Source: Salvelinus alpinus (taxonomy: Eukaryota > Chordata > Actinopteri > Salmoniformes > Salmonidae). Taken from it: DNA of 64,000 nt. The stretch covers positions 94,351,141-94,415,140 of the forward strand of contig NC_092091.1 of assembly GCF_045679555.1 (NCBI RefSeq), written 5' to 3'. Below the pieces are notes generated by a model. The model was not told where the DNA came from. It saw nothing but the letters and a program-made list of their open reading frames with translations, and made no database searches. Positions 1 to 64,000 of the stretch are shown piece after piece (within the stretch, counting starts at the first letter, position 1; the number at the start of each line of letters is the position of its first letter). Position numbers and translations under genes: made by a program.

Positions 1-1400
1 TGTTAAAACAGTATCTAACCCAGACTGATATCCCCCTCTGTTAAAACAGTATCTTACCCAGACTGATATCTCCCTCTGTTAGAACAGTATCTAACCCAGA
101 CTGATATCTCCCTCTGACCCAGACTGATATCTCCCTCTGTTAAAACAGTATCTAACCCAGACTGATATCTCCCTCTGTTAAAACAGTATCTAACCCAGAC
201 TGATATCTCCCTCTGTTAAAACAGTATCTAACTCAGACTGATATCTCCCTCTGTTAAAACAGTATCTAACCCAGACTGATATCTCCCTCTGTTAAAACAG
301 TATCTAACCCAGACTGATATCTCCCTCTGTTAAAACAGTATCTAACTCAGACTGATATCTCCCTCTGTTAGAACAGTATCTAACCCAGACTGATATCTCC
401 CTCTGTTAGAACAGTATCTAACCCAGACTGATATCTCCCTCTGTTAAAACAGTATCTAACCCAGACTGATATCTCCCTCTGTTTAAACAGTATCTAACCC
501 AGACTGATATCTCCCTCTGTTAGAACAGTATCTAACCCAGACTGATATCTCCCTCTGTTTAAACAGTATCTAACCCAGACTGATATCTCCCTCTGTTTAA
601 ACAGTATCTAACCCAGACTGATATCTCCCTCTGTTAGAACAGTATCTAACCCAGACTGATATCTCCCTCTGTTAGAACAGTATCTAACCCAGACTGATAT
701 CTCCCTCTGTTTAAACAGTATCTAACCCAGACTGATATCTCCCTCTGTTAAAACAGTATCTAACCCAGACTGATGTCTCCCCTGTTAAAACAGTATCTAA
801 CCCAGACTGATATCTCCCTCTGTTAAAACAGTATCTAACCCAGACTGATATCTCCCTCTGTTAAAACAGTATCTAACCCAGACTGATATCTCCCTCTGTT
901 AGAACAGTATCTAACCCAGACTGATATCTCCCTCTGTTAACAGTATCTAACTCAGACTGATATCTCCCTCTGTTAGAACAGTATCTAACCCAGACTGATA
1001 TCTCCCTCTGTTAGAACAGTATCTAACCCAGACTGATATCTCCCTCTGTTAAAACAGTATCTAACCCAGACTGATATCTCCCTCTGTTAGAACAGTATCT
1101 AACCCAGACTGATATCTCCCTCTGTTAAAACAGTATCTAACCCAGACTGATATCTCCCTCTGTTTAAACAGTATCTAACCCAGACTGATATCTCCCTCTG
1201 TTAAAACAGTATCTAACCCAGACTGATATCTCCCTCTGTTAAAACAGTATCTAACCCAGACTGATATCTCCCTCTGTTAGAACAGTATCTAACCCAGACT
1301 GATATCTCCCTCTGTTAAAACAGTATCTAACCCAGACTGATATCTCCCTCTGTTAAAACAGTATCTAACCCAGACTGATATCTCCCTCTGTTAAAACAGT
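1..1400. repeat. 38-bp minisatellite, about 36 copies
   Basis: Tandem units of 38 bp starting ctgttaaaacagtatct and ending gatatctccct. Variants at one site (ttaaaa, ttagaa, tttaaa) alternate through the array; the tttaaa version makes a perfect 12-bp palindrome, ctgtttaaacag. The array runs off the left edge of the window and into the N gap on the right. It lies in the intron upstream of the first tbc1d1 exon visible here. No coding potential is seen. Confidence 0.95.
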
Positions 1401-1500
1401 NNNNNNNNNNNNNNNNNNNNNNNNNNNNNNNNNNNNNNNNNNNNNNNNNNNNNNNNNNNNNNNNNNNNNNNNNNNNNNNNNNNNNNNNNNNNNNNNNNNN
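1401..1500. other. assembly gap (100 N)
   Basis: Exactly 100 N between two different tandem arrays. A round 100 usually marks a gap of unknown length, so the true sizes of the 38-bp and 29-bp arrays on either side are uncertain. Confidence 0.99.
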
Positions 1501-3050
1501 CTCTACTGGACAGGTATCTATATATCTAACTCTACTAGACAGGTATCTAACTCTACTAGACAGGTATCTATATATCTAACTCTACTAGACAGGTATCTAT
1601 ATATCTAACTCTACTAGACAGGTATCTATATATCTAACTCTACTAGACAGGTATCTATATATCTAACTCTACTAGACAGGTATCTATATATCTAACTCTA
1701 CTAGACAGGTATCTATATATCTAACTCTACTAGACAGGTATCTATATATCTAACTCTACTAGACAGGTATCTATATATCTAACTCTACTAGACAGGTATC
1801 TATATATCTAACTCTACTAGACAGGTATCTATATATCTAACTCTACTGGACAGGTATCTATATATCTAACTCTACTGGACAGGTATCTATATATCTAACT
1901 CTACTGGACAGGTATCTATATATCTAACTCTACTAGACAGTTATCTATATATCTAACTCTACTGGACAGGTATCTAACTCTACTAGACAGGTATCTATAT
2001 ATCTAACTCTACTGGACAGGTACCTATATATCTAACTCTGCTGGACAGGTATCTAACTCTACTAGACAGGTATCTATATATCTAACTCTACTAGACAGGT
2101 ATCTATATATCTAACTCTACTAGACAGGTATCTATATATCTAACTCTACTAGACAGGTATCTATATATCTAACTCTACTAGACAGGTATCTATATATCTA
2201 ACTCTACTAGACAGGTATCTATATATCTAACTCTACTAGACAGGTATCTATATATCTAACTCTACTAGACAGGTATCTATATATCTAACTCTACTAGACA
2301 GGTATCTATATATCTAACTCTACTAGACAGGTATCTATATATCTAACTCTACTAGACAGGTATCTATATATCTAACTCTACTAGACAGGTATCTATATAT
2401 CTAACTCTACTAGACAGGTATCTATATATCTAACTCTACTAGACAGGTATCTATATATCTAACTCTACTAGACAGGTATCTATATATCTAACTCTACTAG
2501 ACAGGTATCTATATATCTAACTCTACTAGACAGGTATCTATATATCTAACTCTACTGGACAGGTATCTATATATCTAACTCTACTAGACAGGTATCTATA
2601 TATCTAACTCTATTAGACAGGTATCTATATATCTAACTCTACTAGACAGGTATCTATATATCTAACTCTACTAGACAGGTATCTATATATCTAACTCTAC
2701 TAGACAGGTATCTATATATCTAACTCTACTAGACAGGTATCTATATATCTAACTCTACTAGACAGGTATCTATATATCTAACTCTACTAGACAGGTATCT
2801 ATATATCTAACTCTACTAGACAGGTATCTATATATCTAACTCTACTAGACAGGTATCTATATATCTAACTCTACTAGACAGGTATCTAACTCTACCAGAC
2901 AGGTATCTATATATCTAACTCTACTGGACAGGTATCTATATATCTAACTCTACTAGACAGGTATCTATATATCTAACTCTACTAGACAGGTATCTAACTC
3001 TACTAGACAGGTATCTATATATCTAACTCTACTGGACAGGTATCTATATA
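1501..3050. repeat. 29-bp minisatellite, about 53 copies
   Basis: Units of 29 bp beginning ctctactagacaggtatct and followed by the AT-rich atatatctaa. Occasional short units drop the tatatatctaactc part (near 1530, 1970, 2050, 2885, 2990). Sites vary between actagacagg and actggacagg. It abuts the next array with no spacer at 3050/3051. Confidence 0.95.
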
Positions 3051-3593
3051 GACTCTGCCACCAGCTGTACCGTTGACACCAGACAGGATGGGTCCAAATC
3101 CTGACTCTGCCACCAGCTGTACCGTTGACACCAGACAAGATGGGTCCAAATCCTGACTCTGCCACCAGCTGTACCGTTGACACCAGGCAGGATGGGTCCA
3201 AATCCCTGACTCTGCCACCAGCTGTACCGTTGACACCAGACAGGATGGGTCCAAATCCCTGACTCTGCCACCAGCTGTACCGTTGACACCAGACAGGATG
3301 GGTCCAAATCCCTGACTCTGCCACCAGCTGTACCGTTGACACCAGACAGGATGGGTCCAAATCCCTGACTCTGCCACCAGCTGTACCGTTGACACCAGAC
3401 AGGATGGGTCCAAATCCCTGACTCTGCCATCAGCTGTACCGTTGACACCAGACAGGATGGGTCCAAATCCCTGACTCTGCCACCAGCTGTACCGTTGACA
3501 CCAGACAGGATGGGTCCAAATCCCTGACTCTGCCACCAGCTGTACCGTTGACACCAGACAGGATGGGTCCAAATCCCTGACTCTGCCATCAGC
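3051..3593 (-). repeat. about 53-bp minisatellite built from Tc1-type transposase sequence
   Basis: About ten units beginning gactctgccaccagctgta, each holding ccgttgacaccagacaggat. Read on the minus strand, the units encode DPSCLVSTVQ, which I recall as part of the transposase of a Tc1-like fish transposon, joined to GRVR, which in that protein lies a few residues upstream of the same motif. The array therefore looks like repeated copies of one short transposase segment with a small internal deletion. It sits directly next to the rest of the transposon fossil at 3594-4940. The transposase match is from memory. Confidence 0.8.
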
Positions 3594-3599
3594 GTTAAG

Positions 3600-3900
3600 C
3601 AACAGGAAACCGGGGATTCATCAGACATGTTTTTCCTCTCCTCATTTGTCCAGTGTTGATGATGTCGTGTCCACCGGAGACACTTCTTCTTGTTTTTTAA
3701 ACTGGAACCCGGTGTGGTCGTCTGCTGTAAATAGCCAATCGGTGACAAGGGACCGACCAGTTGTGCGTTCCGAGATGCCGTTCTGCACACCGCTGTTGTA
3801 CTGCGCTGTTATTGGTCTGTTTGTGGCCCGTCTCTTACCTTGCAACTTCCTTCCACCTCTCTCATCATTGAGCTGTTTTCACCCACAGGACTGTCACTGA
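3600..3900 (-). pseudogene. transposase remnant of a Tc1-like element
   Basis: On the minus strand two different frames resemble successive parts of a Tc1-type transposase: one holds KRRATNRPITAQYNSG then GISERTTGRSL, and the other continues with HQHWTNEERKNMSDES, near the catalytic SDES block. The need for two frames shows at least one frameshift, so the gene is dead. The segment next to it has been amplified into the 53-bp array. Similarity is judged from memory of the family. Confidence 0.7.
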
Positions 3901-3918
3901 CTGGATGGTTTATTTTTG

Positions 3919-4700
3919 TCACACCATTCTCAGTATAAACCCTGGACACTGTCTGTTAAAATCATCACACCATTCTCAGTATAAACCCTGGACACTGTCT
4001 GTTATAATCATCACACCATTCTCAGTATAGACCCTGGACACTGTCTGTTAAAATCATCACACCATTCTCAGTATAAACCCTGGACACTGTCTGTTAAAAT
4101 CATCACACCATTCTCAGTATAAACCCTGGACACTGTCTGTTAAAATCATCACACCATTCTCAGTATAAACCCTGGACGCTGTCTGTTATAATCATCACAC
4201 CATTCTCAGTATAAACCCTGGACACTGTCTGTTAAAATCATCACACCATTCTCAGTATAAACCCCGGACACTGTCTGTTATAATCATCACACCATTCTCA
4301 GTATAAACCCTGGACACTGTCTGTTATAATCATCACACCATTCTCAGTATAAACCCTGGACACTGTCTGTTAAAATCATCACACCATTCTCAGTATTAAC
4401 CCTGGACGCTGTCTGTTATAATCATCACACCATTCTCAGTATAAACCCTGGACACTGTCTGTTAAAATCATCACACCATTCTCAGTATAAACCCTGGACA
4501 CTGTCTGTTAAAATCATCACACCATTCTCAGTATAAACCCTGGACACTGTCTGTTATAATCATCACACCATTCTCAGTATTAACCCTGGACACTGTCTGT
4601 TATAATCATCACACCATTCTCAGTATTAACCCTGGACACTGTCTGTTAAAATCATCACACCATTCTCAGTATAGACCCTAGACGGTGTCGTCTGTTAAAA
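3919..4700. repeat. 46-bp minisatellite inside the Tc1-like element, about 17 copies
   Basis: Units of 46 bp starting tcacaccattctcagtata and containing ccctggacactgtctgtta. The same sequence occurs once in the consensus of the Tc1-like element as I recall it, so the array is a local expansion of an internal transposon segment. The last unit (4660-4700) runs straight into the transposon sequence aaaagcccaggagggcg. Confidence 0.9.
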
Positions 4701-4940
4701 GCCCAGGAGGGCGTCCGTTTCTGACATCCTGAATCCGGCTCGCCTGGCCCCGACCATCACACCACGCTCAGAGTCACTTAGGTCACACGTGTTGCCCAGT
4801 CTAAAGTTCAGTGGAACAGTAACTGAATGTCTCGATGCCTGTCTGCTTTATATAACAAGACACGTCCACGTGACTCACTGTCTGTAGGAGCCATCCATTT
4901 AGGTGTACAGGGTGTACCTAATAAACTGTCCGGTAAAGTG

Positions 4941-5778
4941 TAAACTATCTGTGTCTAACTCCAACTCTCTCTCTCTCCCCTCTCACTCTCTACCCCCCCC
5001 CCCGCTCTCTCCCACTCTCTCTCTCCTCCCTCTCCTTCTCCCTCCCTCTCCTTCTCCCCTCTCTCTCCCCCTCACTCTCCCCCTCTCTCTCTCTCCTCCT
5101 TCTCCCTCCCCCTCTCTCTCTCCTCCTTCTCCCTCCCTCTCCTTCTCTCCCTCTCCTTCTCCCTCTCTCCCTCTCCTTCTCCCTCTCTCCCTCTCCTTCT
5201 CCCTCTCCTTCTCCCTCTCTCCCTCTCCTTCTCCCTCTCTCTCTCTCTCTCCCCCCCTCTCTCTCCTCCCTCTCTCTCCCTCTCCCCCTCTCTCTCTCTC
5301 CTCCTTCTCCCTCCCCCTCTCTCTCTCCTCCTTCTCCCTCCCTCTCCTTCTCTCTCCTTCTCCCTCTCTCCCTCTCCTTCTCCCTCTCTCCCTCTCCTTC
5401 CCCCTCTCTCCCTCTCCTTCTCCCTCTCTCCCTCTCCTTCTCCCTCTCCTTCTCCCTCTCCTTCTCCCTCTCTCCCTCTCCTTCTCCCTCTCTCCCTCTC
5501 CTTCTCCCTCTCCTCTCCCTCTCTCCTTCTCCCTCTCTCCCTCTCCTTCCCCCTCTCTCCCTCTCCTTCCCCCTCTCTCCCTCTCCTTCTCCCTCTCTCC
5601 CTCTCCCTCTCCTTCTCCCTCTCCTCTCCCTCTCCTTCTCCCTCTCTCCTTCTCCCTCTCTCCTTCTCCCTCTCCTTCTCTCTCTCTCTCTCCCCCTCTC
5701 TCTCTCCTCCCTCTCTCTCCCTCTCCCCCTCTCTCTCTCTCCCCCTCTCCCTCTCCCTCCCTCTCCTTCCCTTCCCAG
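4941..5778 (+). repeat. long C/T polypyrimidine tract ending in a splice acceptor
   Basis: After about 25 ordinary bases the + strand is almost purely C and T up to 5776, made of interleaved ccctctcc, ccttctccct and ctctctc blocks. It ends at cttcccag, the acceptor of the exon starting at 5779. The tract is far longer than the 15-40 nt that an acceptor normally needs. It also keeps a long open frame (S, P and L only), which should not be read as a gene. Confidence 0.9.
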
Positions 5779-6110
5779 GACCCCTCCCTAGAAGATCCCC
5801 TCCCCTCCTCCAATCCTTTGCGGTCTCACAACTCTACAGGGGACCTGAAACGTCTGGACGCCTCTCCTCTCTCCGTCTCTCCTTCCGTCTCATCCCTCTC
5901 TCTGTCTTCCCGGGACACACAGTCCCAGCCACATGGCTTCAGGCGGAGAGCCAGCACCTTCAGCCACTCCCCTTCCTACCACGATCTCTCCACTTCCTAC
6001 CCTGACCACACCCCCTCGTATACACACACCCCCCAGGTCCCCAGCGGCTCCGCGAAGCCCAAACTGGTCCGTCACTACTCCGTCAGCACTGACACTCCGC
6101 ACCAGAGCAA
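5779..6110 (+). CDS. tbc1d1: tbc1d1 internal exon: phosphosite-rich linker
   Basis: Exon of the Rab-GAP TBC1D1, which controls GLUT4-vesicle traffic downstream of AMPK and Akt. Length is 332 nt, starting in phase 0 after cttcccag and ending two bases into a codon before gtaaga. It encodes the Ser/Thr-rich linker between the PTB and TBC domains. FRRRASTFSH contains an RxRxxT Akt-type site (Thr codon 5956-5958), equivalent to the known RRRANTLSH site of mammalian TBC1D1. KLVRHYSVSTDTPH near the end matches the conserved KLMRYHSVSTETPH block. The earlier part (DPSLEDPLPSSNP, STGDLKRL) is less conserved. The close paralogue TBC1D4 was considered, but later exons match TBC1D1 better. Family comparisons are from memory. 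Confidence 0.9.
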
Positions 6111-6118
6111 GTAAGAGC

Positions 6119-6154
<36 letters not shown>

Positions 6155-6511
6155 TCAACAAGCATTTTAAAATAATACGTCATCAGTTCTATTTGGATGG
6201 ACGGCTTACGTCTCTCTTGTTGTCCTGAATGGGGCACACACTCCGTACTTTCCTGACATGTCCACAAACACATACACACACGGAGTTCCTGTCATAAATA
6301 TGCTACTTCCTGTTGTGTTCCTCCTCGGAAGGTCAACACCCTCACCTCCGTCACCCGCTTCACTCCTTTTCTTTAGAATTTCCATCCTTATTCTCTCTCT
6401 TCTCTCTTTCTCTCTCTCTCTCTTTCTCTCTCTCTGTCTCTCTCTTTCTCTCTCTCTGTCTCTCTCTTTCTCTCTCTCTCTTTCTCTCTCTCTGTCTCTC
6501 TCTCTCTCTCC

Positions 6512-6542
<31 letters not shown>

Positions 6543-6548
6543 CTCCAG
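6111..6548 (+). other. tbc1d1 intron with TG and CT microsatellites
   Basis: Short intron. It has a (TG)n run at about 6123-6153, ordinary sequence to about 6390, then a (CT)n/(TCTCTG)n tract to the acceptor ctcctccag at 6548. Nothing else is recognised. Confidence 0.8.
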
Positions 6549-6653
6549 AAGACTCCAAGCCGACCCTACTCTTCCTTTCCTCTCCTTCCCCTCTCCTCTT
6601 CTCTCTCATCGACCCTCATCCCCCTCTCTCGGGGGTCGCCTGGCCAAACGAAG
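6549..6653 (+). CDS. tbc1d1: tbc1d1 internal exon, 105 nt, possible cassette
   Basis: 105 nt (35 codons) between ctcctccag and gtgagc. It completes the codon left open by the exon at 5779-6110 and again leaves two bases, so inclusion or skipping does not change the frame. The peptide begins RLQADPTLPFLSFPSP and ends with SLGGRLAKR, followed by a Ser completed in the next exon. Mammalian Tbc1d1 has two alternatively spliced, muscle-enriched exons in this region; I infer that this exon and the next are their counterparts. Low complexity makes this exon less certain than its neighbours, but borders and phase both fit. Confidence 0.7.
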
Positions 6654-6689
6654 GTGAGCGCCTTCACCCCTCCTTTTTATTTTCTCTGT

Positions 6690-8655
6690 TCCTTTCCTGT
6701 CTGTCCCTGCTACTTCCTGTCATTATCACTCTGTTTCCTTGTCTGTCCCTGCTACTTCCTGTCATTGTCACTCTGTTTCCTTGTCTGTCCCTGCTACTTC
6801 CTGTCATTGTCACTCTGTTTCCTTGTCTGTCCCTGCTACTTCCTGTCATTAACACTATGTTTCCTTGTCTGTCCCTGCTACTTCCTGTCATTATCACTCT
6901 TTTTCCTTGTCTGTCCCTGCTACTTCCTGTCATTATCACTCTGTTTCCTTGTCTGTCCCTGCTACTTCCTGTCTGTCATTATCACTCTGTTTCCTTGTCT
7001 GTCCCTGCTACTTCCTGTCTGTCATTATCACTCTGTTTCCTTGTCTGTCCCTGCCACTTCCTGTCATTATCACTCTGTTTCAGTTTCTCTCCCTGCCACT
7101 TCCTGTCATTATCACTCTGTTTCCTTGTCTGTCCCTGCTACTTCCTGTCATTGTCACTCTGTTTCCTTGTCTGTCCCTGCTACTTCCTGTCATTGTCACT
7201 CTGTTTCCTTGTCTGTCCCTGCTACTTCCTGTCATTATCACTCTGTTTCCTTGTCTGTCCCTGCTACTTCCTGTCATTGTCACTCTGTTTCCTTGTCTGT
7301 CCCTGCTACTTCCTGTCATTATCACTCTGTTTCCTTGTCTGTCCCTGCTACTTCCTGTCATTATCACTATTTTTCCTTGTCTGTCCCTGCTACTTCCTGT
7401 CATTATCACTCTGTTTACTTGTCTGTCCCTGCTACTTCCTGTCTGTCATTATCACTCTGTTTCCTTGTCTGTCCCTGCCACTTCCTGTCATTATCACTCT
7501 GTTTCAGTTTCTCTCCCTGCCACTTCCTGTCATTATCACTCTGTTTCCTTGTCTGTCCCTGCTACTTCCTGTCATTAACACTATGTTTCCTTGTCTGTCC
7601 CTGCTACTTCCTGTCATTATCACTCTTTTTCCTTGTCTGTCCCTGCTACTTCCTGTCATTATCACTCTGTTTCCTTGTCTGTCCCTGCTACTTCCTGTCT
7701 GTCATTATCACTCTGTTTCCTTGTCTGTCCCTGCCACTTCCTGTCATTATCACTCTGTTTCAGTTTCTCTCCCTGCCACTTCCTGTCATTATCACTCTGT
7801 TTCCTTGTCTGTCCCTGCTACTTCCTGTCATTAACACTATGTTTCCTTGTCTGTCCCTGCTACTTCCTGTCATTATCACTCTTTTTCCTTGTATGTCCCT
7901 GCTACTTCCTGTCATTATCACTCTGTTTCCTTGTCTGTCCCTGCTACTTCCTGTCTGTCATTATCACTATGTTTCCTTGTCTGTCCCTGCTACTTCCTGT
8001 CTGTCATTATCACTCTGTTTCCTTGTCTGTCCCTGCCACTTCCTGTCATTATCACTCTGTTTCCTTGTCTGTCCCTGCTACTTCCTGTCATTAACACTAT
8101 GTTTCCTTGTCTGTCCCTGCTACTTCCTGTCTGTCATTATCACTGTGTTTCCTTGTCTGTCCCTGCTACTTCCTGTCATTATCACTCTGTTTCCTTGTCT
8201 GTCCCTGCTACTTCCTGTCTGTCATTATCACTCTGTTTCCTTGTCTGTCCCTGCTACTTCCTGTCTGTCATTATCACTCTGTTTCCTTGTCTGTCCCTGC
8301 TACTTCCTGTCTGTCATTATCACTCTGTTTCCTTGTCTGTCCCTGCTACTTCCTGTCATTGTCACTCTGTTTCCTTGTCTGTCCCTGCTACTTCCTGTCA
8401 TTGTCACTCTGTTTCCTTGTCTGTCCCTGCCACTTCCTGTCATTATCACTCTGTTTCCTTGTCTGTCCCTGCCACTTCCTGTCATTATCACTCTGTTTCA
8501 GTTTCTCTCCCTGCTACTTCCTGTCATTATCACTCTGTTTCCTTGTCTGTCCCTGCTACTTCCTGTCATTGTCACTCTGTTTCCTTGTCTGTCCCTGCTA
8601 CTTCCTGTCATTATCACTCTGTTTCAGTTTCTCTCCCTGCTACTTCCTGTCTGTC
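6690..8655. repeat. 42-bp minisatellite, about 46 copies
   Basis: Units of 42 bp starting cctgtcattatcactctgt and ending gtccctgctactt. Variants include a 4-bp ctgt insertion, attaacactatg and a recurrent cagtttctctcc version, which reappear as longer blocks (for example near 7040, 7480 and 7735), so multi-unit segments have been duplicated. The 42-bp length is divisible by three and leaves all + strand frames open, which gives a false 868-codon open frame from 6258 to 8864. The first units start about 35 bp after the exon donor. Confidence 0.95.
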
Positions 8656-8675
8656 CAGTCTATATCTTTAATGTT

Positions 8676-8700
8676 TCTTTCCTCCTTTCTCTCTGTCTCC

Positions 8701-8758
<58 letters not shown>

Positions 8759-8763
8759 GTCAG
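8676..8763 (+). repeat. CT microsatellite / polypyrimidine tract
   Basis: (CT)n with ctgtctc interruptions, ending at ctctctgtcag, the acceptor of the exon at 8764. Confidence 0.85.
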
Positions 8764-8871
8764 TCCTCTGGGTGGTCTGCGTGCTCGTCTCCACTCCTCC
8801 TCCTCCGTTCCTAACTTCCTCAAACTGCTCGCTCCTGTCCACGAGAGCCACCCCTGTGACTTAGACAAGAG
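8764..8871 (+). CDS. tbc1d1: tbc1d1 internal exon, 108 nt, possible cassette
   Basis: 108 nt (36 codons). Its first base completes an AGT serine codon with the two bases left by the previous exon, giving KRSPLGGLRARL, then HSSSSVPNFLKLLAPVHES and a tail of HPCDLDKR. The acceptor is ctctctgtcag and the donor gtacac; the exon again ends two bases into a codon. Like the 105-nt exon it is frame-neutral, consistent with alternative use. The peptide has a hydrophobic NFLKLL patch after a Ser-rich run. I do not recall the mammalian sequence well enough to align it, so assignment rests on phase and position. Confidence 0.8.
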
Positions 8872-8973
8872 GTACACACCACACCTCCACACCTCTACCT
8901 GTGAGTTTTATAACCACTTACGCGTCCTGGTGTGGGGTGTGTATTTAATGTTGTGTGTCCCAACATGGGGGTA

Positions 8974-9008
<35 letters not shown>

Positions 9009-9027
9009 TAATGTGTGTGTGTTCCAG
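8872..9027 (+). other. tbc1d1 intron, 5' part, with TG microsatellite
   Basis: Ordinary sequence followed by a (TG)n run at about 8978-9007, then gtgtgttccag. No gene is seen. Confidence 0.8.
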
Positions 9028-9145
9028 TGACGTAGCAGCCCTGTCCAGTCCGGTAGCAGTGTGTGTGTATTAATGTGTGTGTGTTCCAGTGACGTAGCAG
9101 CCCTGTCCAGTCCGGTAGCAGTGTGTGTGTATTAATGTGTTCCAG
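9028..9145 (+). repeat. two upstream copies of an exon 5' end with its acceptor
   Basis: The first 29-30 bases of the exon at 9146 (tgacgtagcagccctgtcc through ggtagcagtg), each preceded by gtgttccag, occur at 9028 and 9090 before the real exon. Spacing is about 56-62 bp. In the two upstream copies the GT run after ggtagca leads to attaatgtgt and not into the rest of the exon, so they are truncated. The breakpoint lies in GT repeats shared by exon and intron, suggesting slippage or unequal exchange there. Confidence 0.9.
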
Positions 9146-9273
9146 TGACGTAGCAGCCCTGTCCAGTCCGGTAGCAGTGTGTGTGGTAGGAGACAGTCCT
9201 CTACGGAGACACTCCTGGAGACAACAGATCTTCCTACGCGTCGCTACCCCTCAGAAAAACACTGACAGCAATG
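9146..9273 (+). CDS. tbc1d1: tbc1d1 internal exon: RRHSWRQQIFLRVATP block
   Basis: 128 nt from gttccag to gtacgt. The first base completes a Ser codon, and the exon then reads DVAALSSPVAVCVVGDSPL followed by RRHSWRQQIFLRVATPQK and NTDSN, ending one base into a codon. The RRHSWRQQIFLRVATPQK segment is, as I recall, identical to mammalian TBC1D1 and differs from TBC1D4 (RRISWRQRIFLRVASP). This is the best single reason to call the gene tbc1d1. The VAVCVV stretch is encoded by a short GT run and has no clear mammalian counterpart. The two truncated copies upstream share its acceptor; only this third copy continues into the full exon. Confidence 0.93.
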
Positions 9274-9276
9274 GTA

Positions 9277-9279
<3 letters not shown>

Positions 9280-9365
<86 letters not shown>
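9280..9365. repeat. CA microsatellite
   Basis: About 43 CA dinucleotides beginning six bases after the exon donor. From 9366 to 9510 there is ordinary intron sequence with no recognisable feature. Confidence 0.95.
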
Positions 9366-9367
<2 letters not shown>

Positions 9368-9510
9368 CTGTTTGAGTAAGGAGGGTGTATCTTGTATCAG
9401 ATAAGGACGTGTGTTCTTCATATCAAGAGGCATCTCTCTACTGCATGTCTTACACACCTGTTGAAATGTTTTAATTCAACAAATACATTTAGATTCTAGT
9501 TCATTTATAG

Positions 9511-12500
9511 TAATAATTTATTCATTTAGCCTGGCTAGTCCCCGTAGTAATAATTGATGCATTTAGCCTGGCTAGTCCCCATAGTAATAACTGATGCATT
9601 TAGCCTGGCTAGTCCCCGTAGTAATAAGTGATGCATTTAGCCTGGCTAGTCTCCATAGTAATAACTGATGCATTTAGCCTGGCTAGTCCCCGTAGTAATA
9701 ACTGATGCATTTAGCCTGGCTAGTCCCCGTAGTAATAATTGATGCATTTAGCCTGGCTAGTCCCCTTAGTAATAATTGATGCATTTAGCCTGGCTAGTCC
9801 CCGTAGTAATAATTGATGCATTTAGCCTGGCTAGTCCCCATAGTAATAACTGATGCATTTAGCCTGGCTAGTCCCCATAGTAATAATTGATGCATTTAGC
9901 CTGGCTAGTCCCCATAGTAATAACTGATGCATTTAGCCTGGCTAGTCCCCGTAGTAATAAGTGATGCATTTAGCCTGGCTAGTCTCCATAGTAATAACTG
10001 ATGCATTTAGCCTGGCTAGTCCCCGTAGTAATAACTGATGCATTTAGCCTGGCTAGTCCCCGTAGTAATAATTGATGCATTTAGCCTGGCTAGTCCCCTT
10101 AGTAATAATTGATGCATTTAGCCTGGCTAGTCCCCATAGTAATAATTGATGCATTTAGCCTGGCTAGTCCCCGTAGTAATAATTGATGCATTTAGCCTGG
10201 CTAGTCCCCGTAGTAATAATTGATGCATTTAGCCTGGCTAGTCTCCATAGTAATAATTGATGCATTTAGCCTGGCTAGTCTCCATAGTAATAATTGATGC
10301 ATTTAGCCTGGCTAGTCTCCATAGTAATAATTGATGCATTTAGCCTGGCTAGTCCCCGTAGTAATAATTGATGCATTTAGCCTGGCTAGTCCCCGTAGTA
10401 ATAATTGATGCATTTAGCCTGGCTAGTCCCCGTAGTAATAATTGATGCATTTAGCCAGGCTAGTCCCCGTAGTAATAATTGATGCATTTAGCCAGGCTAG
10501 TCCCCGTAGTAATAATTGATGCATTTAGCCTGGCTAGTCCCCGTAGTAATAATTGATGCATTTAGCCTGGCTAGTCCCCGTAGTAATAACTGATGCATTT
10601 AGCCTGGCTAGTCCCCGTAGTAATAATTGATGCATTTAGCCTGGCTAGTCCCCGTAGTAATAATTGATGCATTTAGCCTGGCTAGTCCCCGTAGTAATAA
10701 CTGATGCATTTAGCCTGGCTAGTCCCCGTAGTAATAATTGATGCATTTAGCCTGGCTAGTCCCCGTAGTAATAATTGATGCATTTAGCCTGGCTAGTCCC
10801 CGTAGTAATAACTGATGCATTTAGCCTGGCTAGTCCCCGTAGTAATAATTGATGCATTTAGCCTGGCTAGTCCCCGTAGTAATAACTGATGCATTTAGCC
10901 TAGCTAGTCCCCGTAGTAATAACTGATGCATTTAGCCTAGCTAGTCCCCGTAGTAATAATTGATGCATTTAGCCTGGCTAGTCCCCGTAGTAATAATTGA
11001 TGCATTTAGCCAGGCTAGTCCCCGTAGTAATAATTGATGCATTTAGTCTGGCTAGTCACCTTAGTAATAACTGATGCATTTAGCCTGGCTAGTCCCCATA
11101 GTAATAACTGATGCATTTAACCTGGCTAGTCCCCATAGTAATAACTGATGCATTTAGCCTGGCTAGTCTCCGTAGTAATAATTGATGCATTTAGCCTGGC
11201 TAGTCCCCATAGTAATAACTGATGCATTTAGCCTGGCTAGTCCCCATAGTAATAACTGATGCATTTAGCCTGGCTAGTCCCCATAGTAATAACTGATGCA
11301 TTTAGCCTGGCTAGTCCCCGTAGTAATAACTGATGCATTTAGCCTGGCTAGTCTCCGTAGTAATAACTGATGCATTTAGCCTGGCTAGTCCCCATAGTAA
11401 TAACTGATGCATTTAGCCTGGCTAGTCCCCGTAGTAATAATTGATGCATTTAGCCTGGCTAGTCCCCGTAGTAATAACTGATGCATTTAGCCTGGCTAGT
11501 CCCCATAGTAATAACTGATGCATTTAGCCTGGCTTGTCCCCTTAGTAATAACTGATGCATTTAGCCTGGCTAGTCCCCATAGTAATAATTGATGCATTTA
11601 GCCTGGCTAGTCCCCATAGTAATAACTGATGCATTTAGCCTGGCTAGTCCCCATAGTAATAACTGATGCATTTAGCCTGGCTAGTCCCCATAGTAATAAT
11701 TTATGCATTTAGCCTGGCTAGTCCCCATAGTAATAATTGATGCATTTAGCCTGGCTAGTCCCCATAGTAATAACTGATGCATTTAGCCTGGCTTGTCCCC
11801 TTAGTAATAACTGATGCATTTAGCCTGGCTAGTCCCCATAGTAATAACTGATGCATTTAGCCTGGCTAGTCCCCATAGTAATAATTGATGCATTTAGCCT
11901 GGCTAGTCCCCATAGTAATAACTGATGCATTTAGCCTGGCTAGTCCCCATAGTAATAACTGATGCATTTAGCCTGGCTAGTCCCCATAGTAATAACTGAT
12001 GCATTTAGCCTGGCTAGTCCCCGTAGTAATAACTGATGCATTTAGCCTGGCTAGTCTCCGTAGTAATAACTGATGCATTTAGCCTGGCTAGTCCCCGTAG
12101 TAATAACTGATGCATTTAGCCTGGCTAGTCCCCGTAGTAATAATTGATGCATTTAGCCTGGCTAGTCCCCGTAGTAATAATTGATGCATTTAGCCTGGCT
12201 AGTCCCCGTAGTAATAATTGATGCATTTAGCCTGGCTAGTCCCCGTAGTAATAACTGATGCATTTAGCCTGGCTAGTCCCCATAGTAATAACTGATGCAT
12301 TTAGCCTGGCTTGTCCCCTTAGTAATAACTGATGCATTTAGCCTGGCTAGTCCCCATAGTAATAATTGATGCATTTAGCCTGGCTAGTCCCCATAGTAAT
12401 AACTGATGCATTTAGCCTGGCTAGTCCCCATAGTAATAACTGATGCATTTAGCCTGGCTAGTCCCCATAGTAATAATTGATGCATTTAGCCTGGCTAGTC

Positions 12501-15500
12501 CCCATAGTAATAATTGATGCATTTAGCCTGGCTAGTCCCCATAGTAATAACTGATGCATTTAGCCTGGCTTGTCCCCTTAGTAATAACTGATGCATTTAG
12601 CCTGGCTAGTCCCCGTAGTAATAATTGATGCATTTAGCCTGGCTAGTCCCCGTAGTAATAACTGATGCATTTAGCCTGGCTAGTCCCCGTAGTAATAATT
12701 GATGCATTTAGCCTGGCTAGTCCCCATAGTAATAACTGATGCATTTAGCCTGGCTAGTCCCCATAGTAATAATTGATGCATTTAGCCTGGCTTGTCCCCT
12801 TAGTAATAATTGATGCATTTAGCCTGGCTAGTCCCCGTAGTAATAACTGATGCATTTAGCCTGGCTAGTCCCCGTAGTAATAACTGATGCATTTAGCCTG
12901 GCTAGTCCCGTAGTAATAACTGATGCATTTAGCCTGGCTAGTCCCCTTAGTAATAACTGATGCATTTAGCCTGGCTTGTCCCCTTAGTAATAACTGATGC
13001 ATTTAGCCTGGCTAGTCCCCGTAGTAATAATTGATGCATTTAGCCTGGCTAGTCCCCGTAGTAATAACTGATGCATTTAGCCAGGCTAGTCCCCGTAGTA
13101 ATAACTGATGCATTTAGCCAGGCTAGTCCCCGTAGTAATAACTGATGCATTTAGCCAGGCTAGTCTCCATAGTAATAATTGATGCATTTAGCCTGGCTAG
13201 TCCCCGTAGTAATAATTGATGCATTTAGCCTGGCTAGTCCCCTTAGTAATAATTGATGCATTTAGCCTGGCTAGTCTCCATAGTAATAATTGATGCATTT
13301 AGCCTGGCTAGTCCCCGTAGTAATAACTGATGCATTTAGCCTGGCTAGTCTCCATAGTAATAATTGATGCATTTAGCCTGGCTAGTCCCCGTAGTAATAA
13401 TTGATGCATTTAGCCTGGCTAGTCCCCGTAGTAATAATTGATGCATTTAGCCTGGCTAGTCCCCGTAGTAATAATTGATGCATTTAGCCTGGCTAGTCCC
13501 CTTAGTAATAATTGATGCATTTAGCCTGGCTAGTCTCCATAGTAATAATTGATGCATTTAGCCTGGCTAGTCCCCGTAGTAATAATTGATGCATTTAGCC
13601 TGGCTAGTCCCCATAGTAATAACTGATGCATTTAGCCAGGCTAGTCCCCGTAGTAATAATTGATGCATTTAGCCTGGCTAGTCCCCGTAGTAATAACTGA
13701 TGCATTTAGCCTGGCTAGTCCCCATAGTAATAATTGATGCATTTAGCCTGGCTAGTCCCCGTAGTAATAATTGATGCATTTAGCCTGGCTAGTCCCCGTA
13801 GTAATAATTGATGCATTTAGCCTGGCTAGTCCCCATAGTAATAATTGATGCATTTAGCCTGGCTAGTCCCCGTAGTAATAACTGATGCATTTAGCCTGGC
13901 TAGTCCCCGTAGTAATAACTGATGCATTTAGCCTGGCTAGTCCCCATAGTAATAACTGATGCATTTAGCCTGGCTAGTCCCCGTAGTAATAACTGATGCA
14001 TTTAGCCTGGCTAGTCCCCGTAGTAATAACTGATGCATTTAGCCTGGCTAGTCCCCGTAGTAATAATTGATCCATTTAGCCTGGCTAGTCCCCGTAGTAA
14101 TAACTGATGCATTTAGCCTGGCTAGTCCCCGTAGTAATAATTGATGCATTTAGCCTGGCTAGTCCCCTTAGTAATAATTGATGCATTTAGCCTGGCTAGT
14201 CCCCATAGTAATAACTGATGCATTTAGCCAGGCTAGTCCCCGTAGTAATAACTGATGCATTTAGCCTGGCTAGTCCCCGTAGTAATAACTGATGCATTTA
14301 GCCTGGCTAGTCTCCATAGTAATAACTGATGCATTTAGCCTGGCTAGTCCCCGTAGTAATAACTGATGCATTTAGCCTGGCTAGTCCCCGTAGTAATAAT
14401 TGATGCATTTAGCCTGGCTAGTCCCCGTAGTAATAATTGATGCATTTAGCCTGGCTAGTCCCCGTAGTAATAATTGATGCATTTAGCCTGGCTAGTCCCC
14501 GTAGTAATAACTGATGCATTTAGCCTGGCTAGTCCCCGTAGTAATAACTGATGCATTTAGCCTGGCTAGTCCCCGTAGTAATAATTGATGCATTTAGCCT
14601 GGCTAGTCCCCGTAGTAATAACTGATGCATTTAGCCAGGCTAGTCCCCGTAGTAATAACTGATGCATTTAGCCAGGCTAGTCCCCGTAGTAATAACTGAT
14701 GCATTTAGCCAGGCTAGTCTCCATAGTAATAATTGATGCATTTAGCCTGGCTAGTCCCCGTAGTAATAATTGATGCATTTAGCCTGGCTAGTCCCCTTAG
14801 TAATAATTGATGCATTTAGCCTGGCTAGTCTCCATAGTAATAATTGATGCATTTAGCCTGGCTAGTCCCCGTAGTAATAACTGATGCATTTAGCCTGGCT
14901 AGTCTCCATAGTAATAATTGATGCATTTAGCCTGGCTAGTCCCCGTAGTAATAATTGATGCATTTAGCCTGGCTAGTCCCCGTAGTAATAATTGATGCAT
15001 TTAGCCTGGCTAGTCCCCTTAGTAATAATTGATGCATTTAGCCTGGCTAGTCTCCATAGTAATAATTGATGCATTTAGCCTGGCTAGTCCCCGTAGTAAT
15101 AATTGATGCATTTAGCCTGGCTAGTCCCCATAGTAATAACTGATGCATTTAGCCAGGCTAGTCCCCGTAGTAATAATTGATGCATTTAGCCTGGCTAGTC
15201 CCCGTAGTAATAACTGATGCATTTAGCCTGGCTAGTCCCCATAGTAATAATTGATGCATTTAGCCTGGCTAGTCCCCGTAGTAATAATTGATGCATTTAG
15301 CCTGGCTAGTCCCCGTAGTAATAATTGATGCATTTAGCCTGGCTAGTCCCCATAGTAATAATTGATGCATTTAGCCTGGCTAGTCCCCGTAGTAATAACT
15401 GAATCATTTAGCCTGGCTAGTCCCCGTAGTAATAATTGATGCATTTAGCCTGGCTAGTCCCCATAGTAATAACTGATGCATTTAGCCTGGCTAGTCCCCG

Positions 15501-17050
15501 TAGTAATAACTGATGCATTTAGCCTGGCTAGTCCCCGTAGTAATAACTGATGCATTTAGCCTGGCTAGTCCCCGTAGTAATAATTGATCCATTTAGCCTG
15601 GCTAGTCCCCGTAGTAATAACTGATGCATTTAGCCTGGCTAGTCCCCGTAGTAATAATTGATGCATTTAGCCTGGCTAGTCCCCTTAGTAATAATTGATG
15701 CATTTAGCCTGGCTAGTCCCCATAGTAATAACTGATGCATTTAGCCAGGCTAGTCCCCGTAGTAATAACTGATGCATTTAGCCTGGCTAGTCCCCGTAGT
15801 AATAACTGATGCATTTAGCCTGGCTAGTCTCCATAGTAATAACTGATGCATTTAGCCTGGCTAGTCCCCGTAGTAATAACTGATGCATTTAGCCTGGCTA
15901 GTCCCCGTAGTAATAATTGATGCATTTAGCCTGGCTAGTCCCCGTAGTAATAATTGATGCATTTAGCCTGGCTAGTCCCCGTAGTAATAACTGATGCATT
16001 TAGCCTGGCTAGTCCCCATAGTAATAATTGATGCATTTAGCCTGGCTAGTCCCCGTAGTAATAATTGATCCATTTAGCCTGGCTAGTCTCCATAGTAATA
16101 ATTGATGCATTCAGCCTGGCTAGTCCCCGTAGTAATAACTGATGCATTTAGCCTGGCTAGTCCCCGTAGTAATAACTGATGCATTTAGCCTGGCTAGTCC
16201 CCGTAGTAATAATTGATGCATTTAGCCTGGCTAGTCCCCGTAGTAATAATTGATGCATTTAGCCTGGCTAGTCCCAGTAGTAATAACTGATGCATTTAGC
16301 CTGGCTAGTCCCCATAGTAATAATTGATGCATTTAGCCTGGCTAGTCCCCGTAGTAATAATTGATCCATTTAGCCTGGCTAGTCTCCATAGTAATAATTG
16401 ATGCATTCAGCCTGGCTAGTCCCCGTAGTAATAACTGATGCATTTAGCCTGGCTAGTCCCCGTAGTAATAACTGATGCATTTAGCCAGGCTAGTCCCCGT
16501 AGTAATAATTGATGCATTTAGCCTGGCTAGTCCCCATAGTAATAATTGATGCATTTAGCCAGGCTAGTCCCCGTAGTAATAACTGATGCATTTAGCCTGG
16601 CTAGTCCCCATAGTAATAACTGATGCATTTAGCCTGGCTAGTCCCCATAGTAATAACTGATGCATTTAGCCTGGCTAGTCCCCGTAGTAATAACTGATGC
16701 ATTTAGCCTGGCTAGTCTCCGTAGTAATAACTGATGCATTTAGCCTGGCTAGTCTCCATAGTAATAACTGATGCATTTAGCCTGGCTAGTCCCCGTAGTA
16801 ATAATTGATGCATTTAGCCTGGCTAGTCCCCGTAGTAATAATTGATGCATTTAGCCTGGCTAGTCCCCGTAGTAATAATTGATGCATTTAGCCTGGCTAG
16901 TCTCCGTAGTAATAATTGATGCATTTAGCCTGGCTAGTCCCCGTAGTAATAATTGATGCATTTAGCCTGGCTAGTCCCCGTAGTAATAATTGATGCATTT
17001 AGCCTGGCTAGTCTCCATAGTAATAACTGATGCATTTAGCCTGGCTTGTC
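9511..17050. repeat. 37-bp minisatellite, about 204 copies, with higher-order structure
   Basis: Units of 37 bp starting tgatgcatttagcctggct and ending gtagtaataa plus one or two bases. Sites vary mainly between ccccgtag, ccccatag, tctccatag and cccttag. Rare variants recur at multiples of the unit: aagtgatgc at 9626 and 9959 (333 bp = 9 units), the ccaggctagtctccatag context at 13155 and 14709 (1554 bp = 42 units), and gatccattt at 14069 and 15586 (1517 bp = 41 units). Blocks of up to about 1.5 kb have therefore been duplicated with later single-unit gain or loss. At the right edge ctggtttccatagcagcaat looks like a decayed unit. Confidence 0.95.
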
Positions 17051-17625
17051 CTGGTTTCCATAGCAGCAATTAAACAGTTCAAGATAAAGATTCTAAATGA
17101 TTCCTTCTAGTTCTAGAATGTGAATGTGAATCAGTGTTCTGTATGGAAATGGAATAGAACTGAATCCCAAACCTGATTTTAAATAGCAGCATGTAGAAGG
17201 ACATTGGTTTAGTGTACGGCTAGTGGAGAAACACAGTATTTCTCCTGATTTGAGACAATAGCTTTTCAATAGGAAGTCATTCGATGATGGACAACGGATA
17301 TGATTGTCCATCATTAGACCCACTATGTTCGCTTTCGTACGTATGTAACTTGTCCCGGGGGGGAAAAAAATTATATTCATGTTTTAAAAGACAGAAAACG
17401 GACAATGACGACTGCATGTGTGTCCCAGAGACCGTATAGAACAGCTGTGGCCTAAGCCGTCAGTGCCCAGACTGGTGTAGTGACAGCAGCTGGCCACTAG
17501 ATGTCACTGTTGCTGTGTGAGTTACTGTTTTGTCGTGGTCATCCTCCAACTTGGACTTTGGAGCTACGTAATCCTAAAAAAAAAAACATTCAAATATTTG
17601 AGGAAGTAAGTTATCTGGCTGGAGA
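17051..17625. other. non-repetitive intron island
   Basis: About 575 bp of ordinary complexity between two large arrays. Short open frames on both strands have no recognisable domain and no coding signature, so no gene is called. A run of nine or ten A occurs at about 17577-17586. Confidence 0.7.
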
Positions 17626-19574
17626 GAATAGGTTACTGTTGGCCTGGTACGGTAGAGACTGGGTTACTGTTGGTCTGGTACAGTAGAGACTGGGTTACTG
17701 TCGGCCTGGTACAGTAGAGACTGGGTTACTGTTGGTCTGGTACAGTAGAGACTGGGTTACTGTTGGCCTGGTACAGTAGAGACTGGGTTACTGTTGGTCT
17801 GGTACAGTAGAGACTGGGTTACTGTCGGCCTGGTACAGTAGAGACTGGGTTACTGTTGGTCTGGTACAGTAGAGACTGGGTTACTGTTGGTCTGGTACAG
17901 TAGAGACTGGGTTACTGTTGGCCTGGTACAGTAGAGACTGGGTTACTGTTGGTGTGGTACAGTAGAGACTGGGTTACTGTTGGTCTGGTACAGTAGAGAC
18001 TGGGTTACTGTTGGTCTGGTACTGTAGAGACTGGGTTACTGTTGGCCTGGTACGGTAGAGACTGGGTTACTGTTGGCCTGGTACAGTAGAGACTGGGTTA
18101 CTGTTGGTCTGGTACAGTAGAGACTGGGTTACTGTTGGTCTGGTACAGTAGAGACTGGGTTACTGTTGGCCTGGTACAGTAGAGACTGGGTTACTGTTGG
18201 CCTGGTACAGTAGAGACTGGGTTACTGTTGGTCTGGTACAGTAGAGACTGGGTTACTGTTGGTCTGGTACAGTAGAGACTGGGTTACTGTTGGTCTGGTA
18301 CTGTAGAGACTGGGTTACTGTTGGCCTGGTACAGTAGAGACTGGGTTACTGATGGTCTGGTACAGTAGAGACTGGGTTACTGATGGTCTGGTACAGTAGA
18401 GACTGGGTTACTGTTGGTCTGGTACAGTAGAGACTGGGTTACTGTTGGTCTGGTACAGTAGAGACTGGGTTACTGTTGGTCTGGTACAGTAGAGACTGGG
18501 TTACTGTTGGCCTGGTACAGTAGAGACTGGGTTACTGTTGGTCTGGTACAGTAGAGACTGGGTTACTGTTGGCCTGGTACAGTAGAGACTGGGTTACTGT
18601 TGGTCTGGTACAGTAGAGACTGGGTTACTGTTGGTCTGGTACAGTAGAGACTGGGTTACTGTTGGTCTGGTACAGTAGAGACTGGGTTACTGTTGGCCTG
18701 GTACAGTAGAGACTGGGTTACTGTTGGCCTGGTACAGTAGAGACTGGGTTACTGTTGGCCTGGTACAGTAGAGACTGGGTTACTGTTGGCCTGGTACAGT
18801 AGAGACTGGGTTACTGTTGGTCTGGTACAGTAGAGACTGGGTTACTGTTGGTCTGGTACAGTAGAGACTGGGTTACTGTTGGTCTGGTACAGTAGAGACT
18901 GGGTTACTGTTGGTCTGGTACAGTAGAGACTGGGTTACTGTTGGTCTGGTACAGTAGAGACTGGGTTACTGTTGGTCTGGTACAGTAGAGACTGGGTTAC
19001 TGTTGGTCTGGTACAGTAGAGACTGGGTTACTGTTGGTCTGGTACAGTAGAGACTGGGTTACTGTTGGCCTGGTACAGTAGAGACTGGGTTAATGTTGGT
19101 CTGGTACAGTAGAGACTGGGTTACTGTTGGTCTGGTACAGTAGAGACTGGGTTACTGTTGGCCTGGTACAGTAGAGACTGGGTTACTGTTGGTCTGGTAC
19201 AGTAGAGACTGGGTTACTGTTGGCCTGGTACAGTAGAGACTGGGTTACTGTTGGTCTGGTACAGTAGAGACTGGGTTACTGTTGGTCTGGTACAGTAGAG
19301 ACTGGGTTACTGTTGGTCTGGTACTGTAGAGACTGGGTTACTGTTGGTCTGGTACAGTAGAGACTGGGTTACTGTTGGTCTGGTACAGTAGAGACTGGGT
19401 TACTGTTGGTCTGGTACAGTAGAGACTGGGTTACTGTTGGTCTGGTACTGTAGAGACTGGGTTACTGTTGGTCTGGTACAGTAGAGACTGGGTTACTGTT
19501 GGTCTGGTACAGTAGAGACTGGGTTACTGTTGGTCTGGTACAGTAGAGACTGGGTTACTGGTGGTCTGGTACAG
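17626..19574. repeat. 31-bp minisatellite, about 63 copies
   Basis: Units of 31 bp: a 24-bp core (gggttactgttggtctggta then cagt) plus the 7-bp spacer agagact. Main variants are ggcctgg versus ggtctgg and tactgtag versus tacagtag. It changes without a gap into the 47-bp array at 19575, which uses the same core. Confidence 0.95.
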
Positions 19575-22500
19575 TTAGTAACCTCTATAGGTCAGACAGG
19601 GTTACTGTTGGTCTGGTACAGTTAGTAACCTCTATAGGTCAGACAGGGTTACTGTTGGTCTGGTACAGTTAGTAACCTCTATAGGTCAGACAGGGTTACT
19701 GTTGGTCTGGTACAGTTAGTAACCTATATAGGTCAGACAGGGTTACTGTTGGTCTGGTACAGTTAGTAACCTCTATAGGACAGACAGGGTTACTGTTGGT
19801 CTGGTACAGTTAGTAACCTCTATAGGTCAGACAGGGTTACTGTTGGTCTGGTACAGTTAGTAACCTCTATAGGTCAGACAGGGTTACTGTTGGTCTGGTA
19901 CAGTTAGTAACCTCTATAGGACAGACAGGGTTACTGTTGGTCTGGTACAGTTAGTAACCTCTATAGGTCAGACAGGGTTACTGTTGGTCTGGTACAGTTA
20001 GTAACCTCTATAGGTCAGACAGGGTTACTGTTGGTCTGGTACAGTTAGTAACCTCTATAGGTCAGACAGGGTTACTGTTGGTCTGGTACAGTTAGTAACC
20101 TCTATAGGTCAGACAGGGTTACTGTTGGTCTGGTACAGTTAGTAACCTCTATAGGACAGACAGGGTTACTGTTGGTCTGGTACAGTTAGTAACCTCTATA
20201 GGACAGACAGGGTTACTGTTGGTCTGGTACAGTTAGTAACCTCTATAGGTCAGACAGGGTTACTGTTGGTCTGGTACAGTTAGTAACCTCTATAGGACAG
20301 ACAGGGTTACTGTTGGTCTGGTACAGTTAGTAACCTCTATAGGTCAGACAGGGTTACTGTTGGTCTGGTACAGTTAGTAACCTCTATAGGTCAGACAGGG
20401 TTACTGTTGGTCTGGTACAGTTAGTAACCTCTATAGGACAGACAGGGTTACTGTTGGTCTGGTACAGTTAGTAACCTCTATAGGTCAGACAGGGTTACTG
20501 TTGGTCTGGTACAGTTAGTAACCTCTATAGGTCAGACAGGGTTACTGTTGGTCTGGTACAGTTAGTAACCTCTATAGGACAGACAGGGTTACTGTTGGTC
20601 TGGTACAGTTAGTAACCTCTATAGGTCAGACAGGGTTACTGTTGGTCTGGTACAGTTAGTAACCTCTATAGGACAGACAGGGTTACTGTTGGTCTGGTAC
20701 AGTTAGTAACCTCTATAGGTCAGACAGGGTTACTGTTGGTCTGGTACAGTTAGTAACCTCTATAGGTCAGACAGGGTTACTGTTGGTCTGGTACAGTTAG
20801 TAACCTCTATAGGACAGACAGGGTTACTGTTGGTCTGGTACAGTTAGTAACCTCTATAGGACAGACAGGGTTACTGTTGGTCTGGTACAGTTAGTAACCT
20901 CTATAGGACAGACAGGGTTACTGTTGGTCTGGTACAGTTAGTAACCTCTATAGGACAGACAGGGTTACTGTTGGTCTGGTACAGTTAGTAACCTCTATAG
21001 GACAGACAGGGTTACTGTTGGTCTGGTACAGTTAGTAACCTCTATAGGACAGACAGACAGGGTTACTGTTGGTCTGGTACAGTTAGTAACCTCTATAGGA
21101 CAGACAGGGTTACTGTTGGTCTGGTACAGTTAGTAACCTCTATAGGTCAGACAGGGTTACTGTTGGTCTGGTACAGTTAGTAACCTCTATAGGTCAGACA
21201 GGGTTACTGTTGGTCTGGTACAGTTAGTAACCTCTATAGGTCAGACAGGGTTACTGTTGGTCTGGTACAGTTAGTAACCTCTATAGGTCAGACAGGGTTA
21301 CTGTTGGTCTGGTACAGTTAGTAACCTCTATAGGACAGACAGGGTTACTGTTGGTCTGGTACAGTTAGTAACCTCTATAGGACAGACAGGGTTACTGTTG
21401 GTCTGGTACAGTTAGTAACCTCTATAGGTCAGACAGGGTTACTGTTGGTCTGGTACAGTTAGTAACCTCTATAGGTCAGACAGGGTTACTGTTGGTCTGG
21501 TACAGTTAGTAACCTCTATAGGACAGACAGGGTTACTGTTGGTCTGGTACAGTTAGTAACCTCTATAGGTCAGACAGGGTTACTGTTGGTCTGGTACAGT
21601 TAGTAACCTCTATAGGTCAGACAGGGTTACTGTTGGTCTGGTACAGTTAGTAACCTCTATAGGTCAGACAGGGTTACTGTTGGTCTGGTACAGTTAGTAA
21701 CCTCTATAGGACAGACAGGGTTACTGTTGGTCTGGTACAGTCAGTAACCTCTATAGGTCAGATAGGGTTACTGTTGGTCTGGTACAGTCAGTAACCTCTA
21801 TAGGACAGACAGGGTTACTGTTGGTCTGGTACAGTTAGTAACCTCTATAGGACAGACAGACAGGGTTACTGTTGGTCTGGTACAGTTAGTAACCTCTATA
21901 GGACAGACAGACAGGGTTACTGTTGGTCTGGTACAGTTAGTAACCTCTATAGGTCAGACAGGGTTACTGTTGGTCTGGTACAGTTAGTAACCTCTATAGG
22001 TCAGACAGGGTTACTGTTGGTCTGGTACAGTTAGTAACCTCTATAGGTCAGACAGGGTTACTGTTGGTCTGGTACAGTTAGTAACCTCTATAGGACAGAC
22101 AGGGTTACTGTTGGTCTGGTACAGTTAGTAACCTCTATAGGACAGACAGGGTTACTGTTGGTCTGGTACAGTTAGTAACCTCTATAGGTCAGACAGGGTT
22201 ACTGTTGGTCTGGTACAGTTAGTAACCTCTATAGGTCAGACAGGGTTACTGGTGGTCTGGTACAGTTAGTAACCTCTATAGGACAGACAGGGTTACTGTT
22301 GGTCTGGTACAGTTAGTAACCTCTATAGGTCAGACAGGGTTACTGGTGGTCTGGTACAGTTAGTAACCTCTATAGGTCAGACAGGGTTACTGTTGGTCTG
22401 GTACAGTTAGTAACCTCTATAGGACAGACAGGGTTACTGTTGGTCTGGTACAGTTAGTAACCTCTATAGGACAGACAGGGTTACTGTTGGTCTGGTACAG

Positions 22501-24929
22501 TTAGTAACCTCTATAGGACAGGGTTACTGTTGGTCTGGTACAGTTAGTAACCTCTATAGGTCAGACAGGGTTACTGTTGGTCTGGTACAGTTAGTAACCT
22601 CTATAGGACAGACAGGGTTACTGTTGGTCTGGTACAGTTAGTAACCTCTATAGGACAGACAGGGTTACTGTTGGTCTGGTACAGTTAGTAACCTCTATAG
22701 GTCAGACAGGGTTACTGTTGGTCTGGTACAGTTAGTAACCTCTATAGGTCAGACAGGGTTACTGTTGGTCTGGTACAGTTAGTAACCTCTATAGGTCAGA
22801 CAGGGTTACTGTTGGTCTGGTACAGTTAGTAACCTCTATAGGACAGACAGGGTTACTGTTGGTCTGGTACAGTTAGTAACCTCTATAGGTCAGACAGGGT
22901 TACTGGTGGTCTGGTACAGTTAGTAACCTCTATAGGACAGACAGGGTTACTGTTGGTCTGGTACAGTTAGTAACCTCTATAGGTCAGACAGGGTTACTGT
23001 TGGTCTGGTACAGTTAGTAACCTCTATAGGTCAGACAGGGTTACTGTTGGTCTGGTACAGTTAGTAACCTCTATAGGTCAGACAGGGTTACTGTTGGTCT
23101 GGTACAGTTAGTAACCTCTATAGGTCAGACAGGGTTACTGTTGGTCTGGTACAGTTAGTAACCTCTATAGGTCAGACAGGGTTACTGTTGGTCTGGTACA
23201 GTTAGTAACCTCTATAGGTCAGACAGGGTTACTGTTGGTCTGGTACAGTTAGTAACCTCTATAGGACAGACAGGGTTACTGTTGGTCTGGTACAGTTAGT
23301 AACCTCTATAGGACAGACAGGGTTACTGTTGGTCTGGTACAGTTAGTAACCTCTATAGGACAGGGTTACTGTTGGTCTGGTACAGTTAGTAACCTCTATA
23401 GGTCAGACAGGGTTACTGTTGGTCTGGTACAGTTAGTAACCTCTATAGGACAGACAGGGTTACTGTTGGTCTGGTACAGTTAGTAACCTCTATAGGACAG
23501 ACAGGGTTACTGTTGGTCTGGTACAGTTAGTAACCTCTATAGGTCAGACAGGGTTACTGTTGGTCTGGTACAGTTAGTAACCTCTATAGGACAGGGTTAC
23601 TGTTGGTCTGGTACAGTTAGTAACCTCTATAGGTCAGACAGGGTTACTGTTGGTCTGGTACAGTTAGTAACCTCTATAGGACAGGGTTACTGTTGGTCTG
23701 GTACAGTTAGTAACCTCTATAGGTCAGACAGGGTTACTGTTGGTCTGGTACAGTTAGTAACCTCTATAGGTCAGACAGGGTTACTGTTGGTCTGGTACAG
23801 TTAGTAACCTCTATAGGACAGACAGGGTTACTGTTGGTCTGGTACAGTTAGTAACCTCTATAGGTCAGACAGGGTTACTGTTGGTCTGGTACAGTTAGTA
23901 ACCTCTATAGGTCAGACAGGGTTACTGTTGGTCTGGTACAGTTAGTAACCTCTATAGGTCAGACAGGGTTACTGTTGGTCTGGTACAGTTAGTAACCTCT
24001 ATAGGTCAGACAGGGTTACTGTTGGTCTGGTACAGTTAGTAACCTCTATAGGACAGACAGGGTTACTGTTGGTCTGGTACAGTTAGTAACCTCTATAGGT
24101 CAGACAGGGTTACTGTTGGTCTGGTACAGTTAGTAACCTCTATAGGTCAGACAGGGTTACTGTTGGTCTGGTACAGTTAGTAACCTCTATAGGTCAGACA
24201 GGGTTACTGTTGGTCTGGTACAGTTAGTAACCTCTATAGGTCAGACAGGGTTACTGTTGGTCTGGTACAGTTAGTAACCTCTATAGGTCAGACAGGGTTA
24301 CTGTTGGTCTGGTACAGTTAGTAACCTCTATAGGTCAGACAGGGTTACTGTTGGTCTGGTACAGTTAGTAACCTCTATAGGTCAGACAGGGTTACTGTTG
24401 GTCTGGTACAGTTAGTAACCTCTATAGGTCAGACAGGGTTACTGTTGGTCTGGTACAGTTAGTAACCTCTATAGGACAGACAGGGTTACTGTTGGTCTGG
24501 TACAGTTAGTAACCTCTATAGGTCAGACAGGGTTACTGTTGGTCTGGTACAGTTAGTAACCTCTATAGGACAGACAGGGTTACTGTTGGTCTGGTACAGT
24601 TAGTAACCTCTATAGGTCAGACAGGGTTACTGTTGGTCTGGTACAGTTAGTAACCTCTATAGGTCAGACAGGGTTACTGTTGGTCTGGTACAGTTAGTAA
24701 CCTCTATAGGTCAGACAGGGTTACTGTTGGTCTGGTACAGTTAGTAACCTCTATAGGTCAGACAGGGTTACTGTTGGTCTGGTACAGTTAGTAACCTCTA
24801 TAGGTCAGACAGGGTTACTGTTGGTCTGGTACAGTTAGTAACCTCTATAGGTCAGACAGGGTTACTGTTGGTCTGGTACAGTTAGTAACCTCTATAGGTC
24901 AGACAGGGTTACTGTTGGTCTGGTACAGT
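19575..24929. repeat. 47-bp minisatellite, about 114 copies, sharing a core with the 31-bp array
   Basis: Units of 47 bp: the same 24-bp core as the 31-bp array plus a different 23-bp spacer starting tagtaacctctatagg. The spacer varies as ggtcagaca or ggacagaca, with 4-bp losses or gains of gaca (short units near 22520, 23360, 23590 and 23680; long ones near 21050, 21850 and 21900). The last core is followed by attaaagggagg, which ends the array. Confidence 0.95.
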
Positions 24930-25057
24930 AATTAAAGGGAGGAGAGACCGTTACTGTCCCTGTCCCTGCATGTGTAAACTCCACCTTTATACCTGTATAA
25001 ACATGTATCACAAGTAATACACAATTTACCTACCATCTACCACCTCTCCCTGTCTCT
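24930..25057. other. short non-repetitive intron segment
   Basis: Ordinary sequence leading from the 47-bp array into a pyrimidine array. Nothing is recognised. Confidence 0.7.
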
Positions 25058-25825
25058 CTCTCCCTCTTTTTCAGTCTCTCTCCCTCTTTTTCAGTCTCTC
25101 TCCCTCTTTTTCAGTCTCTCTCCCTCTTTTTCAGTCTCTCTCTCTCTTTTTCAGTCTCTCTCTCTCTTTTTCAGTCTCTCTCTCTCTCTTTTTCAGTCTC
25201 TCTCCCTCTTTTTCAGTCTCTCTCCCTCTTTTTCAGTCTCTCTCTCTCTTTTTCAGTCTCTCTCTCTCTTTTTCAGTCTCTCTCTCTCTCTTATTCAGTC
25301 TCTCTCTCTCTCTTTTTCAGTCTCTCTCTCTCTTATTCAGTCTCTCTCTCTCTCTTTTTCAGTCTCTCTCCCTCTTTTTCAGTCTCTCTCCCTCTTTTTC
25401 AGTCTCTCTCCCTCTTTTTCAGTCTCTCTCCCTCTTTTTCAGTCTCTCTCTCTCTTTTTCAGTCTCTCTCTCTCTTTTTCAGTCTCTCTCTCTCTTTTTC
25501 AGTCTCTCTCCCTCTTTTTCAGTCTCTCTCCCTCTTTTTCAGTCTCTCTCTCTCTTTTTCAGTCTCTCTCTCTCTTTTTCAGTCTCTCTCTCTTTTTCAG
25601 TCTCTCTCTCTCTTTTTCAGTCTCTCTCTCTCTTTTTCAGTCTCTCTCTCTCTTTTTCAGTCTCTCTCTCTCTTTTTCAGTCTCTCTCTCCCTCTTATTC
25701 AGTCTCTCTCTCCCTCTTTTTCAGTCTCTCTCTCCCTCTTTTTCAGTCTCTCTCTCCCTCTTATTCAGTCTCTCTCTCTCTCTTTTTCAGTCTCTCTCTC
25801 TCTTTTTCAGTCTCTCTCTCTCTCC
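25058..25825 (+). repeat. about 20-bp array of acceptor-like units, about 38 copies
   Basis: Units of about 20 bp, tctctctccctctttttcag, with ccctc/ctctc and tttttcag/ttattcag variants. Each unit is a pyrimidine tract followed by CAG and so looks like the 3' end of an intron on the + (gene) strand. No exon follows: the sequence after the last unit (ccttagccaggtgtttg) does not fit the tbc1d1 phase or protein. It is best treated as an intronic repeat that happens to imitate about 38 splice acceptors in a row. Confidence 0.9.
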
Positions 25826-25960
25826 TTAGCCAGGTGTTTGTTACAGTCCTCTGGTTACAGATGGAGTGTGACAAATCACCTTTAATCAACAAGCCCATCT
25901 ACAAACATAAGTACACACACAGAACAGGTTATACCAGGACAGTAGACTGAAGAGAATAGC
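25826..25960. other. short non-repetitive intron segment
   Basis: Ordinary sequence between two arrays, with no recognisable feature. Confidence 0.65.
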
Positions 25961-27019
25961 TGACCATACCTGTAACTACCTGTATTTACTGTTTAGTTGT
26001 AATACCATACCTGTAACTCCCTGTATTTACTGTTTAGTTGTAATACCACACCTGTAACTACCTGTATTTACTGTTTAGTTGTAATACCATACCTGTAACT
26101 ACCTGTATTTACTGTTTAGTTGTAATACCATACCTGTAACTACCTGTATTTACTGTTTAGTTGTAATACCATACCTGTAACTACCTGTATTTACTGTTTA
26201 GTTGTAATACCATACCTGTAACTACCTGTATTTACTGTTTAGTTGTAATACCATACCTGTAACTACCTGTATTTACTGTTTAGTTGTAATACCATACCTG
26301 TAACTACCTGTATTTACTGTTTAGTTGTAATACCATACCTGTAACTACCTGTATTTACTGTTTAGTTGTAATACCATACCTGTAACTACCTGTATTTACT
26401 GTTTAGTTGTAATACCATACCTGTAACTACCTGTATTTACTGTTTAGTTGTAATACCACACCCGTAACTACCTGTATTTACTGTTTAGTTGTAATACCAT
26501 ACCTGTAACTACCTGTATTTACTGTTTAGTTGTAATACCACACCCGTAACTACCTGTATTTACTGTTTAGTTGTAATACCATACCTGTAACTACCTGTAT
26601 TTACTGTTTAGTTGTAATACCACACCTGTAACTACCTGTATTTACTGTTTAGTTGTAATACCATACCTGTATTTACTGTTTAGTTGTAATACCATACCTG
26701 TAACTACCTGTATTTACTGTTTAGTTGTAATACCACACCTGTAACTACCTGTATTTACTGTTTAGTTGTAATACCATACCTGTAACTACCTGTATTTACT
26801 GTTTAGTTGTAATACCACACCCGTAACTACCTGTATTTACTGTTTAGTTGTAATACCACACCTGTAACTACCTGTATTTACTGTTTAGTTGTAATACCAC
26901 ACCTGTAACTACCTGTATTTACTGTTTAGTTGTAATACCACACCTGTAACTACCTGTATTTACTGTTTAGTTGTAATACCATACCTGTATTTACTGTTTA
27001 GTTGTAATACCATACCTGT
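25961..27019. repeat. 41-bp minisatellite, about 26 copies
   Basis: Units of 41 bp starting taccatacctgtaactacct and ending tttagttgtaa. Variants are catacc/cacacc and ctgtaa/ccgtaa, and two short units lack gtaactacct (near 26665 and 26985). Confidence 0.95.
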
Positions 27020-27200
27020 AACGGAGGGTTAGGCTTGGGGACGGAGGGTTAGGCTTGGGGACTGAGGGTTAGGTGTAGGAACGGAGGGTCTGGTTTAGGA
27101 ACGAAGGGTTAGTTTTAGGAACGGAGGGTTAGTTTTAGGAACGGAGGGTTAGGTGTAGGAACGGAGGGTTAGGTTTAGGAACGGAGGGTTAGGGCAAGAT
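27020..27200. repeat. 20-bp minisatellite, about 9 copies
   Basis: Units such as acggagggttaggtttagga with several substitutions. It contains ggttag steps but is not a telomere repeat. About 120 bp of ordinary sequence follow. Confidence 0.85.
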
Positions 27201-27319
27201 CCAGGTTAGTTATAGTTTAAGTCAGGTTAAAGTTTCAGAACAAGGCATTTTCTGCTGGTTAAAAATACACTTCCTTAATATGTAACTCTGCTGCTACTGA
27301 CTGGGGTTGAAACCAAGGA

Positions 27320-27648
27320 CCATCTGCGCCCTACGAGACTGTCTTAGTCCACTATGAGACTGTCTTAGTCCACTATGAGACTGTCTTAGTCCACTATGAG
27401 ACTGTCTTAGTCCACTATGAGACTGTCTTAGTCCACTATGAGACTGTCTTAGTCCACTACGAGACTGTCTTAGTCCACTACGAGACTGTCTTAGTCCACT
27501 ACGAGACTGTCTTAGTCCACTACGAGACTGTCTTAGTCCACTACGAGACTGTCTTAGTCCACTACGAGACTGCCTTAGTCCACTACGAGACTGCCTTAGT
27601 CCACTACGAGACTGCCTTAGTCCACTACGAGACTGCCTTAGTCCACTG
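27320..27648. repeat. 21-bp minisatellite, about 16 copies
   Basis: Units of 21 bp, ctatgagactgtcttagtcc plus a. They change along the array from ctatgag to ctacgag, then from gtctt to gcctt, so point variants spread as contiguous runs. The 21-bp length keeps frames open on the minus strand (QSRSGLR repeats); no gene is inferred. Confidence 0.93.
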
Positions 27649-27713
27649 AGCTGAAGGCCTTCAGGCTGATCATTATATGGATGTTGTTTACTGAGTCCTC
27701 TCTTGTACGTACT

Positions 27714-27716
<3 letters not shown>

Positions 27717-27749
<33 letters not shown>

Positions 27750-28245
27750 CGAATAGAACACAGAGTAGCATGGAAGAACCTGATAGTCAATGAGTGAATC
27801 TAAACTGTGTGTGTGTGTGTGTGTGTGTGGTGTAAGCGTGTTGGAACTTGCACAGTCACTGAAACAAACACGCCAGACTTCTTAAGAAACACATGCTGAC
27901 CCACCCGGCCTCCTCTGTAAACACGCTCCACCAGAGCCAACGCCCTCCACACACACACACACACACACACACACCCACACACACCACACATTACACACAC
28001 ACACACACACACACCACACACACACCACACACACACACACACCACACACACACCACACCACACACCACACACACACACACACACACCACACACACCACAC
28101 ACACACACAAACTGTTACACACACACACCACACACACACACCACACACACACACCACACACCACACACCACACACACACACACCACACACACACACACCA
28201 CACACACACATTACACACACACACACACACCACACATTACACACA

Positions 28246-28303
<58 letters not shown>

Positions 28304-28459
28304 ACACACACATTACACACACACACACACACATTACACACATTACACACACACACACACACACACCACACACACACTGTCACACACACACACTGTTACA
28401 CACACACACTGTTACACACACACACTGTTACACACACACACGGACACACACACACACTG

Positions 28460-28496
<37 letters not shown>

Positions 28497-28515
28497 ACAC
28501 ACCACACACACACAG
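27717..28515. repeat. CA/TG microsatellite cluster
   Basis: A (CA)n run at about 27717-27747, a (TG)n run at about 27808-27829, about 120 bp of ordinary sequence, then a compound CA-rich block from about 27949 to 28513 with frequent cacacca, attacaca and ctgttacaca interruptions. All long open frames here are low-complexity (H-T or C-V) artefacts. Confidence 0.9.
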
Positions 28516-28519
28516 AGGG

Positions 28520-29165
28520 AGCCTGACAATAACAGTGGGTGTTACCTGTATCTAGAGGTGAGACTGGGGGGTGGGGGGTCCAGTCTGATCTCAGTGGGTG
28601 TTACCTGTATCTAGAGGTGAGACTGGGGGGGGGGGAGGTGTGCAGTCTGATCTCAGTGGGTGTTACCTGTATCTAGAGGTGAGACTGGGGGGGGGGGGGG
28701 TCCAGTCTGATCTCAGTGGGTGTTACCTGTATCTAGAGGTGAGACTGGGGGGGGGGAGGTGTGCAGTCTGATCTCAGTGGGTGTTACCTGTATCTAGAGG
28801 TGAGACTGGGGGGGGGGGGGTGTCCAGTCTGATCTCAGTGGGTGTTACCTGTATCTAGAGGTGAGACTGGGGGGGGGGGGGGAGGTGTCCAGTCTGATCT
28901 CAGTGGGTGTTACCTGTATCTAGAGGTGAGACTGGGGGGGGGGTGTCCAGTCTGATCTCAGTGGGTGTTACCTGTATCTAGAGGTGAGACTGGGGGGGGG
29001 GGGTGTCCAGTCTGATCTCAGTGGGTGTTACCTGTATCTAGAGATGAGACTGGGGGGGGGGGGTGTCCAGTCTGATCTCAGTGGGTGTTACCTGTATCTA
29101 GAGGTGAGACTGGGGGGGGGGGGGTCCAGTCTGATCTCAGTGGGTGTTACCTGTATCTAGATGTA
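28520..29165 (+). repeat. about 60-bp minisatellite with long G runs, about 11 copies
   Basis: Units contain cagtctgatctcagtgggtg, then ttacctgtatctagaggtga, gactg and a run of about 8-14 G. Length differences come from the G run and from gtcc/gtgtcc/aggtgtgc next to it. Repeated G runs could form G-quadruplexes on the non-template strand. Ordinary sequence follows from 29166 to 29270. Confidence 0.93.
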
Positions 29166-29333
29166 TCTAGACTCAGGGGCCACCCGTTGGGGAACCCTGG
29201 ACTCAGGGGCCAGAGAATGGGGTCTATAGTAGCATAGATGGACACTAATGAATTAACTGGTCTCTCTCTACTCCCTCCCTTCCTCTGTCTCTCTCCCTCC
29301 CATTTCTCCCCCCCCCCCCCCTCTCCATCTCAG

Positions 29334-29507
29334 ACAGGGATGACTGTCCCTTAGACGGTAGGGGCGTGTCTGCAGACGGATCACTGGGCGTGGTTCCGGA
29401 GGAGAGGAAGAAACGTGGCGGAGCAGAACTGAGAGAGCTGTGGAGGAAGGCGGTCCTACAACAGATACTACTACTGAGAATGGAGAGAGAGAACCACAAG
29501 ATACAGG
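29334..29507 (+). CDS. tbc1d1: tbc1d1 internal exon: pre-TBC helical segment
   Basis: 174 nt after ctccatctcag; the first two bases complete a GAC codon with the g left by the exon at 9146-9273. It reads DRDDCPLDGRGVSADGSLG, then VVPEERKKRGGAELRELWRK and AVLQQILLLRMERENHKIQ, ending one base into a codon before gtaaca. ELRELW.KA.LQQILLLRMEREN matches mammalian TBC1D1 (ELRELWQKAILQQILLLRMEKEN). The acidic first half is variable. From 29463 its 3' end with the donor is copied about 90 times downstream; this first copy is taken as the exon because only it continues back into ELRELW. Confidence 0.93.
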
Positions 29508-32500
29508 GTAACACACAGATACTACTACTGAGAATGGAGAGAGAGGACAAGATACAGGGTAATACACAGATACTACTACTGAGAATGGAGAGAGAGGACA
29601 AGATACAGGGTAACACACAGATACTACTACTGAGAATGGAGAGAGAGAACAAGATACAGGGTAATACACAGATACTACTACTGAGAATGGAGAGAGGACA
29701 AGATACAGGGTAACACACAGATACTACTACTGAGAATGAGGAGAGAGAACCACAAGATACAGGGTAACACACAGATACTACTACTGAGAATGGAGAGAGA
29801 GAACAAGATACAGGGTAATACACAGATACTACTACTGAGAATGGAGAGAGAGAACAACAAGATACAGGGTAACACACAGATACTACTACTGAGAATGGAG
29901 AGAGAGGACAAGATACAGGTTAACACACAGATACTACTACTGAGAATGGAGAGAGAGGACAAGATACAGGGTAACACACAGATACTACTACTGAGAATGG
30001 AGAGAGAACAACAAGATACAGGGTAACACACAGATACTACTACTGAGAATGGAGAGAGAGGACAAGATACAGGGTAACACAGATACTACTACTGAGAATG
30101 GAGAGAGATAACAACAAGATACAGGGTAACACACAGATACTACTACTGAGAATGGAGAGAGAGAACAAGATACAGGGTAACACACAGATACTACTACTGA
30201 GAATGGAGAGAGAGGACAAGATACAGGATAACACACAGATACTACTACTGAGAATGGAGAGAGAGAACAACAAGATACAGGGTAACACACAGATACTACT
30301 ATTGAGAATGGAGAGAGAGGACAAGATACAGGATAACACACAGATACTACTACTGAGAATGGAGAGAGAGAACAAGATACAGGATAACACACAGATACTA
30401 CTATTGAGAATGGAGAGAGAGGACAAGATACAGGATAACACACAGATACTACTACTGAGAATGGAGAGAGAGAACAAGATACAGGGTAACACACAGATAC
30501 TACTACTGAGAATGGAGAGAGAGGACAAGATACAGGATAACACACAGATACTACTACTGAGAATGGAGAGAGAGGACAAGATACAGGATAACACACAGAT
30601 ACTACTACTGAGAATGGAGAGAGAGAACAAGATACAGGATAACACACAGATACTACTACTGAGAATTGAGAGAGAACAACAAGATACAGGATAACACACA
30701 GATACTACTACTGAGAATGGAGAGAGAGGACAAGATACAGGATAACACACAGATACTACTACTGAGAATGGAGAGAGAGGACAAGATACAGGGTAACACA
30801 CAGATACTACTACTGAGAATGGAGAGAGAGGACAAGATACAGGGTAACACACAGATACTACTACTGAGAATGGAGAGAGAGAACAACAAGATACAGGGTA
30901 ACACACAGATACTACTACTGAGAATGGAGAGATAGGACAAGATACAGGGTAACACACAGATACTACTACTGAGAATGGAGAGAGAGGACAAGATACAGGG
31001 TAACACACAGATACTACTACTGAGAATGGAGAGAGAACAACAAGATACAGGGTAACACACAGATACTACTACTGAGAATGGAGAGAGAGGACAAGATACA
31101 GGGTAACACACAGATACTACTACTGAGAATGGAGAGAGAGGACAAGATACAGGGTAACACACAGATACTACTACTGAGAATGGAGAGAGAACAAGATACA
31201 GGGTAACACACAGATACTACTACTGAGAATGGAGAGAGAGGACAAGATACAGGGTAACACACTGATACTACTACTGAGAATGGAGAGAGAGGACAAGATA
31301 CAGGGTAACACACAGATACTACTACTGAGAATGGAGAGAGAACAAGATACAGGGTAACACACAGATACTACTACTGAGAATGGAGAGAGAGAACAAGATA
31401 CAGGGTAACACACAGATACTACTACTGAGAATGGAGAGAGAGAACAAGATACAGGGTAACACACAGATACTACTACTGAGAATGGAGAGAGAGAACAAGA
31501 TACAGGGTAACACACAGATACTACTACTGAGAATGGAGAGAGAGGACAAGATACAGGGTAACACACAGATACTACTACTGAGAATGGAGAGAGAGGACAA
31601 GATACAGGGTAACACACAGATACTACTACTGAGAATGGAGAGAGGACAAGATACAGGGTAACACACAGATACTACTACTGAGAATGGAGAGAGAGAACAA
31701 GATACAGGGTAACACACAGATACTACTACTGAGAATGGAGAGAGAGAACAAGATACAGGGTAACACACAGATACTACTACTGAGAATGGAGAGAGAGAAC
31801 AAGATACAGGGTAACACACAGATACTACTACTGAGAATGGAGAGAGAGAACAAGATACAGGGTAACACACAGATACTACTACTGAGAATGGAGAGAGAGG
31901 ACAAGATACAGGGTAACACAGATACTACTACTGAGAATGGAGAGAGAGAACAAGATACAGGATAACACACAGATACTACTACTGAGAATGGAGAGAGAGA
32001 ACAAGATACAGGGTAACACACAGATACTACTACTGAGAATGGAGAGAGAGGACAAGATACAGGGTAACACAGATACTACTTCTGAGAATGGAGAGAGAGA
32101 ACAAGATACAGGGTAACACAGATACTACTACTGAGAATGGAGAGAGAGAACAAGATACAGGGTAACACACAGATACTACTACTGAGAATGGAGAGAGAGA
32201 ACAAGATACAGGGTAACACACAGATACTACTACTGAGAATGGAGAGAGAGAACAAGATACAGGGTAACACACAGATACTACTACTGAGAATGGAGAGAGA
32301 GAACAAGATACAGGGTAACACACAGATACTACTACTGAGAATGGAGAGAGAGAACAAGATACAGGGTAACACACAGATACTACTACTGAGAATGGAGAGA
32401 GAGAACAAGATACAGGGTAACACAGATTCTACTACTGAGAATGGAGAGAGAGGACAAGATACAGGGTAACACACAGATACTACTACTGAGAATGGAGAGA

Positions 32501-34013
32501 GAGGACAAGATACAGGGTAACACACAGATACTACTACTGAGAATGGAGAGAGAGGACAAGATACAGGGTAACACACAGATACTACTACTGAGAATGGAGA
32601 GAGAACAACAAGATACAGGGTAACACACAGATACTACTACTGAGAATGGAGAGAGGACAAGATACAGGATAACACACAGATACTACTACTGAGAATGGAG
32701 AGAGAGGACAAGATACAGGGTAACACAGATACTACTACTGAGAATGGAGAGAGAGAACAAGATACAGGGTAACACACAGATACTACTACTGAGAATGGAG
32801 AGAGAGGACAAGATACAGGGTAACACACTGATACTACTACTGAGAATGGAGAGAGAGGACAAGATACAGGGTAACACACAGATACTACTACTGAGAATGG
32901 AGAGAGAACAACAAGATACAGGGTAACACACAGATACTACTACTGAGAATGGAGAGAGAGAACAAGATACAGGATAACACACAGATACTACTACTGAGAA
33001 TGGAGAGAGAGAACAAGATACAGGGTAACACACAGATACTACTACTGAGAATGGAGAGAGAGGACAAGATACAGGGTAACACAGATACTACTACTGAGAA
33101 TGGAGAGAGGACAAGATACAGGGTAACACACAGATACTACTACTGAGAATGGAGAGAGAGGACAAGATACAGGGTAACACACAGATACTACTACTGAAAA
33201 TGGAGAGAGAGGACAAGATACAGGGTAACACAGAGATACTACTACTGAGAATGGAGAGAGAACAACAAGATACAGGGTAACACACAGATACTACTACTGA
33301 GAATGGAGAGAGAGGACAACAAGATACAGGGTAACACACAGATACTACTACTGAGAATGGAGAGAGAGAACAAGATACAGGATAACACACAGATAATACT
33401 ACTGAGAATGGAGAGAGAGGACAAGATACAGGATAACACACAGATACTACTACTGAGAATGGAGAGAGAGGACAAGATACAGGATAACACACAGATACTA
33501 CTACTGAGAATGGAGAGAGAGGACAAGATACAGGGTAACACACAGATACTACTACTGAGAATGGAGAGAGAGGACAAGATACAGGGTAACACACAGATAC
33601 TACTACTGAGAATGGAGAGAGAGGACAAGATACAGGGTAACACACAGATACTACTACTGAGAATGGAGAGAGAGAACAAGATACAGGGTAACACACAGAT
33701 ACTACTACTGAGAATGGAGAGAGAGGACAAGATACAGGGTAACACAGATACTACTACTGAGAATGGAGAGAGAGGACAAGATACAGGATAACACACAGAT
33801 ACTACTACTGAGAATGGAGAGAGAGGACAAGATACAGGGTAACACACAGATACTACTACTGAGAATGGAGAGAGAGGACAACAAGATACAGGATAACACA
33901 CAGATACTACTACTGAGAATGGAGAGAGAGAACAAGATACAGGGTAACACACAGATACTACTACTGAGAATGGAGAGAGAGAACAAGATACAGGGTAACA
34001 GATACTACGACTG
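29463..34013 (+). repeat. 51-bp exon-edge minisatellite, about 90 copies
   Basis: The last 45 nt of the exon 29334-29507 plus its donor and a few intron bases (agatactactactgagaatg to gatacagg, then gtaacacac) are repeated to 34013. Almost every unit keeps the exact cagg/gtaaca donor. The unit is 51 bp (17 codons), so the exon frame reads through as NTQILLLRMERENKIQG until short units shift it; the true frame stops at 29713. Variants: gaacaag/ggacaag, gaacaacaag, and 48-bp units lacking acac or gaga. It starts within the exon itself. Confidence 0.95.
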
Positions 34014-34279
34014 AACAGCAGCTGTTTGAGGTTATTTGAGGATATAGACGGAGAGTCATGACCTCAGTCAACCCTGCTCATCACACACACACCTCGGTGA
34101 AACTGGCGTGTCTCTGGCAACCGTAAAGTGATCGTTAATTGTTCTCTAGGTATTCAACAACACGTTTGTAACATTAAATACCTAGAAGGCAGATGTTGTC
34201 ATCGGGTGTGTGTGGTCTTACCTGGTGAAGGTACAGTTCAGCTGAGGTTGTGCCGTGTGTTGCCAGGGGTAACGCCCGA
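34014..34279. other. non-repetitive intron segment
   Basis: Ordinary sequence after the exon-edge array. A short open frame at 34128-34310 has no recognisable domain and is not called as a gene. Confidence 0.6.
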
Positions 34280-34425
34280 CCTCATGGCGGTTAACGCTTT
34301 GGGCCAGTAACCGAAAGGGCGCTACGATGAATCTCTGAGCCGACAAGGTGGGAAAAATCTGTCGATGTTGCCTTGAGCAAGACACTAAACCCCTAATGGA
34401 TCCAGGGTCACGGTTAATAGTGGCT
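34280..34425 (+). mobile_element. tRNA-derived SINE fragment (fish type)
   Basis: The stretch ttgggccagtaaccgaaagg, followed by gagccgacaaggtggga, aaatctgtcgatgttgcc and ttgagcaagacactaaaccc, closely resembles the tRNA-derived body of a common fish SINE as I recall it. The 5' tRNA head is only partly recognisable and the 3' tail is replaced by a C-rich tract. The exact family is not claimed. Confidence 0.65.
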
Positions 34426-34500
34426 GACCCCCCCCCCCCCCCACCCTCTCTCTGACCCCCCCCCCTCTCTCTCAGACCCTGACCCCCCCCCCCCCCCCTC
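34426..34500. repeat. poly-C tract
   Basis: Three C runs of about 9-18 bases separated by accctctctctgacc and ctctctcagaccctga blocks. Confidence 0.9.
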
Positions 34501-34559
34501 CGACGGTGTCTCAGGAGGAGTATTGTAATTAATATAATTAATCACACACAGAATATCAC

Positions 34560-35280
34560 AGCATATGTTTTACTGTCCTGGTGGGGAACTAAAATTAATT
34601 TCCATTAAACATCGTTTTTTCCCCTGACCCTGATTCTAACCCTGATTCTAACCCTGATTCTAACCCTGATTCTAACCCTGATTCTAACCCTGATTCTAAC
34701 CCTGATTCTAACCCTGATTCTAACTCTGATTCTAACCCTGATTCTAACCCTGATTCTAACCCTGATTCTAACCCTGATTCTAACTCTGATTCTAACTCTG
34801 ATTCTAACCCTGATTCTAACCCTGATTCTAACCCTGATTCTAACTCTGATTCTAACCCTGATTCTAACCCTGATTCTAACTCTGATTCTAACCCTGATTC
34901 TAACCCTGATTCTAACCCTGATTCTAACTCTGATTCTAACCCTGATTCTAACCCTGATTCTAACCCTGATTCTAACCCTGATTCTAACCCTGATTCTAAC
35001 CCTGATTCTAACCCTGATTCTAACCCTGATTCTAACTCTGATTCTAACCCTGATTCTAACTCTGATTCTAACCCTGATTCTAACCCTGATTCTAACTCTG
35101 ATTCTAACCCTGATTCTAACTCTGATTCTAACCATCATTCTAACCATCATTCTAATCCTAACCCCTAAACCTAAAATTATCCTTAGTCCTCGTGGGGACC
35201 TGGGAAATGTGGAGAAGGGAGACATGTTCCTTGTTTTACTGTCCTTGTGGGGACTTTTGAGGATTTCCAGTACGAGGGAG
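34560..35280. mobile_element. likely non-autonomous fish element hosting a 12-bp array
   Basis: The flanks of the 12-bp array carry ttttactgtcctggtgggga with aaaattaatttccattaaa on the left, and cctaaaattatccttagtcc with tcgtggggacctgggaaatg and tgtccttgtggggac on the right. I recall these as arms of a widespread fish repeat whose middle is rich in taaccctaac. The array would then be an expansion of that middle. Assignment is from memory; the ends are not exactly placed. Confidence 0.55.
34623..35166. repeat. 12-bp minisatellite, about 45 copies
   Basis: Units ccctgattctaa with a ctctgattctaa variant, ending in accatcattcta copies. The 12-bp length leaves minus-strand frames open as an RVRI repeat; this is not a gene. 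Confidence 0.95.
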
Positions 35281-35425
35281 GAAGGGGAGGAAGGGGAGGG
35301 AGGGAGGGAGGAAGGGGAGGGAGGGAGGGAGGGAGGAAGGGGAGGAAGGGAGGGAGGAAGGGAGGGAGGGAGGGAGGGAGGAAGGGGAGGGAGGAAAGGG
35401 AGGGAGGGAGGGAGGGAGAGGTCTA
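35270..35425. repeat. purine tract (gggaggaa)n
   Basis: G/A-only stretch made of ggga and ggaagggg blocks, followed by about 90 bp of ordinary AT-rich sequence. Because it is polypurine on the + strand, it interrupts the usual pyrimidine bias of this gene's introns. Confidence 0.85.
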
Positions 35426-35512
35426 TTCTTTTGGAACATCTGTGTGTAATGTTTACTGTTCATTATTTTATTTATTTTTTCACTTGCTTTGGCAACGATA
35501 ACATATGTTTCC

Positions 35513-35845
35513 CATGGAGGGAGAGGAGAGGGGAGAGAGAGAGAGGGAGGGGGGGGGGACAGAAGCCATGTTCTCTTCTCCTCTCATCTCTGTTGATATC
35601 GGAGAGGAGAGGAGAGGAGAGGAGAGGAGAAGAGAGAGAGAGAGAGGGAGGGGGGGGGGGACAGAAGCCATGTTCTCTTCTCCTCACATCTCTGTTGATA
35701 TCGGAGAGGAGAGGAGAGGAGAGGAGAGGAGAGGAGAGAGAGAGAGAGAGGGAGGGGGGGGGGGACAGAAGCCATGTTCTCTTCTCCTCTCATCTCTGTT
35801 GATATCGGAGAGGAGAGGAGAGGAGAGGAGAGGAGAGCAATGTTC
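35513..35845 (+). repeat. about 85-90-bp repeat, three to four copies, before an acceptor
   Basis: Each unit has a gagaggagagg purine block, a G run, acagaagccatgttctc and ttctcctctcatctctgtt followed by gatatcggagagg. The last, shortened unit (atgttctcatctctgttaat) leads into the acceptor tctgcgtag at 35869. The unit's catctctgttgatatcggag resembles the real acceptor region catctctgttaatatctgcg joined to the exon start cgtcggagag with about 10 bp lost, so this may be a decayed exon-edge repeat. Confidence 0.85.
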
Positions 35846-35869
35846 TCATCTCTGTTAATATCTGCGTAG

Positions 35870-36019
35870 CGTCGGAGAGTAAACGCTTGCGTCTGGACTA
35901 TGAAGAGATAACTCCCTGTCTGAAGGACGTCACGCTGGTCTGGGAGAGCATGCTGGGAACACAGGCCAGGTCGAAGGTCAAGTTCAACAGCGACACTGTC
36001 CACGCTGCTGTCGGACAAG
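35870..36019 (+). CDS. tbc1d1: tbc1d1 internal exon: LDYEEITPCLK segment
   Basis: 150 nt between tctgcgtag and gtaatc. The first two bases complete an Ala codon; the exon reads ASESKRLRLDYEEITPCLK, then DVTLVWESMLGTQARSKVKF and NSDTVHAAVGQ, ending one base into a Gly codon. LDYEEITPCLK.VT.VW..ML and the VGQG end match mammalian TBC1D1 and lead into the TBC domain. Between the previous exon's KIQ and KRLRLDYEE there are only ASES, about four residues fewer than the mammalian protein as I recall it. Polypyrimidine support for this acceptor is weaker than for the other exons. Confidence 0.92.
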
Positions 36020-36023
36020 GTAA

Positions 36024-36024
<1 letters not shown>

Positions 36025-36099
<75 letters not shown>
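36025..36099. repeat. CA microsatellite
   Basis: About 37 CA dinucleotides beginning six bases after the exon donor, the same arrangement as after the exon at 9146-9273. Confidence 0.95.
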
Positions 36100-36123
36100 G
36101 GCCACTGTGGAATATCAGATGGT

Positions 36124-39100
36124 TTAACACACCGCTGTTACTGTATTCTCTGTATAACACACCTCTAATGTTACTGTAGTCTATATAACACACCTCTAAT
36201 GTTACTGTATTCTCTATATAACACACCTCTAATGTTACTGTATTCTCTATATAACACACCTCTAATGTTACTGTAGTCTCTATATAACACACCTCTAATG
36301 TTACTGTATTCTCTATATAACACACCTCTAATGTTACTGTAGTCTCTATATAACACACCTCTAATGTTACTGTAGTCTCTATATAACACACCTCTAATGT
36401 TACTGTATTCTCTATATAACACACCTCTAATGTTACTGTAGTCTCTATATAACACACCTCTAATGTTACTGTAGTCTGTCTATATAACACACCTCTAATG
36501 TTACTGTAGTCTCTATATAACACACCTCTAATGTTACTGTAGTCTTTATATAACACACCTCTAATGTTACTGTAGTCTCTATATAACACACCTCTAATGT
36601 TACTGTAGTCTTTATATAACACACCTCTAATGTTACTGTAGTCTCTATATAACACATCTCTAATGTTACTGTATTCTCTATATAACACACCTCTAATGTT
36701 ACTGTAGTCTCTATATAACACACCTCTAATGTTACTGTAGTCTCTATATAACACACCTCTAATGTTACTGTAGTCTCTATATAACACACCTCTAATGTTA
36801 CTGTAGTCTCTATATAACACACCTCTAATGTTACTGTATTCTCTATATAACACACCTCTAATGTTACTGTAGTCTCTATATAACACACCTCTAATGTTAC
36901 TGTAGTCTCTATATAACACACCTCTAATGTTACTGTAGTCTGTCTATATAACGCACCTCTAATGTTACTGTAGTCTCTATATAACACATCTCTAATGTTA
37001 CTGTATTCTCTATATAACACACCTCTAATGTTACTGTAGTCTCTATATAACACACCTCTAATGTTACTGTAGTCTCTATATAACACACCTCTAATGTTAC
37101 TGTATTCTCTATATAACACACCTCTAATGTTACTGTAGTCTCTATATAACACACCTCTAATGTTACTGTAGTCTTTATATAACACACCTCTAATGTTACT
37201 GTAGTCTCTATATAACACATCTCTAATGTTACTGTATTCTCTATATAACACACCTCTAATGTTACTGTAGTCTCTATATAACACACCTCTAATGTTACTG
37301 TAGTCTTTATATAACACACCTCTAATGTTACTGTAGTCTCTATATAACACACCTCTAATGTTACTGTAGTCTCTATATAACACACCTCTAATGTTACTGT
37401 AGTCTGTCTATATAACACACCTCTAATGTTACTGTAGTCTCTATATAACACACCTCTAATGTTACTGTAGTCTTTATATAACACACCTCTAATGTTACTG
37501 TAGTCTCTATATAACACACCTCTAATGTTACTGTAGTCTTTATATAACACACCTCTAATGTTACTGTAGTCTCTATATAACACACCTCTAATGTTACTGT
37601 AGTCTTTATATAACACACCTCTAATGTTACTGTAGTCTCTATATAACACATCTCTAATGTTACTGTATTCTCTATATAACACACCTCTAATGTTACTGTA
37701 GTCTCTATATAACACACCTCTAATGTTACTGTAGTCTCTATATAACACACCTCTAATGTTACTGTAGTCTCTATATAACACACCTCTAATGTTACTGTAG
37801 TCTCTATATAACACACCTCTAATGTTACTGTATTCTCTATATAACACACCTCTAATGTTACTGTAGTCTCTATTAAACACACCTCTAATGTTACTGTAGT
37901 CTCTATATAACACACCTCTAATGTTACTGTAGTCTGTCTATATAACACACCTCTAATGTTACTGTAGTCTCTATATAACACATCTCTAATGTTACTGTAT
38001 TCTCTATATAACACACCTCTAATGTTACTGTAGTCTCTATATAACACACCTCTAATGTTACTGTAGTCTCTATATAACACACCTCTAATGTTACTGTAGT
38101 CTCTATATAACACACCTCTAATGTTACTGTAGTCTCTATATAACACACCTCTAATGTTACTGTAGTCTCTATATAACACACCTCTAATGTTACTGTAGTC
38201 TCTATATAACACACCTCTAATGTTACTGTAGTCTCTATATAACACACCTCTAATGTTACTGTAGTCTTTATATAACACACCTCTAATGTTACTGTAGTCT
38301 CTATATAACACATCTCTAATGTTACTGTATTCTCTATATAACACACCTCTAATGTTACTGTAGTCTCTATATAACACACCTCTAATGTTACTGTAGTCTT
38401 TATATAACACACCTCTAATGTTACTGTAGTCTCTATATAACACACCTCTAATGTTACTGTATTCTCTATATAACACACCTCTAATGTTACTGTAGTCTCT
38501 ATATAACACACCTCTAATGTCACTGTAGTCTTTATATAACACACCTCTAATGTTACTGTAGTCTCTATATAACACATCTCTAATGTTACTGTATTCTCTA
38601 TATAACACACCTCTAATGTTACTGTAGTCTCTATATAACACACCTCTAATGTTACTGTAGTCTCTATATAACACACCTCTAATGTTACTGTAGTCTCTAT
38701 ATAACACACCTCTAATGTTACTGTAGTCTATATATAACACACCTCTAATGTTACTGTAGTCTCTATATAACACACCTCTAATGTTACTGTATTCTCTATA
38801 TAACACACCTCTAATGTTACTGTATTCTCTATATAACACACCTCTAATGTTACTGTAGTCTTTATATAACACACCTCTAATGTTACTGTAGTCTCTATAT
38901 AACACATCTCTAATGTTACTGTATTCTCTATATAACACACCTCTAATGTTACTGTAGTCTCTATATAACACACCTCTAATGTTACTGTAGTCTTTATATA
39001 ACACACCTCTAATGTTACTGTAGTCTCTATATAACACACCTCTAATGTTACTGTATTCTCTATATAACACACCTCTAATGTTACTGTAGTCTCTATATAA

Positions 39101-40404
39101 CACACCTCTAATGTTACTGTAGTCTCTATATAACACATCTCTAATGTTACTGTATTCTCTATATAACACACCTCTAATGTTACTGTAGTCTCTATATAAC
39201 ACACCTCTAATGTTACTGTAGTCTCTATATAACACACCTCTAATGTTACTGTAGTCTCTATATAACACACCTCTAATGTTACTGTAGTCTCTATATAACA
39301 CACCTCTAATGTTACTGTATTCTCTATATAACACACCTCTAATGTTACTGTAGTCTCTATATAACACACCTCTAATGTTACTGTAGTCTTTATATAACAC
39401 ACCTCTAATGTTACTGTAGTCTCTATATAACACATCTCTAATGTTACTGTATTCTCTATATAACACACCTCTAATGTTACTGTAGTCTCTATATAACACA
39501 CCTCTAATGTTACTGTAGTCTTTATATAACACACCTCTAATGTTACTGTAGTCTCTATATAACACACCTCTAATGTTACTGTAGTCTCTATATAACACAC
39601 CTCTAATGTTACTGTATTCTCTATATAACACACCTCTAATGTTACTGTAGTCTTTATTTAACACACCTCTAATGTTACTGTAGTCTCTATATAACACATC
39701 TCTAATGTTACTGTATTCTCTATATAACACACCTCTAATGTTACTGTAGTCTCTATATAACACACCTCTAATGTTACTGTAGTCTCTATATAACACACCT
39801 CTAATGTTACTGTAGTCTCTATATAACACACCTCTAATGTTACTGTAGTCTCTATATAACACACCTCTAATGTTACTGTAGTCTCTATATAACACACCTC
39901 TAATGTTACTGTAGTCTCTATATAACACACCTCTAATGTTACTGTAGTCTCTATATAACACACCTCTAATGTTACTGTAGTCTCTATATAACACACCTCT
40001 AATGTTACTGTATTCTCTATATAACACACCTCTAATGTTACTGTAGTCTCTATATAACACACCTCTAATGTTACTGTAGTCTGTCTATATAACACACCTC
40101 TAATGTTACTGTAGTCTCTATATAACACATCTCTAATGTTACTGTATTCTCTATATAACACACCTCTAATGTTACTGTAGTCTCTATATAACACACCTCT
40201 AATGTTACTGTAGTCTGTCTATATAACACACCTCTAATGTTACTGTAGTCTCTATATAACACACCTCTAATGTTACTGTAGTCTGTCTATATAACACACC
40301 TCTAATGTTACTGTAGTCTCTATATAACACACCTCTAATGTTACTGTATTCTCTATATAACACACCTCTAATGTTACTGTAGTCTGTCTATATAACACAC
40401 CTCT
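36124..40404. repeat. 33-bp minisatellite, about 130 copies, with higher-order blocks
   Basis: Units of 33 bp starting ctctatataacacacctcta and ending atgttactgtagt. Variants (gtattct, gtagtcttt, cacatctc, tctgtctat) recur in the same order; the 2-bp-longer tctgtctat unit appears near 36476, 36941, 37406, 37935, 40082, 40217 and 40289, at intervals of about 465-530 bp in the first part, indicating block duplication. The 33-bp length keeps minus-strand frames open for hundreds of codons (SNIRGVLYR or TLEVCYIE repeats); these are not genes. Confidence 0.95.
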
Positions 40405-41142
40405 TGTCTCTCTCTCTCCACCCCCCCTCCCCCATCTCGCACTCCTCTCCCTCCCCCATCCCCCCATCTCTCTCTCCCTCCCCCCTCTCTCTCTCGCTCC
40501 CCCCTGTCTCTCCCACTCTCTCCCTCCCCCCTCCCCCCTGTCTCTCCCACTCTCTCCCTCCCCATCCCCCCCTCTCTCCATCCCTCATCTCTCTCCCTCC
40601 CCCCTCTCTCCCACTCTCTCTCCCCCCTCCCTCTCTCACCCTCCCCATCCCCCTCTCTCTCTCTCCCCCCTCCCTCTCTCACCCTCTCTCTCCCTCCCCA
40701 TCCCCCCTCTCTCTCTCCCTCCCCCTCCCCCCTCTCTCTCTCCCTCCCCCGTCTCTCCCACTCTCTCCCTCCCCCATCCCCCCCTCTCTCTCTCCCCCCT
40801 CCCTCTCTCACCCTCTCTCTCCCCCCTCCCTCTCTCACCCTCTCTCTCCCTCCCCACCCCCCCTCTCTCTCCCTCCCCCGTCTCTCCCACTCTCTCCCTC
40901 CCCCACCCCCCCTCTCTCTCTCCCTCCCCCCCTCCCCCCACTCCATCTCTCTCCATCTCTCCCCCCCTCCCTCCATCCCTCCCTCTCTCTCCCTCCCCCC
41001 ATCTCTCCCCCCTCCCCCTCCCTCTCTCCATCTCTCCATCTCCCCCCCTCCCTCTCTCCACCCCCCCCCTCCCTCTCTCCACCTCTCCATCCCCTCTCCC
41101 TCTCTCTCCCTCCCTCCATCTCTCCCTCTCCCCCCTCCCCAG
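40405..41142 (+). repeat. 740-bp C-rich polypyrimidine tract ending in an acceptor
   Basis: C/T-only apart from scattered G and A in catctctc, gtctctccca and ctcaccctc blocks. It ends at ccctccccag, the acceptor of the exon at 41143. It keeps false long open frames on both strands. Confidence 0.9.
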
Positions 41143-41301
41143 GAGTTCCTCGGCAGTACAGAGGAGAGGTGTGGAAGTTACTGTCAGAGCAGTTTCTGTT
41201 GAGACAAACGCTTCCTGTCAGACTTCCAGCCAACAACAGGCCTTATAAGGAGCTGCTGAAACAGCTGACCTCACAGCAGCACGCCATCCTCATCGACCTG
41301 G
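41143..41301 (+). CDS. tbc1d1: tbc1d1 exon: start of the TBC Rab-GAP domain
   Basis: 159 nt from ccctccccag to gtgaga. The first two bases complete Gly; it reads GVPRQYRGEVWKLLSEQFLL, RQTLPVRLPANNRPYKELLK and QLTSQQHAILIDL, ending one base into the next Gly codon. RQYRGEVW is TBC motif A, which opens the catalytic domain. ILIDL with the following G and R forms the IxxDxxR arginine-finger motif; the Arg lies in the next exon. YKELLKQLTSQQHAILIDLG is, as recalled, identical to mammalian TBC1D1. The last 22 nt and the donor are copied many times downstream. Confidence 0.95.
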
Positions 41302-43986
41302 GTGAGACCCTACACCCTACATACTACACCCTGCACACTACACACTACACCCTACACACTACACACTACACACTACACCCTACAGCACGCCATCCTCATC
41401 GACCTGGGTGAGACCCTACACCCTACACACTACACCCTACACACTACACACTACACACTACATACTACACCCTACACCCTACAGCACGCCATCCTCATCG
41501 ACCTGGGTGAGACCCTACACCCTACACCCTACACACTACACACTACACACAACACCCTACACACTACATACTACACCCTACACCCTACAGCACGCCATCC
41601 TCATCGACCTGGGTGAGACCCTACACCCTACACACTACATACTACACCCTACACACTACATACTACACCCTACAGCACGCCATCCTCATCGACCTGGGTG
41701 AGACCCTGTACCCTACTCACTACACACTACACCCTGCACCCTACAGCACGCCATCCTCATCGACCTGGGTGAGACCCTGTACCCTACTCACTACACACTA
41801 CACACTACACCCTGCACCCTACAGCACGCCATCCTCATCGACCTGGGTGAGACCCTGTACCCTACTCACTACACACTACACCCTGCACCCTACAGCACGC
41901 CATCCTCATCGACCTGGGTGAGACCCTGTACCCTACTCACTACACACTACACCCTGCACCCTACAGCACGCCATCTTAATCGACCTGGGTGAGACCCTGT
42001 ACCCTACTCACTACACACTACACCCTGCACCCTATAGCACGCCATCCTCATCGACCTGGGTGAGACCCTGTACCCTACTCACTACACACTACACCCTGCA
42101 CCCTACAGCACGCCATCCTCATCGACCTGGGTGAGACCCTGTACCCTACTCACTACACACTACACACTACACCCTGCACCCTACAGCACGCCATCCTCAT
42201 CGACCTGGGTGAGACCCTGTACCCTACTCACTACACACTACACACTACACCCTGCACCCTACAGCACACCATCCTCATCGACCTGGGTGAGACCCTGTAC
42301 CCTACTCACTACACACTACACCCTACACACTACATACTACACCCTACACCCTACAGCACGCCATCCTCATCGACCTGGGTGAGACCCTACACCCTACACA
42401 CTACATACTACACCCTACACACTACATACTACACCCTACAGCACGCCATCCTCATCGACCTGGGTGAGACCCTACACCCTACATACTACACCCTGCACCC
42501 TACACCCTGCACACTACACACTACACCCTACACACTACACCCTACACACTACACCCTACACACTACACACTACAGCACGCCATCCTCATCGACCTGGGTG
42601 AGACCCTACACCCTACATACTACACCCTGCACCCTACACACTACACCCTGCACCCTACAGCACACCATCCTCATCGACCTGGGTGAGACCCTGTACCCTA
42701 CTCACTACACACTACACCCTGCACCCTACAGCACGCCATCCTCATCGACCTGGGTGAGACCCTGTACCCTACTCACTACACACTACACACTACACCCTGC
42801 ACCCTACAGCACGCCATCCTCATCGACCTGGGTGAGACCCTGTACCCTACTCACTACACACTACACACTACACCCTGCACCCTACAGCACACCATCCTCA
42901 TCGACCTGGGTGAGACCCTGTACCCTACTCACTACACACTACACCCTGCACCCTACAGCACGCCATCCTCATCGACCTGGGTGAGACCCTGTACCCTACT
43001 CACTACACACTACACCCTGCACCCTATAGCACGCCATCCTCATCGACCTGGGTGAGACCCTGTACCCTACTCACTACACACTACACCCTACACCCTACAG
43101 CACGCCATCCTCATCGACCTGGGTGAGACCCTGTACCCTACTCACTACACACTACACACTACACCCTGCACCCTACAGCACGCCATCCTCATCGACCTGG
43201 GTGAGACCCTGTACCCTACTCACTACACACTACACCCTGCACCCTACAGCACACCATCCTCATCGACCTGGGTGAGACCCTGTACCCTACTCACTACACA
43301 CTACACACTACACCCTGCACCCTACAGCACGCCATCCTCATCGACCTGGGTGAGACCCTGTACCCTACTCACTACACACTACACACTACACACTACACCC
43401 TACATACTACACCCTGCACCCTACACACTACATACTACACCCTGCACCCTACACACTACACCATGCACCCTACACCCTGTACCCTACTCACTACACCCTA
43501 CACACTACACCCTACACACTACGCCCTACATACTACACCCTGCACCCTACACACTACACCATGCACCCTACACCCTACACCCTGTACACTACATACTACA
43601 CCTTACACACTACACACTACACCCTACACACTACACCCTACACACTACACCCTACAGCACGCCATCCTCATCGACCTGGGTGAGACCCTACACACTACAC
43701 CCTACACACTACACACTACACCCTATACACTACACACTACAGCACGCCATCCTCATCGACCTGGGTGAGACCCTACATACTACACCCTGCACACTACACA
43801 CTATACCCTGTACCCTACACACTACACCCTACACCCTATAGCACGCCATCCTCATCGACCTGGGTGAGACCCTACACACTACACCCTACACCCTATACAC
43901 TACATACTACACCCTACATCCTATACACTACACACTGCACCCTACACCCTACAGCACGCCATCTTCATCGACCTGGGTGAGACCCT
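41279..43986 (+). repeat. exon-edge minisatellite with variable 70-105-bp units, about 30 copies
   Basis: The exon's last 22-23 nt (agcacgccatcctcatcgac, ctgg) and donor gtgagacc recur about 29 times after the true exon end, separated by variable numbers of ctacaccctacacacta blocks. Each copy is preceded by ccctacag or ccctatag, so a copy also has an acceptor-like CAG before it and could act as a 22-nt pseudo-exon. Two intron forms exist: gtgagaccctacacc (41300-41700, 42380-42600, 43680 on) and gtgagaccctgtacc (41700-42300, 42690-43360). One copy reads ttaatcgacc (about 41975). Confidence 0.93.
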
Positions 43987-44395
43987 ACACACTGCACCCT
44001 ACACACTGCACCCTACACACTGCACCCTAGTCCCTACACACTGCACCCTACACACTACACACTGCACCCTAGTCCCTACACACTACACCCTACACACTAC
44101 CCACTCTACACACTACGCACTATACCCTACACACTGCACCCTACACACTACACACTGCACCCTAGTCCCTACACACTACACCCTACACCCCCTACACACT
44201 ACGCACTATACCCTACACACTGCACACTACCCTACACACTGCACCCTAGTCCCTACACCCTACACACTACGCACTATACCCTAGACACTGCACACTACCC
44301 TACACACTGCACCCTAGTCCCTACACACTGCACACTACCCACACTACGCACTACACTACACACACCGACACGCTCACACACACACACACTACACA
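43987..44395. repeat. decayed ctacacactgcaccc repeats
   Basis: Continuation of the spacer part of the preceding array (ctacacactgcaccctagtc and relatives) without the exon-derived segment, ending in a short CA run. Around 44396-44522 an imperfect 80-bp duplication holds ttactgttgacgaatgc twice. Confidence 0.85.
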
Positions 44396-44522
44396 CTTCC
44401 TCCTTACTGTTGACGAATGCCTGACTGAGTGATGTTAACCTGGTTTAACTTGAAACATACACACTTCCTGACATATTACTGTTGACGAATGCTTAATGGA
44501 GTGTGATGTTATCAGTCACCTA

Positions 44523-47190
44523 ACCTCATTTAACCTGAAACCTTGTCCTCGTTGAACCTGAAACCTTGTCCTCGTTGAACCTGAAACCTTGTCCTCGTTT
44601 AATAACCTGAAACCGTGTCCTCGTTTAATAACCTGAAACCGTGTCCTCGTTGAACCTGAAACCTTGTCCTCGTTTAATAACCTGAAACCGTGTCCTCGTT
44701 TAATAACCTGAAACCGTGTCCTCGTTTAATAACCTGAAACCGTGTCCTCGTTGAACCTGAAACCTTGTCCTCGTTTAATAACCTGAAACCGTGTCCTCGT
44801 TTAATAACCTGAAACCGTGTCCTCGTTGAACCTGAAACCGTGTCCTCGTTGAACCTGAAACCTTGTCCTCGTTGAACCTGAAACCTTGTCCTCGTTTAAC
44901 CTGAAACCTTGTCCTCGTTGAACCTGAAACCTTGTCCTCGTTTAACCCGGAAACTTGTCCTCGTTTAACCCGGAAACTTGTCCTCGTTTAACCTGAAACC
45001 TTGTCCTCGTTTAACCTGAAACCTTGTCCTCGTTTAACCCTGAAACTTTGTCCTCGTTTAACCTGAAACCTTGTCCTCGTTTAACCTGAAACCGTGTCCT
45101 CGTTTAACCTGAAACCTTGTCCTCGTTTAACCTGAAACCGTGTCCTCGTTTAACCTGAAACCTTGTCCTCGTTTAACCTGAAACCTTGTCCTCGTTTAAC
45201 CTGAAACCGTGTCCTCGTTTAACCTGAAACCTTGTCCTCGTTTAACCTGAAACCGTGTCCTCGTTTAACCTGAAACCTTGTCCTCGTTTAACCCTGAAAC
45301 TTTGTCCTCGTTTAACCTGAAACCTTGTCCTCGTTTAACCTGAAACCTTGTCCTCGTTTAACCTGAAACCTTGTCCTCGTTGAATAACCTGAAACCGTGT
45401 CCTCGTTGAACCTGAAACCTTGTCCTCGTTTAACCTGAAACCGTGTCCTCGTTTAATAACCTGAAACCGTGTCCTCGTTTAACCTGAAACCTTGTCCTCG
45501 TTTAACCTGAAACCTTGTCCTCGTTTAACCTGAAACCTTGTCCTCGTTTAACCTGAAACCGTGTCCTCGTTTAACCTGAAACCTTGTCCTCGTTTAACTT
45601 CTCACGAGTCAGCAACCCTGATCCGGTAGCACCCCCCAACTCACCCCACTGATTAGCACAGCTAGCATAGCGTCACAAGTAACTTGTAGCATCTAAATAT
45701 CATTAAATCACAAGTCCAAGACACCAGATGAAAGATACAGGTCTTGTGAATAAAGCCACCATTTCAGATTTTTAAAATGTTTTACAGGGAAGACAGAATA
45801 TGTAAATCTATTAGCTAACCACGTTAGCGGAGGACACGATATTTTTACCAGGCAGATTCGGCTAGGCGCCCACGTCCAGTTCACATGCACAACAGATATG
45901 ATATAAAATCGTAAATTGGGTCTTACTATGGCTGATCTTTCATCAGAATGTTGATCAAAGTGTCCTTTGTCAAGATGAGTCGTTGGTTCCGTTCAGAAAT
46001 GTTCCTTTCTCACTCCATTTAGCACAGGTACCGGTCGAGTGGCACGTATTTCTCAAACGATACTAAAATCTAACAACTGAACACCGCAAAACTCCCTAAA
46101 AAAATCAAATAATCTGATTAAACTATATTGAAAAAACATACATTACGATGATCTGGTCACATGTATCAAACAAACTTCGACACGGAGATAATAATGGCCG
46201 CACAACACAAGAAAAACGTAGCTCAAATTCCATCCAATCGAGAACCGGAAGTTGTCGGTCATGCCAAAGATTTTGCTCTCATTTCACGTCAGTCCCAGAT
46301 AGACAAGAAATTTTTCCTCTGACGTCCTCTAGACACCCAGAGGAAGGCCAGTGAGTTGTGTTTCGGGTCATAGGAGGCATGACCATATATAGGCAGAGCT
46401 TTGAAGCCAGCACAAAACATCTTGATTTTATGTTCTTGGTCATGGAAAGTGCTGTGAAATGACTTCTGTATCACTCAGAGACAAAATTGAAACGGATTTA
46501 GAAACTAGAGATTGTCTTCTTTCCAATGGTATGATTCATATGCATATAGTAAGAGCAATGATTGAATAAGAGGCAGTTTAATCTGTAGAGCAAATTATGC
46601 TAATGCGAAAATATTACACCCTGTATTCTCAAGAGGTTAACCTGAAACCATGTCCTCGTTTAACCTGAAACCTTGTCCTCGTTTAACCTGAAACCTTGTC
46701 CTCGTTTAACCCGGAAACTTGTCCTCGTTTAACCTGAAACCGTGTCCTCGTTTATCCTGAAACCTTGTCCTCGTTTAACCTGAAACCGTGTCCTCGTTTA
46801 ACCTGAAACCTTGTCCTCGTTTAACCTGAAACCTTGTCCTCGTTTAACCTGAAACCATGTCCTCGTTTAACCTGAAACCTTGTCCTCGTTTAACCCGGAA
46901 ACTTGTCCTCGTTTAACCTGAAACCTTGTCCTCGTTTAACCTGAAACCATGTCCTCGTTTAACCTGAAACCGTGTCCTCGTTTAACCTGAAACCTTGTCC
47001 TCGTTTAACCTGAAACCTTGTCCTCGTTTAACCTGAAACCTTGTCCTCGTTTAACCTGAAACTTGTCCTCGTTTAACCTGAAACCTTGTCCTCGTTTAAC
47101 CTGAAACCTTGTCCTCGTTTAACCTGAAACCGTGTCCTCGTTTAACCCGGAAACTTGTCCTCGTTTAACCTGAAACCTTGTCCTCATTTA
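44523..47190. repeat. 23-bp minisatellite, interrupted by a 1.04-kb element
   Basis: Units of 23 bp, cctgaaaccttgtcctcgtt plus taa or gaa, with 26-bp taataa variants concentrated at 44595-44830. It occupies 44523-45597 and resumes at 46637-47190 with the same unit, so it was one array before the element at 45598-46636 was inserted. Confidence 0.95.
45598..46636. mobile_element. 1039-bp TTAA-flanked element inserted in the 23-bp array
   Basis: TTAA occurs immediately on both sides (45594-45597 and 46637-46640) and belongs to the array unit cgtttaacc, as expected for insertion at TTAA. The ends are weakly inverted: cttctcacgag on the left, and cctcttgagaa when the right end is reverse-complemented. 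The interior contains acaagtccaagacaccagat and gatttttaaaatgttttaca, which I recall from an abundant interspersed repeat of salmonid genomes. No transposase is seen; the open frames inside are short. The TTAA target suggests a piggyBac-type non-autonomous element. Confidence 0.8.
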
Positions 47191-47213
47191 TACACCACAC
47201 CACACCTGTGAAA

Positions 47214-49150
47214 GAATGGTGTTTTAGTGATCCTGGCTAAAGCAGTCAGTAGAATGGTGTTTTAGTGATCCTGGCTAAAGCAGTCATTAGAATGGTGTTT
47301 TAGTGGTCCTGGCTAAAGCAGTCAGTAGAATGGTGTTTTAGTGGTCCTGGCTAAAGCAGTCAGTAGAATGGTGTTTTAGTGGTCCTGGCTAAAGCAGTCA
47401 GTAGAATGGTGTTTTAGTGATCCTGGCTAAAGCAGTCAGTAGAATGGTGTTTTATTGATCCTGGCTAAAGCAGTCATTAGAATGGTGTTTTAGTGGTCCT
47501 GGCTAAAGCAGTCAGTAGAATGGTGTTTTAGTGGTCCTGGCTAAAGCAGTCAGTAGAATGGTGTTTTAGTGGTCCTGGCTAAAGCAGTCAGTAGAATGGT
47601 GTTTTAGTGGTCCTGGCTAAAGCAGTCAGTAGAATGGTGTTTTAGTGATCCTGGCTAAAGCAGTCAGTAGAATGGTGTTTTAGTGATCCTGGCTAAAGCA
47701 GTCAGTAGAATGGTGTTTTAGTGGTCCTGGCTAAAGCAGTCATTAGAATTGTGTTTTAGTGATCCTGGCTAAAGCAGTCAGTAGAATGGTGTTTTAGTGA
47801 TCCTGGCTAAAGCAGTCAGTAGAATGGTGTTTTAGTGGTCCTGGCTAAAGCAGTCAGTAGAATGGTGTTTTAGTGGTCCTGGCTAAAGCAGTCAGTAGAA
47901 TGGTGTTTTAGTGGTCCTGGCTAAAGCAGTCAGTAGAATGGTGTTTTAGTGGTCCTGGCTAAAGCAGTCAGTAGAATGGTGTTTTAGTGATCCTGGCTAA
48001 AGCAGTCAGTAGAATGGTGTTTTAGTGATCCTGGCTAAAGCAGTCAGTAGAATGGTGTTTTATTGGTCCTGGCTAAAGCAGTCAGTAGAATGGTGTTTTA
48101 GTGATCCTGGCTAAAGTAGTCAGTAGAATGGTGTTTTAGTGATCCTGGCTAAAGCAGTCATTAGAATGGTGTTTTAGTGGTCCTGGCTAAAGCAGTCAGT
48201 AGAATGGTGTTTAGTGATCCTGGCTAAAGCAGTCATTAGAATGGTGTTTTAGTGATCCTGGCTAAAGCAGTCAGTAGAATGGTGTTTTAGTGGTCCTGGC
48301 TAAAGCAGTCAGTAGAATGGTGTTTTATTGATCCTGGCTAAAGCAGTCATTAGAATGGTGTTTTAGTGGTCCTGGCTAAAGCAGTCATTAGAATGGTGTT
48401 TTAGTGGTCCTGGCTAAAGCAGTCAGTAGAATGGTGTTTTATTGATCCTGGCTAAAGCAGTCATTAGAATGGTGTTTTAGTGATCCTGGCTAAAGCAGTC
48501 AGTAGAATGGTGTTTTAGTGATCCTGGCTAAAGCAGTCATTAGAATGGTGTTTTAGTGGTCCTGGCTAAAGCAGTCAGTAGAATGGTGTTTTATTGATCC
48601 TGGCTAAAGCAGTCATTAGAATGGTGTTTTAGTGATCCTGGCTAAAGCAGTCAGTAGAATGGTGTTTTATTGATCCTGGCTAAAGCAGTCATTAGAATGG
48701 TGTTTTAGTGGTCCTGGCTAAAGCAGTCATTAGAATGGTGTTTTAGTGGTCCTGGCTAAAGCAGTCAGTAGAATGGTGTTTTATTGATCCTGGCTAAAGC
48801 AGTCATTAGAATGGTGTTTTAGTGATCCTGGCTAAAGCAGTCAGTAGAATGGTGTTTTAGTGATCCTGGCTAAAGCAGTCATTAGAATGGTGTTTTAGTG
48901 GTCCTGGCTAAAGCAGTCAGTAGAATGGTGTTTTATTGATCCTGGCTAAAGCAGTCATTAGAATGGTGTTTTAGTGATCCTGGCTAAAGCAGTCAGTAGA
49001 ATGGTGTTTTAGTGATCCTGGCTAAAGTAGTCATTAGAATGGTGTTTTAGTGATCCTGGCTAAAGTAGTCATTAGAATGGTGTTTTAGTGATCCTGGCTA
49101 AAGCAGTCATTAGAATGGTGTTTTAGTGGTCCTGGCTAAAGCAGTCAGTA
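47214..49150. repeat. 38-bp minisatellite, about 51 copies
   Basis: Units of 38 bp starting gaatggtgttttagtggtcc and ending ctaaagcagtcagta. Variants gtgatcc/ttgatcc and cagtca-g/t-ta recur as multi-unit blocks (for example three similar blocks between 48300 and 49000). Confidence 0.95.
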
Positions 49151-49288
49151 GGTTACCGTTGAAAGGTGACCCTGCTTTGCATGTTCAGCTCTGAAAGGGG
49201 AGGAGGGGGCAGACAGGACATGGAAAGACGAGGGTTTTGTTTACTCAGTGTATAACAACTATTTATCTGTCTCTGTCTCTCTCCCCTG
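49151..49288. other. short non-repetitive intron segment
   Basis: Ordinary sequence between the 38-bp array and the CT tract; no feature is recognised. Confidence 0.65.
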
Positions 49289-49377
<89 letters not shown>

Positions 49378-49561
49378 ATGTCTTTCTCTCTGTCTATGTT
49401 TCTCTCTCTCTCTCTCTCCTCTGTCTCTCTCTCTCTGTCTCTGTCTCCTTTCTCTCTCTGTCTCTCTCTGTCTCTGTCTCCTTTCTCTGTCTCTCTCTGT
49501 CTCTGTCTCTCTCTGTCTCTGTCTCTCTGTCTCTCTCCTCTCTCTCCTCTCTCTCTCTCAG
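49289..49561 (+). repeat. CT microsatellite / polypyrimidine tract ending in an acceptor
   Basis: (CT)n of about 85 bp then ctctgtctc variants, ending at ctctctctcag, the acceptor of the exon at 49562. Confidence 0.92.
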
Positions 49562-49662
49562 GTCGTACCTTTCCTACTCATCCTTATTTCCAGGCTCAGT
49601 TGGGATCTGGTCAGCTGTCTCTCTATAACCTCCTGAAGGCCTACTCTCTACTGGACCCAGAG
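49562..49662 (+). CDS. tbc1d1: tbc1d1 exon: TBC arginine finger
   Basis: 101 nt from ctctctctcag to gtacac. The first two bases complete Gly; it reads [20 protein letters not shown] then [14 protein letters not shown] and ends on a codon border. The Arg codon at 49564-49566 is the catalytic arginine finger of the IxxDxxR motif begun in the previous exon (ILIDLG). It matches mammalian TBC1D1 [20 protein letters not shown] and [14 protein letters not shown], from memory. The finger being intact argues for an active GAP. The last 22 nt with the donor are repeated 11 more times downstream. Confidence 0.95.
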
Positions 49663-50085
49663 GTACACACATTACACCTACTCTCTACTGGACCCAGAGG
49701 TACACACATTACACCTACTCTCTACTGGACCCAGAGGTACACACATTACACCTACTCTCTACTGGACCCAGAGGTACACACATTACACCTACTCTCTACT
49801 GGACCCCGAGGTACACATATTACACCTACTCTCTACTGGACCCAGAGGTACACACATTACACCTACTCTCTACTGGACCCAGAGGTACACACATTACACC
49901 TACTCTCTACTGGACCCAGAGGTACACACATTACACCTACTCTCTACTGGACCCAGAGGTACACACATTACACCTACTCTCTACTGGACCCAGAGGTACA
50001 CACATTACACCTACTCTCTACTGGACCCAGAGGTACACACATTACACCTACTCTCTACTGGACCCAGAGGTACACACATTACACA
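49641..50085 (+). repeat. 37-bp exon-edge minisatellite, 12 copies
   Basis: The exon end ctactctctactggacccag plus ag and donor gtacacacattacac repeat at 49641, 49678 and so on to about 50085; the first copy is the true exon end. One copy has cccgagg and gtacacatatt (about 49800). The 37-bp unit is open in all three + frames, so read-through passes SLLDPEV, STGPRG and YWTQRY versions in turn. CA-rich repeats follow. Confidence 0.95.
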
Positions 50086-50276
50086 CACACCTGCACGCAC
50101 GGACACACACAAACACATTACACACACACACCTGCATGCATTACACAACACACATTACACACACACCTGCACGCACGGACACACACACACACACATTACA
50201 CACACACACACTACACAACACACACATTACACACACACACACACTACACAACACACACATTACACACACACCGACA
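50086..50276. repeat. CA-rich compound repeat
   Basis: Blocks of cacacctgcacgcacggaca, attacacacacac and actacacaacacac. About 95 bp of ordinary sequence follow (50277-50371). Confidence 0.85.
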
Positions 50277-50371
50277 CAGAGGTGGAAATGCGCCAGTTTT
50301 CCAGTTACTAAAAGAGGACCTCTGTGTTACAGAGATGTGTTGTAGCTTTTTGGGAGATGACATCCATGACC

Positions 50372-52260
50372 TCTCACTATCTCCCACCCTCCTCCTCTCT
50401 CCCCCTCTCCTTCTCACTATCTCCCACCCTCCTCCTCTCTCCCCCTCTCCTTCTCACTATCTCCCACCCTCCTCCTCTCTCCCCCTCTCCTTCTCACTAT
50501 CTCCCACCCTCCTCCTCTCTCCCCCTCTCCTTCTCACTATCTCCCACCCTCCTCCTCTCTCCCCCTCTCCTTCTCACTATCTCCCACCCTCCTCCTCTCT
50601 CCCCCTCTCCTTCTCACTATCTCCCACCCTCCTCCTCTCTCCCCCTCTCCTTCTCACTATCTCCCACCCTCCTCCTCTCTCCCCCACTCCCTCTCCCCCA
50701 CTCCCTCTCACTATCTCCCACCCTCGTCCTCTCACTATCTCCCACCCTCCTCCTCTCTCCCCCACTCCCTCTCCCCCACTCCCTCTCACTATCTCCCACC
50801 CTCGTCCTCTCACTATCTCCCACCCTCGTCCTCTCACTATCTCCCACCCTCCTCCTCTCTCCCCCACTCCCTCTCCCCCACTCCCTCTCACTATCTCACG
50901 CCCTCGTCCTCTCACTATCTCCCACCCTCCTCCTCTCTCCCCCACTCCCTCTCCCCCACTCCCTCTCACTATCTCCCACCCTCGTCCTCTCACTATCTCC
51001 CACCCTCGTCCTCTCACTATCTCCCACCCTCGTCCTCTCACTATCTCCCACCCTCGTCCTCTCACTATCTCCCACCCTCGTCCTCTCACTATCTCCCACC
51101 CTCGTCCTCTCACTATCTCCCACCCTCGTCCTCTCACTATCTCCCACCCTCGTCCTCTCACTATCTCCCACCCTCGTCCTCTCACTATCTCCCACCCTCT
51201 CACTATCTCCCACCCTCGTCCTCTCACTATCTCCCACCCTCCCTCTCACTATCTCCCACCCTCCCTCTCACTATCTCCCACCCTCCCTCTCACTATCTCC
51301 CACCCTCCTCCTCTCTCCCCCTCTCCCTCTCACTATCTCCCACCCTCCTCCTCTCTCCCCCACTCCCTCTCACTATCTCCCACCCTCCTCCTCTCTCCCC
51401 CACTCCCTCTCCCCCACTCCCTCTCAATATCTCCCACCCTCGTCCTCTCACTATCTCCCACCCTCGTCCTCTCACTATCTCCCACCCTCGTCCTATCACT
51501 ATCTCCCACCCTCCTTCTCTCTCCCACCCTCCCTCTCACTATCTCCCACCCTCCTCCTCTTTCCCCCTCTCCCTCTCACTATCTCCCACCCTCCTCCTCT
51601 CTCCCCCACTCCCTCTCACTATCTCCCACCCTCCCTCTCACTATCTCCCTCTCACTATCTCCCACCATCTCCCACCCTCCCTCTCACTATCTCCCACCCT
51701 CCTTCTCTCTCCCACCCTCCCTCTCACTATCTCCCACCCTCCTCTCTCCCCCTCTCACCATCTCCCACCCTCCTCCTCTCTCCCCTACTCCCTCTCACTA
51801 TCTCCCACCCTCCTTCTCTCTCCCACCCTCCCTCTCACTATCTCCCACCCTCCTCTCTCCCCCTCTCACCATCTCCCACCCTCCTCCTCTCTCCCCTACT
51901 CCCTCTCACTATCTCCCACCCTCCTTCTCTCTCCCCCCCTCCCTCTCACTATCTCCCACCCTCCTCCTCTCTCCCCCACTCCCTCTCACTATCTCCCACC
52001 CTCATTCTCTCTCCCCCACTCCCTCTCACTATCTCCCAACCTCCTTCTCTCTCCCCCACTCCCTCTCACTATCTCCCACCCTCCTTCTCTCTCCACCACC
52101 CTTGCTGTCTCTCTGCTTCTCCTTCCCTCTCTCCTTCTCTCTCCATCCCGCTCTCCTTCTCTCTACTTCCCTCTCCCCCGTCTCTCCTTCCCTCTCTCCT
52201 TCCCTATCCCCCGTCTCTCCGTCTCTCTACCCCCCCCCCCCCCCACCACCTCTTCTCTCC
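50372..52260 (+). repeat. 1.9-kb pyrimidine minisatellite before an acceptor
   Basis: Units of about 42 bp (ctcactatctcccaccctcc, tcctctctccccctctcctt) at first, then 24-bp ctcactatctcccaccctcg units, then mixed forms. Nearly all C/T with one A per catctcc or actatc step. It ends with a poly-C run and accacctcttctctccag at 52262. It supports false open frames of up to 1018 codons on the + strand; the peptides are only S, P, L, H, T and I repeats. Confidence 0.93.
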
Positions 52261-52262
52261 AG

Positions 52263-52406
52263 GTGGGATACTGTCAGGGTCTCAGCTTCCTAGCAGGAGT
52301 GTTGTTGTTACACATGGCAGAAGAGGATGCCTTCAACATGCTCAAGTTCCTCATGTATCATATGGGGCTCCGCAAGCAGTACAGACCTGACATGATTATA
52401 CTACAG
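52263..52406 (+). CDS. tbc1d1: tbc1d1 exon: TBC glutamine finger
   Basis: 144 nt (48 codons, phase 0 on both sides) from ttctctccag to gtaaaa. It reads [40 protein letters not shown] and [12 protein letters not shown] holds the glutamine finger of the TBC dual-finger mechanism (Gln codon 52275-52277). It matches mammalian [20 protein letters not shown] and [15 protein letters not shown] closely (from memory). The final 34 nt and the donor are repeated about 185 times downstream; this copy is the exon since only it continues back into [12 protein letters not shown]. Confidence 0.95.
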
Positions 52407-55400
52407 GTAAAACACCAAGCAGTACAGACCTGACATGATTATACTACAGGTAAAACACCAAGCAGTACAGAGCTGACATGATTATACTACAGGTAAAACA
52501 CCAAGCAGTACAGACCTGACATGATTATACTACAGGGAAAACACCAAGCAGTACAGAGCTGACATGATTATACTACAGGTAAAACACCAAGCAGTACAGA
52601 CCTGACATGATTATACTACAGGTAAAACACCAAGCAGTACAGAGCTGACATGATTATACTACAGGTAAAACACCAAGCAGTACAGACCTGACATGATTAT
52701 ACTACAGGTAAAACACCAAGCAGTACAGAGCTGACATGATTATACTACAGGTAAAACACCAAGCAGTACAGACCTGACATGATTATACTACAGGTAAAAC
52801 ACCAAGCAGTACAGACCTGACATGATTATACTACAGGTAAAACACCAAGCAGTACAGACCTGACATGATTATACTACAGGTAACACACCAAGCAGTACAG
52901 ACCAGACATGATTATACTACAGGTAAAACACCAAGCAGTACAGACCTGACATGATTATACTACAGGTAAAACACCAAGCAGTACAGAGCTGACATGATTA
53001 TACTACAGGTAAAACACCAAGCAGTACAGACCTGACATGATTATACTACAGGTAAAACACCAAGCAGTACAGACCTGACATGATTATACTACAGGTAAAA
53101 CACCAAGCAGTACAGACCTGACATGATTATACTACAGGTAACACACCAAGCAGTACAGACCAGACATGATTATACTACAGGTAAAACACCAAGCAGTACA
53201 GACCTGACATGATTATACTACAGGTAACACACCAAGCAGTACAGACATGATTATACTACAGGTAACACACCAAGCAGTACAGACCTGACATGATTATACT
53301 ACAGGTACCAAGCAGTACAGACCTGACATGATTATACTACAGGTACCAAGCAGTACAGACCTGACATGATTATACTACAGGTACCAAGCAGTACAGACCT
53401 GACATGATTATACTACAGGTACCAAGCAGTACAGACCTGACATGATTATACTACAGGTACCAAGCAGTACAGACCTGACATGATTATACTACAGGTAACA
53501 CACCAAGCAGTACAGACCTGACATGATTATACTACAGGTAAAACACCAAGCAGTACAGACCTGACATGATTATACTACAGGTAAAACACCAAGCAGTACA
53601 GACCTGACATGATTATACTACAGGTAAAACACCAAGCAGTACAGACCTGACATGATTATACTACAGGTAAAACACCAAGCAGTAGAGACCTGACATGATT
53701 ATACTACAGGTAAAACACCAAGCAGTACAGACCTGACATGATTATACTACAGGTAAAACACCAAGCAGTACAGACCTGACATGATTATACTACAGGTAAA
53801 ACACCAAGCAGTAGAGACCTGACATGATTATACTACAGGTAAAACACCAAGCAGTACAGACCTGACATGATTATACTACAGGTAACACACCAAGCAGTAC
53901 AGACCTGACATGATTATACTACAGGTAACACACCAAGCAGTACAGACCTGACATGATTATACTACAGGTAAAACACCAAGCAGTACAGACCTGACATGAT
54001 TATACTACAGGTAAAACACCAAGCAGTACAGACCTGACATGATTATACTACAGGTAAAACACCAAGCAGTACAGACCTGACATGATTATACTACAGGTAC
54101 CAAGCAGTACAGACCTGACATGATTATACTACAGGTAAAACACCAAGCAGTACAGACCTGACATGATTATACTACAGGTAACACACCAAGCAGTACAGAC
54201 CTGACATGATTATACTACAGGTAACACACCAAGCAGTACAGACCTGACATGATTATACTACAGGTAAAACACCAAGCAGTACAGACCTGACATGATTATA
54301 CTACAGGTAACACACCAAGCAGTACAGACCTGACATGATTATACTACAGGTAACACACCAAGCAGTACAGACCTGACATGATTATACTACAGGTAAAACA
54401 CCAAGCAGTACAGACCTGACATGATTATACTACAGGTAAAACACCAAGCAGTACAGACCTGACATGATTATACTACAGGTAAAACACCAAGCAGTACAGA
54501 CATGACATTATTATACTACAGGTAACACACCAAGCAGTACAGACCTGACATTATTATACTACAGGTAAAACACCAAGCAGTACAGACCTGACATGATTAT
54601 ACTACAGGTAAAACACCAAGCAGTACAGACCTGACATGATTATACTACAGGTAAAACACCAAGCAGTACAGAGCTGACATGATTATACTACAGGTAACAC
54701 ACCAAGCAGTACAGACCTGACATGATTATACTACAGGTAACACACCAAGCAGTACAGACCTGACATGATTATACTACAGGTAACACACCAAGCAGTACAG
54801 ACCTGACATGATTATACTACAGGTAAAACACCAAGCAGTACAGACCTGACATGATTATACTACAGGTAAAACACCAAGCAGTACAGACCTGACATGATTA
54901 TACTACAGGTAAAACACCAAGCAGTACAGACCTGACATGATTATACTACAGGTAAAACACCAAGCAGTACAGACCTGACATGATTATACTACAGGTACCA
55001 AGCAGTACAGACCTGACATGATTATACTACAGGTAAAACACCAAGCAGTACAGACCTGACATGATTATACTACAGGTAACACACCAAGCAGTACAGACCT
55101 GACATGATTATACTACAGGTAACACACCAAGCAGTACAGACCTGACATGATTATACTACAGGTAAAACACCAAGCAGTACAGACCTGACATGATTATACT
55201 ACAGGTAACACACCAAGCAGTACAGACCTGACATGATTATACTACAGGTAACACACCAAGCAGTACAGACCTGACATGATTATACTACAGGTAAAACACC
55301 AAGCAGTACAGACCTGACATGATTATACTACAGGTAAAACACCAAGCAGTACAGACCTGACATGATTATACTACAGGTAAAACACCAAGCAGTACAGACA

Positions 55401-58400
55401 TGACATTATTATACTACAGGTAACACACCAAGCAGTACAGACCTGACATTATTATACTACAGGTAAAACACCAAGCAGTACAGACCTGACATGATTATAC
55501 TACAGGTAAAACACCAAGCAGTACAGACCTGACATGATTATACTACAGGTAAAACACCAAGCAGTACAGAGCTGACATGATTATACTACAGGTAACACAC
55601 CAAGCAGTACAGACCTGACATGATTATACTACAGGTACCAAGCAGTACAGACCTGACATGATTATACTACAGGTAACACACCAAGCAGTACAGAGCTGAC
55701 ATGATTATACTACAGGTAAAACACCAAGCAGTACAGACCTGACATGATTATACTACAGGTAAAACACCAAGCAGTACAGACCTGACATGATTATACTACA
55801 GGTAAAACACCAAGAAGTACAGACCTGACATGATTATACTACAGGTAAAACACCAAGCAGTACAGACATGACATGATTATACTACAGGTAAAACACCAAG
55901 CAGTACAGACCTGACATGATTATACTACAGGTAAAACACCAAGCAGTACAGACCTGACATGATTATACTACAGGTAAAACACCAAGCAGTACAGACCAGA
56001 CATGATTATACTACAGGTAAAACACCAAGCAGTACAGACCTGACATGATTATACTACAGGTAAAACACCAAGCAGTACAGACCTGACATGATTATACTAC
56101 AGGTAAAACACCAAGCAGTACAGACCTGACATGATTATACTACAGGTAAAACACCAAGCAGTACAGACCTGACATGATTATACTACAGGTAAAACACCAA
56201 GCAGTACAGACCTGACATGATTATACTACAGGTAAAACACCAAGCAGTACAGACCTGACATGATTATACTACAGGTAAAACACCAAGCAGTACAGACCTG
56301 ACATGATTATACTACAGGTAAAACACCAAGCAGTACAGACCTGACATGATTATACTACAGGTAAAACACCAAGCAGTACAGACCTGACATGATTATACTA
56401 CAGGTACCAAGCAGTACAGACCTGACATGATTATACTACAGGTAACACACCAAGCAGTACAGACCTGACATGATTATACTACAGGTAACACACCAAGCAG
56501 TACAGACATGATTATACTACAGGTAACACACCAAGCAGTACAGACCTGACATGATTATACTACAGGTACCAAGCAGTACAGACCTGACATGATTATACTA
56601 CAGGTACCAAGCAGTACAGACCTGACATGATTATACTACAGGTACCAAGCAGTACAGACCTGACATGATTATACTACAGGTACCAAGCAGTACAGACCTG
56701 ACATGATTATACTACAGGTACCAAGCAGTACAGACCTGACATGATTATACTACAGGTACCAAGCAGTACAGACCTGACATGATTATACTACAGGTACCAA
56801 GCAGTAGAGACCTGACATGATTATACTACAGGTAAAACACCAAGCAGTACAGACCTGACATGATTATACTACAGGTAAAACACCAAGCAGTACAGACCTG
56901 ACATGATTATACTACAGGTACCAAGCAGTAGAGACCTGACATGATTATACTACAGGTAAAACACCAAGCAGTACAGACCTGACATGATTATACTACAGGT
57001 AACACACCAAGCAGTACAGACCTGACATGATTATACTACAGGTAAAACACCAAGCAGTACAGACCTGACATGATTATACTACAGGTAAAACACCAAGCAG
57101 TACAGACCTGACATGATTATACTACAGGTAAAACACCAAGCAGTACAGACCTGACATGATTATACTACAGGTAAAACACCAAGCAGTACAGACCTGACAT
57201 GATTATACTACAGGTAAAACACCAAGCAGTACAGACCTGACATGATTATACTACAGGTAAAACACCAAGCAGTACAGACCTGACATGATTATACTACAGG
57301 TAAAACACCAAGCAGTACAGACCTGACATGATTATACTACAGGTAAAACACCAAGCAGTACAGACCTGACATGATTATACTACAGGTACCAAGCAGTACA
57401 GACCTGACATGATTATACTACAGGTAAAACACCAAGCAGTACAGACCTGACATGATTATACTACAGGTAACACACCAAGCAGTACAGACCTGACATGATT
57501 ATACTACAGGTAAAACACCAAGCAGTACAGACATGACATGATTATACTACAGGTAACACACCAAGCAGTACAGACCTGACATGATTATACTACAGGTAAC
57601 ACACCAAGCAGTACAGACCTGACATGATTATACTACAGGTAACACACCAAGCAGTACAGACCTGACATGATTATACTACAGGTAACACACCAAGCAGTAC
57701 AGACCTGACATGATTATACTACAGGTAACACACCAAGCAGTACAGACCTGACATGATTATACTACAGGTAAAACACCAAGCAATACAGAGCTGACATGAT
57801 TATACTACAGGTAAAACACCAAGCAGTACAGACCTGACATGATTATACTACAGGTAAAACACCAAGCAGTACAGACATGATTATACTACAGGTAAAACAC
57901 CAAGCAGTACAGAGCTGACATGATTATACTACAGGTAACACACCAAGCAGTACAGACCTGACATGATTATACTACAGGTAACACACCAAGCAGTACAGAC
58001 CTGACATGATTATACTACAGGTAAAACACCAAGCAGTACAGACCTGACATGATTATACTACAGGTAAAACACCAAGCAGTACAGAGCTGACATGATTATA
58101 CTACAGGTAACACACCAAGCAGTACAGACCTGACATGATTATACTACAGGTACCAAGCAGTACAGACCTGACATGATTATACTACAGGTAACACACCAAG
58201 CAGTACAGAGCTGACATGATTATACTACAGGTAAAACACCAAGCAGTACAGACCTGACATGATTATACTACAGGTAAAACACCAAGCAGTACAGACCTGA
58301 CATGATTATACTACAGGTACCAAGCAGTACAGACCTGACATGATTATACTACAGGTACCAAGCAGTACAGACCTGACATGATTATACTACAGGTAAAACA

Positions 58401-60309
58401 CCAAGCAGTACAGACCTGACATGATTATACTACAGGTAACACACCAAGCAGTACAGACCTGACATGATTATACTACAGGTACCAAGCAGTACAGACCTGA
58501 CATGGTTATACTACAGGTAAAACACCAAGCAGTACAGACCTGACATGATTATACTACAGGTAAAACACCAAGCAGTACAGACCTGACATGATTATACTAC
58601 AGGTAAAACACCAAGCAGTACAGACCTGACATGATTATACTACAGGTAAAACACCAAGCAGTACAGACCTGACATGATTATACTACAGGTAAAACACCAA
58701 GCAGTACAGACCTGACATGATTATACTACAGGTAACACACCAAGCAGTACAGACCTGACATGATTATACTACAGGTAAAACACCAAGCAGTACAGACCTG
58801 ACATGATTATACTACAGGTAAAACACCAAGCAGTACAGACCTGACATGATTATACTACAGGTAACACACCAAGCAGTACAGACCTGACATGATTATACTA
58901 CAGGTAAAACACCAAGCAGTACAGACCTGACATGATTATACTACAGGTAACACACCAAGCAGTACAGACCTGACATGATTATACTACAGGTAACACACCA
59001 AGCAGTACAGACCTGACATGATTATACTACAGGTAAAACACCAAGCAGTACAGACCTGACATGATTATACTACAGGTAAAACACCAAGCAGTACAGACCT
59101 GACATGATTATACTACAGGTAAAACACCAAGCAGTACAGACCTGACATGATTATACTACAGGTAAAACACCAAGCAGTACAGACCTGACATGATTATACT
59201 ACAGGTAACACACCAAGCAGTACAGACCTGACATGATTATACTACAGGTAAAACACCAAGCAGTACAGACCTGACATGATTATACTACAGGTAAAACACC
59301 AAGCAGTACAGACCTGACATGATTATACTACAGGTAAAACACCAAGCAGTACAGACCTGACATGATTATACTACAGGTAAAACACCAAGCAGTACAGACC
59401 TGACATGATTATACTACAGGTAAAACACCAAGCAGTACAGACCTGACATGATTATACTACAGGTAAAACACCAAGCAGTACAGACCTGACATGATTATAC
59501 TACAGGTACCAAGCAGTACAGACCTGACATGATTATACTACAGGTAAAACACCAAGCAGTACAGACCTGACATGATTATACTACAGGTAACACACCAAGC
59601 AGTACAGACCTGACATGATTATACTACAGGTAAAACACCAAGCAGTACAGACATGACATGATTATACTACAGGTAACACACCAAGCAGTACAGACCTGAC
59701 ATGATTATACTACAGGTAACACACCAAGCAGTACAGACCTGACATGATTATACTACAGGTAACACACCAAGCAGTACAGACCTGACATGATTATACTACA
59801 GGTAACACACCAAGCAGTACAGACCTGACATGATTATACTACAGGTAACACACCAAGCAGTACAGACCTGACATGATTATACTACAGGTAACACACCAAG
59901 CAGTACAGACCTGACATGATTATACTACAGGTAAAACACCAAGCAGTACAGACCTGACATGATTATACTACAGGTAACACACCAAGCAGTACAGACCTGA
60001 CATGATTATGCTACAGGTAACACACCAAGGAGTACAGACCTGATTATACTACAGGTAAAACACCAAGCAGTACAGACCTGACATGATTATACTACAGGTA
60101 ACACACCAAGCAGTACAGACCTGACATGATTATACTACAGGTAACACACCAAGCAGTACAGACCTGACATGATTATACTACAGGTAAAACACCAAGCAGT
60201 ACAGACCTGACATGATTATACTACAGGTAAAACACCAAGCAGTACAGAGCTGACATGATTATACTACAGGTAACACACCAAGCAGTACAGACCTGACATG
60301 ATTATACTC
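52373..60309 (+). repeat. 43-bp exon-edge minisatellite, about 185-190 copies
   Basis: The exon's last 34 nt (caagcagtacagacctgaca, tgattatactacag) and donor gtaaaacac or gtaacacac form a 43-bp unit repeated for 7.9 kb. Short units read cagg-taccaag (36 bp), and a few lack gacctgac. Rare variants recur at distance (gacatgacattattata near 54504 and 55400), so blocks of about 0.9 kb are duplicated. Nearly every unit keeps cag/gtaa, giving about 185 donors with the authentic exon context. Read from the exon frame, the first unit already meets TGA (acc tga), so use of a downstream donor would truncate the protein. Confidence 0.96.
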
Positions 60310-60317
60310 AGTGTATG

Positions 60318-61335
60318 CCCCCCCCCCCCCCCCCCCCACCAGATCCAGATGTACCAGCTGTCCCGTCTCCTCCATGAGTACCACAGAGACCTCTAACCCC
60401 CCCCCCCCCCCCCACCAGATCCAGATGTACCAGCTGTCCCATCTCCTCCATGACTACCACAGAGACCTCTAACCCCCCCCCCCCCCCCCCACCAGATCCA
60501 GATGTACCAGCTGTCCCGTCTCCTCCATGACTACCACAGAGACCTCTAACCCCCCCCCCACCAGATCCAGATGTACCAGCTGTCCCGTCTCCTCCATGAC
60601 TACCACAGAGACCTCTAACCCCCCCCCCCCCCCCCCCCACCAGATCCAGATGTACCAGCTGTCCCGTCTCCTCCATGACTACCACAGAGACCTCTAACCC
60701 CCCCCCCCCCCCCCACCAGATCCAGATGTACCAGCTGTCCCGTCTCCTCCATGACTACCACAGAGACCTCTAACCCCCCCCCCCCCCCCCCCACCAGATC
60801 CAGATGTACCAGCTGTCCCGTCTCCTCCATGACTACCACAGAGACCTCTAACCCCCCCCCCCCCCCCCCCCACCAGATCCAGATGTACCAGCTGTCCCGT
60901 CTCCTCCATGACTACCACAGAGACCTCTAACCCCCCCCCCCCCCCCCCCACCAGATCCAGATGTACCAGCTGTCCCGTCTCCTCCATGACTACCACAGAG
61001 ACCTCTAACCCCCCCCCCCCCCCCACCAGATCCAGATGTACCAGCTGTCCCGTCTCCTCCATGACTACCACAGAGACCTCTAACCCCCCCCCCCCCCCCC
61101 CCCACCAGATCCAGATGTACCAGCTGTCCCGTCTCCTCCATGACTACCACAGAGACCTCTAACCCCCCCCCACCAGATCCAGATGTACCAGCTGTCCCGT
61201 CTCCTCCATGACTACCACAGAGACCTCTAACCCCCCCCCCCCCCCCCCCCCCCACCAGATCCAGATGTACCAGCTGTCCCGTCTCCTCCATGACTACCAC
61301 AGAGACCTCTAACCCCCCCCCCCCCCCCCCACCAG
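60318..61335 (+). repeat. 66-85-bp exon-edge array: 13 copies of acceptor plus exon 5' end
   Basis: Thirteen truncated copies of poly-C, caccag and the first 50 nt of the exon at 61336 (atccagatgtaccagctgtc to gacctcta) start at 60343, 60417, 60495 and so on. Each breaks after acctcta and returns to poly-C, creating an in-frame TAA (gac ctc taa). The first copies carry gagtaccac and cccatctcc changes; the rest match the exon. Unit length varies only with the C run (about 8-22). Confidence 0.96.
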
Positions 61336-61495
61336 ATCCAGATGTACCAGCTGTCCCGTCTCCTCCATGACTACCACAGAGACCTCTATGTCCATCTGGA
61401 ACAGCATGAGATAGGACCGTCTCTCTACGCTGCTCCCTGGTTCCTCACGGCCTTCGCCTCGCACTTCCCTCTGGGCTTCGTAGCCAGGGTGTTTG
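61336..61495 (+). CDS. tbc1d1: tbc1d1 exon: TBC domain, [18 protein letters not shown] segment
   Basis: 160 nt after poly-C caccag, ending gtgtttg before gtaagt. It starts on a codon border and ends one base into a codon. It reads [40 protein letters not shown] and [13 protein letters not shown]; all three blocks match mammalian TBC1D1 with few changes (from memory). [10 protein letters not shown] is a conserved TBC motif. This is the only one of 14 copies of its 5' end that continues past GACCTCTA into TGTCCATCTG, so the last copy is the real exon. Its 3' end also seeds an array. The rest of the TBC domain lies beyond the window. Confidence 0.95.
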
Positions 61496-64000
61496 GTAAG
61501 TTACCTCTAGGTTACCTGGCCAGGGTGGCCTTCGCCTCGCACTTCCCTCTGGGCTTCGTAGCCAGGGTGTTTGGTAAGTTACCTCTAGGTTACCTGGCCA
61601 GGGTGTCCTTCGCCTCGCACTTCCCTCTGGGCTTCGTAGCCAGGGTGTTTGGTAAGTTACCTCTAGGTTACCTGGCCAGGGTGTTTGGTAAGTTACCTCT
61701 AGGTTACCTGGCCAGGGTGGTTGGTTAGTTACCTCTAGGTTACCTGGCCAGGGTGTTTGGTAAGTTACCTCTAGGTTACCTGGCCAGGGTGTTTGGTTAG
61801 TTACCTCTAGGTTACCTGGCCAGGGTGGTTGGTAAGTTACCTCTGGGCTTCGTAGCCAGAGTGTTTGGTAAGTTACCTCTAGGCTTCGTAGCCAGGGTGT
61901 TTGGTAAGTTACCTCTAGGTTACCTGGCCAGGGTGTTTGGTAAGTTACCTCTAGGTTACCTGGCCAGGGTGTTTGGTTAGTTACCTCTAGGTTACCTGGC
62001 CAGGGTGGTTGGTAAGTTACCTCTAGGTTACCTGGCCAGGGTGTTTGGTAAGTTACCTCTAGGTTACCTGGCCAGGGTGGTTAGTTACCTCTAGGTTACC
62101 TGGCCAGGGTGTTTGGTTAGTTACCTCTAGGTTACCTGGCCAGGGTGGTTGGTTAGTTACCTCTAGGTTACCTGGCCAGGGTGGTTGGTAAGTTACCTCT
62201 AGGCTTTGTAGCCAGGGTGGTTGTTAAGTTACCTCTAGGTTACCTGGCCAGGGTGTTTGGTAAGTTACCTCTAGGTTACCTGGCCAGGGTGTTTGGTAAG
62301 TTACCTCTAGGTTACCTGGCCAGGGTGTTTGGTTAGTTACCTCTAGGTTACCTGACCAGGGTGGTTGGTAAGTTACCTCTAGGTTACCTGGCCAGGGTGT
62401 TTGGTAAGTTACCTCTAGGTTACCTGGCCAGGGTGTTTGGTTAGTTACCTCTAGGTTACCTGGCCAGGGTGTTTGGTTAGTTACCTCTAGGTTACCTGGT
62501 CAGGGTGTTTGGTAAGTTACCTCTAGGCTTTGTAGCCAGGGTGTTTGGTTAGTTACCTCTAGGTTACCTGGTCAGGGTGTTTGGTAAGTTACCTCTAGGT
62601 TACCTGGCCAGGGTGTTTGGTTAGTTACCTCTAGGCTTCGTAGCCAGGGTGGTTAAGTTACCTCTAGGTTACCTGGCCAGGGTGGTTGGTAAGTTACCTC
62701 TAGGTTACCTGGCCAGGTTGTTTTGTAAGTTACCTCTAGGTTACCTGGCCAGGGTGTTTGTTTAGTTACCTCTAGGTTACCTGGCCAGGGTGGTTGGTTA
62801 GTTACCTCTAGGTTACCTGGCCAGGGTGGTTAGTTACCTCTAGGTTACCTGGTCAGGGTGTTTGGTTAGTTGCCTCTAGGTTACCTGGCCAGGGTGGTTG
62901 GTAAGTTACCTCTGGGCTTCGTAGCCAGAGTGTTTGGTAAGTTACTTCTAGGTTACCTGGTCAGGGTGTTTGGTTAGTTACCTCTAGGTTACCTGGCCAG
63001 GGTGGTTGGTTAGTTACCTCTAGGTTACCTGGTCAGGGTGGTTGGTTAGTTACCTCTAGGTTACCTGGCCAGGGTGTTTGGTAAGTTACCTCTAGGTTAC
63101 CTGGCCAGGGTGGTTGGTTAGTTACCTCTAGGTTACCTGGCCAGGGTGGTTGGTTAGTTACCTCTAGGTTACCTGGCCAGGGTGTTTGGTAAGTTACCTC
63201 TAGGTTACCTGGTCAGGGTGGTTGGTTAGTTACCTCTAGGTTACCTGGCCAGGGTGTTTGGTAAGTTACCTCTAGGTTACCTGACCAGGGTGTTTGGTTA
63301 GTTACCTCTAGGCTTCGTAGCCAGGGTGTTTGGTTAGTTACCTCTAGGTTACCTGGCCAGGGTGGTTGGTTAGTTACCTCTAGGTTACCTGGCCAGGGTG
63401 GTTAGTTACCTCTAGGTTACCTGGTCAGGGTGTTTGGTTAGTTGCCTCTAGGTTACCTGGCCAGGGTGGTTGGTAAGTTACCTCTGGGCTTCGTAGCCAG
63501 AGTGTTTGGTAAGTTACCTCTAGGCTTCGTAGCCAGGGTGTTTGGTAAGTTACCTCTAGGTTACCTGGCCAGGGTGTTTGGTAAGTTACCTCTAGGTTAC
63601 CTGGCCAGGGTGTTTGGTTAGTTACCTCTAGGTTACCTGACCAGGGTGGTTGGTAAGTTACCTCTAGGTTACCTGGCCAGGGTGTTTGGTAAGTTACCTC
63701 TAGGTTACCTGGCCAGGGTGTTTGGTTAGTTACCTCTAGGTTACCTGGCCAGGGTGTTTGGTTAGTTACCTCTAGGTTACCTGGTCAGGGTGTTTGGTAA
63801 GTTACCTCTAGGCTTTGTAGCCAGGGTGTTTGGTTAGTTACCTCTAGGTTACCTGGTCAGGGTGTTTGGTAAGTTACCTCTAGGTTACCTGGCCAGGGTG
63901 TTTGGTTAGTTACCTCTAGGCTTCGTAGCCAGGGTGGTTAAGTTACCTCTAGGTTACCTGGCCAGGGTGGTTGGTAAGTTACCTCTAGGTTACCTGGCCA
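61442..64000 (+). repeat. exon-edge array: 78-bp units then about 65 units of 36 bp
   Basis: The exon's 3' end is first repeated as two further 78-bp units (gccttcgcctcgcacttccc through gtgtttg and gtaagttacctctagg), then as 36-bp units gtgtttggtaagttacctct with aggttacctggccagg. Some units keep the exon-like ggcttcgtagccagg in place of ggttacctggccagg, showing that this part too derives from the exon end. Donors alternate between ggtaagt and ggttagt. Both unit lengths are multiples of three and read-through stays open as [12 protein letters not shown] to 61728. Block duplication is evident: 61840-62020 resembles 63470-63660 at about 1.64 kb distance. The array leaves the window. Confidence 0.95.

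Follow-up and report, generated by a model that had tools for sequence, protein, structure and literature searches.

Do the minisatellites of one gene begin preferentially at the edges of its exons? The window analysed here, a stretch of 64,000 nt from Salvelinus alpinus, holds ten exons of the vertebrate TBC1D1 gene, as recognised by reading frames and splice sites, and its exons F to J match the RabGAP domain of human TBC1D1 (3qye) with an E value of 6.7e-128. Tandem repeats account for 90.1% of the bases in the window, and the tbc1d1 introns consist almost wholly of such repeats. A gap of 100 N lies at 1401-1500, between two arrays. The exons are as follows:

5779-6110, + strand: exon A of tbc1d1 (reading frame, AG/GT flanks)
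6549-6653, + strand: exon B (reading frame, AG/GT flanks)
8764-8871, + strand: exon C (reading frame, AG/GT flanks)
9146-9273, + strand: exon D (reading frame, AG/GT flanks)
29334-29507, + strand: exon E (reading frame, AG/GT flanks)
35870-36019, + strand: exon F (reading frame, AG/GT flanks, 3qye match)
41143-41301, + strand: exon G (reading frame, AG/GT flanks, 3qye match)
49562-49662, + strand: exon H (reading frame, AG/GT flanks, 3qye match)
52263-52406, + strand: exon I (reading frame, AG/GT flanks, 3qye match)
61336-61495, + strand: exon J (reading frame, AG/GT flanks, 3qye match)

Arrays called with TRF straddle 7 of the 20 exon borders, namely five of the ten donors (E, G, H, I and J) and two of the ten acceptors (D and J). 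The original prediction had named the donor edges at 29507, 41301, 49662, 52406 and 61495 and the acceptor edges at 9146 and 61336 as seeds of border-straddling repeats, and all seven are real: each is an AG/GT-flanked exon edge that is tandemly copied into the adjoining intron. The interval given for them, 29334..64000, encloses six of these borders but leaves the acceptor at 9146 outside. The arrays are:

8997..9185, + strand: exon D acceptor array, ~62-bp unit, 3.1 copies, 40 nt exonic (TRF, BLAST), with a terminal partial copy, GGTAGCAGTGTGTGTG, near 8970
29461..34000, + strand: exon E donor array, 51-bp unit (49-54), ~89 copies, 47 nt exonic
41277..44397, + strand: exon G donor compound array, 25 nt of exon plus GTGAGACC plus 7-bp sub-repeats of CTACACC type; 29 of 29 spacings fit 71+7n
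49640..50084, + strand: exon H donor array, 37-bp unit, 12 copies, 23 nt exonic
52373..60308, + strand: exon I donor array, 43-bp unit with 34 nt of exon, ~187 copies; spacings of 38 instead of 43 bp make up 27 of 187
60320..61388, + strand: exon J acceptor array, poly-C tract plus CCAG plus nt 1-53 of exon J; 14 anchors counting the native one, 68-82-bp unit
61483..64000, + strand: exon J donor array, 36-bp unit, 13-47 nt exonic, continuing past the window end; 60 of 67 spacings are 36 bp, the others 32, 33 and 78

As had also been predicted, the units (~62, 49-54, 71+7n, 37, 43/38, 68-82 and mostly 36 bp) are unrelated between introns in length and sequence. Their exonic share ranges from 0.35 to 0.87, which fits uniform placement (KS P 0.28, n=7). 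When each of the ten exons was compared with the window by BLAST (E up to 0.01), the exon-derived copies came solely from exon edges: nt 1-40 of D (3 non-self matches), 128-174 of E (88), 135-159 of G (29), 79-101 of H (11), 111-144 of I (186), and 1-53 and 114-160 of J (26). In the same search exons A, B, C and F had no copies elsewhere in the window, and none of the intron-internal arrays traced back to any of the ten exons. A candidate eighth straddler at acceptor F was left uncounted; its 104-bp unit resembles, by eye, the last intron bases, and the acceptor is absent from it.

At exons G, H, I and J, the residues encoded by the copied edges are conserved in human TBC1D1, and the exon is therefore the source of the array copies there, as originally claimed. 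Together, we find an exon-to-array direction at these four exons, units that are unrelated to each other, and no array lying wholly inside any of the ten exons, where 4.3-5.0 would be expected (P 0.007-0.014). Of 384 donor copies, 360 retain the GT (E 70/89, G 29/29, H 11/11 non-native, I 186/187, J 64/68), and losses are chiefly GT to AT, with 17 such copies in the exon E array; copies of the acceptors were seen as well. With losses mostly at exon E, these counts gave no consistent signal of selection against decoy donors.

To judge from their sequence anatomy, the tbc1d1 border arrays look like a vertebrate case of the lancelet repeats called mirages. The available excerpts of two lancelet reports describe mirages in Adh3, BflGb6, BflGb9, TnC and PGBD5, with units of 10-160 bp, clusters of 3 and 6 units (BflGb6) or 2-7 units (PGBD5), and AG/GT signals kept in many copies (PMC3087553, PMC3902484); their origin is called unclear in the excerpt of PMC3087553. 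The tbc1d1 arrays share with them a border-spanning unit, an occurrence at both 5' and 3' borders and many donor copies that keep the GT. In contrast to lancelet mirages, they belong to a vertebrate, affect seven borders in one gene and, in the one assembly examined, reach ~187 copies and 8 kb. In human segmentally duplicated genes, minisatellites with mean 30-bp units vary across exon-intron boundaries, where they change splicing and give rise to introns in recent paralogs, according to the excerpt of PMC2812944; in tbc1d1, by contrast, the sequence shows an intact native exon, and its copies are confined to the intron. The original statement that no named mechanism is known has thus to be revised, as the same anatomy goes by the name of mirages in lancelets and boundary repeats occur in human genes as well. 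Among the listings and excerpts examined, which lack most subscription papers, no fish gene was described with a minisatellite across an exon border, and there was no boundary array in the excerpts of PMC3045353, PMC4394517, PMC9321927, PMC5628181 and PMC4039745.

The original prediction went further and regarded exon borders as preferred seeds, which is not established by our data. Nineteen of the 26 minisatellites counted touch no exon; they include:

6693..8651, + strand: non-straddling minisatellite in intron B-C, 45.7 copies of a 42-bp unit, 39 nt away from donor B
9508..29161, + strand: seven non-straddling minisatellites in intron D-E (TRF)

The list of 26 was merged by hand (overlapping TRF rows, and 17623-19575 with 19547-24929 as halves of a 23-bp array); it keeps two borderline arrays, a CT-rich 20-bp one at 25055 and a CA-rich one at 50085, and leaves out six polypyrimidine- or purine-rich and seven dinucleotide arrays. 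Once the arrays are collapsed, and the 1,038-bp insert of the 23-bp array dropped, the introns measure 46-1828 bp, and 46-373 bp in seven of the nine complete ones, all of these being lower bounds. Intron D-E shrinks from 20 kb to ~1.8 kb, and intron I-J, which has two straddlers, from 8,929 bp to 46 bp. Collapsed introns are so short, often one to few units long, that seeds of ~40 bp placed at random would frequently fall across a border. Chance cannot account for the arrays themselves, but it could account for their preference for borders.

Under three nulls, with introns ranging from collapsed lengths to +100 bp each, 2.2-6.2 straddlers of 26 are expected against the seven observed (P 0.01-0.40, post hoc like all P values here). 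Longer ancestral introns (+200 bp, doubled or tripled) lower the expectation to 1.6-3.8 (P 0.0006-0.04), and across every setting run it spans 1.6-7.0 (P 0.0006-0.60). The per-intron null, in which the intron after exon J, which leaves the window, was assumed to be 100, 250 or 800 bp long, gives 4.7-6.2 at collapsed lengths (P 0.12-0.40), and its P values are 0.05-0.16 at +50 bp, 0.025-0.08 at +100 bp, 0.007-0.03 at +200 bp, 0.01-0.04 with doubled and 0.002-0.007 with tripled introns; adding the six omitted arrays yields 2.5-7.0 of 32 (P 0.003-0.60, all settings). That intron was set to 250 bp in the other two nulls, on the donor side only in the internal-rate null. Global seeding predicts 3.0-3.9 straddlers (P 0.02-0.08 at collapsed lengths, 0.0006-0.002 with doubled introns) and the internal rate 2.2-3.5 (ratio 2.0-3.2, P 0.015-0.093), so that two of the three nulls show a nominal excess. 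Short introns hold a larger straddling share than long ones (5/11 vs 1/14, Fisher P 0.056), a result that we do not use as support because constant seeding per border also predicts it. Any excess over chance depends on ancestral intron length, and a strong preference for exon borders as starting points is not shown by this single window.

These results led us to propose, with a probability of about 0.65, that minisatellites are born indiscriminately, that selection acts against exon-internal arrays, and that straddlers survive. New tandem duplications of ~20-100 bp would arise regardless of exon borders, probably by slippage or unequal exchange between short direct repeats; those inside exons would be purged, which may be why none is seen. 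Straddling duplications would be tolerated, as the outermost copy still supplies an intact exon and splice site, and could then lengthen into the intron through the usual turnover of minisatellites. In this way many minisatellites, each of independent origin, would have inflated short tbc1d1 introns, with the native exons presumably spliced as normal. In support of this idea, intron-internal arrays are about as dense in short introns (4.6/kb, 6 arrays) as in long ones (3.6/kb, 13 arrays), as indiscriminate birth predicts. That the ancestral introns were compact is assumed from general knowledge and from the collapsed lengths measured here. A 46-bp intron lies below known vertebrate intron lengths, and so sequence was probably lost there, which favours a border excess; the excerpt of PMC4122358 on teleost introns yielded no lengths.

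Our data suggest that mirage minisatellites are not confined to lancelets and are to be expected where frequent minisatellite birth meets compact introns. If splicing is normal, tbc1d1 would be a natural test of exon definition, in which the exon I donor must still be chosen next to ~186 downstream copies of itself with their exon context. Border arrays may also offer material from which introns could slide or be gained. The excerpt of PMC3087553 cites a model in which introns arise when AG/GT sites are duplicated in tandem. Duplicated segments with splice signals are common to that model and to tbc1d1, in which no new intron is shown. The model is reportedly due to Rogers and to Gao and Lynch.

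A tentative view, and a rather unlikely one, is that exon edges are protected, renewable seeds, with one perfect unit kept by selection at each border. If this were true, introns in repeat-prone genomes would inflate preferentially from exon edges, and splicing would have to ignore up to hundreds of intact copies beside the true site.

It is unlikely, in our judgement, that borders are truly preferred two- to threefold because short direct repeats or lesions, provided by the splice consensus (CAG|GT, polypyrimidine-AG) or by the chromatin at borders, seed duplications. The internal-rate null points in this direction, as do maximum-likelihood border odds of 2.1, 2.7 and 3.3 at +0, +50 and +100 bp per intron; however, the lower bound exceeds 1 only at +100 bp, the interval at collapsed lengths spans 1 (0.70-5.75), and most minisatellites lie away from borders. 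A tandem array, mini or micro, lies within 40 nt of 18 of the 20 borders, but the closeness of CT/CA microsatellites may reflect low-complexity splice tracts.

We consider it improbable that birth was unbiased and border arrays accumulated as 'immortal seeds', regrowing from an exonic copy kept by selection while intronic units were deleted. This would account for both the modest excess and the uniform offsets, and mean identities to the native copy from 92.5% (E) to 99.5% (H) fit differing ages or turnover. Four of the five donor arrays are slightly less exon-like in the distal than in the proximal half (E 0.928/0.923, G 0.991/0.988, I 0.984/0.976, J 0.951/0.938, proximal/distal), but the gaps are just 0.3-1.3 points, partial last units contribute to them, and exon H shows the opposite trend (0.989/1.000).

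That misassembly created or inflated the arrays is very improbable given the irregularly ordered variants (at exon I, 188 units fall into 20 types) and the 1,038-bp insert breaking the 23-bp array, even though an N gap does separate two arrays and copy number could still be wrong.

DNA hairpins were rejected as a common cause, since the folds of eight single units were unremarkable (z -1.05 to 0.59), and so was translation of the exon E array, where 20 of the 88 spacings between units are not divisible by three and the open frames on the + strand break up. The excerpt of PMC3389668 describes how minisatellites may be born when slippage occurs at short direct repeats, either non-contiguous or flanking. 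That model calls for an incomplete terminal unit or a flanking direct repeat. When the seven arrays were inspected by eye only, incomplete terminal units were seen at exons D, E and I; none was seen at H, the G array merges into 7-bp repeats, the J donor array leaves the window, and the J acceptor array shows a weak TATG match only. Such slippage is said to have been proposed by Taylor and Breden 2000 (guppy) and by Haber and Louis 1998. In the patterns of their variants and in the 38- and 43-bp length classes, the units resemble products of normal minisatellite turnover.

The window holds ten exons (A to J, + strand) of a TBC1D1 gene, all ten flanked by AG and GT. The protein of exons E-J matched human TBC1D1 (PDB 3qye; E 6.7e-128, across exons F-J) more strongly than TBC1D4 (3qyb; E 1.4e-104). 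By Tandem Repeats Finder, tandem repeats made up 90.1% of the window and units of at least 7 bp 88.2%; the single gap, of 100 N, lies at 1401-1500. About 26 minisatellites with different units form most of this one gene region (1-64000).

BLAST of every exon against the window (threshold E 0.01) revealed that exonic sequence copied outside exons came from exon edges only, and that exons A, B, C and F had no such copies. Each array sits on the intron side of its border, adjoining the intact exon.

Exonic parts copied outside exons (BLAST against the window, + strand) and intact GT in donor-side copies
Exon D, acceptor side: nt 1-40
Exon E, donor side: nt 128-174; GT in 70/89
Exon G, donor side: nt 135-159; GT in 29/29
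Exon H, donor side: nt 79-101; GT in 11/11
Exon I, donor side: nt 111-144; GT in 186/187
Exon J, acceptor and donor sides: nt 1-53 and 114-160; GT in 64/68

These are the same seven borders named in the original prediction, and the units were, as it claimed, mutually unrelated in sequence and length; the exon-edge arrays it described are confirmed. In exons G, H, I and J, the edges that were copied code for amino acids that align with human TBC1D1 (18 residues with one difference, a further 29, and ARVF), and these exons are therefore older than their arrays. The copied parts of D and E fall outside the aligned structure, so for these two the exon-to-array direction depends on their being coding exons.

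An intact GT was retained in 360 of the 384 donor-array copies. Identity to the native copy was lower by 0.3-1.3 points in the distal half of four of the five donor arrays, whereas in that of exon H the distal half was closer. The exon I array comprised 20 unit types among 188 units, in irregular order, with length classes of 38 and 43 bp; judged by unit variants and length classes, array growth looks ordinary. The exon G array (41277-44397) is compound, with variable-number 7-bp CTACACC-type repeats between near-constant exon-tail segments, and 29/29 of its unit spacings equal 71+7n. In the exon E array (29461-34000) most spacings are multiples of three (20/88 break the frame), and splicing at the first decoy donors would lengthen the exon by in-frame codons from its units.

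While the original prediction knew of no named mechanism that would make exon borders preferred seeds, boundary-spanning minisatellites of this kind already have a name, mirages, given in lancelets (PMC3087553). By their sequence, the tbc1d1 arrays fall within the structural definition of mirages. With seven borders and up to ~187 copies, their scale exceeds that of the clusters whose sizes appear in the available parts of the published accounts. PMC3902484 adds PGBD5 and TnC as mirage genes, and according to PMC2812944 human genes, too, have minisatellite-type repeats that vary at exon-intron boundaries.

Hand-merging of the Tandem Repeats Finder rows gave 26 minisatellites, leaving out six polypyrimidine- or purine-rich and seven dinucleotide arrays; 7/26 straddle a border. 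With every array collapsed to one unit, complete introns measured 46 to 1828 bp, 7/9 of them 373 bp or less, and intron I-J shrank from 8,929 to 46 bp. Straddling was compared with three null models: each array placed at random within its own collapsed intron (null 1), all arrays scattered uniformly across all introns (null 2), and a rate taken from the density of intron-internal arrays, assuming 42-bp units and introns lengthened by 0-100 bp (null 3).

Straddlers expected against seven observed (ranges span a cut-off of 1 or 10 exonic bases)
Null 1, collapsed: 4.7-6.2, P 0.12-0.40
Null 1, +50 bp per intron: 3.9-4.9, P 0.05-0.16
Null 1, +100 bp: 3.3-4.1, P 0.025-0.08
Null 1, +200 bp: 2.6-3.3, P 0.007-0.03
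Null 1, introns x1.5: 3.7-4.6, P 0.03-0.11
Null 1, doubled: 3.1-3.8, P 0.01-0.04
Null 1, tripled: 2.3-2.8, P 0.002-0.007
Null 2, collapsed: 3.0-3.9, P 0.02-0.08
Null 2, +50-100 bp: 2.6-3.6, P 0.01-0.05
Null 2, doubled: 1.6-2.1, P 0.0006-0.002
Null 3: 2.2-3.5, P 0.015-0.093, ratio 2.0-3.2

Under null 1, the border-preference odds were 2.1 (0.70-5.75) for collapsed introns, 2.7 (0.95-7.03) when 50 bp were added and 3.3 (1.16-8.17) when 100 bp were. The interpretation in the original prediction is partly supported: its straddling units stood, and its preferred seeding at borders received post hoc P values from 0.0006 to 0.40 according to null and intron length. Whether there is an excess turns on how long the ancestral introns were, which cannot be read from the window alone; a roughly threefold preference and none at all are both possible. 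Border seeding across the genome and the way in which splicing selects the correct site are worth pursuing.

Short and long introns were alike in their density of internal arrays (6 in 1,307 bp vs 13 in 3,611 bp), no array lay wholly within an exon against 4.3-5.0 expected at the internal-array rate (P 0.007-0.014), and the exonic share of the seven straddling units was consistent with their being placed uniformly (KS P 0.28; n=7, low power). These counts fit a model in which minisatellite birth would be indiscriminate as to exon borders, exon-internal events would be lost by selection, and straddlers would survive because the outermost splice site keeps the exon unchanged. By eye, three of the seven straddling arrays (D, E and I) have incomplete terminal units, with GGTAGCAGTGTGTGTG present in both intron and exon at D, and lengths of ~17 nt at E and ~30 nt at I. 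PMC3389668 links incomplete terminal units to the slipped-strand model, and direct repeats in the flanks to the Haber-Louis model.

Elsewhere, a 1,038-bp non-repetitive insert (45599-46636) interrupts a 23-bp array (44524-47190). It has TTAA on both edges, and a search for inverted repeats at its ends reported none; since the array unit itself contains TTAA, a piggyBac-type insertion is no more than a guess. A 20-bp minisatellite (25055-25823, ~38 copies) within the 20-kb intron D-E has a unit in which pyrimidines are followed by CAG, resembling a 3' splice site. CT-rich arrays stop 2-9 nt upstream of five acceptors and are probably expanded polypyrimidine tracts:

4965-5769, + strand, before acceptor A
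6392-6542, + strand, before acceptor B
8676-8758, + strand, before acceptor C
40408-41140, + strand, before acceptor G
49266-49559, + strand, before acceptor H
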